From Flammula alnicola (lineage: Eukaryota; Basidiomycota; Agaricomycetes; Agaricales; Strophariaceae): a DNA stretch of 64,000 bases. The DNA lies in NCBI GenBank assembly GCA_015499995.1, contig JADNRV010000101.1, forward strand, positions 62,001 through 126,000, read 5' to 3'. Shown here piece by piece: positions 1 through 64,000 of this stretch; position 1 is the first letter of the stretch; every line of letters begins with the position of its first letter. Position numbers and translations under genes: made by a program. Under the pieces are notes generated by a model that was not told the origin of the DNA, made no database searches, and saw only the letters and a program-made list of their open reading frames with translations.

Positions 1-1624
1 GAGGCTGGGCTGCGGTTGGAGGTGGTATGTTCATACCAGTTTTCTTTCTTGTTTTAGCCTATTCGACTGCTTTAGCTGATCTAGTTCTTTTTTGCCACCA
101 GGTAAATAAGATGTTGACGGACATCGCACCGTGGGCGGTTACCAATACGCCTCCGCTGGTGCGGACGCTTCTGCTTTGGGTTTTGGGGGAGACGAAGAAA
201 GGTTGTCAGGAGATAGAGGCGTTTTGGCAGCGGTGGGGCTGGAGGGCCGTCAAGGGCGTCAGGTCGTTCTAGAAATGATTTCAAAGGAAGTTTGGGTGCG
301 GGTGTTTCAAGTTGTCGATAGGTACTTCCTATTTCTATTGCTGGGTAAGAAATTTACAGCGATTTATCTGCCTGCGGAGGGTGTGAACGAGAGCGGTGTT
401 CTGCGTGAGTTTATCACAGCCTAGCATGGATCGCCTCGAATCAGCGTCATCCATGAATGGAAGAGTGCCAACACGGATCAGCGAGTGGTCGAAATTTATG
501 TCACTTACAGTACTAGCGCCTTCTGCTGATCTGTGTATCAGGACTTTTGTGACGCAGATGACGGGAGGAGCATGTCCGAAGTTCGAACGAGAGGCCGGAA
601 GGACAGATATTCGTAGTGGGTATTCCCTGCTGTATTAAAGGCCAACCGACGGCAGCAATGATGGCGCTCATTCCCGACCCATCATACATCATCTCCTGAG
701 CCATGCAAATTATTTAATTGTATCGGTGTTGCTCCCGTTGATCGATACATCCGTGGTGACAGCATATGCCATTTCGGAGACACGAGAATCGAGATAGAAC
801 GAGAGGATTATGGAGAGAGTTAATTTGTCCATGAGATAGGGAGCAACAGGAAATGTGGAATCAGAGTATGCATATGAACATGTAAAATTTATGGTAGCAT
901 ACACATTGGGATCTTCGCTCAACATATGTCGTCCTCCGTAATCTGAGTTGTTCCCTTCTACCAATAGTAAATACCCCATTTCAAGCCGCTACGTAGGTTA
1001 TAAGTGAATTTTGATCATCGATAGTGAAATTCGTCAGGGCATGAACATAGTCATGTAAGAACCAGAGCGAAAGCACGAAGAAGATTGATATAAGCCCTGT
1101 CATGGATTACACGGCGGTGACAATGACATTTGACAGACCCTCTTACTTATATCCTGATCAAGGCCGTAGAATTGCATCGAGCAACTGGACTGCTATCAAA
1201 CGAGGTGTCAATGCCTTTTACCTGCATAACGCGGTGACCCTGGAACAACATTTCTGAGTAACTTGTTCAACAAATCTTGCAGTCATACGGATTCGAAGGC
1301 TGTTACAGTTGTCAGTGATCATGAGCGCCTATTTGTCAGTGACCACACTGACCCCATTGACAAGACAGATTAGGACGCCAAGATACATTGCCGAGAACTT
1401 TAAGATGGAGACGGTCCCAACTCCCGGGTCCTCACGACTGGAGAACGAACTAGAATTAGGGTGGTGATTCTCCGTTGGGCCATTGGTAGGAGATGCAAAA
1501 AAACTCTGACCTAGCCTTTTAAATACCATATCGTGTTGCAATGCTTGAATTATTTGCCCAAAAATTTGGTAGATACATACTTTGATACCTGTGAATTTCG
1601 AATATCTACTTTTTGGGCGTAGAA
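1..1624. other. No confident gene; possible terminal exons at 27-272
   Basis: Only short overlapping open frames are present. Positions 1-272 on the plus strand may hold the last exons of a gene starting outside the window: a frame ending ...RAVKGVRSF stops at 272, and splice-like CAG/GTAAAT sequence sits near 103. I do not recognise the protein. Nothing convincing is seen from 273 to 1624. Confidence 0.3.
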
Positions 1625-1898
1625 TACTGTACTATTTCGACCGATCGTTCACGCCCTGTGATGCGTGACGCCAATACTGGCATCGGTGTTCACAACCAGC
1701 AGCGATGCGTGACGAGACAAATTTTGTGAGCAAAATGTTCACAAATTAGCGCGAAGCGCCCAAAAAAAAAGATTTACCTGCAACTTTCAATTTCGGCGAT
1801 GTTCACAGGCCCTTGTGATGCGTGACGAATTGCATATTTGTTCAGTTCACGACCCCCTGTGATGCGTGACGTGAACGATCGGTCGAAATAGTACAGTA
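1625..1898. mobile_element. MITE with 29-bp terminal inverted repeats (Tc1/mariner-like, TA target)
   Basis: Positions 1625-1653 and 1870-1898 are perfect inverted repeats of 29 bp, beginning TACTGTACTATTTCGACC. If the outer TA on each side is the target duplication, the element proper is 270 bp, which fits a Tc1/mariner-derived MITE. There is no coding capacity. Inside are four copies of a GTGATGCGTGACG-like word, near 1658, 1703 (one mismatch), 1816 and 1858, all in the same orientation. An A-run lies near 1762. Confidence 0.8.
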
Positions 1899-4037
1899 AG
1901 TTGTGCGTTCAAAAGAGGCGGTGTTAAGGCAAGGGGTAAGGAGATTCAAATGAAATGTAACGCATGTCACATCAAAATTTCGCGCTGATTTCCCTCGATT
2001 TCATCACGTTTTGTCACATTTCTTCCACTTTTCTCCCCTCCATCCTGATCCAGGCATTCATTTAATAGAAAATTAAAAATGCATAGTAATTAGGAAGCTG
2101 AATACTACTACTTACCTATATTTAAATTTTTATAAGGAGAGACGCAGAACTGCGGGAGAAATTGGGAGTTTCAAAAAATTTCGCTCCCGAAAGCGGTGTT
2201 TTTGCATCTCCATGTAAACAGTGAATGATAGTAAGTAAGCATCAAAGAATTTCCGGCAGGAACGGCAGAGGATAGTACGGACTTGCCCGATATCGAGCAT
2301 ATTTCTCACGAGTCACGAGCCCGTAGGAAGCAGCTCAAAATGGCTCAACATCAGATCTTTCTTTAGCTCTTGGCACTCGTCGATAATTTTCTCGGGCAAT
2401 CCATACATCTGGCATTCAGGTATGACCTATGGAATGGCCAGCCAGCATGAACGGTTCAAATAAGTCGGTGGATTATTCCCCATACATGTTGCATACATGA
2501 TTGTGCTGACGCAGATGTATACCGAATTGACACTCAGTGACTCACCATGGATTGAGGTCTTTATTCGGCGTCGCAAGGCGAGTTTTAATCCGGATAAGTT
2601 CTGCCCCTGAGCCTCATGTTTTTCCGTTGGCATCTTAATGATTACGTTAGGTAATACTAGGTGCCCATTAAGAACAGACCATCTCTCTCTATTTCTGTTT
2701 AAAATCCGGCCATAATCAAGGGAATGAGACCAACGTGAAGCAAACGGCACGCAGTGAGGGTGTCGTACTTCCTAAATATAGGCGGCGGGAAACAACATCG
2801 TGCATACCGACGCACTGCACAATCCGAAACACCATACACTTCTTGATCTAGCAGAAATAAAAAGCGTGCGTGGCATTGGTCAAACTTCTTTTTCGGAGGA
2901 ATCACAACGCCATTCACATCCCTGCACCATGTAACTCGATAGTGACGAGAAGTGGCAACAGGACCAAAACCAAGGCATTCTCATTGACGCTCGTGTGCAT
3001 GAAAAGCCGCTGTTATGTAGTCGAACACAATTACCTATATACATTAATCGAGCATATCAAGCTGCTGCCGGATTTTAGCGTACAATATGTTGACAATATG
3101 TGCTGGTGCGAACATCTGTTCGGTCGGCCGTATCGCGAACCGTGCGCAGGTTCAATTGCACTCAGTACTATTAGGTATATGGATATATTATTTATACCTT
3201 CCGAGTTAAACGTGTTCAGAATTATGGTCATGGTTATTTGGCAGCCAACTCGTGTTTCGTGGTTCTTGGGAGGTAAAATTTCAGATGTCGTTGTTCCGTT
3301 TCGAAGGAAAATTTCTATTTATTACACATGTCATTCGTAAAAGTATTCCGTAAAACTGCTCAGGTATTGCACTACAATAGACCCAGACAAGCCTTCCCCA
3401 ATCGCAATTAGGTTTCCACGTCGTTCTTCTCCAATTTTCTCCCTGATTCGATGAGCGAGCTGATTGCTTTCTGCGTTGCAGGGGAAGATATTTGTCTCTC
3501 GTTTTCTTGCCATGAGGTGCAAGGTTTACTTACCTCAAGTCCCTGAATTTGAGTTGCCCTGCAACAGGCTCGGCGATGTGAATAAATACCAGGCCCATGG
3601 CTCAAGGTAATTCATCGGGAAGAAATGTTATTGGTCAGTCGATGGTGTTTCATTGTGGGAATACTGATTGTTTAAGGCGATCGTCTGCCATTTTGAACAG
3701 GGACAGGCTGCGCTCATTCGTTTGGGGGTCTTTCCTCCTGCCGTCCTCAGTTTAGCCTTTCTCAAATAAACACCCAGGTGCCATGCCTCAAAATCACCCC
3801 CAATTCCCTTCCCTAAACCCCCCTCCCCCGTCCCGCCAGGCTTTTCGTGGCGATTCAGGCCGCGCAATCGCTGGTCTAGTTATTGCCCAGCAGGTGAGAT
3901 GGATTCTAAGCCGCCCTTCTGGAATCATACTGACCAATTTTTTCGCCTGTAGGACTACCCAGCAGGAAATTTCTTTCCAGCCGTGATTCTACACACACTT
4001 ACGCCAAGCTCAGTGTACCCTCAGCGCATTCGTCATC
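1899..4037. other. Intergenic, no supportable gene
   Basis: About 2.1 kb with only short open frames in random arrangement, the longest being 156 codons at 2870-3340. None shows a recognisable domain, and the composition looks non-coding. The last 200 bases are probably the promoter and leader of the F-box gene that follows. Confidence 0.4.
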
Positions 4038-5501
4038 ATGCCAGCTCCGCAACACTCCTACATTTTCCCAGACACCGTACTCCGGCGCATTCTTGTATTC
4101 TGTGGGATAAACGAGCCAGTGCGACTGCCACTGCAATCTGATGATCCTCGAGTCTTTGCCTCCGTTTCGAAGCAGTGGCAAAATATCATCCTAGCCCCAT
4201 ACTTTTGGGACCACATGGATTTCACGCCCGTCCCTCCTGAAGAGATATCGACACTACTTCGTCACTTCATTCTATGTCTCCACCGTAGCGGAAACAATGG
4301 CCTCGCACTCAATTTCGGTATGCTCTACGGCGGATGGGATTTCACAGTGATCGACTCAATCATTATTGCCAACGCCGAACGCATCAAAACCCTAAGGTGT
4401 CCTCTATACGGACCACAAAGCATCGAGGCTTTCTTGAATATTGAAGGCGGACGCTTCCGGTCTCTGGAGGCGGTCGATATTGGCTTCATGAACAGCGCGA
4501 AAGTACGCCATTCCTCGTTCACCATCGAACAGTGGTTAAACTTCACTGTATTCCGCTCCCTTCCAAATATCCGCCAAGTCACCCTGCGTCTCCTAAATGG
4601 CCTCCACCCCTTCGTCCTTCATGTCCCTTGGGGACAATTGACCAAGCTTGACATGGGAGCCACCGCCATGACGCCCGAGGTCTTCATCAAGATTATGCGG
4701 GAAGTGTCGTCGTCCGTCAAATATGCCAGTTTTCAAATCAAATTCACTAAACCTGCCTATGCTCAACTTCGACTCGCACCTAGCGAAGTTACGGTGAAGA
4801 AATTGGAAAGTTTGCAGCTCAGGCTCATCTATCCGACCCAGGACCTTCGGCTCTTCTCCCTCGTTCGCTTCCCGAAGCTCAAAGACCTATGGATCGGAAT
4901 GCATGGTACTTTTCAGGACTGGGACATGGGGATTTATGCCAACCTTCTTCGCCGCTCGACCAAGTCTCTGCGACGGCTATGGTTGTCTGACTTTCCAGGG
5001 CCAATATTCGACACGTCGCCAGAAAATGGGAGATGGGTCGCCCCGAACAGACGACGCCCCGAAACATCTTATCGCGAGCTGGAGAAGTTCTTCGGCGTTG
5101 TACGTAACATAAACAGCCTCCATTTACCACTGAGTATTCAAATTCACGCACCAACAATCGAGAAGCTGGTCACAGGGGAGTTGCTTCCTCAGCTAACAAC
5201 GCTCGAGTGCGGCTCCATAAACGGAAAGCATGTCCTATCCATGGTTAGAAGAAGGAACGAGCGAGTTCTGAGTCCCTCGCCGGTCCCTGGAACCTCGTAC
5301 TCGAACCATAAACGCGTCTACTCCTCTCCATGCACCTCGTTATCCTATCTCTACCTTGTGATTCCTCGTTCAAGTTGTGGACCGAAGGAGGGAAAAGATT
5401 TCGGGAAAGAATTGGAAGTGCTCAGGTCCGTTGGTGTCAAGTGTTATATAGAACTCACGGATGTTCTGCCGCTCAAGATTGGTAGAGGGACACAGGAATA
5501 G
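4038..5501 (+). CDS. F-box-like/LRR-type protein, intronless, 487 aa
   Basis: A single uninterrupted frame of 487 residues. Residues 6-55 fit the F-box-like start common in Agaricomycetes: a PDTVLRRILVFC stretch, then FASVSKQWQNIIL and a Trp-containing APYFWDHM segment. The remainder has irregular leucine-rich repeats with recurring LxxLxL and LRRLWLSDFP-type segments, as in the large F-box/LRR families of mushrooms. Such proteins usually act as SCF ubiquitin-ligase substrate adaptors that bind Skp1 through the F-box. The first ATG lies about 20 bases after a CATTCGTCATC context and the frame is open throughout. There is no neighbouring partner gene. Substrate unknown. The F-box assignment rests on pattern and is fairly safe; the precise role is not. 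Confidence 0.8.
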   Translation: MPAPQHSYIFPDTVLRRILVFCGINEPVRLPLQSDDPRVFASVSKQWQNIILAPYFWDHMDFTPVPPEEISTLLRHFILCLHRSGNNGLALNFGMLYGGWDFTVIDSIIIANAERIKTLRCPLYGPQSIEAFLNIEGGRFRSLEAVDIGFMNSAKVRHSSFTIEQWLNFTVFRSLPNIRQVTLRLLNGLHPFVLHVPWGQLTKLDMGATAMTPEVFIKIMREVSSSVKYASFQIKFTKPAYAQLRLAPSEVTVKKLESLQLRLIYPTQDLRLFSLVRFPKLKDLWIGMHGTFQDWDMGIYANLLRRSTKSLRRLWLSDFPGPIFDTSPENGRWVAPNRRRPETSYRELEKFFGVVRNINSLHLPLSIQIHAPTIEKLVTGELLPQLTTLECGSINGKHVLSMVRRRNERVLSPSPVPGTSYSNHKRVYSSPCTSLSYLYLVIPRSSCGPKEGKDFGKELEVLRSVGVKCYIELTDVLPLKIGRGTQE

Positions 5502-7143
5502 TAGGATGAAATTTTCAAGGATATATAGACTGTTGGCTGTGCTAGAAATGTGTGGACTGTTTCATATTGGCCCTTGAAATGGTAGAATGTCATCCAAAGA
5601 TCTGTATGCCCAATGCAAGTGCCACTCATCAATCGTGGAGGTAAGAAAATGAGCGCGAGGAGAGCGCACGTCCACGGCCGGAGCATGCCAATCAGAAATT
5701 GCGCTGTTGCGGTTTATTTAAGCCCGTCAATCTGAAATGTTATCTATAAAATATAAATGTGGTCGCCTTTTGACAGAGAATAACGAAGTGCGCTCGTTGG
5801 ATGTGCAGAGAATGGCCTAAAAATATGCTTATAACATAGGGGAGAGAGGATGAACAGGGCTATGCGCACGGCTCTCCGCTGTCACCTGCGCAGTGCGCTT
5901 CCTGGGAAAATGTTCACGTGGGTGTTCTTACCTAAGCCTTGTAATTCCTCAAGCTGTGACTCGAGTCTCGGAGCAAGACCCGCCAACATCAGCTATGTAT
6001 ACGAAGCACCACCTCCGGGGGTCGTTCACTCCCTTTCACTCCTCGCCCACCACATATATCTAAACGCCCGTATAACATACGGAGCCACCTCAACGCAAAA
6101 GGGTTCACATACATATCCAAAGCCATTCATTACTCGGGATGGTCTGCCGCTGCGAGCGCGTAACAGAAGGAGAAAAACCTAGGAATATATAACCAACCGC
6201 TATAATACGCGAGTGTATACAGGGTTTTCTGACACAAATATAGGGAAATATCTTGCCCAACATCGTACTCTTCCTCGCAAGGCTGCCCAAGGCCGCCCAT
6301 CACCCGGAGACACTAAAAAATCCGAGCGAAACAACCCAGAGGATCTTTACAGATCTTTACGCATTCTTTAGGCATGTGAAAGTTGAAACGCCGATGTGAT
6401 TTTGTTTGAAACATATCGCTTGGCAGTTAACACGATGGATTGATTCGTCAGATTCGTATACGGGGCACGGCGCCTTTGACGCCAGCGGCCATGCTAGATA
6501 ATGTGGCCCTAGGCCTCCTATCAGTGCCCTGCTAATATGCATGAAATTCGGAACACCACATGAATGGCTTTTAACTAGCATTCCTGACCAGTTAGAATTT
6601 AGGTACTATTCAGGAGGTCTCCAGATCTCCGGCTTCCCCAGGCACCGGGGCGCGCTGACAACTTCTCTTTCGACATTTACACGCCGGTGCTTACTGTGCT
6701 TAGAACAGCTGTAATAGGAGTGGGACTAATGGATGCGATACAAATGTATACCAGTCCTATATTCAGGACGGTGATCGGAGTTTGCTAAATACAAACCACA
6801 GTCCACTTCAGATTTTTGGAGCTTCCATCGTTACACAGGACGTGTTGTGACCAAGTTCTCTCATCACTGCTTGGAATGTTCTTTGCTTTTGCATCCAACA
6901 TTTCCGTATCCAGGTCGTGTATATTTATTAACCGTAGAATAGTGTCAGAGTACGAAGCGCATGAAAGCAACAGTCCCGAAATAATAGCATCACGAAAACA
7001 AAACAAAAAAGTGTTCAACGATTCTGGGCCTCCCTCAACTCCTCCCATGGAGGAAGCTCGAACCACGTCGGCAAGTACTTCCACACTTCCTTCCTCCCTG
7101 CAAATGCAGCGCCTGGCAGTAGAAACGCAATCGGAGCAAACAT
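5502..7143. other. Intergenic; weak coding signal at 6816-7166 (+)
   Basis: No confident gene. A frame at 6816-7166 on the plus strand has a Ser/Thr/Pro-rich stretch that looks protein-like (SGPPSTPPMEEARTTSAST) and ends at a CAG/GTATCG splice-like site. It overlaps the 3' end of the BTB gene on the other strand and I cannot assign it. Confidence 0.3.
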
Positions 7144-8010
7144 TCAGCGACTCCCAGGTATCGTAAGCTCTAGCGGATGCGGCGACTTGTGTTTCTCCAA
7201 CTCATGCCACTCCGAGTGGGGCCCGCGGGCATGGGCGCACAACGGCGATTGACAGGTGGGGGACCGGCGGAAGACGAGCAAAAAGAGTGCGACATGCTCA
7301 TCTGCGCCCACTGCAGCCTTTCCCGCCCAATAAGGATGATCATTTTGTCTCGCCAGGATATATCCCCGGCCGGTCTTTGAGGAACCGCTTGTGCGGGAAG
7401 CGGGAGAGGCAGTAGTACGCGTAGGGAAGTGCCTCTGGAACGTTGTTCTCCTGTGCGAGGCGAATGGCACGCATGACGGTGTCGGATCGGTATCGATCTG
7501 GTGAAGTACAAGAGGCGGACGATTTCGCCTCGTAACCCTCGAATGTGTGAGGGAGTTTCGCGAGTAGAAGGGTGATGCAGCGTTGGCGGAGGTAACGGAT
7601 CATGTACTTCGTGCTGAGGCGAAGTATGCCGCTGATAAAAGTGAGTACGGTGTCAAGGTCTGCGTCTGCCGGAAGTGACTCGAAATGACTAGAATAAAGT
7701 CAGTTGGGTATCGATATTTGACAGGTAAGCCACGCACTCAGGAATGTACACCGCGTTCAAAAGCTCACAAAATCCTTCTCGTCGTCGTATAGGTACACAA
7801 CGTGGCACGCTTCCACCATATGCTCCCCTCTGGTTGTGGAATGGTGAATAAATCGGCGAAAACTTCCGAGTGATTCGCCAGTATCGTCTGATGGACTCGA
7901 AATAGCGTGTTTTGGACACTGAGGACGATAGATCCATCGTAAAGCCAGAATTTCGTATGGCGTGTTGGATTCGTCGATTTAAAGGCTGAAGAGGGTGGAG
8001 CTGCCCGATA
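7144..8010 (-). CDS. BTB/POZ domain protein, frame broken by one-base deletions
   Basis: Minus-strand similarity to the large Agaricomycete BTB family. The order is KFWLYDGSIVLSVQNTLFRVHQ, ILANHSEVFADLFTIPQPEG, a Val/Tyr-rich strand with YLYDDEKDF, LLNAVYIP, then an intron (GTGCGT..TTCTAG, about 7685-7735). Next come LRLSTKYMIRYLRQRC, AIRLAQENNVPEALPYAYY and a Cys/His-rich end (SPTCQSPLCAHA). BTB proteins of this type usually dimerise and may bind Cullin 3. The reading frame changes four times, always explained by one missing base in a short run: C-run 7825-7828, A-run 7769-7772, C-run 7374-7377 and A-run 7280-7284 (plus-strand letters). A 5' exon probably lies in 8014-8282, where an ATG at 8282 or 8231 opens a Pro-rich frame. 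Family call is solid; start uncertain. Confidence 0.7.
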
Positions 8011-11000
8011 TCAGGTGAATCTGGGGTGAGAGAAGTGTCGACGGATGTATATGGCGACGCCAGTATGGCCCGCTGAATGTGGCTATTGAGCTTTTGGAAG
8101 CCAAAGTCGGGGTACCGCCGAAAACGTTTCCAAAGGCGTGGTATCTCGTGGTTTCGCGTCGTCCAGAGAGGTGTCTGGGGAGGTGGAGGTGGATCTTCTG
8201 CGTGCCGAACGTGCGTAGACGGACCCGCCATGTTCTCCGATGACTCCTGTCTACTGTGGTTCTGAATCGAAAGCGTCGCCAAGTAGTGAGACGGAAGAGT
8301 TCATGGAAATTTCAGGTGGAGAGGCTCACGATGGTAAAGAAGGAAGGAAGAGAAAGCCGTTTTCGGCAAAATTGTGCTCTTTGTGCCCACGACCGCCGGG
8401 CCAGGACGTCTGCGTTGGCCCGTGGCGCGTTACATTTATCGCGCATCGCTTTTAAGCGCCATTATTAAAGAAGAGGCGAGAGGGCTGATAGTCGTAAAAC
8501 AGAGGACGCCGACGAATAAATGCCCGACGTGGTGGTTGAACACAAGGTGTGAAAAATATCCAACTTTGACAATAGTTATACTTCGGCATACGGAACATTT
8601 CTCGTTCCGGGACGCTGGTTGACGCTGATTGGCCGGCCAGCGCCCTGCGACATTCAAGCAGTCGTTTGAAATCTTTGGACGACCATCCTAACCATTCTGA
8701 ATACCGAACACCAACCGAACAATATTTCTTTACATTCCTTCCTGTCTGGCGGATAGCCAGAATGATGACCACGGTAGCCTGGTGGAACCTCCCACCAACA
8801 AAGAATGCGGCATATATGGAGGTTCAACGGCAGAGTGGGCGCCAACTGGGCGCCGGCGGCTGCACATCTATCGGTGAGAGTTACCCTCAGAAGACCGAAC
8901 TGCTCCACCCCTGATGTTTTCCAACTTGTGAGGTTAACTTAAGTAATGCGTATGTTAATTCAGAAAATCCATCGATAAATGATCCACCTTCGTAGAGGTT
9001 TACGTTGGCGTTAAACGGTACGTTAGCCAACATAATTGTTCTATTTTACACCCACAAACTACCTCCTCGACGGGAGATTTGAAACAGAGGTGGACAGCGA
9101 CTAGGTATCCTTCTCCATGGAAATAAGCTCGGGAATCGCTCATCCTCAGTGTGGGCTTTCGGGTTTGGCGATATTCCTGAATTTCAACGTAAACACCGCC
9201 AACTTGTGCCAGTGAACACATCTGAACATTAACATTTACCGTTGGCAGAGAGGAGATCAATAGCGTGAACGCGTGCCAGTGCCTCTGGCACCTCGAAATG
9301 TCAAAAGCATGTCGCTGATTTACGCGTTATTAAAAGGCGAGGCTCGGAGGCGGGGTAGATCATTTTATTTATCGGAATGGGAACAGATCGACGCAGGTTT
9401 GCACTTTAAAGCCCCACACGAACTTCCGGCGTCTTGGCTTTTGCGCGGACGCACATGTTCATGCATCGTGGCTATCCTCGAGCCCGGTTAGTTATTGAAC
9501 GCAAGCGCCAGTGTGAACAAGATACCGGTTGGACCTTTCGAACGATGACTTTCAAAAGGCGCGAGGCGAGAGCCAAACGAGCCAACCGGGTCGTCAGGAT
9601 TGTAAAGTATTACCTTCACTGGGATGAGCAAATGCGAATAAACCTGCTTTCAGGCATGGTACCAGCCATGCTCACCGCTGGGCGTTTATGAATACATGTC
9701 CGCTTATTTCCAACGTAATAGACGTACCATGCATGAGTTCTTCTCTAGCTCTTTCCAATTATACTACGAGGGTTATAAGCATCACGGTGTTCTAGCTATA
9801 GATTAACCAAACCAGTCTTTGAAACACAGTATACGTATGCCACGGCAGCCACGCCTCAAGAGCCCGGGCATGCTTTGTTATACTGTAAACGCGCAGCTCG
9901 AACATGCCTCACCTCTATATCTCCATCTTCAAACCCTTAATACTATGTTTAGACCGGCCGTTAACGTTCACTGGCACAAGCCGCAGGAGTTGTTCGTTAC
10001 CTGCAATTGAGCCCCGTTGGAAAGGCCACTGTCAGAATTATTCCCATGTCGTCCAAAGCATGGCTTCGTGCAGTGAAAAGAAAATCGTGTATATTTCAGC
10101 CCCTCCCTTGTAGCGGAAAGCATTGCGTGATTCAAGTCGATAAAACTTCATTTTGAATTCGCGCCCAGGCTTCGTAGCATGAGTGTCTATCTTGGGTGCG
10201 TTTTCCGGAGGGAGCTACCAACATCCAAGAAGCGGTAACGATCATGTCGACGTCGTTCGGACCACCATATTACATTGGCATCTCGAATTGACATGGAGGT
10301 CAACAAAATGACAAGGTCGGAAGCGAGGGGGTCCCGGGTAACTGGACAGATCTGTTGAATGGATCTTTTTCTCTCGCTTTCTGGTTGCTTTCTCATTGGA
10401 ACATGCTGTATGAACGATAATTAGACGACAGACCGCACTACATAGGTCGGTTACGTTCAATCGCTCTTCGGCGCCGCGGGAAGGGAAAGGGGGAGTAAGG
10501 GTCGGCTGGGGTTGGCCTTTGATAGCCGTCAATGTTATCATTGGCGTACCTGATATCGCAGCGGCGGCTTTCCAAGACTGCGGTCCACCTTTCACAATAA
10601 TGGCGTGTTGGTGCCATTCTTACTATCAGCCTACATAAGGACGTCGAAATTGTTTGAATTTAGACCATGACGACGCGAATGATTGGAGTGAGTATGAGAA
10701 GATGAATTGTTCTTGGGTTTGCCGAGAAATATACCTATTTTAGGAGGGGCGGAGTTTTGAAGTAGTCCACGTGCGCGAGGGAAATGGGTCGGATGAACGG
10801 TGATTTTGCTTCGATGAGGAGGGTTTTTCTGCTCAGAGGGTGGCTGAAATAGCGCGAAGGAATATTGGATATGTTCAATGATTGGAATCTGGAAGGAGGA
10901 AAGGAGGAGGAAGAAGAGAGGTGACTGGAGGCGACAAACTCCGCTCGAAAAATGACGATCAACAGAGTATAGAGTTGTTGAGATAAAGTAACCTATTTTG

Positions 11001-11592
11001 TTTTATTCAAATTTGTTCTTGACCTTGTACATAGTTCTCCTCGACGTGTAAGATTATTTCCCTCCCTCGTACCCTCTTTCTTCATGCAGCGGGTGTGGTC
11101 TACCTATCTGGACTCGAATGGCCAGCACATCGAACGCACCGACAGCCCCCATTTGGTAGGTCCATCATCCCATGAGAACTTTTTCATTTGACATCGTTTC
11201 TTACGCAACCACTCGCTCTTTCCCTTTGTTCTGCTCTCTCCAACATCTCTACCAACGCGGCGCTCGTCTATTCACGCCCGCTTGCACGTTCTTTCCCTTT
11301 TATCATTCCCCGCCGACCCGGAGCTAGATGGATAACAATTCACCGTAAGTACAGCCTCATCGCATCCCAAATATACACTGATTGGCCACGTCGAAAACTG
11401 CGCATGTCTTCTACCGTTGTCTCCTCAACCACACTCACACCGAATTGACATTCGATCCATTAACCACCACACCACCAACGACCCACCTACCACGACAAAA
11501 CCTGCTGGCACTCATCTAGACGGGACTCTATTGCTTCGCATGCCAGCGCCGCATACTCCCAAGCAGGATCAACACGACATATCTTAGGAGAC
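8011..11592. other. Possible BTB 5' exon, then intergenic; tetraspanin promoter at the right end
   Basis: 8014-8282 (minus) may hold the first exon of the BTB gene (Pro-rich frame from 8282). From 8283 to about 11000 only short open frames are seen with no recognisable domain. From about 11000 to 11592 the plus strand is CT-rich and ends with AGGAGACATG, consistent with promoter and 5' leader of the tetraspanin gene. Confidence 0.4.
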
Positions 11593-12889
11593 ATGAACAA
11601 TAATTCCAGCGTGAGCGACTACGGTGGCCTGCTCAACCCCCCAAATGCTCCCTTTGCTAGCGGCATACGCGGCTCGCGGGACAACCTCTCCCTCGCCTCG
11701 GGCACGGGCAGCAACCTCTCCCTCAGCGTCAACTACATCCCGAGCAAGTTCTCGTCGTCGCTGATCAGCCCCAGTGGGTCGCGCAACAGGAAGGGCAAGG
11801 GGATTCGCCGAACATGCCGAAGAGGGGTGGGGGCTTGAGGCGTTCAGATCGGGCGAGTCGCGCATCCCGCAACAGGGCAAGCAGCGGCTACGGTGGAACA
11901 AGTTCAAGTGGATCCTTTTCTGCACGAACATGATGGTGCGTCTGCCTTTCATCCTGTTTCGTCTCCCATCCGTGGGTTGCTTATGTCATGCCTTTGTTCT
12001 TTTTTTTTACCTCCTGACAGTTAATGTTCTACTCCCTCGCCGCGCTCGTCGTGTGCCTCCTCACATGGTTCGACGTCTGGGCGCACGCCGATGTCGTGCG
12101 CATAGGGAACCGCCCAGAGCTCATCCTCTCCACCATCGCCGCCTCCGTCGGGATATTCACCTCCTTAATCGGGTGGGCAGGCATCCTGCTCAACAACCGC
12201 GGCTTCCTCGCGTGGTACACCTTCCTCACATGGATCACCTTCGCGTTCCTCGTTACCCCAGGGTATCTCACCTACCGCCGGCGCCGGCTCAACCTCGAGG
12301 GCAAGGTCAACTCGCAGTGGTCCCGCGCGTTCGACGCCGCCTCGCGTCTGAGGGTGCAGAACGAGCTCCAGTGCTGTGGGTACTTTAGCCCCTTCGTCGA
12401 GGCTACTATAGCCAGACGTGCTATGCGAGGAGTATTTTGCCGGGTGTAAGCTTCCGTACTTGCAGTTCCAGCGCATGGTGCTGAAGAGGTGGTTCACCGC
12501 CGCGTTCGTCCTGGTGCCCTTCCAGCTCACGGTGATGATCGCGGGCTTGTTGTGCTCGAACCATATCACGTATAGGTTCGGGAAGGGCATGATGCCCGAG
12601 GCGTATCGGCTCAACCTTAGCACTATGGCGGTTATCATGGAGAATTATGCAAAGTACGTCGTCGTTGTCGTCGTTTCCTCTTGTTTAAATTGAAGCTGAT
12701 CGATGGATTTTTTTTTTTCCTAGTCAATTGGCGGAACAATATGGGGCAGACATCGCAGCTGACATCCTTAAACGCTCGCAGTCGAACCTGCAGCTGGATG
12801 CGATGCCTGCCAAGCAACACTCCTCCATGGCGCCTTTCCATGCCAAGTATGACTCAGTCAACCGCGTGCCGCCGGATAGTGCGTTGTGA
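11593..12889 (+). CDS. Tetraspanin (basidiomycete Tsp2-type), four apparent one-base deletions
   Basis: A four-transmembrane tetraspanin. The N-terminus is Ser/Asn-rich and cytoplasmic (SSVSDYGGLLNPPNAPFASG). TM1 is interrupted by an intron at 11936-12020 and continues FYSLAALVVCLLTWFDVW. TM2 includes LSTIAASVGIFTSLIGWAGI and TM3 FLTWITFAFLVTPGY. The large loop has the diagnostic CCG (LQCCGYFSPF) and a later GCK, and TM4 includes LVPFQLTVMIAGLLC. A second intron at 12654-12723 precedes the tail (QLAEQYGADIAADILKRSQS), stop at 12887. Fungal tetraspanins organise membrane microdomains and are needed for hyphal morphogenesis or penetration structures in studied species. The frame shifts at 11799-11802 (GGGG), 11829-11833 (GGGGG), about 12408-12411 and 12442-12444 (GGG). 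Each fits one missing base, so this is probably a working gene with sequence errors, or a young pseudogene. Confidence 0.85.
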
Positions 12890-14265
12890 TTCTGATCTTA
12901 ACACGGATTTGGCTGTCTGGATGGGATACGATAAAATGCGCGAGGGACGCTGTGGATGCTCTGGACCTGGACCTCCTTACCAACGTGCTGGCGTGCTGGC
13001 GTATAGTCGTCGTTCGGTTGTTCGCTGCTTTCATTTTGCTGTGTATAATCTCCTATTTCTTTCTTTTTATAGTTATTTTTGAACCATCTCTTTCGTCTTT
13101 CTTTCTTTTCTAGGTCGCCTTTTTCGCTTTTTTTCTTTCTTTCTTTATCTTTTCCTTTCTTTGATTCCCCCTTTTCCTTCTTTGCATACCTACATACCTG
13201 ACCACAACATACCTCATCGTCGACCCCGGCCCATCTTCGACCACCCCGTCTTCGACAAACTTATATTTATACTGGCCCGACATACCCCACGCGCAAACAA
13301 CGCACACATACGAACCCTCGCATTGACATGACACTCGTCGTCACTTACAACCCACGTTATCAGCCGCACCACACCCATACCACTCTCGCAAGGCACCAAC
13401 GATCAGGAGCCAACACGCGGCCCCACGCAGCGGCCCAGACATTCTTTATTCACCCATGGCCTCGCCTCGCCTCTGCCAGGCGTTAATCGTTGCTCGCCCT
13501 CGACGTTCGTGCTGCAGCTAGATAGAGGCTTCGGACGCCTCACTGTACAAAATGATATTCTGCTACAATATATCCTCCGGTCATAACTCTTTTTTTCTTT
13601 ACGTCCGTACCGCTTATCAAAGTATCAATAAATGAAGTGGAAGTATACCCTCTCTTCGAGTATACCCTCTCTTCGCCGTGGTGGACCGTGTGGTGGCGGT
13701 GGTGGCGTTGGTTTCTGTCGTGGGTTGATCGCGATCGCGTTGTCATCGCAAGTCTCGTGATTGGAAATTGGCACAGTGATGACTAAGCATCTTCTTGCCG
13801 GACCGTGCCTGGCCAGTGGCTTTACTTGGGCTGCACTTGCTTTCAATGTTCAACCGTTCACGCGTGTTCCGAAATCGACAAAATACCGAACGGGGTCGTA
13901 GCCAGTGAGCTCGTTCAATCCTTTTCATCGGCTGTGAACTTAACCTAAAATCAGCTGGTCGATAGAAAAGTTGAACAGAAGTTGAAGCGTATATCTCGCG
14001 ACCGGGTGTTCCACGACACCATTTGGGATTTTGCCATGCTTCCAGATGAAATTTGGTTCCACTATATTTAGCTCGCGATCCTCCTCGCCTGCTGCACGTT
14101 GCTTCAACTTGCCACGAGATATCTGACCAAGCAGTCCGCAGCGGTGATAGTAATCAACGCCGAAGCGAAGCTTCACTTATCTGCGGTCGTGAATCCCAAG
14201 TTCATCCTTTCCCATTGACCAGAACCTCCATAGTCGCAACTCTTAGTCAAAAAACAGTAACGCAC
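12890..14265. other. Intergenic between tetraspanin and GST
   Basis: The left part is T-rich (TTTC/TTTCT tracts at 13060-13180) and probably the tetraspanin 3' region. A 17-bp direct duplication (GTATACCCTCTCTTCGA) lies at 13643-13675. No gene is supported; the last 150 bases are probably the GST promoter and leader. Confidence 0.4.
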
Positions 14266-15412
14266 ATGACGTCGACAGCCGACACTACTCAACCAATGTC
14301 GGGCAGCACAGAGGCGTCCAAACCGACAATTGTCGTTCACCATCTCGAAGACTCGCGCTCGCAACGCATTCTCTGGCTTTTGGTACGCTAGCCATTCCGT
14401 TGACCGTTTCAAAATCCAGCCTCACCCCTGTTCGTACCCCCTCATCTCCCGTAGGAAGAGCTGGAAGTTCCCTACGAAGTAAAGAAATACAAGAGGACAC
14501 CACAACGACTCGCTCCCAAAGAGCTTCTCGACGTGCACCCTTTGGGTAAATCGCCCGTTATTACGGACGGAGACGTGACTCTGGCAGAAAGTGGCGCCAT
14601 TGTAGGTGAGTAATTCGCGTTTGGCTTGCGCTTGCCAGTGATCATATCCGAGACTTACGAATTACCTTCTTCCGATGTAAGAGTACCTCATCGCGAAGCA
14701 TGGAGGAGCGAACCCAAAGGTCAACGAATCGGGATGGGTGGATAACCTATACTGTGCGTCTGTCCCTCTATTGCCACCAGTTTTGATTTGACTCACTCTG
14801 CTTCCCATGGGCAGTTACTCACTACGCGGAAGGCTCGTTACAACCTGTCCTCGTCCGCCGACTTCATTCAGGCTGATCCCACAGCGCTCGCCGGCGCTTA
14901 TCCGGCCTCTCGTCAAGCGTATTTTCACGAAGCTTGACGAGACTTTGAATGCTCCAGAGCTCGAGAGGCATGGGAAATTGGTACGCATCCTAAGATTATT
15001 TGAATGAGCCGCTGTAGTATCATGATGTGATGCTGACTTTCTTATGTCACCTCCGCCTTAGATCGAGTCTCATTTGGAGAAGACCCAAGGCTGGTTCGCA
15101 GGCGGAGAGCATCCTACCTCCGCAGACTACATGATGTCTTTCACTCTGGAAATACTCCTCAATCGCGCACCTGAATTTGCAGGCTCGAACGTCAAGGAAT
15201 ATGTGAAACGGATCCAGGACAGGTACGACCCTTCTTCTCGATCATTCACTGTATGCTGACCGTTTTCATGATACGTCGTAACGCTTCAGGCCAGCATATA
15301 AACGCGTGAGTACGATTAACTAAAATTACTTTGGTACAATATATACTAATTTTATGTCTAACTGAAATAGGCTCTCGAGAAGGGAGGTGAATACGCGTAT
15401 TTGATTAAGTAG
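14266..15412 (+). CDS. Glutathione S-transferase, GTT1-like, one apparent frameshift
   Basis: Cytosolic GST that conjugates glutathione to electrophiles. The thioredoxin-fold N-domain contains VVHHLEDSRSQRILWLL, then EELEVPYEVKKYKR, the cis-Pro glutathione-site segment HPLGKSPVITDG and LAESGAIVEYL. The C-terminal helical domain contains GWVDNLYFTHYAEGSLQPVL, SPALIRPLV and TQGWFAGGEHPTSADYMMSF. Closest to yeast Gtt1-type enzymes by the HPLGKSP and LAESG spacing. Introns lie at 14383-14454, 14606-14681, 14754-14814, 14981-15061, 15223-15289 and 15306-15370; the exon 15290-15305 is only 16 bp. One base seems missing near 14867 (TT, three expected), shifting the frame before LIPQRSPAL. Stop at 15410. 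It is convergent with the helical-domain gene at 15.3-16.5 kb, whose last exon may overlap it antisense. Confidence 0.85.
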
Positions 15413-16547
15413 AAGATAGCATAAACGTCTTTGGACCCCGTGCTCGAAGTCGTCATGGCCTGCAATATTATGCTTGAGTTTGACCGCGAATTGTCAGGAT
15501 AAGGAAGAAGACGTACTGGCCACCCCCCCAGCTCGCAAACGTACGATTGTTGTTATTGGAGATGGACACTTCGCCACCCACGAAATTCCCGCTACCCATG
15601 CTGAGTATCGGCCCAGAGGGCGATGGAGGCCGGTAGAAGGATGCGCCTTCGTAATAGCCTGGATACATGCCCGTTACTTGGGAAGCGTCGGGCGAGGAAG
15701 GTCCCGACAGGAAGGTTGTGACGCTGTCGGTATATCTGTGCACCGCTTGCGCTATGGTAGCATTCGGGATGCGTCCTTTGCCACCCGTACGTAGCTTACC
15801 GCTGTCCGTCAAATGTTCCGAAATCTCGCCTTGTTTCCTCAATACCTGCGACAGAAGGTCGTTTATAACTAGGTGAGATGAGACCTGTCCAGTTATTCTG
15901 TTAATTCACGCAATACAGAGAGGATTCAGAACAGACGAGCGTACCTCGAACTTTGTAACGCAAGCAGCCAACCGCTGGCGATATTCCTGGATCTTTCCTG
16001 TATCGCTTACGCTGAATAAAATCCGGAGGAACCAATTGCGAGACACTTGAACCTCGACAAAATGTTGAATCGAGTCCAAGGTCCTATGAATTGTCAGTAT
16101 CCTCCCGCTTGGGAGGAGGCGAGCCCTTACGACACTAGGTCATCAATGACATCTGCCAGCTCCGAAGGGGGCCAACGGTCCTTGTCGGAGGAGACTTGAT
16201 ATGACCGCCAGACAGCGGCTATAAGAGCAGCTGCGTCTTCGGCCAATTGACGAAACCCTGCTTTGTTGTCTTTGGCCGCCTGCCCAGAGGTATCAGCACG
16301 TCCGGTGGATACCCAAACTATCCAGGTAAATGTTGTAGTGCGTTTCACAGACCTGGACGGCCGCCATAATTTGCAACGTCGCCCCAGCGGCTTGCCTTAT
16401 ATATGGCACTGGCGCGACGCTTGCAGCTTCGTGAACAAGGGTGAGGAGCACAGTTCCACCTTGGAGTGAGGCATCCCGCCAGTCTATCGTCTGAGTCTTC
16501 TTTTCTTTGCGATTTTTCGTCGCTGTCGTTGTTAATTTAGGTGCCAT
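15326..16547 (-). CDS. MLKL-NTD-like helical protein with C-terminal Asn/Gly motif (copy A)
   Basis: Minus-strand gene. Exon 1 (16547-16353) encodes a Lys-rich start (MAPKLTTTATKNRKEKK) and the first helix, ending QAAGATLQIMAAVQ. Exon 2 (16279-16131) encodes FRQLAEDAAALIAAVWRSY and WPPSELADVIDDLV. Exon 3 (16083-15945) encodes SIQHFVEVQVSRNWFLRILF and the Q/R/K-rich end. Exon 4 (from 15884) encodes HLVINDLLSQVLRKQGEI, a Pro/Ser-rich linker and the terminal motif SMGSGNFVGGEVSISNNNN. A phase-1 donor right after the motif (AATCGTACGT) could join a short exon at about 15452-15326 beginning HDDFEH, antisense to the end of the GST; unspliced, the frame stops at 15468. The helical part resembles the MLKL-type N-terminal domain seen on Agaricomycete kinases and NLRs. 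Function is inferred: possibly membrane-acting effector with a self-assembly tail. Confidence 0.7.
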
Positions 16548-18545
16548 TGTGTGAGCGATAGAAGGGAAAAAGTGTTGGCCGCGGTTAAGCAAGCAACCAA
16601 AAACCACTCTTCACCGGAAAGCAGTTAACCGAGTCTAGAAAGGGCGTTGCGCTTTCGTAATAAACCTGTTGACAAATTTCGAAAGGGGCTGCAGGTTACC
16701 CTGTCCTTTAGAGTCCGTTTATTCGGCAGCTTCAGTGAATGCATACCCCCCATAAAGACCAAGTATTACCAAGCGTCGAGGTAACTGCACTTGAATAACA
16801 GCGGTAAATTCGTTACCCCACACAGGAGGAAGTGATTTTTTGTGCGATAGATATATTGGACTTCGAGTGTCGGAGTGTTGAATTATCCAAGTGGGAAGGC
16901 GGCAGAATATCTAAACGTAAAAGAACGGCAGTGGCGAGGTTGACACCATACTCTATTCTTTAAATCGTGGCCTTTTACGTCGCGCATGTACATATCGAGT
17001 TTGAGGACAAGCCTCGACGAACTGCACTGAAACGTGCCATTGTGCCAACCCGATTCCTCAAGGATTATGCGTGCCTTTTCTCAGACGGAAGTCAGTAAGA
17101 GCACCCATCTGCATCGTGCTTCGGTCGTGGGGGTCAGCATAACAACCGTTGAAATTGACTGGCTCATGTATCATGATACAGCTTCCTGTGTTCGAACCTG
17201 CTCGAGACGTGCTCTCGACCTGTAAGGTTGCAAAGGTTGAGGGCATGGAAAAACGGGAATTGGAAATTCTGTCGCTCCATGGGCCCGAATATGCGCGCGA
17301 AATCTTGCTCATTATCTGTGCTGTTCAAATCCAAATAATACTCCGCCCATAAATTTGAAACATCTCTCAGCAAGCATGAGTATAACTTAATTCACCAGCA
17401 CTGTGGATTTATTAAATCCACGATCGAAACAAGGAGATACTTTGTACCAAGCTCTGGATGGCATGGGTGGGTGCGGGGCGCTCTACATAACTTCCTGAGT
17501 ATCGAATACTATCGTGCAAATCTGTCGAGAAACCCTCTAATACTCTCAGCTTTGATAAAATAACTATTTCCCCTACATTCAGTACTCGCCTGTACTAGGC
17601 CGCGCCAATAGGCAGGACCTACTACATCAATATCTTAGAATTGTTGCGCTCAACACATCGTGACCTTCTCCTCTCTTCTACGATAAATTAGCCCCCTTGT
17701 GTCAATTCTGTGTTTTATTGCGGCTACTATGATTAGAATTTGCATATTGGAGCCTTTTGAAAAGGACCTTTACTCTCTAAGTTGCCCGCGCAGGCCCACT
17801 TTTTCTAGGCCAACCTTTCGCCATCATTTACGCTGAGAGAAATCCAATTCTGTCATCATGGTCAATGACGCTCACGCCATCTGTCCATACCCAATACGGG
17901 CTCGGGCCATTCAAAAGCACTGGAGTAGCTATGTTTCCAGTCCTCTTTTGTCTTTAGGCTGCCCTTGGTAATAGGCGAGGCATATAAGTCATGGAAGGTG
18001 AGTTGATGCTGATAGAATTCCGCTTCTTCTTCCACTCAAATTGAAACCAATAAGTTTGGGTTTACAGTATATTTAGATTTAAGTAATGTTTGGTACATCT
18101 GTCATACAATCTCTCCCTAAAATAGTAATTGTTACCTATTCTGGAGCTCCTACCTACTTTTCAAACAAAAATGGTCCCAAAAAATTAAATTGAGGTCTTC
18201 ATCATGCTACTAAATTAAAAACAAAACAAAACAGATGATTCAAAGTGGTGAAATATATGCTTATATAATATATTGGCGCGAGTCCAAACGAAAATGACCG
18301 TCACAAATTGTAGTTTACTATCGAACATTCCCATGTGATGATGCCCAGCTATGAACGTTCAGAATTTCAATTAAGAGTGAGAGATGTTCGGACTTCGAAA
18401 ATGCCTCAGAGTTCGAAATTTAAGGCAGTGCGGTACGTTGTACCCAATGGACGTCCAAATCAATGTCCATATTGGTACCCAGACTAATTGCCGAGAGTAT
18501 GCCGAGGCATACGTATGCTTATAACGTTAGACGGAGAATCTCCGG
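16548..18545. other. Intergenic; right end of a segmental duplication to about 16720
   Basis: 16548-16720 is the upstream region of copy A and has an inverted homologue at 35690-35868. From 16.7 to 18.5 kb there is no supported gene; it becomes AT-rich from 18.0 to 18.35 kb. Open frames at 17034-17373 overlap on both strands and show no domain. Confidence 0.45.
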
Positions 18546-19507
18546 ATGCTATGTTCTCTTGACACGTCTATTACTTATACGTCTTGTGTTACATGCCAAT
18601 ATTTCACCGCACGGATGGTAACACCGGATGCAGTCAATCATTGCCTGTCTCGAAGCCCTGTCGAGTGTCTTCGTCCATTGTTTTTGACCTTCACACCAAT
18701 CTGGAACTCTGCTCAGCAGGCGCATAGTAGTTCCTCCAAGAGGAGCTACATAAAGCTTGCCTACCATATCGCCGAAATTCTGGAAATTTTGGACCAGGGT
18801 TACCGTTCCGGAAGGCTTGTTCAAGAGGGATCAGCGAAGGCCGAGGTCAGACAGTCGGACATAAAGAGGTTAGAGCTTTACATCTCGATTCACCGTCAGA
18901 ATGTCGATATTATTATGATACCCCACAGCTTACTGGAAGAGATATCACGTCTCGGCATTGAGCTAGTGTCCGATGGTTATTTCAAGACTTTCTTGCACCA
19001 ACACTCCAGGCATCACAAAATTAAATGGTATGGTGGACGCATGACGACACTGACAGAAGACTTACAGGCAAGGCAATGTTCTCTCGTCACCTCTAATTTT
19101 AGCTGATTCGTATATTATAGGAGGCCAGTGCATTATCTCATCCAAATCCTACTACGTCTATTCCTTCCTCCTTCGCGGAAACGACCACAACTGCAGGGGC
19201 AGCCGGGTATCAATCCTCCACGAGCACCCCTTGGACCCCGCTCTCGACCTCAAGCAATCCAGAGATGGGTCTCAAACCTACGTGGCACACATGCCCTCGC
19301 AATCGCCCCGATTATTTAGGAATGAGTATGCACGGCATTCCCTTCGTTCCACCCACATACGGGTTGCAACCGGAGGAAATGTATCACTCTCCCTTCCATA
19401 GACAATATGCAACCCCGCCAGCAATCCTTTGTATGCACCGCAGTTATGTCGGTGGAAATGTCACAATAAAGGGGAACGGTAACGTTAATAATCTGGGCGC
19501 TGGGTAA
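18546..19507 (+). CDS. Divergent member of the helical/motif family (copy B), 5' end uncertain
   Basis: Two plus-strand exons. The first (frame from 18546, likely start at an internal Met) has an amphipathic helical stretch, YIKLAYHIAEILEILDQGYR, then RLELYISIHRQNVDIIM, in the position of the family's third exon. It probably ends at TTACAG followed by GCAAGG, a possible GC-AG intron, with the acceptor at about 19119. The second exon has a Ser/Thr/Pro linker and ends in the motif region ILCMHRSYVGGNVTIKGNGN, stop at 19507. Compared with the other members the GxxN start of the motif is altered (MHRSYVGG), but the V-x-I-K-x-N-x-N end matches copy C. The first two helices were not found upstream, so the gene may be truncated. 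Confidence 0.5.
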
Positions 19508-19944
19508 GACCGCTCCTTATGCGATCTCTACACAAGCCGTCATTAATTTGGATCGTCCAGGCCGTCTTCCTCCTGAACTGATTTATGATAGGCAATGGCT
19601 CCTTGATCTCAAATCTATCTATCTATCCGGTAAATTATGTCCCTGACTCGGAGACAACGCCCACAACTTGGCTGATAAGTCTATCCAGGCTGGTCTCACA
19701 TTCTCTTATTTCTATCTAAGGTAGCATACTTTCGAAACTTCTGTAGCCAAAGACCAGCATTTCCTCGGTATCCTTTCCGCAACCTGCGTAGAGCGGCCCA
19801 CATTCGTTAGGTCACGATCATATTGCAATCGATTTGCGTTATATTTCTCCCTCGAGACTCATTTCGAGGATTAAAACTTACACGAAGGAACGGACTACCG
19901 AGTTTTACAATGTAGAGAAGAAAGCCACCCTGGAACACGCGTCA
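19508..19944. other. Intergenic between convergent copies B and C
   Basis: No gene supported. A short terminal exon of copy C may reach about 19907 (minus), if the donor at its motif end (CACTGTAAGT) splices to the region around 19965. Confidence 0.35.
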
Positions 19945-21450
19945 TCACGTTTGGCCGCCGACTTGAAGAATAGTTGAGCTCCAAAAAAGAGTCAAGGAAC
20001 GATAGGACTTACAGTGTCTGTTGCCGTTATCCTTTATGTTCACGGCACCGCGGATGACATTTCTGTCGCCCATGCGGAGTATTGCTGTACCCTGAGGGCG
20101 TGGGTAGAGGTTATGAGGAAAGGGCATTATGTGGGATGGAAAGGGATGCATAGGATTTCCACCTTGGAGTGGGAATTGTCCTGCGAGCGCTGAATGCTGC
20201 TGGGCAACGGAAGGTCCTATGGGATAGCCGTGCTGAAGGGGCGCCGACTCCTCATTTGCGGGCAGGGACTGTGAGCTTCTTGGTATTGCGCTTGGTGTCG
20301 CGGGGCTATGTTGCAATGGAGTCTCAAATGTACTCGTTACCTGGCCCTCCATCGACGGCTGAGGTTGTGGTTGTTTGGGGCTTTCATTCGCCTGCGCGAG
20401 TGTGAATTGAGACAACATCCTGGCCAAAGCTACACTGGGCAATATAGGATGTTCCTGGACCGTTGGTGCTGCTACCTGCTCTGCGGCTTGGGTTTGCGAA
20501 ACGTGCTCAACCTTTGTCTCGCCGACATCAACGTGGCCAGCATCACTTCCACCCTCTACTGTTCGCTGTTGAACGCGCCCAGTCCGAGAACCTTCCTCCT
20601 GCTTTGAATGCTATACATTAGTGCAGATGGACGTCATCACGCTCATGGTGACGGTGGACGTACATTGTTTCCCAAATTTCCATCCATCTGAGCCTTCTCG
20701 GCCGTAGAGTCACGCATTTTATTCTTGTCTGCCGGCTGCACGGTGGGCTCCTGTCTTCCCTGCGCCTTTGAGGGGGTTTTCGGCTTGACTACAGCTTTCA
20801 ATTGCTCGGTGATCGTGGTTGTCTTGCTCAATAACTGCGAGAAATAGACACTGTCAGGTTGGCAGACAAAACGAAATGGACCGAGAACATACCTCAAATG
20901 TCGACCGTACGTCGCCCAGACTCTTCTTTAGGTCTTCAAGGGCTTTCGTCGAAGTATCCGGGTTTCGAATCGTGTTGCTCTTCAGAAACTTGTTTCTGGG
21001 GACCTTCGTCAACGACTGGATAGCTTTCGACGCTCTATCAACAAAATGTCAATGCTTGACTCACGGTCGGATCTTATTTGTGAGGAATTCCTCACTCCTC
21101 GAGCTTGACGATGATAGGCCTGACCCCCGACACAGAGGCCTTGTCCGAGCGCCAGATCCCAGCGATGAGGTCAGCTACATCGACTACGAACGGGTGGATA
21201 TCTTCCCTGTCCTGAACAACGATCCAAGGAGTTGAATCAGGGCCGTCATACGTTGCAGTGCTATTTTTCATACCTTCGCGCCTTCCACAATCTCCAAGAT
21301 TGTCTTCGCCGCAGCCTTCAGACGAGACGGTTTATCTACCTGCTTAAGGAGCGCAAGGTTGGTGATGTGACCTTCTGCGGCGCCTTGAGGATTGCCGACC
21401 ATGTCTTCGGCATGGGTGTTGGGTGGATTTCCATTGCGCTTTGGAGCCAT
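19945..21450 (-). CDS. Helical/motif family member with long P/Q linker (copy C)
   Basis: Start ATG at 21450 (MAPKRNGNPPNTHAEDMVGN). Exon 1 ends with an amphipathic helix (LKAAAKTILEIVEGAK). The next exon encodes VVDVADLIAGIWRSD and the following one SIQSLTKVPRNKFLKS and LEDLKKSLGDVRSTFE. Intron positions match those of copies A and D-I. The fourth region starts LLSKTTTITEQLK and continues as a linker of about 250 residues rich in Pro, Gln, Ser and Glu. It ends with the motif RMGDRNVIRGAVNIKDNGN. A donor-like GTAAGT directly follows the motif; unspliced, the frame runs to 19945. The linker is far longer than in E or G. The domain call is by similarity to the other members here and to the MLKL-type helical domain of Agaricomycetes; the function is inferred. 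Confidence 0.65.
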
Positions 21451-21669
21451 TGGACGTGAGCGATCCATCGAAGAAAGGTGTGATTTAAATAACTTTACCA
21501 ATGAGGTCTGCGCGAGGCATGAAGACTAATTGAAGTGCAGAACGCAGGTCGTTTCTATGCACGAGGATTTTGACGAATGGGAACTTGACACCCCCTCGAG
21601 TTCATAACACTGCATTTTTGTGGGAAGACTCTGCTTCTCAGCATTCTTTCCCCCCTTGTTCTTTGTTTT

Positions 21670-23250
21670 CGCTCGACAGTGCACTGTCATCACAGTTAGA
21701 AGTTTCCCCATCTGTGTAAAGATTTTTCCACGCTGTCGTGAAGTGTCAGCATCCAGGAGCGCACAATTGAGTTGTGTACTTGTATTCACACCTTCTAGCA
21801 AAGCTTCTCCAGCGCTTCGACCTCCAGATAAGTCAGAAGTGTCCAACGAGCGTCAAGTATTTCGGGCATATCCTTTTCTGCGGCTCTTCGACAAGCTTGA
21901 CGATTAATCTCCATGAAAGTAGAGTATACCCTCCCAGTGAGATTCGTCGACCTTGAATTCATCGATCCTCGACGCGCAGCATTTTCGGATCTTGCTATTG
22001 GTGATTCTACGATCAACCTAAATACTTACTTGTATGCTGGGCGTTGAGAACTGAGCGTCCAAAGTTCCCGATTGCTTTGGAGTATGGGTACTTAACGCGT
22101 TCCGTTTGGACTGTCGACGAGAGTTTAGCGCCGCACTGTAATCTATATCATGAATTGCGCCGACTTGGCGCCGACAAACCATGTTAAAACACCAGGAATC
22201 TAAATTTATATGCCGTGTGTGAAGAGTGCGAACGAGGGAAATGAAAGCCTTGCTGACGCAAAGGTAGATTCATCCCCAAGGTCTGGTGCGTCGGCCAGAG
22301 ATAAATGGCGTAGCACAGGGTTATAAGAACATCCTTAGGTAATATTGATCAAGCGCTCAAGACGAGCGATGGGAGCAATGGGAACTTTCACGTCCAACGC
22401 GGGCCAGCCGTCCGATTGTTTGTATTGCCCCCCTCAATTCCCAATTCTCAAGTCTTTTCATTTGACATTGCAATGTTGTTACAGTTGTAAGCTTCCCCAT
22501 TAATGTACACATTTCTCTACGCTGTCATGAGGTGTCACTGCTCAGCACGCAGGAGCCCACAATTGAGTGGTGTACTTGTATTCACACCTCTTGGGAGAGC
22601 TTCTTCGGCGCTTCGACCTTGCCGGACCTCCAGATAAGCCAGGAGTCGTCCCCGGGTGTCAAGTATTTCAGTCCGTATCCTTTTCGGGCACCTGTTCGAC
22701 GAGCTCGATAATTAATCTCCACGGACGTAGAGTATGTCATCCTCGTGAGATTCGCCAACGTTGAGTTTAGGATGATGAAAATATCTCTCAAGTCTGCACA
22801 TGTATCCTCAAGGCGTTGCATTTTTAGCCCTTGCTATTCGTGATATTTGTACGATCCGGTTAAGCATACCCCTGGTTATTGAGTGCTGAGCGCTGAGCAT
22901 CCAAAATTCAACGATAGCTTCAAAATAAGACGTTCCCTTTAGAGCTTCGACGAGAATTAAACTTTAGCGCCGCAATCTATATCAAAATAATTATGAACTC
23001 ATCTAAGTACGCGTAAACGGGCAATGTCAGAGAAAACGAGACGAGTATAAGTTAGACTTCACGTAAGAAGTCCCTAACGTGGGTGGTTACATCTGGTTTT
23101 GTTACTGGTCTGTGGATTTGGGAAATATATGCCTGCTTGACGAGAAAGGTAGATTCCAATGCCGAGGTCTGGCGCATCAGCTTGCCTGGGATACCTGGTA
23201 CGCAACGGGTTATGAGAGCATCCACGGGTAAAGAAGACACCTCGAAGGCT
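21670..23250. repeat. Diverged direct duplication of about 0.75 kb
   Basis: The block at 21670-22360 is repeated in the same orientation at 22470-23250. Shared landmarks are ACAATTGAGT..GTGTACTTGTATTCACACC, CGCTTCGACC..CCAGATAAG, TCAAGTATTTC and TAATCTCCA, then AAAGGTAGATTC and GGTCTGG. The minus strand of the first copy has an open stretch (ILDARWTLLTYLEVEALEKL) that is only partly kept in the second. The unit may be a decayed gene fragment, but I recognise no domain. Confidence 0.65.
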
Positions 23251-23492
23251 GTGATTCCTGATTGGAGACGCAGAAAACATTGTCGTAGCTGAGAACGAGA
23301 ACAACCAAAGAAAAACGCATGGTAGTTGAAAACATTTTCCGAACAATCAGAGACACTTAGCGTCAAGCGTCACGCTGTCACGACTGTATAGCACTAGCGC
23401 CACAACTGTCACGATAGGCCAAGTCACGGAAAACTTAATCACATAGTCACGGTAATCGACAGCGACCACCACCTCCTCCTCAAAATTCAAGC

Positions 23493-24457
23493 ATGAGGTA
23501 CGCCCGTTAGCGACTCAGAGTTGCGCCATTCTAAAACGTCGTGAAAACTATCAGTTCCAGCAAACTCTCAGTGTCAAGTGTGCGGGGCTCCATCAAGGAA
23601 CTCCTCGCCGATGCCAATGGCGAGAAAAAGCGCAAATTCGTTGAGACCATCGAGTTGCAAATTGGCTTGAAGAACTACGATCCCCAGCGAGACAAGCGTT
23701 TCTCTGGCACTGTCAAGTGCGTTTTACTTGACTACGTTGTTGCGAACTCATCTCACTCGGTTTCTCTTACAACTTAGGCTCCCCAACGTGCCTCGCCCAC
23801 GCATGTCTATTTGCATTCTCGCCGATGCTGCTGACATCGATCGTGCCAAGCAAATTGAGCTCGAGTACATGTCTGTTGACGATTTGAAGAAGTGTGTCTT
23901 ATCTTTGACCTCTCTTCCGTTCCGGGTCAGGTTTACTGACATGCTTCTGGTAACTGAGGCTGAACAAGAACAAGAAGCTCGTCAAGAAGCTCGCTAAGAA
24001 ATACGACGCTTTCCTTGCATCTGAAACCCTCATCAAGCAGATTCCTCGTCTCCTTGGACCCGGTCTCTCGAAGGGTGCGCCCCTTCTACATTGCGGTACA
24101 ACTTGTCGTTAACTGGTATTTTCATTTCCAGCTGGAAAATTCCCTACCCCCGTCGCCCACGCTGAAGATCTTAGCAACAAGCTCAACGAAGTCCGCTCCA
24201 CCATCAAGTTCCAGCTAAAGAAGGTTCTATGCTTGGGTGTCGCCGTTGGACACGTTGAGATGAACGACGACCAGGTCCTCGGGAACGTCATGTTGAGTAC
24301 GTAGCTCGGTGATTCCATCATTCTCTTGACTGGTTTCTTACTATTTTCCATTTGTATAGGCATCAACTTCCTCGTCTCGCTCCTCAAGAAGAACTGGCAA
24401 AATATCAAGTCCCTGCACATCAAGTCCACGATGGGCAAACCCATTCGTCTGTACTAG
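23493..24457 (+). CDS. 60S ribosomal protein L10A (uL1)
   Basis: Component of the L1 stalk of the large ribosomal subunit, which contacts E-site tRNA. Six exons: 23493-23497, 23555-23716, 23778-23891, 23959-24074, 24132-24296 and 24360-24457, with stop TAG at 24455. The start codon lies in a 5-base first exon (ATGAG); splicing gives [11 protein letters not shown]. Hallmarks are [79 protein letters not shown] and [15 protein letters not shown]. The end is the conserved MGKPIRLY. All introns are 57-67 bp. Length (about 217 aa) matches the family and there are no frameshifts, in contrast with the genes at 7-15 kb. An ATG-less reading starting at GTG 23541 is intronic and wrong. Confidence 0.95.
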
Positions 24458-25307
24458 ATGTCTTGCCTTTTTTTCTACCGCATCTCTCTATCTTCGCCTT
24501 GTCGATATTGTCCGGTCGGTGATAACTTTTGGGTGGGTGTGAGGGGACGAATCGAGCGAAAAGACATTGGAGCTTGGATGGAAAAAAGGAGGGGCCGTAA
24601 TGCATAACATGAAGCCCCGCACGCTTGGACCAACAGTTTCATGAGGAGGGAACTGATTGGGAGCTGATGCGGTCTCGTTCACTTTTTCTAATTCACGATC
24701 TTGTTTTTTTTAACTCCGTCGTTTCTCTGTATACTTTACTGTGCAGAGCATAATCTGAGGATTTGTCATCAAAATTAACGAATGGTTAACTCCGACACAT
24801 CTATGTCGAAATGGCCCTCCTTCATATATCATACCTTGCACCTATGAATGAAGTTGGGAGGAATGGGAAGAAAGGGAACACGCAGACGTGATGAAGGTGT
24901 GAACGAGAACTTGAAATTCTCTTGGCTGTCAAATTTCAATCATCCTTACGCTTCCTTGTCGACGCGTTGTCCAGAAAACGATAATTGCTTCATATACAAG
25001 ATTAATTGTAATTAAACATAGTAGCTACAATACTTTACAGCCATCTTTTTCTAATCACTGTACAAGGAATAAGAGCGTGCTTTAAGCTAAGTAACTTGGA
25101 GGGCGACGCTTACTCATAGTCATCGGATAATTCGGATCTGTTCCGATCAGGCGATTACCTTTTTCGGTAGTAGCCACTTTTGCTGTCAAGCTTACTGATC
25201 TTGTATTCGGTCACATCTAAACCAGTCCAGTTCGTCCCAGTCCCCATATTAGCCCACCTTGTATCGTTCACACCGACGGACTAGTATGAATCCTTTCCCC
25301 TCCCGAA
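24458..25307. other. 3' region of the L10A gene and intergenic
   Basis: Likely 3' UTR directly after the stop, with T-rich tracts near 24706. No further gene is seen. The last 100 bases precede copy D and probably include its promoter. Confidence 0.45.
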
Positions 25308-26688
25308 ATGAAACCTCTAACCAAAAAACTTGCAGGGGGTCACTCCAAATCAACAAAGTTCGATCTTGCGGTTCCTGCAGCCGAGGGTCGCGCTATTGTC
25401 CGATATCTTGTCCAACGAGGCCCGGATGCATCTCTACCGGTATATGTGAAGAAGCTCGCTTCCACGACTTTGGAAATTGGAACTGGTGCTGAAGTACGGT
25501 CTAAGGCGCAATACGGCAAACACGAATCGAGATCTTGTCAAGACACTGATATTGCTCTGTAGGCAGTGAAAGGCAGGAACTCCTGTGACTTTCAACATCT
25601 AGCGGACGACGCGAGTAGAGTCGTTGCCACACTCTGGTACTCTTCTCAGACGTCGTCTCGTCTCGAGGCCTGGCCTTCTCCAGAACTTATGCATATTGCA
25701 GAGGATCTGTCGTTGTAAGTCCTCGAATTTCAAGTGGATTTAATGTTGTCAACCCGGCTTTGCTTCCAGAACAGTAGACGATGTGCGACTCTTCGTCGAT
25801 GAAAAGTTATCTGCCAAGACAGCAGGTGGCATATTTCGGACCATGGCGGAATCTAGGAGGATCAAAAATTACCGTCATAGGTTGCACGCCATTATTTCCA
25901 CACTTCAAGTAAGTTGCATTTCCCGTAAAATTATAGTCAAACGTGCTGATTGAAGAGACTCAGGAGAATAACAAAATGCCATCTGACTTCAGTATCATTA
26001 ACGTCCCGGCCAAAGACAGTGAGCACGAAGATTCTGCAATGCAGCTTGGACGCCTCCGTTCAGCACAGAAAGGAGCCGGATGCGACGACAACCTGCTTGG
26101 AGATGAGATGGACACGGAATACCGACCCCAGAATCCCAAAATGAAACGCTGGCAGGCGACAGATGTGCAGCAGGAAGGCAGCGTGGATGTGAGATCTGCA
26201 GCTAACAGGTATAAACTTAGGGAGATGGCCTATTTCGCCAACAAAGTACGTCCTCCTCACAAATGTATAGTATAACCAAAATTCTAAGAAGCTCACTAGA
26301 CGAGCATCCGCGAACCGCAAGGCAACATTACCTCTCATGCCAGCTCGGCGGCACAACAAACTACGCTGAAACAGAGTTCACGACAACCACAATATTCGAA
26401 GGCTTCGGCCTGTCAGCACATGACCCCTTCGTCCGAGTCTTCGGACGCTTTCACTGCATCGCGGCTTCGGCAAAATCTCTATACTGATTATCTTTACCAC
26501 CCTCCCGTTGTCGGTCCTCGTAATTCTGGAACGTTCCTCAACATTGGGAATAACAATTCCCTGAGTGGAAATATTAGCATTTCTGATAGCAATAATCAAA
26601 TCCAAGAAATCCACTGTAAGTTGCTTTTTTCTTTCATTTTTTTTCTTAACGCTATATTTTTCCCATTTTAGATCCTCTCTACGGGTAA
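25308..26688 (+). CDS. Helical/motif family member (copy D)
   Basis: Start ATG at 25308. Exon 1 ends in TTLEIGTGAE. After an intron ending TGTAG at about 25563, exon 2 encodes FQHLADDASRVVATLWYSS and WPSPELMHIAEDLS. Exon 3 encodes TVDDVRLFVDEKLSAKTAGG and IKNYRHRLHAIISTLQ. Exon 4 starts SNVLIEETQENNK and is acidic. After another intron the Gln/Ser-rich exon SSAAQQTTLKQSSRQPQYSK follows, ending in the motif NIGNNNSLSGNISISDSNN. A final intron (donor CACTGTAAGT, acceptor 26671) gives a terminal HYPLYG and stop at 26686. Same exon plan as copies A, C and E-I. It lacks the basic MAPK-type start. Function inferred only. Confidence 0.65.
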
Positions 26689-27681
26689 CATTGGGTATCA
26701 GAAGGTTCTCCTTGGTGTCGTAACAGGGTGCGCGTGATGTATACTGCGAGTCCTCAAAATTAGTAGCCAGCGCCCCACATTCTGGCGTATCAACATTAAG
26801 TATATCCGTACCCATCGTTGAATTACCAGGATATCCTGTCGATTATTTGAGCACAGCAATGATAAGAGAAAGATCCTTAGAAAGGGTCGGATCTGGGCAT
26901 CTGCTCATATAAATGCGCAGGTTTGCATGATGTGAGCTGTGAAATGACTGCTGGGAACTATCGATGATCGATCCACCACGCGGAGGAACACGAGGACATA
27001 GAAGGAAGATGTAAGCTGCTAAACACATTTCCCGGGATCCGTAGCAGGAAAGGGAACATAGAGGAATTCCACTTACAGGTATATCTGTCCCGCTAACGAA
27101 GCGCCCGTGCTCCAAGTTGGAGTGCAGTTGTGTGTGCGTTTTGACATAGCACATTGGATTCAGTCAGACATTTGTATTGAATTCTTCGATCTTGCTGAAG
27201 TCATGTATCATCGATATTTAAATAGACGGTGAACAATTGGTTCATATTCATACTCGCAGACCAATCTGAAAGCTCATGACAACTGTATAGGAGCACGTCA
27301 AATTACCTGCTAAGCTAGCCGCAAACCACTCGAGGCGCCCAGAGCAGGGCCACGGGTTAGATATATGGAGTGAGAAATGACGTGAGATGTACGCCAGGCA
27401 GCCAAGGACTACGCGAACATCGGTATTCTGGCTCAGGGATGTGCCCGTTACGGAATTGGACAGGGAGAAATGTTCCATCCTTAAATGGCAAAAGCTCGAA
27501 TTAATATCGATCCTACTTGTATTTTCCATAAAGGGTAAAATGGCGGGCAGATGGCGTGTAACGAGCTGTGTTTCTCGTGGTACCCGCGAGTCGTTGTAAG
27601 GGTTCTTAGACCATCTCAGTACCGTATAAATTTAATGTGACAGTCCCTCAGGCCACCAGTATCTCTTCCAACTTCTGCTAA
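26689..27681. other. Intergenic, no supported gene
   Basis: About 1 kb between copies D and E with only short overlapping frames and no recognisable domain. The final 60 bases before 27682 are the leader of copy E. Confidence 0.4.
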
Positions 27682-28546
27682 ATGGCTACCACTGCCCAAG
27701 GGGTCACCGAAACGGAGCAAGCAGCTGGGCCTAGCAACTCACGCCCAGACGAACCCAGTCACCTAACTGCTGTCAAAGCTGCTGCAAACGCTCAATATCA
27801 GCCCCTACGGCAGACGTCGAAGACATTACTGAGAATAGTCAGTGTCTTTCAGGTAAGCATTCAAGCAGAATACGATACAGAGAGTCTTTGAACCGGTGAT
27901 GCATCTCTTTAGGTCGCAAAGATCAAAGGCAACAACGAGAAACTCATTCACGAGACCGGCCATCTTATATCCAGACTCTGGGGCTTGTATCAGGAATCTC
28001 CAGACCGGGGAATCTGGCCACCTCCAGCGCTCAAGGGCGTGATTATGAACATGGAAACGTAGGCACTTCTTTCTGAGGAGGCCGTTGTAGCTATTCATAT
28101 TTTAACAGAACCGTGATGGCCATGGCAAGCGACTTAATCGAGGACAAGGCAGGCGTTTCGATGGCACCTCGCTTTCACAGCCTCGCCGACCTCAACAAGG
28201 TCAAGAAATATCGAGAAGATGTCGAGCGACTGTCGACCAATTTATCGGCATACCTTGTACGTCTCTTCTAGTTCTCATCCACAAATATTTCAAAACTCAC
28301 TGAACGCTTTAGGAGAAAGCTGTAACAGTGACCCAGGTGACGGAATCTAGAAATCCGCCAATTCTCCCATCTGATATCCCGTACGCCTTCCCTATGCAGC
28401 CGGTCGCAGCGTACGGGGAAATCCTCTTCAACTCGTCCAGCTTTGAACAGTTTGGATCTGGAGAAGTCCTCAGAATGGGAGATGACAATGAAATCGGTGG
28501 GCCAGTGGACATATCGAACAACAACAACATTAAGTACCTACCCTAA
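27682..28546 (+). CDS. Helical/motif family member, compact form (copy E)
   Basis: Four clean exons: 27682-27852, 27913-28058, 28109-28256 and 28313-28546. Exon 1 has an acidic Ser/Pro start and the helix PLRQTSKTLLRIVSVFQ. Exon 2 has LIHETGHLISRLWGLYQESP and WPPPALKGVIMNM. Exon 3 has TVMAMASDLIEDK and LNKVKKYREDVERLSTNLSA. Exon 4 has a short linker of about 45 residues and ends in RMGDDNEIGGPVDISNNNN just before the stop. The protein is about 233 residues, close in size to the HeLo domain of HET-S. It is the simplest and cleanest copy for defining the architecture. A donor-like AAGTACCT overlaps the last codons, so a small extra exon is possible. Confidence 0.75.
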
Positions 28547-29587
28547 TCGTAAGTCCTACTTTCTTTGAATCTCGGTCTTAGAATGTCCATCTTACTTTTT
28601 TTCATTCGCGAGATCTTCGTGGTGGGTTACGATGAGCTGGACCACGGAGTTGGTTTACGGAGTGCCATGAGAAATGTAGACAGAATTTTTTTGAGTCTTG
28701 GAGTCGGTCTTCAGACTTCTAGGATCAGTACAGAAATATGTTTGTAAGGTAGATTGCGTCAGATTGGACCTTGATTGGACCGGCGACGACCACCCTCGAA
28801 AATGTATTCATTACGGCCTATTGATAGATCTGGTAGTCGTAGGCATTCCTTTCGACGCACCGCGGCTCTCCCCCCGGGAAAAATACTACAAGCCAACTTG
28901 AAGCCAACAATAATTTGTTTATTCAATTTCTTCAGATTTCTCCAAGGCTTCTAGAACCAGCACGCCCGTCTCGCTCGTAGGAGTTATCTTATCGTATCCA
29001 AAATGTAAACAAATGCAAACTCCTCTAAGGGCTCCAACTCGGGAGAGCGGCTGGCAAACTTTGGATTCGGTGATCTCGGTAACCAGGCACCCATTTCGTC
29101 ACGTTCAAATTAAGAGCCTTTGTATGTACATGTATTTTACTAGTACTACCAAAAAAAAAAGTACATTCACATCTCAAAGTAAGTCTCAAAATGATAAGAT
29201 AACTGTTCCCTACTAGGATGAAGCTCCTGCGAGCGAGACGAGCGTGCATCGTTCTATGATAGGAGCCTGGATTTCTCCAAGATGGCTTGCTCATCATTTA
29301 GCCGTCCCTCGGGGTTTCTCCTCTCGGCATGTTCCCCGTCCCGTTCCCGACTTCCCTTCAGGTTTGTAAGGTTATAAGTAACGCAGTGCCAACCTTTCTG
29401 ATAGAACTTCTCAGGTTGCTGTGTTGCAGTACATAGGCCCATGCAAGGATTTAATCAGACGGAGTTATGCGTCTCATGGACCCTCGCATACTGTACATAC
29501 CCGGTTTCCGACGATGACAACCTAAGCCAGTACCAAGAAGCACCCCAAACCTGGGTTCCTCCTTGATAGCCTTTCCCCCCTGCAAAT
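28547..29587. other. Intergenic, upstream of copy F; duplicated at 50.97-51.50 kb
   Basis: No gene. Much of 28640-28800 and 29240-29587 is similar, in inverted orientation, to 51500-51360 and 51340-50970. The promoter of copy F and that of copy I are therefore homologous. Confidence 0.6.
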
Positions 29588-30745
29588 ATGGGGTCCAAGT
29601 CAACGAATAAATCCAAGAAACACGTCAATGGGATAGAACCTCGCGGGGTGGATTGGCAAGACGCTAGTATTGAAGGTGCAGCTCTTGTCCTTGGGTTTGT
29701 TCGAGGCGCTGCAGATGCTACCCAACTGCCATTCCTGGCACAAGCGGCTGGAGCGACGTTGCGCATTCTTGTAATGGTGCAGGTATGTATTGTTTCATAA
29801 TCTGAGGTCGACGGTTAGTATGTCATCAAGTCCTCTAGGCAGTCAAAGCCAATAAAGTTAGATTTCAGCGATTGGCAGACGATACAGCTGCGTTCATCGC
29901 TGTCATCTGGCGTTCTTATAGGTCATCTTCTGATGAAGAATGTTGGCCGCGTCCGGAGATGAAGGATGCTCTTGAGGACCTTGAACAGTGAGTAATCGGT
30001 ACACAACATCGATAGCTACTCATCTATATTCATATAATAGAACTGTGATGGCCATACATGAATTTGTACAGGCACAAGCGTCAAGGAGCAAGGTTATTCG
30101 CATCCTATTCAGCGTGTCGGACGTGGGGAAGATTGAAGAGTATCGCGAGAGATTAGGGACTTGCATTTCGAAATTCGAGGTATGTAAGTCGGAACATAAC
30201 TTCTACCTGTTTAGGCTCATAAGAGTATCAAGGTATCATCCCACCTCGTCATCAACGATGTTCTATCTCAAATATTAAAGAAACAAGATCAAATTGCGGA
30301 GCAACTTAGGCCACGTGTGAACTTGACTACAGGGATAAACCAACTGTCGACGATCTACACGGCACCAGTGGGCGAGAAGGAAGGAGAGCAAGTCTTAGCG
30401 CCTGAATCCATCCTTACAGGACCTGCGTCCCCTCAGAGCGCTCAACAACAGAGTTTAGAGGCGATTCATGTTCCCTATTGGCTCCAATACCCGATTTACC
30501 CTGGGTCACTTCCTCTGTCTCAAATGACAGGCGCGTATCTCACCCGCTACGGGCAACGTTCCCTCTCCAGTCACCCCGCGCCATTTATCAGCATAGGTAA
30601 TGACAACGTCATCTCGGGGAATATGCATATCGCCAATAACCATAATTCTGACTACGGCTGTGGGTGGTCTTGCTCTCAATTATACATTTTCTATTCACTG
30701 ATCCAGAGTTTGCCAGTGATGAGTGTGAGCGAAAAGAACCATTGA
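29588..30745 (+). CDS. Helical/motif family member (copy F)
   Basis: Exons 29588-29782, 29839-29987, 30042-30179 and 30215-30745. The start is basic (MGSKSTNKSKKH), followed by VDWQDASIEGAALVLGFVRG and QAAGATLRILVMVQ. Exon 2 has FQRLADDTAAFIAVIWRSY and WPRPEMKDALEDLEQ. Exon 3 has TVMAIHEFVQAQASRSKVIR and KIEEYRERLGTCISKFE. Exon 4 has HLVINDVLSQILKKQDQIAE, a linker of about 100 residues rich in Pro/Gln/Ser, and SIGNDNVISGNMHIANNHN, followed by about 29 residues. In sequence it is closest to copies A, H and I, with the same intron positions and phases. It appears intact. The best full-length reference for the group with the Lys-rich start. Confidence 0.75.
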
Positions 30746-31509
30746 CACGATGCGCAACGTGTCTGAGTTTTTATTCCGTAATTAGTCAAACAAACGACAT
30801 GCCGATCAAGTATTCACATGGAGTTAAATCGAAGGTTTGAGACTCAATATACCCCTCCGATGACCACGGTAGTGTGCATGGTGTTGAACAAGGACTGCGC
30901 AAAGATAGACGGGAATGGCAGAGGTGCGAGAAAAGGTCAGTGAACCCGGCTATCTGGAGCGTGGCCATCTGAACTTTAACTTTACATAAGAGGCCTCACG
31001 TCACTTTGAGGGAGCAGTAAAAGACATCAGGGCTTGGGTAATTATATACCCATTTGGCCAGATATTGGCGAAAATGACGAGCCCATCTATGGGAGATATA
31101 TATCGCTCTCAGATTGATACGTATAACTTAACTAGCAGCAACCATTCAATTCAAAGTACAGTATTTAACTTCACGAACGCATTGAGGAAGTAGCAGAGGT
31201 AGCGCGTTTATCGACATCTACTCACCATAGAGTACTGTTCAAAGCTCAGCTGTCTCGAAAACAAAGCACACAGCGTTTCAGTGACTCCTCTTCCAAAGAT
31301 GAATCCGGTGCGTGATACCAAAATTGCACTTGGAACTTGCTTAGTTTACAGGGATGAATCTAATCTATGAGATCTTAAAATATCACGTCCTAGATACTAG
31401 AAAGTATGTGGGGAAGTCTCGAGAGAAGGAGTAAAGGAGGGGTCTAAAACGGTTTGTTATCGATCTTGCATTGATCAGCAACAGACCATCCTTTCTAATC
31501 TCCTCCGAT
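30746..31509. other. Intergenic between copies F and G
   Basis: No supported gene. Only short frames on both strands with no domain; the right end includes the leader of copy G. Confidence 0.4.
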
Positions 31510-32294
31510 ATGGCGAACCACGGCGGCGCAGCCACCTACCCTACGAACTTTGGCCAAGGTGAAATGGATGCCGTTCAGGTCGCTCAAGCTATTGTAGAAT
31601 ATTCTCCTAGCCAACCGCTTAAGGATGCGGCTCAGCAGATATTGAAGCTTTTCGGAGATTCGCAGGTGTGTCTGTATTATATCTAAAGTACGAATTACCG
31701 CGTCAAGTGAAATCGCTAATTAATTTATCGCTACAGGAGAACAAGGGCGGTTTCAAAAGACTGGTTGACGAAGGCGGCGCTCTACTTGCCATTATTTGGC
31801 TGAAATACTTCGTACAGCCGGACAAACCTATTTGGCAGACTTCAGAAGTACAGAGTCTAATTATCAGTGTGAAACGGTGGGCATATTTATGAGCAAGAAA
31901 ATGCGGTAACTGAAGTGTAACCAGAGCATTGGATGCCATCGCATCGGACTGCGCTGAGGCAAATGTGGGAAGACCAACGACGTACACCACCGAGACCTAT
32001 CTAGCACAATTCGTAAAACTCGCGTCCGCCATCGCTGAAGTAAGTACATAAATTCTGCAAGGTTAATCGCGATTCTTTGAGCTACCGATTGCCCATTAGA
32101 CACCTGTGGTACCCCCGCGCCAGTCAGGGCAAGGGACCGATGCGTTACATGGGCCCAGTTCAATTGTACGCCTTGGGAACGGCAATAAAATACTCAGCTC
32201 GCTCACGGTGAAAAATAACAATAACGCCACACTGGCATATCCAAAATGTGCGTTGTCTCCCTGTTTTAGCTTACGCCCTATTAAATTTTGTTAA
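31510..32294 (+). CDS. Helical/motif family member, short (copy G)
   Basis: Start ATG at 31510. Exon 1 (to 31665) has VAQAIVEYSPSQPLKDAAQQ and ILKLFGDSQ. Exon 2 (31737-31876) has FKRLVDEGGALLAIIWLKYF. Exon 3 (31925-32039) has ALDAIASDCAEANVG and YLAQFVKLASAIAE. Exon 4 (from 32100) has a short linker of about 20 residues and the motif RLGNGNKILSSLTVKNNNN, followed by a few residues; a donor-like GTGCGT lies shortly after the motif. The exon that carries the LLSQVLRKQ helix in A, F, H and I is missing, so the helical part is shorter. The motif lacks the central Gly (SS in its place). It may be a derived or partly decayed member. Confidence 0.65.
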
Positions 32295-35200
32295 CATATA
32301 CACACTTATTTACAGCAACGAAGTCCTAGCAACAGAGCTATGTGCACTTGGAATCAAGCCTGTCGGATATGATGTCTCAAAATTTCCCCCGCTGCAGCCA
32401 TGAGCTATAATAGTGTGAAAGATCCTACCCCAGTTAAAAGATAGCGATGTAAGAAAGCTTGAGAATCTTACTGTCCTTCCTGAAAAACCGTGTGCCGAGT
32501 TCAGGAAGTTAAGTCTTCCCAATGTGGAGCATACGATGATGTCAGCGCGATGCGGCATCACGTGCAGTGGCACAGCTGCCATCAAATTCCCACATCAGAC
32601 TGTCATTGTCAACCGAAAAACCTCTTGATTGAGCCTCGGATCTTCCACTTGACTACAGTACCACTGTAACTGCCTGCCACAGCGCTGCCGCCGCTTCAGT
32701 CTAGAACCCTAGTCGCATCTTGAACTTGTCATACGTGGTATTTGGATAGCCACCATCCATCCTGGAGCGCATTGGAGCCCTGCGTGGGCAGTACTTGGCA
32801 TCCTGCTACTTGGACACTCTTGTCGCATGTCCACCTCAAAGACGAAACTGAATCTTAGCGCGCGTCTTCAGTGTCGTCCCACACGCCGCTTCTGTCTCCA
32901 TTTCTTGATTTGTATCAGTGTATCTATCTGAGTCTCGACGCCAACATGAAAATGGGACGGAAGAGTTTGATAGGCAGACATTCGAGTCCGCGAGCACTGT
33001 CCGAGAGATGGATTGTAACAAGGAGCGTTGCGTCCTTTCGAGTTTGGTTGGATCGGACGCGCGAGAACCTGCAGGATTCTCCTTTCGCCTCTCGTTCGAG
33101 AGCTTGGTCAAGGGTCTGGGAATAACAATAGTCGACGCCCATTCGAGGTAATGTGCCAAAGGGGAAGAGAAGACTTGAACTGGATGCACTCTGATTCCCG
33201 TCCGTCTCGATTTCATCCCGTCTTTTTATGGTCTGTCTTTTACTGTACATTCGGTACTACATACCATTTATCTCATCTTTCCATGCTGATCTCCATGTTG
33301 CATTGTAGAGCACCTAAGCAAACCGGCACGACCTTGATACGGTACCTCTGTACGTACTTGGAAGCTGGATTACATGTTTTCATCGGGATCGTGTGTTCAG
33401 GAGACCTAGGCGCGCATGTCTAGCTATTGCGGAGCTCTCGCCGTTATGTCGCATGTTTCCTCATTCATGTTCGCAGGCCATTCATTCCTGCTATCTATTC
33501 CTGTCCTTCCCCGACCCATAATTGCAGTCTTGATGGCGTTGTGTCAGTGAGATCTGGCAGGGCGTTCGGCTAGATTAGATTAGATTCCATCAGCGGCTGT
33601 GCACGATCTTGTGTGCCAGCGCGTCTCGATTCCACCCTTTGCCTGCGACTCTATACCGCACGGCGTGCTCGACGCATATCCGAGCTCCACCTTCCTAGCG
33701 TCCAGTCAGATTGGACTGCTCCAGCGTCCTCGTTATTTCGTTATTTTATATATATTGCTCTGGAATGCAATGGACGATACTCTCGCCCACCTTGTCTTGT
33801 TTGCAGCAATGCACATTTCTAGTGTCCCTATACTGCACCGAGCTGCCTCGGAGCGATCAAACCGTACTGCACCCATGTAGGCAGACATAGGACGTTCGCT
33901 GTTTCATGCGCCGATGGTCGCTCGCCAGTTACTGTTGTTAGGATGGTGCGGTGATTGAAACCTTTACAAATTCCCCTTCATAATTTCCCCTTCATGAATC
34001 GACCTTGCCCGCATTGGTTGGCCTGATATATCATATCCCCATTTTTCTCTTCGGTGGTGTCTCTTTATCGCCGAAGTACGTTGGCCTACTTTGTGTTTCA
34101 ACCGTTGCTTACTGCACCTCTATAGTTTCTTTCAGCTTTGCCGTACATCGCATTTGGGTATTCTGACGTTATTTTTTTGCGCTGCCCCTCTAGCTGGAAG
34201 ATCTATCCCTGGCTTTATTCCTGACTCAATGATTCGGGTTGCCACTAATCTTGGTCATGACTACAGATGGCTACCTCCGTTCCAGAAGCTTCGTCGCGCA
34301 TATGTCATTACGTGCGCTTCGCCTCTTTTTCGGCTCGTCAATTCTATGGCGAGGTGACATTTGTCAATCACCTACCTACGGGGTTAAGGATGTTTGATGA
34401 CTGAGCGAAATGAGGTACCACAGAGTCGCCGCGGGATGACTAGGGCTGAGCGCCGAGGTCTCAGGACTTTAGGGATGAATGCCGCTTGCGATGGCCCACT
34501 ATGTGACGACCCCAGGCTTCAGGTATCATAGATAACGCCTAGGGAATACAGTGCACACTCCAGCGTACTGCACAAGCACAAGCTCGCCGTCGTCTTCTCC
34601 TTTCCTAGTCCATCTACTTCGTTCTATGTCGTACAAATTTATATAGCGTCCCACGATCTGCCAAACACACTAGCCGACTATCCCTCACTGAAGAATTATG
34701 GGCTCGTTTTCTTGCGCATCTAATTCAATTGCGAAAAGCTCCCTAATTTTGCCACTTTGGTCTTGGGCAGCATACCTCACACATACACTGATGGGAGGCC
34801 CTGAAATCTGGACGTGGAATTATTTGAGACACGATTGAGCGCCTAAATTGACAAGTCGGGCATATTCGATGAGTATGGGAGAATGATCTGTCCGCTTTTC
34901 ATGGAGTTAGGTACCCCTTGGCTATTTTGACTGATGGTTGATGAAAGAAACAGAAAAAGCATAGATTCTCATGCTAAATTACAGACGACTCCGGATGTGG
35001 TTCAGGGTGCTCTCAGCTTTCGCTCCACCTTTCAACCTCTATCCCTCTGGGCACATACCACAGCTTAAGCGACCACAACTTCCCGAATTCCGGTCATGAT
35101 GAAGCAGAACGCGAAATTGGGGATTTAATTAGGTATGGAAACGATAGAATAATCTTAGACTCGTGAAAATTGGTTGATAATGACTATCTATGCTAGGGTT

Positions 35201-35689
35201 GAACGGAAAACATTGCTTGAGTCGCTGAGGAAAGAAGAATTATTTGACGCAGGCTAACCTGAATCATTGGCCATAGGTATGGTTGTTGTTATTGTCGACG
35301 ATGATTGTCGCCGATGTTGAGGTTGAGGAATCGTTGTGGCACAATGGCACGTTTCAGTACAGTTTGTCGAGGCTTGTCATCAAATGGATATGTACGCAAC
35401 TTACATGCACCGGTCACAGAAATTATGCGTTAAAGAATATAGTCGTCAACCCCAGGTCCGCCACTTCCGTTCTTTTTATATTTATATCCTCTGTGGCTTC
35501 AAGCCCCGCCTGACACGGCTGGACCCTTAAAAGCTTAACGTTTAACACTCAAAGTGCAACATATCCATCGTATAAAAAACCACCTCCTTCTGTGTGGGGT
35601 AGCGAACTCCCTTCCGCCGTTATTCCAGCTGCAGTTGCCTCAATACTTGGTAATGTCTAGTCTTTATTTGGGTATAAACTCACTGAAGC
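32295..35689. other. 3.4-kb stretch without a supported gene
   Basis: Many short frames (the longest 131 codons at 33028-33423) overlap on both strands without domain similarity. Composition from 33200 to 34350 is T-rich on the plus strand. I see no transposon ends, tandem repeats or RNA gene here. It could hold an unrecognised spliced gene, but I cannot support one. Confidence 0.35.
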
Positions 35690-35868
35690 GGCCAAATGAA
35701 CAGGGTTCTAAAGACAAGGGTAAGTTGCAGCCCTTCTCGAATTTTTTTAGCAGGTTTATTACGTCAAAGCAATGACCTTTCTATCGGTTAACTGCTTTCC
35801 AGCGAAGGGGGGATTTAGGTCGATTGCTTAATCGTGACCAACACATTTTCCCTTCTACCCCTCACACA

Positions 35869-37134
35869 ATGGCACCTAAATCAACAACGATGGCGACGAA
35901 AAATCACAAAGAAAAGAAGACTCAGACGACTAACTGGCGGGATGCATCACTTCTAGGGGGAACCGTGCTCCTCACCCTTCACGAAGCCGCAAATGTTGCG
36001 CCGCAGCGCCAGTGCCATATATAAGACAAGCGGCAGGGGCAACATTGCAGATTATCGTGGCGACCCAGGTCTGTGGAACGCAGTAAAATATTTATCTGCA
36101 TAGTTTGGGTATCCACTCGACATGCTGATACATCTGTGCAGGCGGCCAAAGGCAACAAAGCAGCGTTTCGTCAATTGGCTAAAGACGCAGCTTTTCTTAT
36201 AGCCGCTTTCTGGAAGTCGTATCAAGTCTCCTCCAACAAAGACCGTTGGCCGCCTTCGGAGCTGGCAGATGTCATGGACGATCTTGTGTCGTAAGAGCTC
36301 GTCTCACCTCAAGCGGGAGGATACTGACACCGTCATAGGACCTTGGACTCGATTCAACATTTTGTCGAGGTTCAAGTGTCTCGCAATTGGTTCCTCCAAA
36401 TTTTATTCAGCGTAAGCGAAGCAAGAAATATTCAAGGATATCGCCAGCGGTTGGACGCTTGCATTACAAAGTTCGAGGTATGCTTGTTTACCTGAATCCT
36501 TTCCGCGTTGCGTGAATTAACAAAATAACTGGACAGGTCTCATCTCGTCTAGTTATAAATGACCTTCTGTCGCAGGTATTGAGGAAACAAGGCGAGATTT
36601 CGGAACATTTAACGGACAGCGGTAAGCTACGTACGGTTGGCAAAAAGATCGCATCTCCGAATGCTACCATAGCGCAAGCGGGTGCACAGAATATACCAAC
36701 AGCATCACAAGCCCTGATTCGTCCTCCGCATCCCAGCCAACTCTCTTCCTATGGATCGGGACCTTCCTCGCCCCAAGCATCCCAGGTAACGGGCATGTAT
36801 CCAGACTATTACGAGGACACATCCTTCTACCGGCCTCCATCGCCCTCGGGGGCGATACTCAGCATGGGTAGCAGGAATTGCATCGGTGGTGAATTGTCCA
36901 TCTCCAATCACAACAATCGTACGTTTGCGAGCTGGCGTGGCCAGTACGTCTTCTTCCTTTTCCTAGCTATTCGCGGTCAAACTTAAGGATAATATTGCAG
37001 ACCATGATGACTTCGAGCACCGGCTCCAACGACATTTGTTCTATCTTCTATTTAATCAAATACGCATATTCGCCTCCCTTCTTGAGAACCTATTCCAGTT
37101 AGATGTAGAATTAGTATATGCTGTACCAGGTTAA
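35869..37134 (+). pseudogene. Helical/motif family copy H, exon 1 frameshifted
   Basis: Close paralogue of copy A. Exon 1 starts MAPKSTTMATKNHKEKK but has lost one codon after LLTL. It also carries an 8-bp insertion at about 36001-36008 (CCGCAGCG), which ends the frame at a TAA just beyond. Exons 2-4 remain open: FRQLAKDAAFLIAAFWKSY, SIQHFVEVQVSRNWFLQILF and HLTDSGKLRTVGKK, a Pro/Ser linker, then SMGSRNCIGGELSISNHNN. As in copy A, a phase-1 donor follows the motif and a downstream exon (acceptor TTGCAG near 37002) begins HDDFEH and stops at 37132. The insertion looks real rather than a base-calling slip, because it is 8 bp and not in a homopolymer. Confidence 0.7.
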
Positions 37135-37515
37135 TCATATTCGCGCGTTTATATGCTGGCCTGAAGCGTTACGACGTCTCAAGAAAACGGTCAGTATACG
37201 GTGAATGATCGAGAAGAAGGGTCGTACCTGTCCTGGACCCGTTTCACATATTCCCTGACCCCAAGCCTGCAGATTCAGGTGTGTGGTTGATGAGTATTTC
37301 CAGAGTGAAAGACCTGCGGAGGTAGGATGCTCTCCGCCTGCGAACTAGCCTTGGGTCTTCTCCACATCGGACTCGATCTAAGGCGGGGGGTAACATAAGA
37401 AAGTCAGCATCCTATCACAATACTACAGTGGCTTATTCAAATAATCTTAGGGTGCGTACAAATTTCCCGTTCCTCTCGAGCTCGGGAGCAATAAAAGTCT
37501 CGTCAGGCTTCGTGT
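37048..37515 (-). pseudogene. GST remnant (3' half) in the inverted duplication
   Basis: Minus-strand copy of the GST 3' exons, including the intron and the end TTGATTAAATAG. Relative to the parent, the Trp codon of the TQGWF segment is TAG (37345-37347), and 10 bp are missing just downstream at the DYMMSF codons. Everything 5' of exon 4 is absent. It cannot make a GST. Confidence 0.8.
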
Positions 37516-37924
37516 TTATATTAATAACATGTCGAAGTGATTTTTTAATATGGCAGGGAAGTTTAAGATGCACGCTAAACATTTGAAGGCCCGAGCAGTG
37601 GGTGGGCGGGCTGCAGCTTGGTATCGCAGCCTTTCATCGGCTTCATGCTCTTAAAGTTTAAGAAAATTTTTTGCAAAAGTCATTAGCACTGAAACTACAT
37701 TAAACGTTGGAGAGATAGCTTTTCTACACAGCGGAAACACTTAAAGCGCTCGCTGAACGTCCAAATCTACGAGCACAATGCGGGCATTCATCAATGCGGG
37801 CATTCATCAATGCATCTTAGGTCATCTTCGGGGGTTCCCGCCATCCACACCGCCTGTGAACAATGCTGGTGTTTCCAAAATTCCAAATCCCAGATTCTTT
37901 GGGCGAAAAGGAACTTTTGCGACA
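37516..37924. other. Intergenic with a short tandem duplication
   Basis: No gene. The word ATGCGGGCATTCATCA is directly duplicated at about 37778-37812. The region ends where the WSC inverted repeat begins. Confidence 0.45.
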
Positions 37925-38238
37925 ATTACCTTGAAGCTTATTCCGGGAAATTGAAATTGGGAAATGACAGGTTTGCTGATGAAACAAAATAAACACAACA
38001 TAAGACACAAAAGTACAGTAGGCTGTACGAGTATACGACGAATACAACTATTTTATGCCAAATATCAAAAAGAAATCCACACGCTGCACGGGATCCATCG
38101 CATCTCAAACGCTTTAAGCACTAACAGCACCACCACTGCTATTTCTCCCAGCCCCACTAAAATAAAGAAAAGCACTCAAGCGCGCACACACACGCAGCCT
38201 CAGTGATAGTAGACACCACCGTCATAGTCGGTAGATTT

Positions 38239-39735
38239 CTAGTGGGGCGCGGGTATCCCTTGCAAAGGCCCCGCCTTGGTCACAGTAGTCGGCACCACCG
38301 TCGTCGGTACAACAGTAGTAGGCACCACCGTTGTCGGAACGACAATAGTAGGCACCACCGTCGTAGGCTTAACAGTGGTGGGCGCCACCGTCGTCGGAAC
38401 AACAGTAGTAGGCACCACCGTGGTCGGCTTCACGGTGGTAGGCGCCACAGTCGTTGGGGGGATGACCACCGGCTCGTTGAGATAGACCGAGAGCCTGCTC
38501 GCTGCACCGCAGAGCTCCGTATGGTCCGCCTCGCACGCGCGCGAGCAATCAGTGAGCGGGGCGGTGGTGTTGGCGACGAGGAAGGAGGAGCCGCACCCTG
38601 TTCGTGAGGGAGCGTTAGTCATGGAAAGACAGAAAATAGGGAGAAAAGAAAAACACTCACAGCACTCCTGGCCGAACTCCAACCCGGTGATATTAAAGCC
38701 AGTAGCCTCGCACTGCGCCGTGCAGCTCTCGATGGTCACACCCTCAGCGATGTCAAACCTCTCAAGCAAGGTACGGCCGTTCCCGTCGATAGCGTCACTG
38801 TCAAAGTTGAAAGCCGGAGTCAGCACCGTCATCAAAATCAAAATCAATATCATTGTCAGTCAACGACTCGTCCACGGTCAAGTGCGCCAACCTCAATACG
38901 CAATCGAGACTAGACAGTACTCACGTGAAACACCCATCAAACACCCAGGTCCCCACCTGGGCTTTATTCGTAGGCACAGGTCCCACGCCCTCGTTCAAGT
39001 TCTGGAAAATGCTGATCGCACCGGCGCCGCCACAGGTGAGGGTGTCATCACCGCCGCAGGGGAAGTCGCAGGCGTCGTCGGTGAGCTGGGTGGCGGTGCC
39101 TTGGATGTTGAAGTCACAGACTGTGATAAGGGGGGAGGTATGAACGTGTTAGAGTGAGAAGGGAAGAATGGAAGGAAAGACATACAGCACTCGGAAGTAA
39201 ACTCCGTCCCCGCAAAGTTGAATGGAGACGGGAAGTCGGTGCCGGAGCAGAAGGAAGTGCAGAGCGAGGGCGTCATGTTAGCGTTGACGACGGTCGCTTC
39301 GAGTAGAGTGCGCGAAGCGGGGTTGTTGTCACTGGACGAGGAGAAGGAGGGTGGGGTTAGTCTGGGTCGAGAGAGAGAGTGGGACGTGGTTGAAAGAGTG
39401 GCGTAGTCGACATGTAAAGTAGATGGAAGATGTACGTGGTATGTGTACGCAGAAAAACGCGACATATAGAAAGGGAAGGTAAGCGATTGCACTCACGAGA
39501 AGCAACCGACAAAGGTCCACCCAGCGAGGGGACCATTGGGGTCGGTCCCGTTTTGTCTCCTCGACAGTTGGACGGACGAGGATGGTAAGGCGAAAACTGC
39601 CTATAGAAAGATGAGTATCCGTTACATGGCACGAATCGCATCCCAGACGCGTACACGACGCGTCGACAGAGTAGAAAGAGAGAGACGTACGGGAAGAACA
39701 GCAAGCATCGCAAAGAGGGCCGTCAAAGAAGACAT
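38239..39735 (-). CDS. Secreted two-WSC-domain protein with Thr/Pro tail (copy 1)
   Basis: Six exons on the minus strand: 39735-39691, 39600-39497, 39331-39186, 39120-38925, 38797-38661 and 38597-38239. Signal peptide MSSLTALFAMLAVLPAVFA is followed by a Kex2-like SRRQ. WSC domain 1 runs from GWTFVGCFSDN to the FNIQGTATQLTDDACDFPCG part and GGAGAISIFQN. WSC domain 2 starts GTWVFDGCFTDAIDG, with ESCTAQCEATGFNITGLEFG and ECWCGSSFL. The tail is 12 units of P-T-T-V-x. WSC domains are Cys-rich carbohydrate-binding modules of wall sensors and secreted enzymes. There is no transmembrane segment after the tail, so it is more likely wall-bound or secreted than a yeast-type Wsc sensor. Divergent from its duplicate at 43.5 kb. 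Confidence 0.88.
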
Positions 39736-39822
39736 ATCTGCTCAATTTTTTCCCGTAGAGTATCCCAAAGCTTGGTCGAAATGTAAGCACCAAGAGGATA
39801 CCGAGCCACCCCATTTCACGAC

Positions 39823-39832
39823 CTCTTATATA
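39823..39832 (-). promoter_or_regulatory. TATA box of WSC copy 1
   Basis: TATATAAGAG on the minus strand, about 90 bases upstream of the start codon at 39735. The same decamer stands 98 bases upstream of WSC copy 2. Confidence 0.7.
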
Positions 39833-40165
39833 CCCCCGCCGGCCCAGCCAGTGCCGCTGCTTCGAATGGATTTTTGCGTAGTAAGAGCCGAACCTCCTGT
39901 GTTAATCAGACATGGAAGAACCCCTTGTACAAGTTGGACATGGCGCCTCCCATGAAAATCTTTACGCGTCGACCGAAGTTTAGGATGGGTTGGCATGTTT
40001 GGTTTGAGAATGTGGCACATGATACATGGCAAACGCGGCACAACGCGAGACGAGGGATATTTTGAGGGTGGCCAGGGCGCGTGCTGTGAAAAGATGGAAG
40101 GAAAGAAGGATGGGTAGAAAATGACCATCATGACACTATGACAGGACACAGCGGGCAGTCTGGAA

Positions 40166-43029
40166 CAGAAGAAACAAGATGGAAAGGTGAGGAGAGAGCG
40201 AGTGAGAGCGAGGTTAGGCTCGGAGGGATGAGAATTTGATTGGTGCGACACGGTAGTCAAGAATAGAGTTGAAGCGAGGCTGTCTTTGGCAGGTCGTGGG
40301 ATTTATGGCCTGGCATCGCAATTTTGAACATAATAAAAAGAAATGTGGAAGAGAGGAGGATGTCGAGTTCGAGTTCGAGTTTATGAAGTGCGTTGTATAT
40401 GGAGAATGTCGAGGTCGAGTGTTCTGTCTTCATCGACAGAACACGTCGTCGTCGTCGTCGGCATGTTCCTCGGTCAATCAACCACCAAACTCGACGCCAC
40501 ATCCTCCTTCCGCCTAATCCCCATCAACCTCCCCTCCAGTGCCCCATCGCACCCCGGCCGCAAACACAGATCTGCCTGCTGTATCATTTCTTCCCCTGCC
40601 ATCCCATGTCTGTCATTGTCAAAGGCCACGTTGGCGGTACGGAGGGGAGAAAGAAAGGTCGAATAGTACACAAATCCAAGAACAGAGACAAACCCTCAAC
40701 CCGACATCCAAATCAAGGCTAAACACACGAGGTTCACAAGTTCCGCCGGGTCCAGACCTCAACGGAGGACAATGGATGTCCTCGTTGCCGGTGACAAGTC
40801 AATGAAAAGGAACGCAGGGCGAGGCACAGAAGCGCGGAGGATGGCGGCAGATCGTTTTGATTATCTGATACCTTCGACAGCTCCGAGATGATCAACATCT
40901 GTTGATTTCATTTTGGCAGAGAAGGTGCTGTCAGACTGGGTTATCTGCCAGCGGAGGATTGTCGAAAAAGTCGAACGAGAGTGGGTTGAAACGTTGAAAC
41001 GTTGTTCATTACTGCCAAGTTCTGCTAGAGGTGATATAGCAGAGGGTCGTCTAGGGTCGTACACGTCGGAAGTATGCACTCTATAACACTGGTATATACG
41101 CTAACAAAGGGCATGTACAGGCACCGACCATATTCATAATGAAGCGTTCGTAACGGAGATTGCGCGTGGAGAAGTTAAACGAGACAGTCGAGTCGAGAAT
41201 AACATGTATGCAAGCCAGCAGTGGGACACTATTTCGAGAATAACGGTGGGAGTATCGGAGTGCCAGCCGTTACATTACGTGCGAGTCCGACTGCTGAGAA
41301 TAGGTTCAACGTTCGAACAACGTTTGAAGTTTTCTGACAAGAATCGTGAGTTGTACTGTATTACAAAAAGGTGATCAGGTGGACAGAGAGAGCCCAGACG
41401 AGTGATATGTCCAAACTTTCCGAGGGAATCTTCGCAATTGGCCAGAGATACAGGAGTCCCACCCAACCTGGAAGAGCCAGCAGAAGGAACCGAAACCCAG
41501 CGAGCGGGCGAGAATGAAAGGAAAGAAATACTCCTCCGAATAGAAACCCAGGTAAGAGAGCCCGGCACCTAGCCTCGAAAGCTAATCCCACCCCGCCCCC
41601 CAAAAGATGAAAATCAAAATCAGTCGAGTCGCAGATCCCCAACGTTTTCTGATATACAAGTACACAATCAATAACTGCCAACGTTGAAGTTTAAAGTAAT
41701 CTTGTAATATTTGAGGGCAGTAGAGCGGTGATTACGCTCGCGCCTGGGCCTAGTGGAGTCGGGGTGAAGAGGACGAGAATAGATACTGTATTGAAGCGGT
41801 ATCGGAATGGTCCAAGATAGAATCATGAAACGACTCTCTGGGAACTTGAATAGCTGTGAGAGAACCGGAATATCTCTCGCCACTCATAGAGCTACCTAAC
41901 CTAGAGCGTGCGAGTCCGAGTTGGAGATATATCGAAGCTGAACAGGTAGCGAGTAGAGAGATAAGCATACCATACCAGCATGCAGAGAGCATAGACCGGC
42001 ATGCCGTTTACCATACAGTCGCCATCGAGTCCGAGACCTGTCGTAGATATAACGCCAGTAAATCAATATCGTGGGGTATGCGAAAACAGAGCTCGACGAA
42101 CATTCTACGTATATAAGCTGGAGTGCCACCACAGGAGAAAGGAGAAAAATTAAAGCGAGAATGGGACATTGACTGGGGACATACAATAGAAGAAGAGGCA
42201 GAGATTATTTTCGTCATATGAACTCGGAGCCGCCGTGAAGCAGCGGGCTCTGCGCAAAAAAAGCACATATCAAAACTTGGGCCCAAGTAATCGGTAACAG
42301 GCATTCAAAGAGCACGAAAGTAGGACAGAGACTCGAGAGTGGGAGCCAAGAAAAACTTGAGGGTCATTCGCGCGATTTCGTGTAAACCGTAGATCTGGAT
42401 ATCGATATGTACGATCAGCCAAGGATCCAAGTAAGTATGAGAAGGAAGGAGCCGCCGTTTCGCCATTACATCCTCGCTTCGGGCCTGAGACCAAGGATGC
42501 GCATGCCACGTATCGGAATCAGCCTTCTCACTTGCATCACCAATGTCAATCAAGGAGCAAAAACACCTAGAAAGACGTTCAAGTCGAACACAAAAACGCA
42601 GGAGGGAGAAAAGCGATCATGCAGCGGTTGAAAAGCGCAGACCTAGAGCGACGGACAAGGTAAGACAGACAGGAGAGAGAATGTTCGGAAATAAGGAACA
42701 AAATATGTAGCAGGCGACGTACATGAGTCACCCTTTCATCAAAACCCGTCAAATTCAAACGCGAATGTGCTTCATCCCTGTATATGCACCTCGGACAACG
42801 TGTTCGCCTGCTTCCAATTATTCGAATGCTAAAGACTTCATTTGAGGGTCCGGATTCACGTAGGTGGATGCGGCGAGCATTCAAAGACCGCAGATTGTAC
42901 GTAGATAAAGCGATGGAGTGGGGAGTGAAGATAGGTAAACAAGGTCGGCAAGTTTTTCCGGCGGATGCCGGTCATTCAACTTTGGCTGCCGTGGGTTGCC
43001 GTGTCCCATCCTCTGTTTTCCACTTTCCG
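40166..43029. other. Spacer between the WSC arms, no supported gene
   Basis: About 2.9 kb of unique sequence between the two promoter ends. Short frames occur on both strands, none with a domain. The trinucleotide run GTCGTCGTCGTC lies near 40446. It may hold regulatory sequence shared by the divergent WSC genes. Confidence 0.4.
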
Positions 43030-43380
43030 TCTTGTTTGTTCTGTTCCGCTGTCTCCGTCTCCTGTCATGCTGGACACTTTCCACCCATTCTTATTTTCTT
43101 CAATCTCCCCATGGCACGCCAAAACACTGTTCGTGCCCTGGCCACATCCTTAGAATACCCCTCGTCTCGCGCTGTCTCGTGTATCATGTGCCGCATTCTC
43201 AAACCAAAAATCCCACCCCACCCCATCGGCTTACGCTTTGGGTCGACGCGTAAAGATTTTCATGGGAGGCGCCATGTCCAACTTGAAGTACAAGGGGTTC
43301 TTCGCTGTCTGATTAACACAGGAGTATCGGCTCTTACGCAAAAATGCATTCGAAGCAGGCACTGGCGGGGCCGGAGGGGG

Positions 43381-43390
43381 TATATAAGAG
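43381..43390 (+). promoter_or_regulatory. TATA box of WSC copy 2
   Basis: TATATAAGAG, 98 bases upstream of the ATG at 43479, in a block kept in both arms and in degenerate form (AGTATATCAG) at 46151-46160. Confidence 0.7.
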
Positions 43391-43478
43391 GTCGTGAGTT
43401 GGGGGTGGTTCGATATCCTCTTGGTGCTTGCCTTTCAACCAAGCTTTGGGATACTCTACAGGAAAAAGTTGAGCAGAT

Positions 43479-45168
43479 ATGTCTTCTTTCGTGACCCTCT
43501 TTGCGACGCTTGCTATTCTCCCCGTACGTTTTGTCTCTTTTTTCTGGCCCTCTTGACGCGTCGTGTGGGCGTCGGGGATGTGGTTCGCCGTTCTTGTGCT
43601 TACTCTATCTTTGCTTGTCGACAGGCGGTCTTCGCGCTCCCATCCTCGCCCGTCCAGTTGTCGAGGAGACAAAACGGCACCAACCCCAATGATGCCCTCC
43701 CTGGGTGGACCTTTGTCGGTTGTTTCTCGTGAGTGCAAACTCTTACTCTCTCCATCCATCGCTTGCCTTTCCATTTTTCGCTTTATTTTACGTATGCAAC
43801 ACGCCCTGCTATCTACATAATTTCTCAACCTTTTCCACTGTCTGACCATGTACGCACGTCGTTCGTGCTTTTATTTTATCTGCTGCTTCAAAGTTCTTTG
43901 CAACGCCAAATAACTCTTCCCGTGTTGTTCCTCGACGAGCACTATCCCACCCCATACCTTACTTGTACCCTCTTCCTCTTTCATCTGCAAAACCATCTCT
44001 AACTCACCGTCATCTCCATCTTCTCCGTCTCTTCTCTCTCAACCCCACTAACTTCTTCCTCTTTTCCTACAGGGACAATAACCCCGCTTCGCGCACCCTT
44101 CTCGAAGCGAACGTCGACAATGCTGCCATGACGCCCGCCCTCTGCACCGCCTTCTGCTCCGGCACCGACTTCCCGTCTCCGTTCAACTTTGCGGGGACGG
44201 AGTTTACTTCGCAGTGTTGTATGTCTTTCCTTCTCTCCCTCCCCATTCCTCCGTTCTCTCTCTCTAACACGTTCATACCTTTATCACAGTCTGCGATTTC
44301 AACATCCAAGGCACCGCTACCCAGCTCGCCGACGACGCCTGCGACTTCCCCTGCGGCGGTGACGACACACTCACCTGTGGTGGTGCTGGCGCGGTCAGCA
44401 TTTTCCAGAACTTGAACGAGGGTGTGGGGCCGGTGCCTACGAATAAAGCCCAGGTGGGGACCTGGGTGTTTGATGGGTGTTTCACGTGAGTACTGTCTAC
44501 TCTCGATTGCGTTTTGAGGTTGGTGCACTTGGCCGTGGACGACTCGTTGATATTGATATTGATTTTGATTTTGATGATGGTGCTGACTTTGGTGCTTGAC
44601 AGTGACGCTATCGACGGGAATGGTCGTACCCTGCTTGAGAGGTTTGACATCGCTGCGGGTGTGACCATCGAGAGCTGCACGGCGCAGTGCGAGGCTACTG
44701 GCTTTAATATCACCGGGTTGGAATTTGGCCAGGAGTGCTGTCAGTATTTTTTTCTCCCTCTTCTTTATTTGTTTCTTTCGTCCGATGACTAACGCTCCCT
44801 CACGAACAGGGTGCGGCTCCTCCTTCCTCGTCGCCAACACCACCGCTCCGCTCACTGACTGCTCGCGCGCGTGCGAGGCGGACCATACGGAGCTCTGCGG
44901 TGCAGCGAGCAGGCTCTCGGTCTATCTCAATGAGCCAGTGGTTGTTCCCCCAACGACCGTCGCACCTACCACTGTTAAGCCTACGACGGTGGTGCCTACT
45001 ACTATCGTTCCGACGACGGTGTTGCCTACAACTGTCGTTCCGACGACGGTGGTGCCTACCACCGTTAAGCCTACCACGGTGGTGCCTACTACTGTCGTTC
45101 CGACAACGGTGGTGCCGACTACTGTGACCAAGGCGGGGCCTTTGCAGGGGATACCCGCGCCCCACTAG
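43479..45168 (+). CDS. Secreted two-WSC-domain protein with Thr/Pro tail (copy 2)
   Basis: Exons 43479-43523, 43625-43728, 44073-44218, 44290-44485, 44603-44739 and 44810-45168, with the same lengths and phases as copy 1. Signal peptide MSSFVTLFATLAILPAVFA, then SRRQ. WSC domain 1 has GWTFVGCFSDNN; WSC domain 2 has GTWVFDGCFTDAIDG and ECWCGSSFL. The tail has 12 P-T-T-V-x units, the same number as copy 1, with a few I/L changes. The exons are nearly identical to copy 1 while intron 2 is 179 bp longer, which suggests gene conversion or selection on the exons. Downstream of the stop the strand still spells a short Thr/Pro reading (TTTVVPTTTKAA, stop about 45218), so the tail may once have been longer or may be alternatively spliced. 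Confidence 0.88.
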
Positions 45169-45759
45169 AAATCTGCCGACGACGACGGTGGTGCCTACTA
45201 CCACTAAGGCTGCGTGAGTGCGCGCCCTTGAGTGTTTTTCTTTCTGTTGGGGGGGCTGGGAGAAATCGCAGTGGTGGTGGTGATAGTGCTTATAGCGTTT
45301 GCGATGCGATGGATACCCATGCAGCGTGAGGACTTTTGATATTTGGATTTTTGGTATGGCATAAAACGGTTGTACTCGTCGTGTACTCGTACAGACTACT
45401 AGTACTTTTTTGTCTTATGTTGTGTTTATTTTATTTCACCAGCAAACCTGTCATTTCCCACTTTCAATTTTGCGGAATAAGCGTCAAGTTAGTCATTACA
45501 TTAACCAATAAGCGCATAATATGTGATGAGAACAAGCTCTGACCATGACATTTACCTGCGCCATCCATTCAACAACGCTCTTCATCATAGCCCGACTCAA
45601 CCTCGAGACTCTTCTGCATTTCATTATGTACCAAGCTAGATATCCCACGAACTGCCGAAGAGAGAGACGGCCCGACTCTATTATTGACCATCGTGTCCCA
45701 CCAATCATCTTCTCAACTACTCTGAGCTTATCCTTGCTCTCGCTCTCTCTCCTTTCTTT

Positions 45760-46250
45760 TATTCCATGCCTGCCGTCTCCTTATCCTGTCGCGATGGACA
45801 CGATCTACTTAACCTGCTTTCTTTCCATCATTCCTGGGAACTCAATACGGCATGGCAAAACCACTGTTCGCGCCCTGACTACCTCCTCAAAATATGTCGT
45901 CGTCTCGCGCTGTGCCTTGTCTGCCATGCATAATGTGCGATGTCCGTGGTGGAGGTTCGGCCCCTTTCTCGAACCGAAATCTCGTTGATCTTACAACTTA
46001 CTCTTTCGGTCGCGCGTAAAAATGTTCATGCGAGGCGCCGTGTCGAACTTGAAGTACAAGGGCTGGTTCTTCGGACTCGCTGTCTGGTTAACCCAATAGT
46101 TTCGGCTCTTACGCACACAAAAAATGCAGCGGGACTCCAAGGTCTCCAAGAGTATATCAGAGCCCGTGAGGTGGGGTGGTTCGGTATCCTCTTTGCTTGC
46201 AAGCTTTGGAATAGCCCAAAAAAGTCTGCCACGTCCTTTCTGGCCCTATA
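45760..46250 (+). repeat. Orphan third copy of the WSC upstream region
   Basis: Direct, degenerate repeat of 43030-43480. Shared landmarks are CTGTTCGCGCCCTG, TCGTCTCGCGCTGTG, GAGGCGCC.TGTC.AACTTGAAGTACAAGG, TCGGCTCTTACGCA, GTGGTTCG.TATCCTCTT and AAGCTTTGG.AT. It stops about where the coding sequence would start; no WSC exon follows. Probably left after deletion of a third gene copy. Confidence 0.75.
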
Positions 46251-47184
46251 TTTCTCACCAAACTTTATTGACAGTCAGCTGCGTGACTTAAAATCCTAGC
46301 TTGAGATGTAATTTTGTATATTTATGGTCTATATATTGGTAGCACTAACTTAATACAAGGTACTTGTTAAGTAAAGGCACACAGAGGGCGGCAAGAGCAG
46401 CAGTCGGGCGGGTGCAGCATGTAGCCGGCTGCAGGTGGGCCAAGCCAACTTACTGTGCAAGCGAGGTCGTAGAGAAGTCAATAAGATACTGCTTACCAAG
46501 TTCTCGGTGGCGAATTTGATACGCGCAGCCTAAAGAAAGAGGCACTTCATGCGTGTTACGTCGTCATCGTTGTCGTTGGGCAAAGTGAAAGGCTAAAGCT
46601 GCCTTGAGGTATTTACTTCCGTCATCTAACTGGTCGCTCGTCTTGTCCAGATCGTACCGTGTCAAGCGCACGATACCCATATCGAAGAGCGCGATTTTGC
46701 GGCGATCATTGGGCAGCGTACTTAAAAAAAAAGGAGGATTTTCTCAAATGCACTGGGAGACTTTGTGAGACGATACGACTCGAAGTTTGCATGGTAGACA
46801 AATCACATTTCCTTCAACAGCTGGAGAAGGCCAATCAGGCTGACCATAGGAAGCTGGGGCTCGGATATGCGTCGAGCAGGGTACGCTGTCGCGTCGCACG
46901 CAATTGCAAGAGGCAAGCAAGAATAATTCGACGGTGAGTCGCGGCGCTGGCATCTGTTTATGGGCATGCACAGCCTCTGATCCTATCTAATCTAATCTAG
47001 CCGAGGATCTCTGCGAGACCACTACTACACCGCGAAGTAGGGAATGGGTAGCAAACTGTATGTTAGCACGACTGCCAGGGTCCAGGGGCTTGCCCTCGTC
47101 TACATTACCCGAGTCAGTACCGACTCTTCGTGGTAGAGAGAGCTTCTCAACTCACTAATGTGGGGTCGAGTCCTCATCCCGAGA
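46251..47184. other. Intergenic, no supported gene
   Basis: A frame of 92 codons at 46659-46937 is Arg/Lys-rich without a domain. Nothing else is visible. Confidence 0.35.
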
Positions 47185-49465
47185 TCAAAGAGTTGCCGCA
47201 TTGCTACCCCGAGACCAGAGATTTGTTGTATTGCTATTCCCCGACCAAAAAGTCGTCGAGATCGCTAAACTGTTATTGTTGGTAGAGTCCACGTTTGTTG
47301 TATGTTGACTCTGGTCAAACACATAGTTCCCTTGTATGATGTTGAACGCCCCTCCATTGATCAGAATGTTCTGGGAGTGTTGGAAGAAAGATACAGCTTG
47401 CGTAGAACGTGGGACAGAACCATTAGATTCCTCAACCCTGCTCTCCTCGGTCGCAGACGCATTGGAGTTAAAAGAGGTGCTAGCGGTTGAATATTCACCA
47501 CCAGTCAGCACGGCCGGGGTCGGTTCCGTGGTTGCAACTGTTGCACTGTGGAGAGGGCCTTTCGGTGTCAAACAAGCAACACCTGTAAAAGATAACGCAC
47601 GCCAAGCCAAGAAATTGAGGCTTTCAAACCTGTAAACGAACGCACCATCTGCCTCACTGACCTCATGCGTCGTCATTATACGTGTTAAAATTTCGTCCGA
47701 AGCAGGAAGAGATAAATCATCCTAAAAAATAAAAAGTCTCAGAGCCTGAAATTCCATTCCATGGATCAAGATCCCTTACCTGTTTGAGAACCGAAATCCA
47801 ATCCCTATCATTTGTTATAGCGATCCGTGCATCCGGTTTCTGTTCCGATGCAAAATGTATGAATGACTTGGTTATATTAGATTCAACCATTAAAAAGACT
47901 GACCGATTGTAACAGGAAATTGTTGATGAATGTCGACGGATGAATCCTCTACAAGATATTATTCTCAGTTTTTCCAAAAGGCGACGGTCAGTACGAAGCT
48001 GAAGTTCGCACCAGAGCTGAAGTGGTACCAGAAATCTGAGCAATGCCTGTACTGGGGGAATTGCTCCCGGCATTGTATCCGTTGTGGCCTCTGTGAGGCG
48101 GAGGGGATCGTCCACTTGAGGCGCTGGCTGAATTGTCCGAAGGATTAGGGTTACCACAGATATAATGGATGTCCGGGGTGACGTTAATGTCTGTTCCGGT
48201 GCGAATTGAAGACCCCCTAAGTTCAGATTCTAATTTTTCCCAGCCGTCTTTTTGGAGTGTCGTATTTAGCGTGCGCACGAATAGAGATTGGTTCTCGAAA
48301 GCATGTATTTCCTGCGATTCGTCGCCCGCCCTCAGTTCCTCTATTTCCCGACGACCCGGTCCTGATCTGGCCGAGTCTGCCATGCCACTATAGTCCCAAG
48401 TGTATATCCTTCCAACGCTGCTGTCTTGTTTTGGCTTAAACCGCATTTTCAATGGGCAGTTTGTCTCGTGGGTCGCTTTGGCAGATGTGGCCATACCCCA
48501 AGCCCGAGATTTGTCGACACCAACGACAAGACGCAAATCGCCATTCTTGACTTGCCGTCCACGGATCCCAGTGGCATACTTATACCAATTTACTATATTC
48601 AGTTCGAGGTATTGTGTGAATCTAGCCGTGTTCGCTAGGTCCACAGTATATGCACCTTCCGGCATCGTCAGTATAGCACCCTCACGAGCGGACGCTATGA
48701 AGGTTATTCCGCTGTTTGCAAGAGTCTTAGGAAGATTTCGAGTGATGGGCAAAACAGAGTGACGTTCGCTGGACCACCATCATTGATATCTTTTGTAATC
48801 GATTCACTCGACAGATGGGTGTCTTCTCCGAGTTCTTGCTGGCCTTGGATGTCGTGCGCAGGGATTAGTGGAGGATTGAGCGCAGAGAACCCTTCAGGCA
48901 CACCACCCGCGTTAATAGGATCATCTTGAGGGAGGCAAATATTGAACAAAAAGTCGAAGGCTCCACGTGGAGTTATGATACCGACATCACCAATGTCGAT
49001 ACCGCGCCTTCGATATGAGATGTCGAGAAAATGATTTGGCTCTGGTATCCACAAGGGTGAGCCACGGCCCTTTGCAGATAGGTGTCGGTAGTAAATATCC
49101 GAACTCTTCTGAACTGGGATTCTTATCGGTAAGCCAACATTTGTTTCAACCGGGATCGTTGTCGATATGTCTGAAATTTCTTGAACGAGCATTGGTGCTG
49201 GTGTTTGGACGGCTTGGAGAGACCTGCGGAATCCAAGAGCCTGAAAAATTCTTCGTACGCCTCTGACGAGAGGAGATTCAACTCGTTGAGGGGCACGATC
49301 GCCTTGCGATCGCCTAAGGACCGCCAACTTTGAACTACTATTTTTTCAGAGTTGGATGAAAGGCTTACCTTGAGGTGCATCCTCTGAAACACGAGAATGT
49401 CGTGACCTATGCTGGCTGACTCTAGAGAAGGGGGCAGGTTGAGAGGGGCTCGTACTGGATGCCAT
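47185..49465 (-). CDS. Conserved Agaricomycete protein of unknown function (PLWIPEPN family)
   Basis: Minus strand from ATG 49465 (MASSTSPSQPAPFSRVSQHR). Exon 1 ends at 49369. The core reads YYRHLSAKGRGSPLWIPEPN, ISYRRRGIDIGDVGIITPRG and AFDFLFNICLPQDDPIN. It then gives FIASAREGAILTMPEGAY, WYKYATGIRGRQVKNGDLRL and VVGVDKSRAWGMA, and DARIAITNDRDWISVL nearer the end. This order is common in Agaricomycetes but has no assigned function. The C-terminal exon carries SFFQHSQNILINGGAFNIIQ GNY, a Gly/Asn-spaced beta-like motif often found at the start of Agaricomycete NLR proteins. I could not resolve two junctions (near 49330 and near 48740), so the frame may be disturbed there. Fragments of this gene recur at 51.5-52.1 and 61.3-61.7 kb. 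Confidence 0.6.
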
Positions 49466-49737
49466 TATATAAAATACTCTGAAATCAATACGTGATCGCT
49501 ACCCGTCAATTATCAGACTTATATGGAAGGACCCCTAGTCAAGTCGCCAGTCAATTTGACTTATGACTTGACCCTCGATGACTCGGACTGGCTGGTTGTG
49601 ACCAGTCAATGACTGGCACATCACTGCCTGGGGGACGAAGATAAATATACCTAAGTATAGTAGGTACTCATATGCGACTGAAGTCTGTAAAAAAAATCGA
49701 GCTGAACGAAGACACAAGGAAAGAGCCTGAAATGACG

Positions 49738-50941
49738 TACATTTGTGTCTGTGGTTGTTATTCGATGTCGTCACAGCACCGTGGATGGCATTTCTGTCGC
49801 CAGTGCTGACGACTGCAGCACACTGAGGGTGGAATGGGACGTAGTGATTGTTGTGGGGAACACATACGTATGATTGTTATTGTTGGAGATGGACACTTCG
49901 CCACCCATGAAATTCCCGCTACCCATGCTGAGTATCGCCCCGGAGGGCGATGGAGGCCAGAAGGATTGCCCCTCGTAATAGTCTGGATACATCCCCATTA
50001 CCTGGAATGAGTCGTGCGAGGGAGGTTCCGATCCGTAGGAAGAGAGGTGGCTGCGATGTGGAGGATAAAGCGGGGCTTGTGACGCTATCGGTATATTCTG
50101 TGCACCCGCTTGCGGTGTGGTAGTATTCGGTGATGCGGTCTTTTTGCCGTCCGTTTGAGCGCCATACACGTCTGGCGTACGTAGCTTACCGCCGTCCATC
50201 AAACAATCCGAAATCTCGCCTTGTTTCCTCAATACCTGCGACAGAATGTCGTTTATAACTAGATGAGATGAGACCTTGTCCGCTCATTGTTAATTCACAA
50301 AATGCGTAGAGGATTCAGAGTATACGAACATACCTCAAACTTTCTGATGCAAGCAGCCAACCGCTGGCGATATTCTTGGATCTTTCCTGCATCGCTTACG
50401 CTGAACAAAATTCGGAGGAACCGATTGCGAGATACTTGAACCTCGACAAAATGTTGAATCGAGTCCAAGGTCCTATGGGATTATGAGTATCTTCTCGCTC
50501 GGGGTGAGACGAGCTCTTACGACACAAGGTCGTCCATGACATCTGTAAGCTCCGAAGGGGGCCAACGGTCCTTGTTTGAGGAGACTTGATATGACCGCCA
50601 GAAAGCGGCTATAAGAAAAGCTGCGTCTTCGGCCAACTGATGAAATTCTGTTTTGTTGCCTGTGGCCGCCTGCCCAGATAGATGTATCAGCATGTAGAGC
50701 GGATACTCAAACTATCCAGCTAAATATTGTGCTGCATTTCACAGACCTGGATCGCCACGATAATCTGCAACGTTGCCCCAGCGGCTTGTCTTATATATGG
50801 CGCTGGCGTGACACTTGCGGCTTCGTGAACAAGGGTGAGGAGCACTGTTCCACCTTGGAGTGATGCCTCCCGCCAGTCTGCGGTCTGAGTCTTCTTTTCT
50901 TTGCGACTTTTTGTCGCTGTCGTTGTTAATTTAGGTTCCAT
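49738..50941 (-). CDS. Helical/motif family member with two terminal motifs (copy I)
   Basis: Start ATG 50941 (MEPKLTTTATKSRKEKK). The body follows copy A closely: WREASLQGGTVLLTLVHEAA, QAAGATLQIIVAIQ, then exon 2 and exon 3 equivalents (50.68-50.52, 50.47-50.34 kb). The last long exon runs from about 50270 with a Pro/Ser linker and SMGSGNFMGGEVSISNNNN. Read through, that frame stops at 49771. Directly beyond, in another frame, 49813-49751 encodes a second motif-like stretch, STGDRNAIHGAVTTSNNNH, close in DNA to the motif of copy C. The family donor after motif 1 (CGTACGT) has changed to CATACGT here, so the second motif may no longer be spliced on. The promoter matches that of copy F. Confidence 0.7.
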
Positions 50942-50969
50942 CATGTGAGCGGTAGAAAGGAATAGATGT

Positions 50970-51500
50970 TGGTCGCGATTAAGCAAGCAACCGACTCTGG
51001 AAAGGGCGGACCGCATTTTAGCGAGGGGGAGGGCTATCAACGAGGAACCCAGGTGTTGGTGGTTCTTGGTGCTGGCTCAGGTTGTCATCATCGGAAACCA
51101 GGTATATATGGTATGGGAGGGTCCATGAGACGCATAAGTCCATCTGATTAAACCCTTTCATGCGTCTGGTATAGCAACCTGACAAGTCAGTCAGAAAGGT
51201 TGAACTGCGTTATAACGCTTTTCAAACCTGAAGAGAAATCGGGAACAGCACCGAGAACCTCCTGATCAGAGAACTCCGACGGGCAGCTAAATGATAAGCA
51301 AGCCGGAATCTTGGAGAAATCTGGTCGTTTGACTAAGGGATGCCCACCAATCTATTAATATGCCGGAATGAATCCTGTTTTGAGGGTGGTCGTCAATCGT
51401 GCAATCAGATGCAATCTATCTTGCAAATGCTTTCTGGACTGATTCTAGAAGTCTGAAGACCGACTAAAGACCCGAAATAATTCCGTCTACCTCATTTCTC
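50970..51500. repeat. Inverted copy of the copy F upstream region
   Basis: Reverse complement is similar to 28640-28800 joined to 29240-29587. It includes ATGCGTCTCATGGACCCTC and CCGA.GATGACAACCT.AGCCAG.ACCAAGAA, and farther out CGGTCTTCAGACTTCTAG. It gives copy I an F-type promoter. The junction with the next fragment lies near 51500. Confidence 0.75.
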
Positions 51501-52075
51501 ATGGCTCTCCGTAAATCCACGCATGTTTCTCTTCCGATGCAAAATGTATGAATGACTTGGCTATAACGGATTCGACTTTGAAAAAGACTGACCGATTGTA
51601 ACAGGAAATTGTTGGTGATTGTCGACGGATGAATCCTCTACAAGATACTATTCTTAGTTTTTGCAAAGGGCGACGCTCAGTACCAAGCGGAGGTTCGCAC
51701 CAGAGCTGACTTGGTACCAGAAATGTGAGCAATGCTTGTATCAGGGGAATTGCTGCAGGCATTATATCCGTTGCGGGCTCCGTGAGGCCCAGGAGATGGT
51801 CCGTGCAGCCTGGGGTCGTCTCGCACTGGTCGTAAGTAGCCTCTGCCCCGGCTGCCGAGGTGGGCAGTACGGATATTTATCCCGCCCCGGTGAGATAAGA
51901 CAAACCGCACATACGCCATCTGTTGGGTCATCGGGCACCTGCATGCGCTGCTCGAGCGGGGGGAAGGAGGGCATTGTGGAAGGAACCTCTCGGCTGCGAA
52001 GCCCGTCCCGAGTCTCAAGGGGTATGTATGTTCGATTGGACATGGAAGACGGCGGCATAGCAATGCCCTGCTAGT
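51500..52075 (-). pseudogene. Fragment of the PLWIPEPN-family gene
   Basis: 51520-51790 is similar to 47860-48100. Both have GATGCAAAATGTATGAATGACTTGG, AAAAAGACTGACCGATTGTAACAGG and ATGAATCCTCTACAAGATA, then CGCACCAGAGCTGA. Only the internal exon-intron segment is present; neither the WIPEPN core nor the C-terminal motif exon is found. Downstream to 52075 the similarity fades. Not expected to be functional. Confidence 0.65.
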
Positions 52076-52329
52076 CTGTATAGAAATACTTGTCAGGGGA
52101 GGGGTACCACCCTGAATAGAGGCCTTCATGGCGTACCATTTTGCACTGGGTTGGCCCTCTATAAATACGTACGTACACATGGCCGTTAAAATATGATAGA
52201 TGAGAGAAAACAAATGAACGAACCCAGGTATGCTCGACTGCGTGATGATAATCATGTTCGCGCATTTCGCTGGAGCCTGTGTTTACACATCAGCAGTCAT
52301 TCACAGGGAAACAACGAACACGGAACTGC

Positions 52330-52418
52330 TCGCTGAGGGAATCAGAAAACTCCTTCCCAGTACCTCGCCGCCCAATGTGCTTCTTAGCGGCCTTCATCTC
52401 ATGCATTATGACTGCCCA
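52330..52418 (+). pseudogene. Possible methionyl-tRNA synthetase-like remnant at the element edge
   Basis: The frame reads NVLLSGLHLMHYDCP and matches DVRFLAGTGMHYDCP at 60.13-60.17 kb (minus), including an 18-bp identical stretch (CATGCATTATGACTGCCC). It is cut at 52418 by the long-inverted-repeat element. See the entry at 60127. Confidence 0.4.
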
Positions 52419-53167
52419 GGTGCACATTTATTCCCGCGCGCGCCAAATCGGTTTGCGCGCGCCCGCGAGACCTCAATCTTTTAAAATCAGGATTCCCTCC
52501 GGAAAATTAGTTCAGGCAGTCTACTATACCTTGCCTAGGTACATTTTATACTCAGAAAGTATGCATTCTTCTGCCAATTTAACGAGTTATATGTTCCTCA
52601 ACGTCTGGCAATCAGCGGGTGTGGAGCTCGACTTGAAGCTACTAGTACGCTCGGACTTTATACATACAACTCTATTCACAGTTGTCCTATTTCAACTCAA
52701 ATTTGAGATGGTGCATTATCAAATTCTAAGTCAAACCTCAACTGAGAGGCTGAATCAACAAGATATGAGGGATAGAAGTTTAGCCCGAGCTTCACTTCAA
52801 TGGCAGCTACGGAAAAACATGACCCAGGTCAAGCTATTAGATGTAGAAATAAAATTTCAATTGATTATTCCTTATCCAATTGGAGTGAATTTATGCTACT
52901 GTGATGCACCGAAGAAGAACAGAAGAGTAGGGGAAACCATGACTGACATTATAATTTATAGAATGCAGATTTTCGATATATGAGGGCAAACATTCTCCTC
53001 GGTAAGGTTACCAATGGCCCATTTTTAGTAATACAGAAAGCAACAAGCAAAGTGGGAAGACCAGCAGCATTTCAATAGGTTAATGGTTGATTGACAGTGC
53101 ATAATGCAGCATAAAACAGATGCGGTCACTTGTTTCTGTTGTAAGAAAGGAGCAAAATAGGTTTACA

Positions 53168-53175
53168 TCTGTCTA
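53168..53175. repeat. Target-site duplication, left (TCTGTCTA)
   Basis: The 8-bp word directly before the hAT terminal repeat; repeated exactly at 57261-57268. Confidence 0.93.
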
Positions 53176-56100
53176 TAGTGTTTTGAAGTCCGGTCCGGTC
53201 CGGTTTTTTGCCCTTGAGAGCCCTGGACCGAGACCGAGACCGGTCCTCATCTGCTGGAAAACTGCAAAAGACCGGACCGAACTGCAAAAGACCGGTCCAG
53301 AGCGGTCTTTTGCAGTCTTATGCGGTTACAAGACCGGTCTGAACCGGTTACGGTTGAGACCAGTCAGTAACCGGTCCTAGACCGGTCTTATGGGTAGCTT
53401 TGTAGTAGACTTCTATCCGACAACGAGTTATGTACACCAGGTGCTTCTATGCTTGTTTCTCTAATCTCTAATACAAGAAGGAAGGTATATAACTATTCAA
53501 ACTCACTAGCAATGGCATCCTGCTCCAATTCCTTATCCCATGTTGAACATTCGACATCCTCAGCGAGCATCTCCTCGAAATCGAAGAGGCCAATCTCCTC
53601 TACCTGTGCTGCAGTCCACGCGGCCATATCATAGAGATCAGGTCCCCATGCGGATTTCATAATCACGAGTTCTTCGAAAACTTTAGATCCGAGGCATGCC
53701 CGGCGATCTGTCGCAATTTGTTTGCTGCCCGAAAAAATCCGCTCGCATGGCACCGATGAAGCTTGAGATGGAAGTACGTCGAGTGCGATCCGCCCAAGCG
53801 TTGGGTATAATTGAGCATGGTTCTATGGAACTATGATGAGTGTCAAGTGATGAGTGATAGATATACGAGATGCTTACTTGCCACCATTCGACAATATCTG
53901 TATCTTTTTTCACCTCTCGTTGCATAGTACCAAGATAGCGACGGAGTTCAGATGCCCAGCCTTCCTCTGAATCATCCGAGAGCAGGCGTTCACGGTGCTT
54001 GTCAAATTCCGACAAGGGATGAGCCTCGTTACGACTTGCATCATCTTCGCCAGATGAGACGGCGATAGGAGCTGCAGATGGTCGGTTTTTATAGTAGAGT
54101 GCCATCTGTTGAATAGTTATTCATGCATTATTCGAGAGTCGAAATAACAGGATGACTTACAGTCCTCTCGACGATCTGTCTGGCTTCATCCTGCCAGTCC
54201 TTTGCGTTTGCATTTCCTGCCGCGATTTCAGCCGCCTTTTCCGCCGGACCACCCCAAGCGAGTTTGATGTAAGCGAGCTTGTAATACGGATGCAGGACTA
54301 TAATAACGGGTTTTATCAAGATGGACAGAACTGATTGGAATGAGATAAGATTCTTACCGAGCGCTAATACGAAACTGGGCTTCTCGTCAAGCCGAGAGTA
54401 ATACTTCCTGAGTTTCTCGAGGCCATCGGTGAGTGCATCCTTGTACAGGGCGTATTTTGGATCATCGCGCTTCTTCTCCCATGTTGATTGCAGCTCTTCG
54501 AGAGCAGGAAGCGCACGCCAGAGAGTTGGTTCCTTTTCAGCAGAGAAGTACTGCTGGATTCGATTTGAATCCTAACAGATCAATTAGCGGTTGTAAGTGA
54601 ATCGGAGGTCGATTTCACTTACCGCGAGTATGTCGCATGCATCAACAACCCTCACCCAATCTTGACCCCCCAGCTTGAAAGCGGACCATGGTATGTGCTT
54701 CACAATGCGGTTATCACGCCGCAATGTGGTGATAGGACCAAAAAGCTCGTCTGCGGAGGTTAGGAATAATGCGATAGACTGTGTTCAATTGTATCAATAA
54801 CATAACTAGAATTCAATAAAAGGCAGACTTACCGGGCGAAGCTTGTTCGCAGTGTCGAGCATTTTGAAGGCGGTTCCCCATCGAATGTTGCTATGCAAGG
54901 GAATCTTCACGGCTTCAGAACGTCCACATCGAATTTGAGTGCTATGAAAATACTCAATACGCTGTCCAGATGCTTGAATCTATGGGCGATCCACGGATAA
55001 TGTCAGACAAGACTTTGGAAGAGTTGTAGGTGTAATCACTCACCTTGATAGCAAGCGTACGGATGGCCGCGATCACGTCAAGAGAGCCGCCCAAAACACG
55101 GTTGTCATCTTTGGTCGGATCGTATTCCCAGATTGCGGTCGCGTTTGCGACAGCTGCAATCTTTGTGATGTGGGCCATAACGTCAACGTTCCCGAGATTG
55201 ATTACATGACCCAGACAACTGGTAAGATGGGTGTTCTGCGCTTCAGCAATGGGAAAATGAGAAAGATATAATAAATGAACTTACGGTAATTGCTGTTCGT
55301 CGCTATCCCACTCAAGCCCTCGCCGTACGTGGACATCTTCGATAGTTTTGCAAGTCGTATTGTTGTTGCCGGTGTTATCTAGTGTCGCTGTGTAGAGCTG
55401 TCCGATGACGTGGGAATGTTAGATAAATCGTAGGGAGATAAGTCGACATGCCTTTGATCCCGTTTTGTCCATGATCCCCACGCGATCAAGCAATCCGACC
55501 GCATATCTCCCTAGATTCTCACCACTGTGTGTACCAGATAAAGCCTTGAAGCCAATGACAGCAGCTTTCATCTTCCAGTTCCCTTCCTTTACTTTGATCC
55601 AGTGTGCTGACATTCCCTGATATCCCTGCTTCGTTGTATCCGCCGACCAACCATCTTCTGTTATCGATACCTTTCCTGGAGCCGCCTGGTCAAGTACATC
55701 GTGAGCGTGTTTGGATTCTTTTGCAATGGAAAGTTGCTCACGATTATCTCTTCCTTTAGCTTCTTCATGTGCTTCACAAATTCATTGTGAAGATGCACCT
55801 TCACGTCATGCGAACTGGGAAGGTCAGACGTAGTTGATTTTGGTCTCATAGATACCAGTGCGTTGCGAAATGCAAGGTTGTCAGCAAGCGCGAGGGGCTA
55901 TAGGTGCGTCTCGTCAATTCCTTGATTCTGATAACGTGTACTAATGACTTACTTGATTATTAGTCGCGATAAGCTTCGTCACTGCGTGAAGGGTGCCCGC
56001 CCTCGTGAATTCGCGTGGCCCTGTCACGGTCTTAAAGTCCAGCTGCTGCTGCCGCTGCTTCTTTGTCAATCGACCCCTTGCTGCCGCCTCTTTCTCTTCT

Positions 56101-57260
56101 TCCATTACTCTCCAAATTGGACGTGGAATGGCCCAATGATTGATTGGTACGTTTGCCTTGTCGCACTTTTCCTTGTAAAGTTTGTAGTGTTGACGAATGT
56201 GTAGGCGGCATGATGAGTTTCCTCCTTTGTGGAAAGCTTTGCGCTTCCCATTCAATTTGATAAACTGGTCGTCATCCCTCGAATTATGGTAAGATATAGT
56301 TGTTCGAATATCATCTATAACGACTTACTTGCACGGATAGCACCACCTCCCTTTCTCTGTGACGAACTTGTCATTCGCTAACTTGAACCTGACAGTGACT
56401 TTATCGGACATGATCTCGAGGAGGTCGCGGGTTAAGTCCTTCTTCACAGGCAATTCTTCAAGGTCATCTCCACGTTGGTGGTCATTGAGACCGTCGTCCT
56501 AAAATTTAGTGAGCATTATCCTCTTTGCATAATAATCAATGCAAACATCTTCGTCAGGAGCCGGCTCGTCACCATCCCCTTCAGCTTCGACCTCTTCTAC
56601 TTCCTTCTCGGGCAGTTCAACATCGTCTTCAACCACCTCAACCTCACTCTCACCCTGCAAGTCTTCTGAGTCCTCGTCACGTCGCCGCCGCTTACAAGCC
56701 TTCCTCTTCTTTGCTTTGGGTTCAGAGTCCTCAGAGGCGGACTCTTCCTCTTCCTCGTCGCTGCTGGCATCTCGTTTTTTCTTGTTGTTGGATTTGCTGG
56801 ACTTCCTCGGACGTGGCTTGGGTTTAGGCTCGCGAACTCTCGGTGGGATGCCCTTCGCAGCAGTCCGAGTAATGAGAGCCATAAAAGGTAGAGCGGTTGC
56901 TATATAAAAATTTCAATGTTCGTGGCGCAATGTGCGGTGTGTGGTGTTTGTCAAAGCATCATTTCGAGTCACACTGTAATTGGTTATTCGTTGTAAGTTT
57001 AGCTTATTTCGTAGGTACTTCAATAATTGTAAATGGTATTTTGAACTTGTAAAAGTCCCAACTGTTTGGGGGTTAAAAGACCGGTTAAGACCGATAAGAC
57101 CGGTTTTTGCTCGGTCTGCAATTTTTTGAAATGACGACAGACCGAAGACCGGACCGCGGTTGCGGTCTTGACCGGTCCTGATACTTTGCGGTCCTGATTG
57201 GTTAAGGTCCGGTCTGGTCTCGGTTTTTTTCCAGTCCTGTAACTGGACTTCAAAACACTA
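53176..57260 (-). mobile_element. hAT-superfamily DNA transposon, apparently complete
   Basis: 4085 bp bounded by 16-bp perfect inverted repeats TAGTGTTTTGAAGTCC (53176-53191 and 57245-57260) and an exact 8-bp target duplication, TCTGTCTA, as expected for hAT. Both subterminal regions (53190-53395, 57075-57235) are packed with ACCGGTC/GGACCG words, probable transposase binding sites. It encodes one spliced transposase on the minus strand. Confidence 0.95.
53493..56882 (-). CDS. hAT transposase (BED finger and C-terminal dimerisation domain)
   Basis: Spliced minus-strand gene from ATG 56882. The N-terminal 130 residues are Lys/Arg- and Glu/Asp-rich (nuclear-localisation type KAKKRKACKRRRR). 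The BED-like finger has WCYPC, and after an intron SSCRLHIRQHY. The core includes STTSDLPSSHDVKVHLHNEF, KVSITEDGWSADTTKQGYQG, LSGTHSGENLGRYAVGLLDR, CLGHVINLGNV and IPLHSNIRWGTAFKML. The hAT C-terminus has SSVPCERIFSGSKQIATDRR and ELVIMKSAWG, stop near 53493. I count about ten introns. One joins AAG and CTC across 55398-55451 with a GC donor (GCATGT). I found no stop or frameshift in the exons checked, so it may be active. Confidence 0.88.
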
Positions 57261-57268
57261 TCTGTCTA
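57261..57268. repeat. Target-site duplication, right (TCTGTCTA)
   Basis: Exact partner of 53168-53175. Confidence 0.93.
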
Positions 57269-57574
57269 GCTCTCTCAAAATACCATTATGCGATTAGCTT
57301 TGGAGCTTTTTAGAGCAAACCATGGATAAAGTTGAATGTATGAATCTAAGCCTTGTTTCAAGTAGAGCACACCGGAATTAGATGCTGTCGGAATCCCGGC
57401 CCGCTGATTGCCAGACGTTGAGGAACATATAACTCGTCCAATGATGGTACGGGCGTTAGAAATTCACACCGGCTCTTTTTTATAGCAAAAGCGGAACGTC
57501 TGGCGATGCTAAATCGGCCAGACGTCCTCGGAAATTTTTATTACGCAGACATTTTGAGAGGTACGGCTACGGCT

Positions 57575-57695
57575 AAGAGCCAAATAGACGAACATGCGTA
57601 ACAAAGAGCCAAACAGACGAACATTCCTAACAAAGAGCCAAATAGATGAACATTCCTAACAAAGAGCCAAATAGACGAACATGCCAAACAAAGAG
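57575..57695. repeat. 29-bp tandem repeat, four units
   Basis: Unit AACAAAGAGCCAAATAGACG followed by AACATTCCT, with minor changes among units. Lies inside the segment that interrupts the right arm of the long-inverted-repeat element. Confidence 0.8.
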
Positions 57696-58362
57696 TGCCT
57701 GCGGAAACTCCTCGATGAAGTGGGTGAAATGGTGTTTGGGACTATGCAGTGTGTTCATCTAAGGTGGTTGGGAATATTTCCACTATGACGTCGTCATGGT
57801 AAACGTGAAGAATACGGATTCGAAAGCGGGTGGTCTCGTTGTTCCATCGCGTGAGGTTCCGAAAGGTGTTGTTGCTGAGGATGTAGCGGCAGTTTTGCAT
57901 AGCGAGGAGTTGACTCGGTATGAGGTGTGGGAGGGTGGGTAGCGTGAAAAGCAGTGTGAATTTGTGAGCGTACGATGGGGGAAGATTTGTCTGAGCGCTT
58001 GCTCAGACGAAATCTGAGGGCAGTCTTTTATAAGTCTCGAATGTTAGACATGGCCGCCGCTGGGAGCAGATCGTCAGTGAACAGTTGAGCTGTGAGATGT
58101 GCGTGTGCTGAGACATGCACGAGACATGCAGGCCTATCCATCGTTCTGTTGCCCGTTTGTTGCCATTCATTGGACTAGAGTAAACTAGTTTAAACGCGAT
58201 AAATTGGCAGAAGAATGCATACTTTCTGATTATAAAATGTACCTAGGCAAGGTATAGTAGACTGCCTGAACTAATTTTCCGGAGGGAATCCTGATTTTAC
58301 AAGATTGAGGTCTCGCGGGCGCGCGCAAACCGATTTGGCGCGCGCGGGAATAAATGTGCACC

Positions 58363-59177
58363 CGGTAAAGATGCTTAGTGCGGGGTGTGTGTGAACTACT
58401 AGATAATCAAGTAGTCGCTTTCAATAGACTTGTAAGGTCTATTAAAGAGATACTATCAAATCCGACTTGCTTCACTATTAATAACTACTTTACTACACTC
58501 AAACACCCAAATCAATTTTTAGTTGACTTAGTTCGTCCAAGGGGAGGATAATAGTTTTATAATATCGATACCTGATAGTAGGTGCGCGATAAAAGAGGGT
58601 GTTTAACTATGTAACGGCTTAAGCAAGGCCTTAGGCGCGTTTATAGTTAATGGGTCGTTTTAAGTCCAATAGACTTGTGTAAATTCTGGTCTGGTACTCG
58701 GAAACTAGTGCTCTATGCACAAACTGCTAACTGATCTTGCTTTGTCTTGTTCTCCAATTGAGAAGATGGCTCTATGCCCTTTAACTTGTCTTTACTTGTC
58801 TCAAAAACTATACTTGTGGAAAGAGGCGCGCAGATGTCTTATCCGCCGACACTACAGTCCCTTAACAATGGCCAGAGGCGCGTAGACGCTTTGTCTACCA
58901 ACACTACAGTCCAGGTCCCCAGATGTCCTTTGACAAAGGGTAGGTTTTGAACAAGTCACTTAGACAGGTTCCTTGGCTTATAACTCTCTTTACTTGTCTT
59001 GGCGAATCACTTAGACACGCGTTCTCGTCTTAACAGTTCGTTTATATCGTTACTTGGTTTCTTTTTATATTATGGGACTCTCGCTTTGAAGCTACTTGGT
59101 ACTTAGAGGTGAAACACTTAAGATATAACTCTTAAGCGCTTGTATCTCGTGGGTGGTAAATTGCTTGTATTCTATGG
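58363..59177. other. Transposon-like non-coding sequence
   Basis: AT-rich, no long frame. Recurrent ACTTGTCTTTACTTGTCT and GAGGCGCGTAGACG/GAGGCGCGCAGATG words suggest repeat-derived DNA. The first 40 bases may be the continuation of the decayed synthetase fragment that also appears at 60.1 kb. Confidence 0.4.
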
Positions 59178-60037
59178 TGTTACAGGGCGGCTTATATACT
59201 ACTGAGATGATATATTATTACATAGACACAATGACGAGAATATAGAGGTTTCATGGGCATTTGTGCGCGAGCGGCGGCCTTGTGGAGTACAGTTTCCGTG
59301 CACGTCCGCTCAATCATGCCTTTTTGATTGGATCGGGAGCTCAGATCGTCGTCGGCTCGGCTAACTTAAGCACCTAAGACTTACTCCTCCTCGACCGCGT
59401 GGTATACAGGCTCGTGACCTTTCGTTTTCATTGGTATCTTGTCTTGTCATTGGCTATCGACTGACCGGAGCATAGACGCGCTTACATCTCGTCGGAGACG
59501 CTCGGGCAATCCTCACCCGTTCTGTCTGTGATAATCCTCGTGATTAGGGTTGTAACCCTTCATCCTCCGTACCCGATACTCTGGTACTCTCGGCGTGCAT
59601 CTGGGATCTCGCTGTGTCGAGTTATGCACCCCGGAAATCTTCCTGTACCAAGTTATTACCCGATATGGTATGTGTTCCCAATTTGGTATCCCTTTGATCC
59701 GAGCTTTGATCGGCGTTGCTACAGGCGCGTCTATGGGCGTCTGCTTTACCCCGCTGCTCCACTGTCCTCGGTGCCTTCGGCAATGTCACGCGACCTGTCC
59801 TATAGTGTGCCTAGATGTCCGTTCTTTAATCTAGAGACCCGCGCCCTCGCTGTATAGGCCGGATGGTTAAGATATTACTGAAAGGCGCCTATTCCGTACA
59901 CTTCATTAGATGTATTGACTGTTATCTCAATAGTTACTAATGATAATGTCTTTATTAAACCGCGCATTCCTCGTTATCTTGCATAGTTTCCTCTAGTCCT
60001 TAGTAGTCTTGTCATTGTAATGTCCGGACTTGTAACA
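59178..60037. mobile_element. Possible solo LTR
   Basis: Begins TGTTACA and ends TGTAACA (7-bp inverted ends, TG..CA), 860 bp, no coding. Flanking 5-mers (TATGG, TTTAG) do not match, and no adjacent primer site or polypurine tract was recognised. This is a guess from the ends alone. Confidence 0.35.
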
Positions 60038-60126
60038 TTTAGACTACAGTATAAGCTTTACTAAGTGCTAAAAATAGCTCAGGTAAGGAGAATAGTAGTC
60101 CGTTCACAGCTAGCCGCTCGCGGTCT

Positions 60127-60290
60127 CTTCACCGGGCAGTCATAATGCATGCCCGTGCCAGCGAGGAAGCGCACATCGCGTCCCCGCAGCGTCTGATAAT
60201 GCGCAATGAGGTAGTAGAGGCAGCCTATGTGTGAGCCGGTGTTGGCCTAGAAGATGGGGTTGCTGATGTAGAATGGGACGATAACATGGG
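60127..60290 (-). pseudogene. Decayed mitochondrial-type methionyl-tRNA synthetase fragment
   Basis: Minus strand reads VIVPFYISNPIF, stop, ANTGSHIGCLYYLIAHYQTL and RGRDVRFLAGTGMHYDCPV. This follows the class I MetRS start: FYVTTPIFY, then the HIGH signature in an APHIGHLY context, then RFLTGTDEHG. Here Tyr is a TAG stop, HIGH is HIGC, and GTDEHG is GTGMHY. A second, more diverged piece is at 52330. The assignment is from memory of the family and only moderately sure. Confidence 0.5.
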
Positions 60291-60525
60291 TAGACGTGAC
60301 ACTCACAGGGACAAGAGAGAAAGAAAAGGCGGACAAATCGGCCGATTGTAACCAGTAACCCTCCACATTCCCATCGTCCCTCCTTCCTCCTTTGTGATAG
60401 CTTGGAAGAGGAAAATGAACTTCTGCCAACGCCGGTTGTCATTCAATTGACAGCTGTACACTTTCGTATTTACTACTATTTTTGTGTTATGTTTAGGCTC
60501 GCGCGGGTGTCACTGGCTTATGTTG

Positions 60526-61269
60526 TTATATATCAGCGATGGCTGCGGAATGAACCGGACCTGTTCCTTCGGTCAGTCGCTTCCAGGAGATCAAATCCCT
60601 GAAGCTTTTCGTCGCCGACGGGGTTCTAGCATATAAGTGATGAAGATAAGTGCAAAATAAGAGAGAGAGTGACGACTTACCGCCTTGGTGGGATTTCACG
60701 CTGATGTCGTTATCCGTATTGGACATAACCGAGTTGGAGACATTGCCAATTCCATCCAGGGATGTTGGGTGTCCATCACGATAGAAGCCGGGATACGTGG
60801 CCACATTTGCCGGTGCTGGAAGGGTCTGAGGGCTTCCCGCATCGTAGGCATACATTGACGAAGGAGCATGATTTGTCACCATCAGAGAAAACTGGACCAC
60901 CTTCGCTGAGTCAATCTCTGTGCTGGCAAATGTGCTTGTTTGTCGTCTTCAGACTCGGCATACTCTTTTTTCGCATTCGTGTTCGCGGCCCCTTCCCCTT
61001 CTTCTTCAAGGTCATCGTCGTCATTCTTAGCCTTCATCCGCTCCTTCTCAGACGTAATGGGCACAGCAGGCCACAGATGCAAAGGCAACATCGTATTTAT
61101 CCCGGAGAGCTTGGATGCTTTAGAGGGGGGACCAGTTGTACGCTCACTGGGAGTCTGCACGGTGGAGATAGTCTCTGGAAGTTGTTCCTTGGTCACAACC
61201 GGGGAATATTTCGGTGACAGATAAGCAACACCTATAAATTTAAAAGTCAAGCCAACTGATTGAGGCACT
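60526..61269 (-). pseudogene. Mosaic remnant with degenerate family motif (copy J)
   Basis: 60526-60900 encodes VATYPGFYRDGHPTSLDG and then IGNVSNSVMSNTDNDISVKS. The latter recalls the terminal motif of copy D (IGNNNSLSGN) but with altered spacing; the YPGFYRDG part recalls YPDYYEG before the motif in copies A, H and I. Upstream, 60882-61269 is an acidic low-complexity stretch (KAKNDDDDLEEEGEG) that joins the 3' part of the PLWIPEPN-family fragment. No helical exons are present. Probably a chimeric remnant. Confidence 0.4.
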
Positions 61270-61660
61270 TGAACCTGTGAGCGAATGCACCATCTGTCTC
61301 GCTGACCTCATGCGTTGTCAACAAGTGCGTTAGAATCTTCTCCGGGGCAGGCGAAGATAAATCACCCTAAATAAAAAAAACTCTCAGATATGTGAGATCC
61401 CGTCCATGGATTGTGATCCTGCGTACCTGTTTAAGAACAGATATCCAATCCCAGTCTTCACTGATAGCGATCCTTGCATCCGGTTTCTACTTCCAGACAA
61501 CTGTTGGATAAAAGGTGCTCTTTCTGATTCTAGCAGAAGACTGACCATTTGTAACAGAAAATCGTTTATGACAGTCGACGGATGAAGCTTCTACTAAATA
61601 TTTGTGATGGTGATAATCAGCAGAACGATGATAATACGCACCAGAGCTGTAGGGGATTCA
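61270..61660 (-). pseudogene. Second fragment of the PLWIPEPN-family gene
   Basis: Similar to 47640-47990: GCACCATCTG.CTC.CTGACCTCATGCG, then GATAAATCA.CCTAAA, CC.ATCC.ATCCGGTTTCT and GTCGACGGATGAA. A TGA replaces the Trp codon of the NFLAW segment. Only the last third of the gene is represented. The sequence beyond 61660 is unrelated low-complexity DNA up to the LTR. Confidence 0.6.
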
Positions 61661-61778
61661 GATATATCGAAGAAGTTAGTGTTTTCGGTTTGGGGGAGCG
61701 GTCCGGGGGAAGGGGAGAGGTTGGGGAAATCGGATGTCCTGAATGAAACTCTTTTGGTGGGGGAGGGAGAGGGGCTGT

Positions 61779-61872
61779 GTCCATAGTGAGGCACAGTATA
61801 GTTGGAGGGGTTGTATCGATAGTGAAGCGCGGTATAGTTGGAGGGGTTGTATTCATAGTGAGGCAGGGGATA
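61779..61872. repeat. 36-bp tandem repeat, about 2.6 units
   Basis: Unit begins GTATCGATAGTGAAGCGCGG and ends GTTGGAGGGGTT. It abuts the LTR retrotransposon. Confidence 0.8.
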
Positions 61873-61906
61873 TTTGTGCGAGGCAAAATAAGCTTCATGT
61901 GAGGTG

Positions 61907-62414
61907 TGTTACGACCGTTTCATTTCTTTTATCTTATCTTATCTTCACCCGCGCTTAGATGTACGCCAGCTATACTGGACACTTTCTATTTTAGTACGAG
62001 TACCTTCCCGGTTCCGGACTATTTATAGTTTCCATACTTATGCATCCTCGACGACACTATTATCGTCGAGAGGACTCTCCTCTCTCCATTCTGACTCCTC
62101 CACATTCCTGACTCCATTCTAACGACTCTAAGGGAGTCACTTTAACATGGTCTGTGCACACTCGGAGCTAGTATAAATATCGTAGACACGCAACGATGTA
62201 CTTTAGCTAGTTCTTGAGAATCTTGACTATTTTGTCTTGCCTCTCTCCTCGCCACGAACGTCTAAGCTCGTCGAGCCTCTAGACACGATCACTTAAGCTT
62301 GTCTGAGCCTCTAAGTGCGAACGATCTGATCCAGGCACCTCTTGGCACGACTTTGGAATCACTGGTTGTTTGACTTCGACGTCGCAATCACGTTGTTTCT
62401 TGCTAGTCGTAACA
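61907..62414 (+). repeat. 5' LTR of a Ty3-type retrotransposon
   Basis: 508 bp, starting TGTTACGACC and ending GTCGTAACA, with 8-bp inverted ends TGTTACGA/TCGTAACA. Contains a TATA box at 62172 and the presumed transcript start at 62205. The 3' LTR lies outside the window. Confidence 0.85.
62172..62178 (+). promoter_or_regulatory. TATA box in the LTR
   Basis: TATAAAT, 33 bases before the AGCTAGTTCTT (62205-62215) that would be the 5' end of the element's RNA. Confidence 0.65.
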
Positions 62415-62415
62415 A

Positions 62416-62426
62416 AAGAACTAGCT
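62416..62426 (+). other. Self-primer binding site
   Basis: AAGAACTAGCT, one base after the LTR. It is the exact complement of AGCTAGTTCTT at 62205-62215, as in Tf1, where the first 11 nt of the transcript fold back to prime minus-strand synthesis. Confidence 0.7.
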
Positions 62427-62451
62427 TCTACTCCTTTCCACCACTATCTAG

Positions 62452-64000
62452 TGGTCGACTACCCTTCGAACCTCGACACTCATCGCAGTAGGACTCCTCA
62501 GAGTCCGAGACTGCACAACGCCTCCGAAACCCTCAGTAACTCGACCGACAGTAGCTTCGCAAGCTAGGTCACAAGTAACCAGATCGACTACCCGAGAACA
62601 AATCCTTGTCGCAGCCACTCCCGAACCTGAACCATCTACCCCCAGCGTCCCATCCCGCGAGCCCACCGAAACCCTAGAAGAAGCGGCAGATCCACTATCC
62701 GCTAGCTTTTTCACCTCTTCCAGATCCAGAACTCCCGTCCAACTTCCCTCCTTCTCGGATCTTGAAGACGAAGGTCTCCACGACCACCACGCGCCTTCAG
62801 AACCTCCTCCTGACCCTCCTAGTTCTTCAGAAGAACTCTCCCCACCACCAGGACGACAGCCTTCGAGACAACCGCAAGGTCCACCTCCACCTCCACCTCC
62901 ATTTCCCCCGAACCCCCCAGGTCAACAGACCGCTCCACCCATGGCTAATCCTACCCGGAAAGAAATAAACTTGAACCGACCCCAGGACTTTGATGGCGAT
63001 ATTGAAAAATATGCCTCTTGGAAGAAGACGGTGATGCTTTACCTAAAGATCAATTCCGCCATCTATGACACAGACGAGAAGAAGATCGTCTTCGTTCTCT
63101 CCTTCATGAGAGGAGAAGCCTCATCTAATTGGGCCGAAGAGTTCTATGACTCCCACTACACTGCCGCCGCTCCCGCGGTTGGAACGACTCCAGCAACCAA
63201 TGCGGTGCTAGACCTTGGAACCTGGGATGCCTTTATTGACCAACTTGACAAAGACTACGAGATCACCGACCTGAAGGGTAACTCCCTCGAACAGTTATAT
63301 GCGATCCGACAAGGGAAGGCACCCTTAGAAGAACACATCACGAACTTCAAGATCCTGGTCAAGAAGACTGGGATCTCTGACCCGTCGATTCTAATCGACC
63401 TGTTCCGAAAATCCCTTAGGACAGAGTTGTTGAAAGAAGTCATGCGTCTCGAGACCCGACCAACTACTCTCCAAGGATGGTACAACAAAGCGAAAGACCG
63501 TGAAACGAACATGAAGATCGCCGACACAATTGAGAAGAGATACACCAGACAGAACTCTGGGTATCAGAAGCCGAGATACGAACCGAAACCCATGAGACGC
63601 CCATTCTCGTACCGACCGCGTGACCCTGATGCGATGGACGTCGACGCGATGACGACCGACGAACGAAAGGAACTCCTCAGAACAGGATCCTGCTTCTACT
63701 GCAGGGAACCCGGCCACATGGCGCGCGACTGCCCGAAAAAGAAGGGGAGACAGAACCCGATGAACCAACAGAAACGATATGACCCACCGAAGAAAAAACT
63801 CACTGGTAGGCAGACCAGTGCCCACATCCGTTCGCTCATTGAGGAATTGGATACCGAAGAAAAAGATGCCTGCCTGGATGACTTGGCTGAAGGACGCGAG
63901 GTTTTTAATAGGGAGACGCCGCCCAACGTCAGTCTCTCCCTATCTTTCTATTCATTCTGTATTAGTAGCCGAGATCGAGAATCAAACCATGCAATTACCA
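62452..64000 (+). CDS. Gag (start of Gag-Pol polyprotein), partial
   Basis: Open frame from 62452 (after TAG at 62449) to the window end. The first in-frame ATG is at 62941, but the 160 codons before it also look coding: Ser/Pro/Thr/Glu-rich, with TETLEEAADPLSASFFTSS and a run of prolines. So the true start is unclear. After 62941: INLNRPQDFDGDIEKYASWK, FVLSFMRGEASSNWAEEFY, LDLGTWDAFIDQLDKDYEIT and LYAIRQGKAPLEEHITNF form the capsid-type retrotransposon gag domain. Around 63687-63731 is a CCHC zinc knuckle, CFYCREPGHMARDC, followed by Lys-rich sequence. The frame then enters the segment preceding protease. This is a fungal retrotransposon protein with no break in the window. Confidence 0.85.

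What the first reader, a model, noticed from the sequence alone, without database searches (positions are those of the whole stretch)
15326..50941. Local family of helical-domain genes ending in one shared Asn/Gly motif: candidate amyloid-signalling effector system
Copies A-I share a four-exon plan: helix 1; LADD(A/T)A-LIA-IWRSY plus WPP-EL; a SRN-RILF/KIQEYR exon; then a linker and terminal motif. The helical part resembles the MLKL-type domain of Agaricomycete kinases and NLRs. A membrane-active helical bundle followed by a disordered linker and one short C-terminal beta motif is the plan of HET-S/HELLP. No kinase or NTPase domain is attached, so these would be stand-alone effectors. Seen: architecture and repeats. 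Known: HET-S and MLKL biology. Inferred: cell-death or allorecognition role.
Basis: partly seen in the sequence, partly recalled or inferred. Interest (0 to 1): 0.92.

Follow-up and report, generated by a model that had tools for sequence, protein, structure and literature searches.

The report
Tandem MLKL-like genes with shared tail
This stretch of a mushroom genome holds a tandem family of small genes whose proteins are predicted to fold like MLKL, the protein that bursts cells in animal necroptosis, and which end in one shared asparagine/glycine motif that likely lets them clump together and would trigger cell death, although no partner receptor carrying that motif was found.

Summary
Between 15.3 and 50.9 kb lie eight MLKL-like genes or relics (A-H), each followed by a 26-residue motif, SGxILSMGxxNxIxGxVxISNNNN; G8 and N11 are invariant in 10 of 10 instances. 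The genome is Flammula alnicola (Agaricales), and public gene models of A and E join the exons. Two AlphaFold2 models (E and paralogue P0003) give an extra N-terminal helix plus a four-helix bundle whose best solved matches are MLKL domains. MLKL_N is the only Pfam hit of E, below its cut-off. A second cluster (contig C38) and one relative each in Galerina and Cyclocybe end in a related motif. Between those three genera motif and bundle stay conserved while linker and last residues drift; within the window the picture is mixed. Amyloid assembly is inferred: PP, RHIM and HRAM signatures are absent, and six motif queries of the genome found no receptor, though these queries are insensitive and only 31 of 87 NACHT loci could be scanned. 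B is decayed; G is broken differently on each haplotype. I read this as a new variant of stand-alone basidiomycete MLKL-like effectors whose tail likely drives seeded assembly; the trigger is unknown.

The parts
15471..16547 (-). Copy A: exons 16547-16353, 16279-16133, 16082-15945, 15884-15471; 299 aa, equals P0002 of Flammula alnicola
15540..15617 (-). Copy A terminal motif SGPILSMGSGNFVGGEVSISNNNNRT
19945..21190 (-). Copy B: decayed; motif and long last exon kept, helical exons only as remnants (21190-21131)
20014..20091 (-). Copy B terminal motif GTAILRMGDRNVIRGAVNIKDNGNRH
25308..26690 (+). Copy C: exons 25308-25493, 25563-25712, 25771-25908, an extra long linker exon (about 25960-26245), a last long exon with the motif (from about 26302) and a short final exon; linker splices inferred by eye
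26525..26602 (+). Copy C terminal motif SGTFLNIGNNNSLSGNISISDSNNQI
27682..28546 (+). Copy D: diverged four-exon copy, reads to a stop shortly after the motif; splices by eye
28457..28534 (+). Copy D terminal motif SGEVLRMGDDNEIGGPVDISNNNNIK
29588..30658 (+). Copy E: exons 29588-29782, 29839-29985, 30042-30179, 30233-30655; the 319-aa model P0001 adds a short downstream tail (GLMSSNKRHADQVFTWS)
30575..30652 (+). Copy E terminal motif PAPFISIGNDNVISGNMHIANNHNSD
31510..32252 (+). Copy F: short diverged copy, only exon 2 recognised by profile, exon 3 shortened; limits approximate
32154..32231 (+). Copy F terminal motif PSSIVRLGNGNKILSSLTVKNNNNAT
35869..36986 (+). Copy G: exon 1 frame broken (about 35990-36010), exons 2-4 and motif open; the other haplotype's copy has exon 1 open but a stop just before the motif
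36846..36923 (+). Copy G terminal motif SGAILSMGSRNCIGGELSISNHNNRT
49858..50944 (-). Copy H: exons 50944-50747, 50669-50523, 50471-50334, 50274-49858 (open further downstream); no public protein model recovered
49867..49944 (-). Copy H terminal motif SGAILSMGSGNFMGGEVSISNNNNHT
49745..49822 (-). H2: second motif in another frame, 44 bp beyond the H motif, closest to that of B; relic of another copy or an alternative exon

Best explanation
These genes encode stand-alone proteins with an N-terminal bundle predicted to fold like the MLKL executioner domain, a linker predicted to be disordered and a shared 26-residue Asn/Gly C-terminal motif that likely stacks into a beta-arch amyloid-like assembly, whose seeding would cluster the bundles at a membrane and kill the cell. 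Shown: the genes, their exon plan, the motif, and no kinase or NTPase domain in the proteins scanned. Predicted: the fold. Inferred: that the motif self-assembles, that a seed (an unidentified receptor or another family member) starts it, that the clustered bundle permeabilises membranes, and that the tandem copies are diversified channels of one defence or non-self response.
Confidence: 0.48

Rival explanations
1. MLKL-like effectors whose tail is not amyloid: the motif is a folded or disordered docking tag that binds one cellular partner (receptor, chaperone or membrane protein), so conservation reflects a binding interface.
For: The motif lacks PP, RHIM and HRAM signatures; no second protein class with the motif was found in the genome; the related tail of P0003-P0005, NSGNVTNxxxSN..ND.S, is polar with few hydrophobic residues.
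Against: In the window copies the hydrophobic/Gly/Asn pattern is strict. PMC7885112 (passages) gives conserved N/Q and G, as ladders and as joints between short strands, as common to amyloid-forming domains.
Confidence: 0.28
2. A birth-and-death family now mostly decaying: the copies are relics of an older effector, with little present function in this strain.
For: B is decayed and G is broken on both haplotypes in different ways; H2 stands without a domain of its own; of the window's copies only A and E were recovered as public protein models, in capped searches; motif dN/dS exceeds 1 in two of six pairs.
Against: Bundle dN/dS is 0.20-0.40 in all six pairs among A, G, H and the other haplotype's G; relatives in two other genera keep bundle and tail.
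Confidence: 0.14
3. Conventional NLR-to-effector amyloid relay as in nwd2/het-S: a receptor with a matching N-terminal motif exists elsewhere in the genome but was missed. (A special case of the best explanation, so the odds overlap.)
For: At least 87 NACHT matches exist in the genome; PMC9815663 reports unlinked pairs in Moniliophthora and Fibularhizoctonia (section 28); my motif queries miss many known copies (one search found only E and its allele).
Against: Six motif queries found no receptor; 0 of 31 NACHT loci scanned carry the motif within the stretch held; 56 of 87 were not read.
Confidence: 0.25

Closest known systems
Stand-alone basidiomycete MLKL-like (BaMLKL) proteins, Wojciechowski et al. 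2022 (PMC9815663)
   Same: Predicted four-helix bundle of MLKL type with an extra N-terminal helix and a short helix between h3 and h4; no NOD attached; amyloid-like C-termini were reported for a few of 500 such proteins
   Different: Here a tandem array with one strictly patterned motif, and a related motif in other genera; the paper found its motifs also in NLRs of the same genome (26 short NACHT N-termini in M. roreri), here none was found. The paper's motif logos and supplementary alignments could not be read, so identity with one of its motifs is not excluded
HET-S / HELLP fungal amyloid effectors
   Same: Order of parts: membrane-type helical bundle, disordered linker, short C-terminal motif
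   Different: Motif has no PP core (NxGxQxGxN) and no HRAM spacing, no second repeat in the public models, and no adjacent NLR with the motif was found
Animal RIPK RHIM and MLKL
   Same: Bundle best matches MLKL executioner domains; motif has hydrophobic-x-hydrophobic-G (threonine allowed at the third place) in 10 of 10
   Different: The RHIM tetrad with its glutamine is absent in 10 of 10; bundle and motif sit in one protein and no pseudokinase follows

Membership tests
MLKL_NTD-like (BaMLKL) domain | Four-helix bundle of the MLKL executioner fold | tested here: met
MLKL_NTD-like (BaMLKL) domain | Extra N-terminal helix (hG) and short helix (hM) between h3 and h4 | tested here: met
   H28-43 and H132-137 in P0001, H32-48 and H137-143 in P0003, both predicted; feature described in PMC9815663 section 14
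MLKL_NTD-like (BaMLKL) domain | Recognised by an MLKL-family sequence profile | tested here: inconclusive
   Pfam PF22215: 18.8, 12.3 and 13.5 bits for P0001-P0003 against a cut-off of 27, so not reached; no hit for P0004, P0005. The published class rests on CDD MLKL_NTD and cluster profiles, which could not be run here
HET-S/HELLP amyloid effector | Bundle, disordered linker and C-terminal motif in one protein without NOD or kinase | tested here: met
   bundle and disorder are predictions
HET-S/HELLP amyloid effector | Motif of the PP class (NxGxQxGxN) | tested here: not met
   0 of 10 motif instances; signature from PMC9815663 passages
HET-S/HELLP amyloid effector | Motif of the HRAM class (hydrophobic at 3, 6, 8, 14 and G17 of a 21-residue frame) | tested here: not met
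   0 of 10 instances with flanks; features quoted in PMC5485727 passages
HET-S/HELLP amyloid effector | Partner NLR carrying the same motif at its N-terminus | tested here: inconclusive
   None in six motif queries or in 31 of 87 NACHT loci; 56 loci unread, queries insensitive
HET-S/HELLP amyloid effector | Amyloid or prion behaviour of the motif and cell death by the bundle | not testable with these tools
   needs experiments
RHIM | Core tetrad (V/I)-Q-(V/I/L/C)-G | tested here: not met
   0 of 10; tetrad from PMC9444067 passages

The most novel reading that the evidence does not exclude
A receptor-free, prion-type cell-death locus of mushrooms: a tandem array of MLKL-like executioners in which each copy's variant of a new Asn/Gly beta-arch motif is both sensor and trigger, so that cell fusion with a strain carrying a different set of variants, or an already converted seed, starts the killing without any NLR.
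Probability: 0.1. Interest if true: 0.88.

Novelty: new variant of a known kind. Interest (0 to 1): 0.6.

Why it matters
Whether mushrooms use amyloid signalling to fire MLKL-like killers is open. The 2022 survey (PMC9815663, section 28) found motif-like fragments in only a few of 500 stand-alone BaMLKL proteins. Here is a compact locus with several effector copies, one sharply patterned tail, relatives in Galerina and Cyclocybe with a related tail conserved, and contrasting haplotypes. It gives named peptides and genes for a direct test, and a motif profile with which receptors can be sought across Agaricales. It could also give a molecular handle on somatic incompatibility in basidiomycetes, whose models all rest on ascomycete work according to PMC8229728 (start of abstract in the listing).

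Tried and rejected
Rejected: membership of the PP, RHIM or HRAM motif classes. Rejected as support: the PDB profile hit of the motif to a UDP-GlcNAc acyltransferase (3t57, E 2.2); that such enzymes are left-handed beta-helices is recalled, and the hit shows at most that the spacing suits such a turn. Rejected: the NLR at C4:151.5 kb as an obvious partner; it has NPHP3_N/NACHT, WD40-like repeats by eye, and no motif in the 9.5 kb held. Rejected as evidence for balancing selection: the haplotypes differ at 4 positions over window 21.3-30.0 kb and then diverge from inside copy E to 88% at copy G, but eight pairs that I took as allelic among the 33 printed range from 94.5 to 99.95%, so background is too variable to judge. 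Uninformative: search of residues 523-562 of P0004 scored a single candidate, itself; a regular expression of my own for motifs of mushroom NLRs found nothing in the held frames, not even the motif at 47.3 kb; weak Pfam and NCBIfam hits outside MLKL_N and PDB sequence hits of the full alignment look like linker or chance matches; the helical part alone brought three unrelated PDB chains and no MLKL. Literature: 'BaMLKL' occurs only in PMC9815663 in the library. The listings show no title or abstract start about this motif; five papers were opened. 'Flammula alnicola' papers were seen as a listing only. No bioRxiv and few subscription papers are held, so absence from print is not established. 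On checking I corrected the H2 coordinates and several counts and added the substitution results that speak against the motif; for these I lowered the best explanation from 0.50 to 0.48 and raised two rivals by 0.01 each.

Full report
Source and setting. The window is bases 62001-126000 of contig C4 (200,419 bases) of a 74.4-Mb, 861-contig genome. Copy E, spliced by eye, is 100% identical over its length to a 319-aa 'hypothetical protein' of Flammula alnicola whose longest contig is 200,419 bases; a second such protein of 299 aa equals copy A. The window is therefore from this mushroom, and the exons are joined in public gene models. Those models are predictions; no transcript data were available.

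The copies. Exon queries and a profile of the helical part find recognisable exons for A (16.5-15.5 kb, minus), C (25.3-26.6, plus), D (27.7-28.5, plus), E (29.6-30.7, plus), F (31.5-32.3, plus), G (35.9-37.0, plus) and H (50.9-49.9, minus). B (21.2-19.9, minus) keeps its motif and only remnants of the domain. Four unbroken exons are clear in A, E and H. C has an additional linker exon. D and F are diverged; their bundles are 16-34% identical to those of the other copies compared. G's exon 1 is out of frame in the window. On the other haplotype (C103) the same exon is open but a stop stands right before the motif. A second motif, H2, lies 44 bp past that of H in another frame and resembles B's. 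Copy J lies outside the window at C4:140.9-141.9 kb, minus.

The motif. Ten instances (nine in the window plus J) line up without gaps over 26 positions. G8 and N11 are invariant. Positions 4, 5, 13 and 17 are hydrophobic in 10 of 10, positions 7 and 19 in 9 of 10, G15 in 9 of 10, and positions 21-24 are mostly Asn (one search aligned the nine of the window). With the whole sequence group of a copy left out of the profile, A, B, D, E, G, H and H2 are still found at iE 5.1e-4 or better; C (0.086, best non-copy 0.11) and F (0.11, best non-copy 0.079) do not stand out. In 20 resampled windows the best score was 12.3 bits.

Is it constrained? Between genera, yes. A profile search (7,998 candidates scored, a capped list) returned five proteins: P0001-P0003 of Flammula, P0004 of Galerina marginata and P0005 of Cyclocybe aegerita. 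I treat P0004 and P0005 as probable orthologues of P0003; no tree was made. Between the three the bundle is 57-60% identical, the linker 27-42%, the 23-residue tail motif 61-70% and the 13-14 last residues 0-29%. Their tail, NSGNVTNxxxSN..ND.S, is aligned with that of A next to a shared GMYPGYY; I read the two as one diverged motif family, which is an interpretation.

Within the window the picture is mixed. Among six copies (A, C, D, E, F, H) the motif is more alike than the bundle in 13 of 15 pairs, the two exceptions being A-E and E-H. Among A, G, H and the other haplotype's G, bundle dN/dS is 0.20-0.40 in six pairs and linker (with the helix that follows the bundle) 0.60-1.18. The motif ratio runs from 0.40 to 3.26 on 4-9 changes per pair. 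Motif dN (0.053-0.121) is below linker dN (0.160-0.279) in six of six pairs, but above bundle dN in five of six and above that of the residues after the motif in three of three. Against E, motif dN (0.556 and 0.562) is like that of the linker (0.619 and 0.527). So the bundle is clearly under purifying selection and the motif's constraint rests mainly on its strict pattern and on the other genera.

The second cluster. P0003 belongs to contig C38. There, three helical-domain genes are found by sequence match and two more by eye, all on the minus strand, with tails of the related motif in four and a different tail in one.

Receptor. Four queries with window-type motifs hit only C4 and C103 and two with the C38-type tail only C38 and C126. 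These queries are insensitive: one search found A, D, G and H but not B, C, E, F or H2, and one search found only E and its allele, although paralogues at 44-50% identity were reached. A receptor with a close motif in one exon should have been seen, a more diverged or split one not. A NACHT family search gave 87 matches, a lower bound. Thirty of their loci (1.5 kb flanks) and the one on C4 (L079, 9.5 kb) were scanned with the motif profile; none of the 31 carried it. The C4 receptor lies about 10 kb from copy J. MLKL_N itself matches four places in the genome outside this family, three over its cut-off; these were not read.

Haplotypes. C103 is taken as the other haplotype. It differs at 4 positions over window 21.3-30.0 kb, then more from inside copy E onwards (98.6-99.0%), through F (99.0 to 94.7%), to G (88%), with about 6.4 kb extra on C103 after F. 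Eight other contig pairs that I took as allelic, two of them overlapping, range from 94.5 to 99.95%. This fits a recombining, diversifying locus but does not show selection.

Mechanism. I take the copies as stand-alone executioners: bundle, flexible linker, assembling tail. By analogy with HET-S and HELLP (PMC7885112 and PMC5485727, passages), a seed would convert the tail into a stacked beta form, bring bundles together and let them attack a membrane. The seed is unknown. The motif is not PP, RHIM or HRAM by their published signatures, so membership in those motif classes is rejected, while the way of working remains the best guess. Rivals are a non-amyloid docking tail, a missed receptor relay and a decaying family.

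Literature seen: PMC9815663 outline, passages and sections 14, 20, 28; PMC12881547, PMC7885112, PMC9444067 and PMC5485727 passages only; PMC8229728 as a search listing. Table 1 of PMC9815663 lists seven motif ids from Agaricomycetes or groups within them (05, 08, 22, 29, 44, 17, 20) with no effector counterpart; their logos are figures and could not be read here.

Noticed in passing
window 47185-49327 (-): Another gene region holds a different Asn/Gly motif (NILINGGAFNIIQGNYVFDQSQH, at about 47.3 kb), which from memory resembles motifs at N-termini of mushroom NLRs; one of its open frames has a weak DUF642 match, and 47836-48113 is repeated at 51525-51802 at 87% identity.
   Followed up: partly
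window 60694-60747 (-): A remnant (GIGNVSNSVMSNTDNDISVK) close to the tail of P0003 on contig C38 (iE 0.035), near an acidic stretch: likely a relic of the second motif type inside the window.
   Followed up: partly
window 38239-39492 (-) and 43963-45168 (+): Mirror-image pair of gene regions with VPTT repeats (15-base DNA repeats); the minus-strand frame has a WSC domain, the plus-strand one is similar by eye but gave no Pfam hit.
   Followed up: partly
window 35869-36986 and L046 8894-9995: Copy G is broken on both haplotypes in opposite ways: exon 1 out of frame here with the motif kept, exon 1 open on C103 with a stop just before the motif.
   Followed up: yes
L047 1-10000 (C38:143001-153000): Second tandem cluster of stand-alone MLKL-like genes (three by sequence match, two more by eye), all minus strand, with tails such as NYNSGNTTNTVISDCNNN and one different tail (FSNITGAGISVGGGDVRVF).
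   Followed up: partly
window about 19421 (+) and 35347 (-): Two further short motif-like fragments (weak tblastn hits, such as VGGNVTIKGNGN and SATIIVDNNNNHTYG) without a helical domain; chance or relics.
   Followed up: no
window 12024-12446 (+): Tetraspanin-family open frame (PF00335, 35 bits over a cut-off of 32.1).
   Followed up: no
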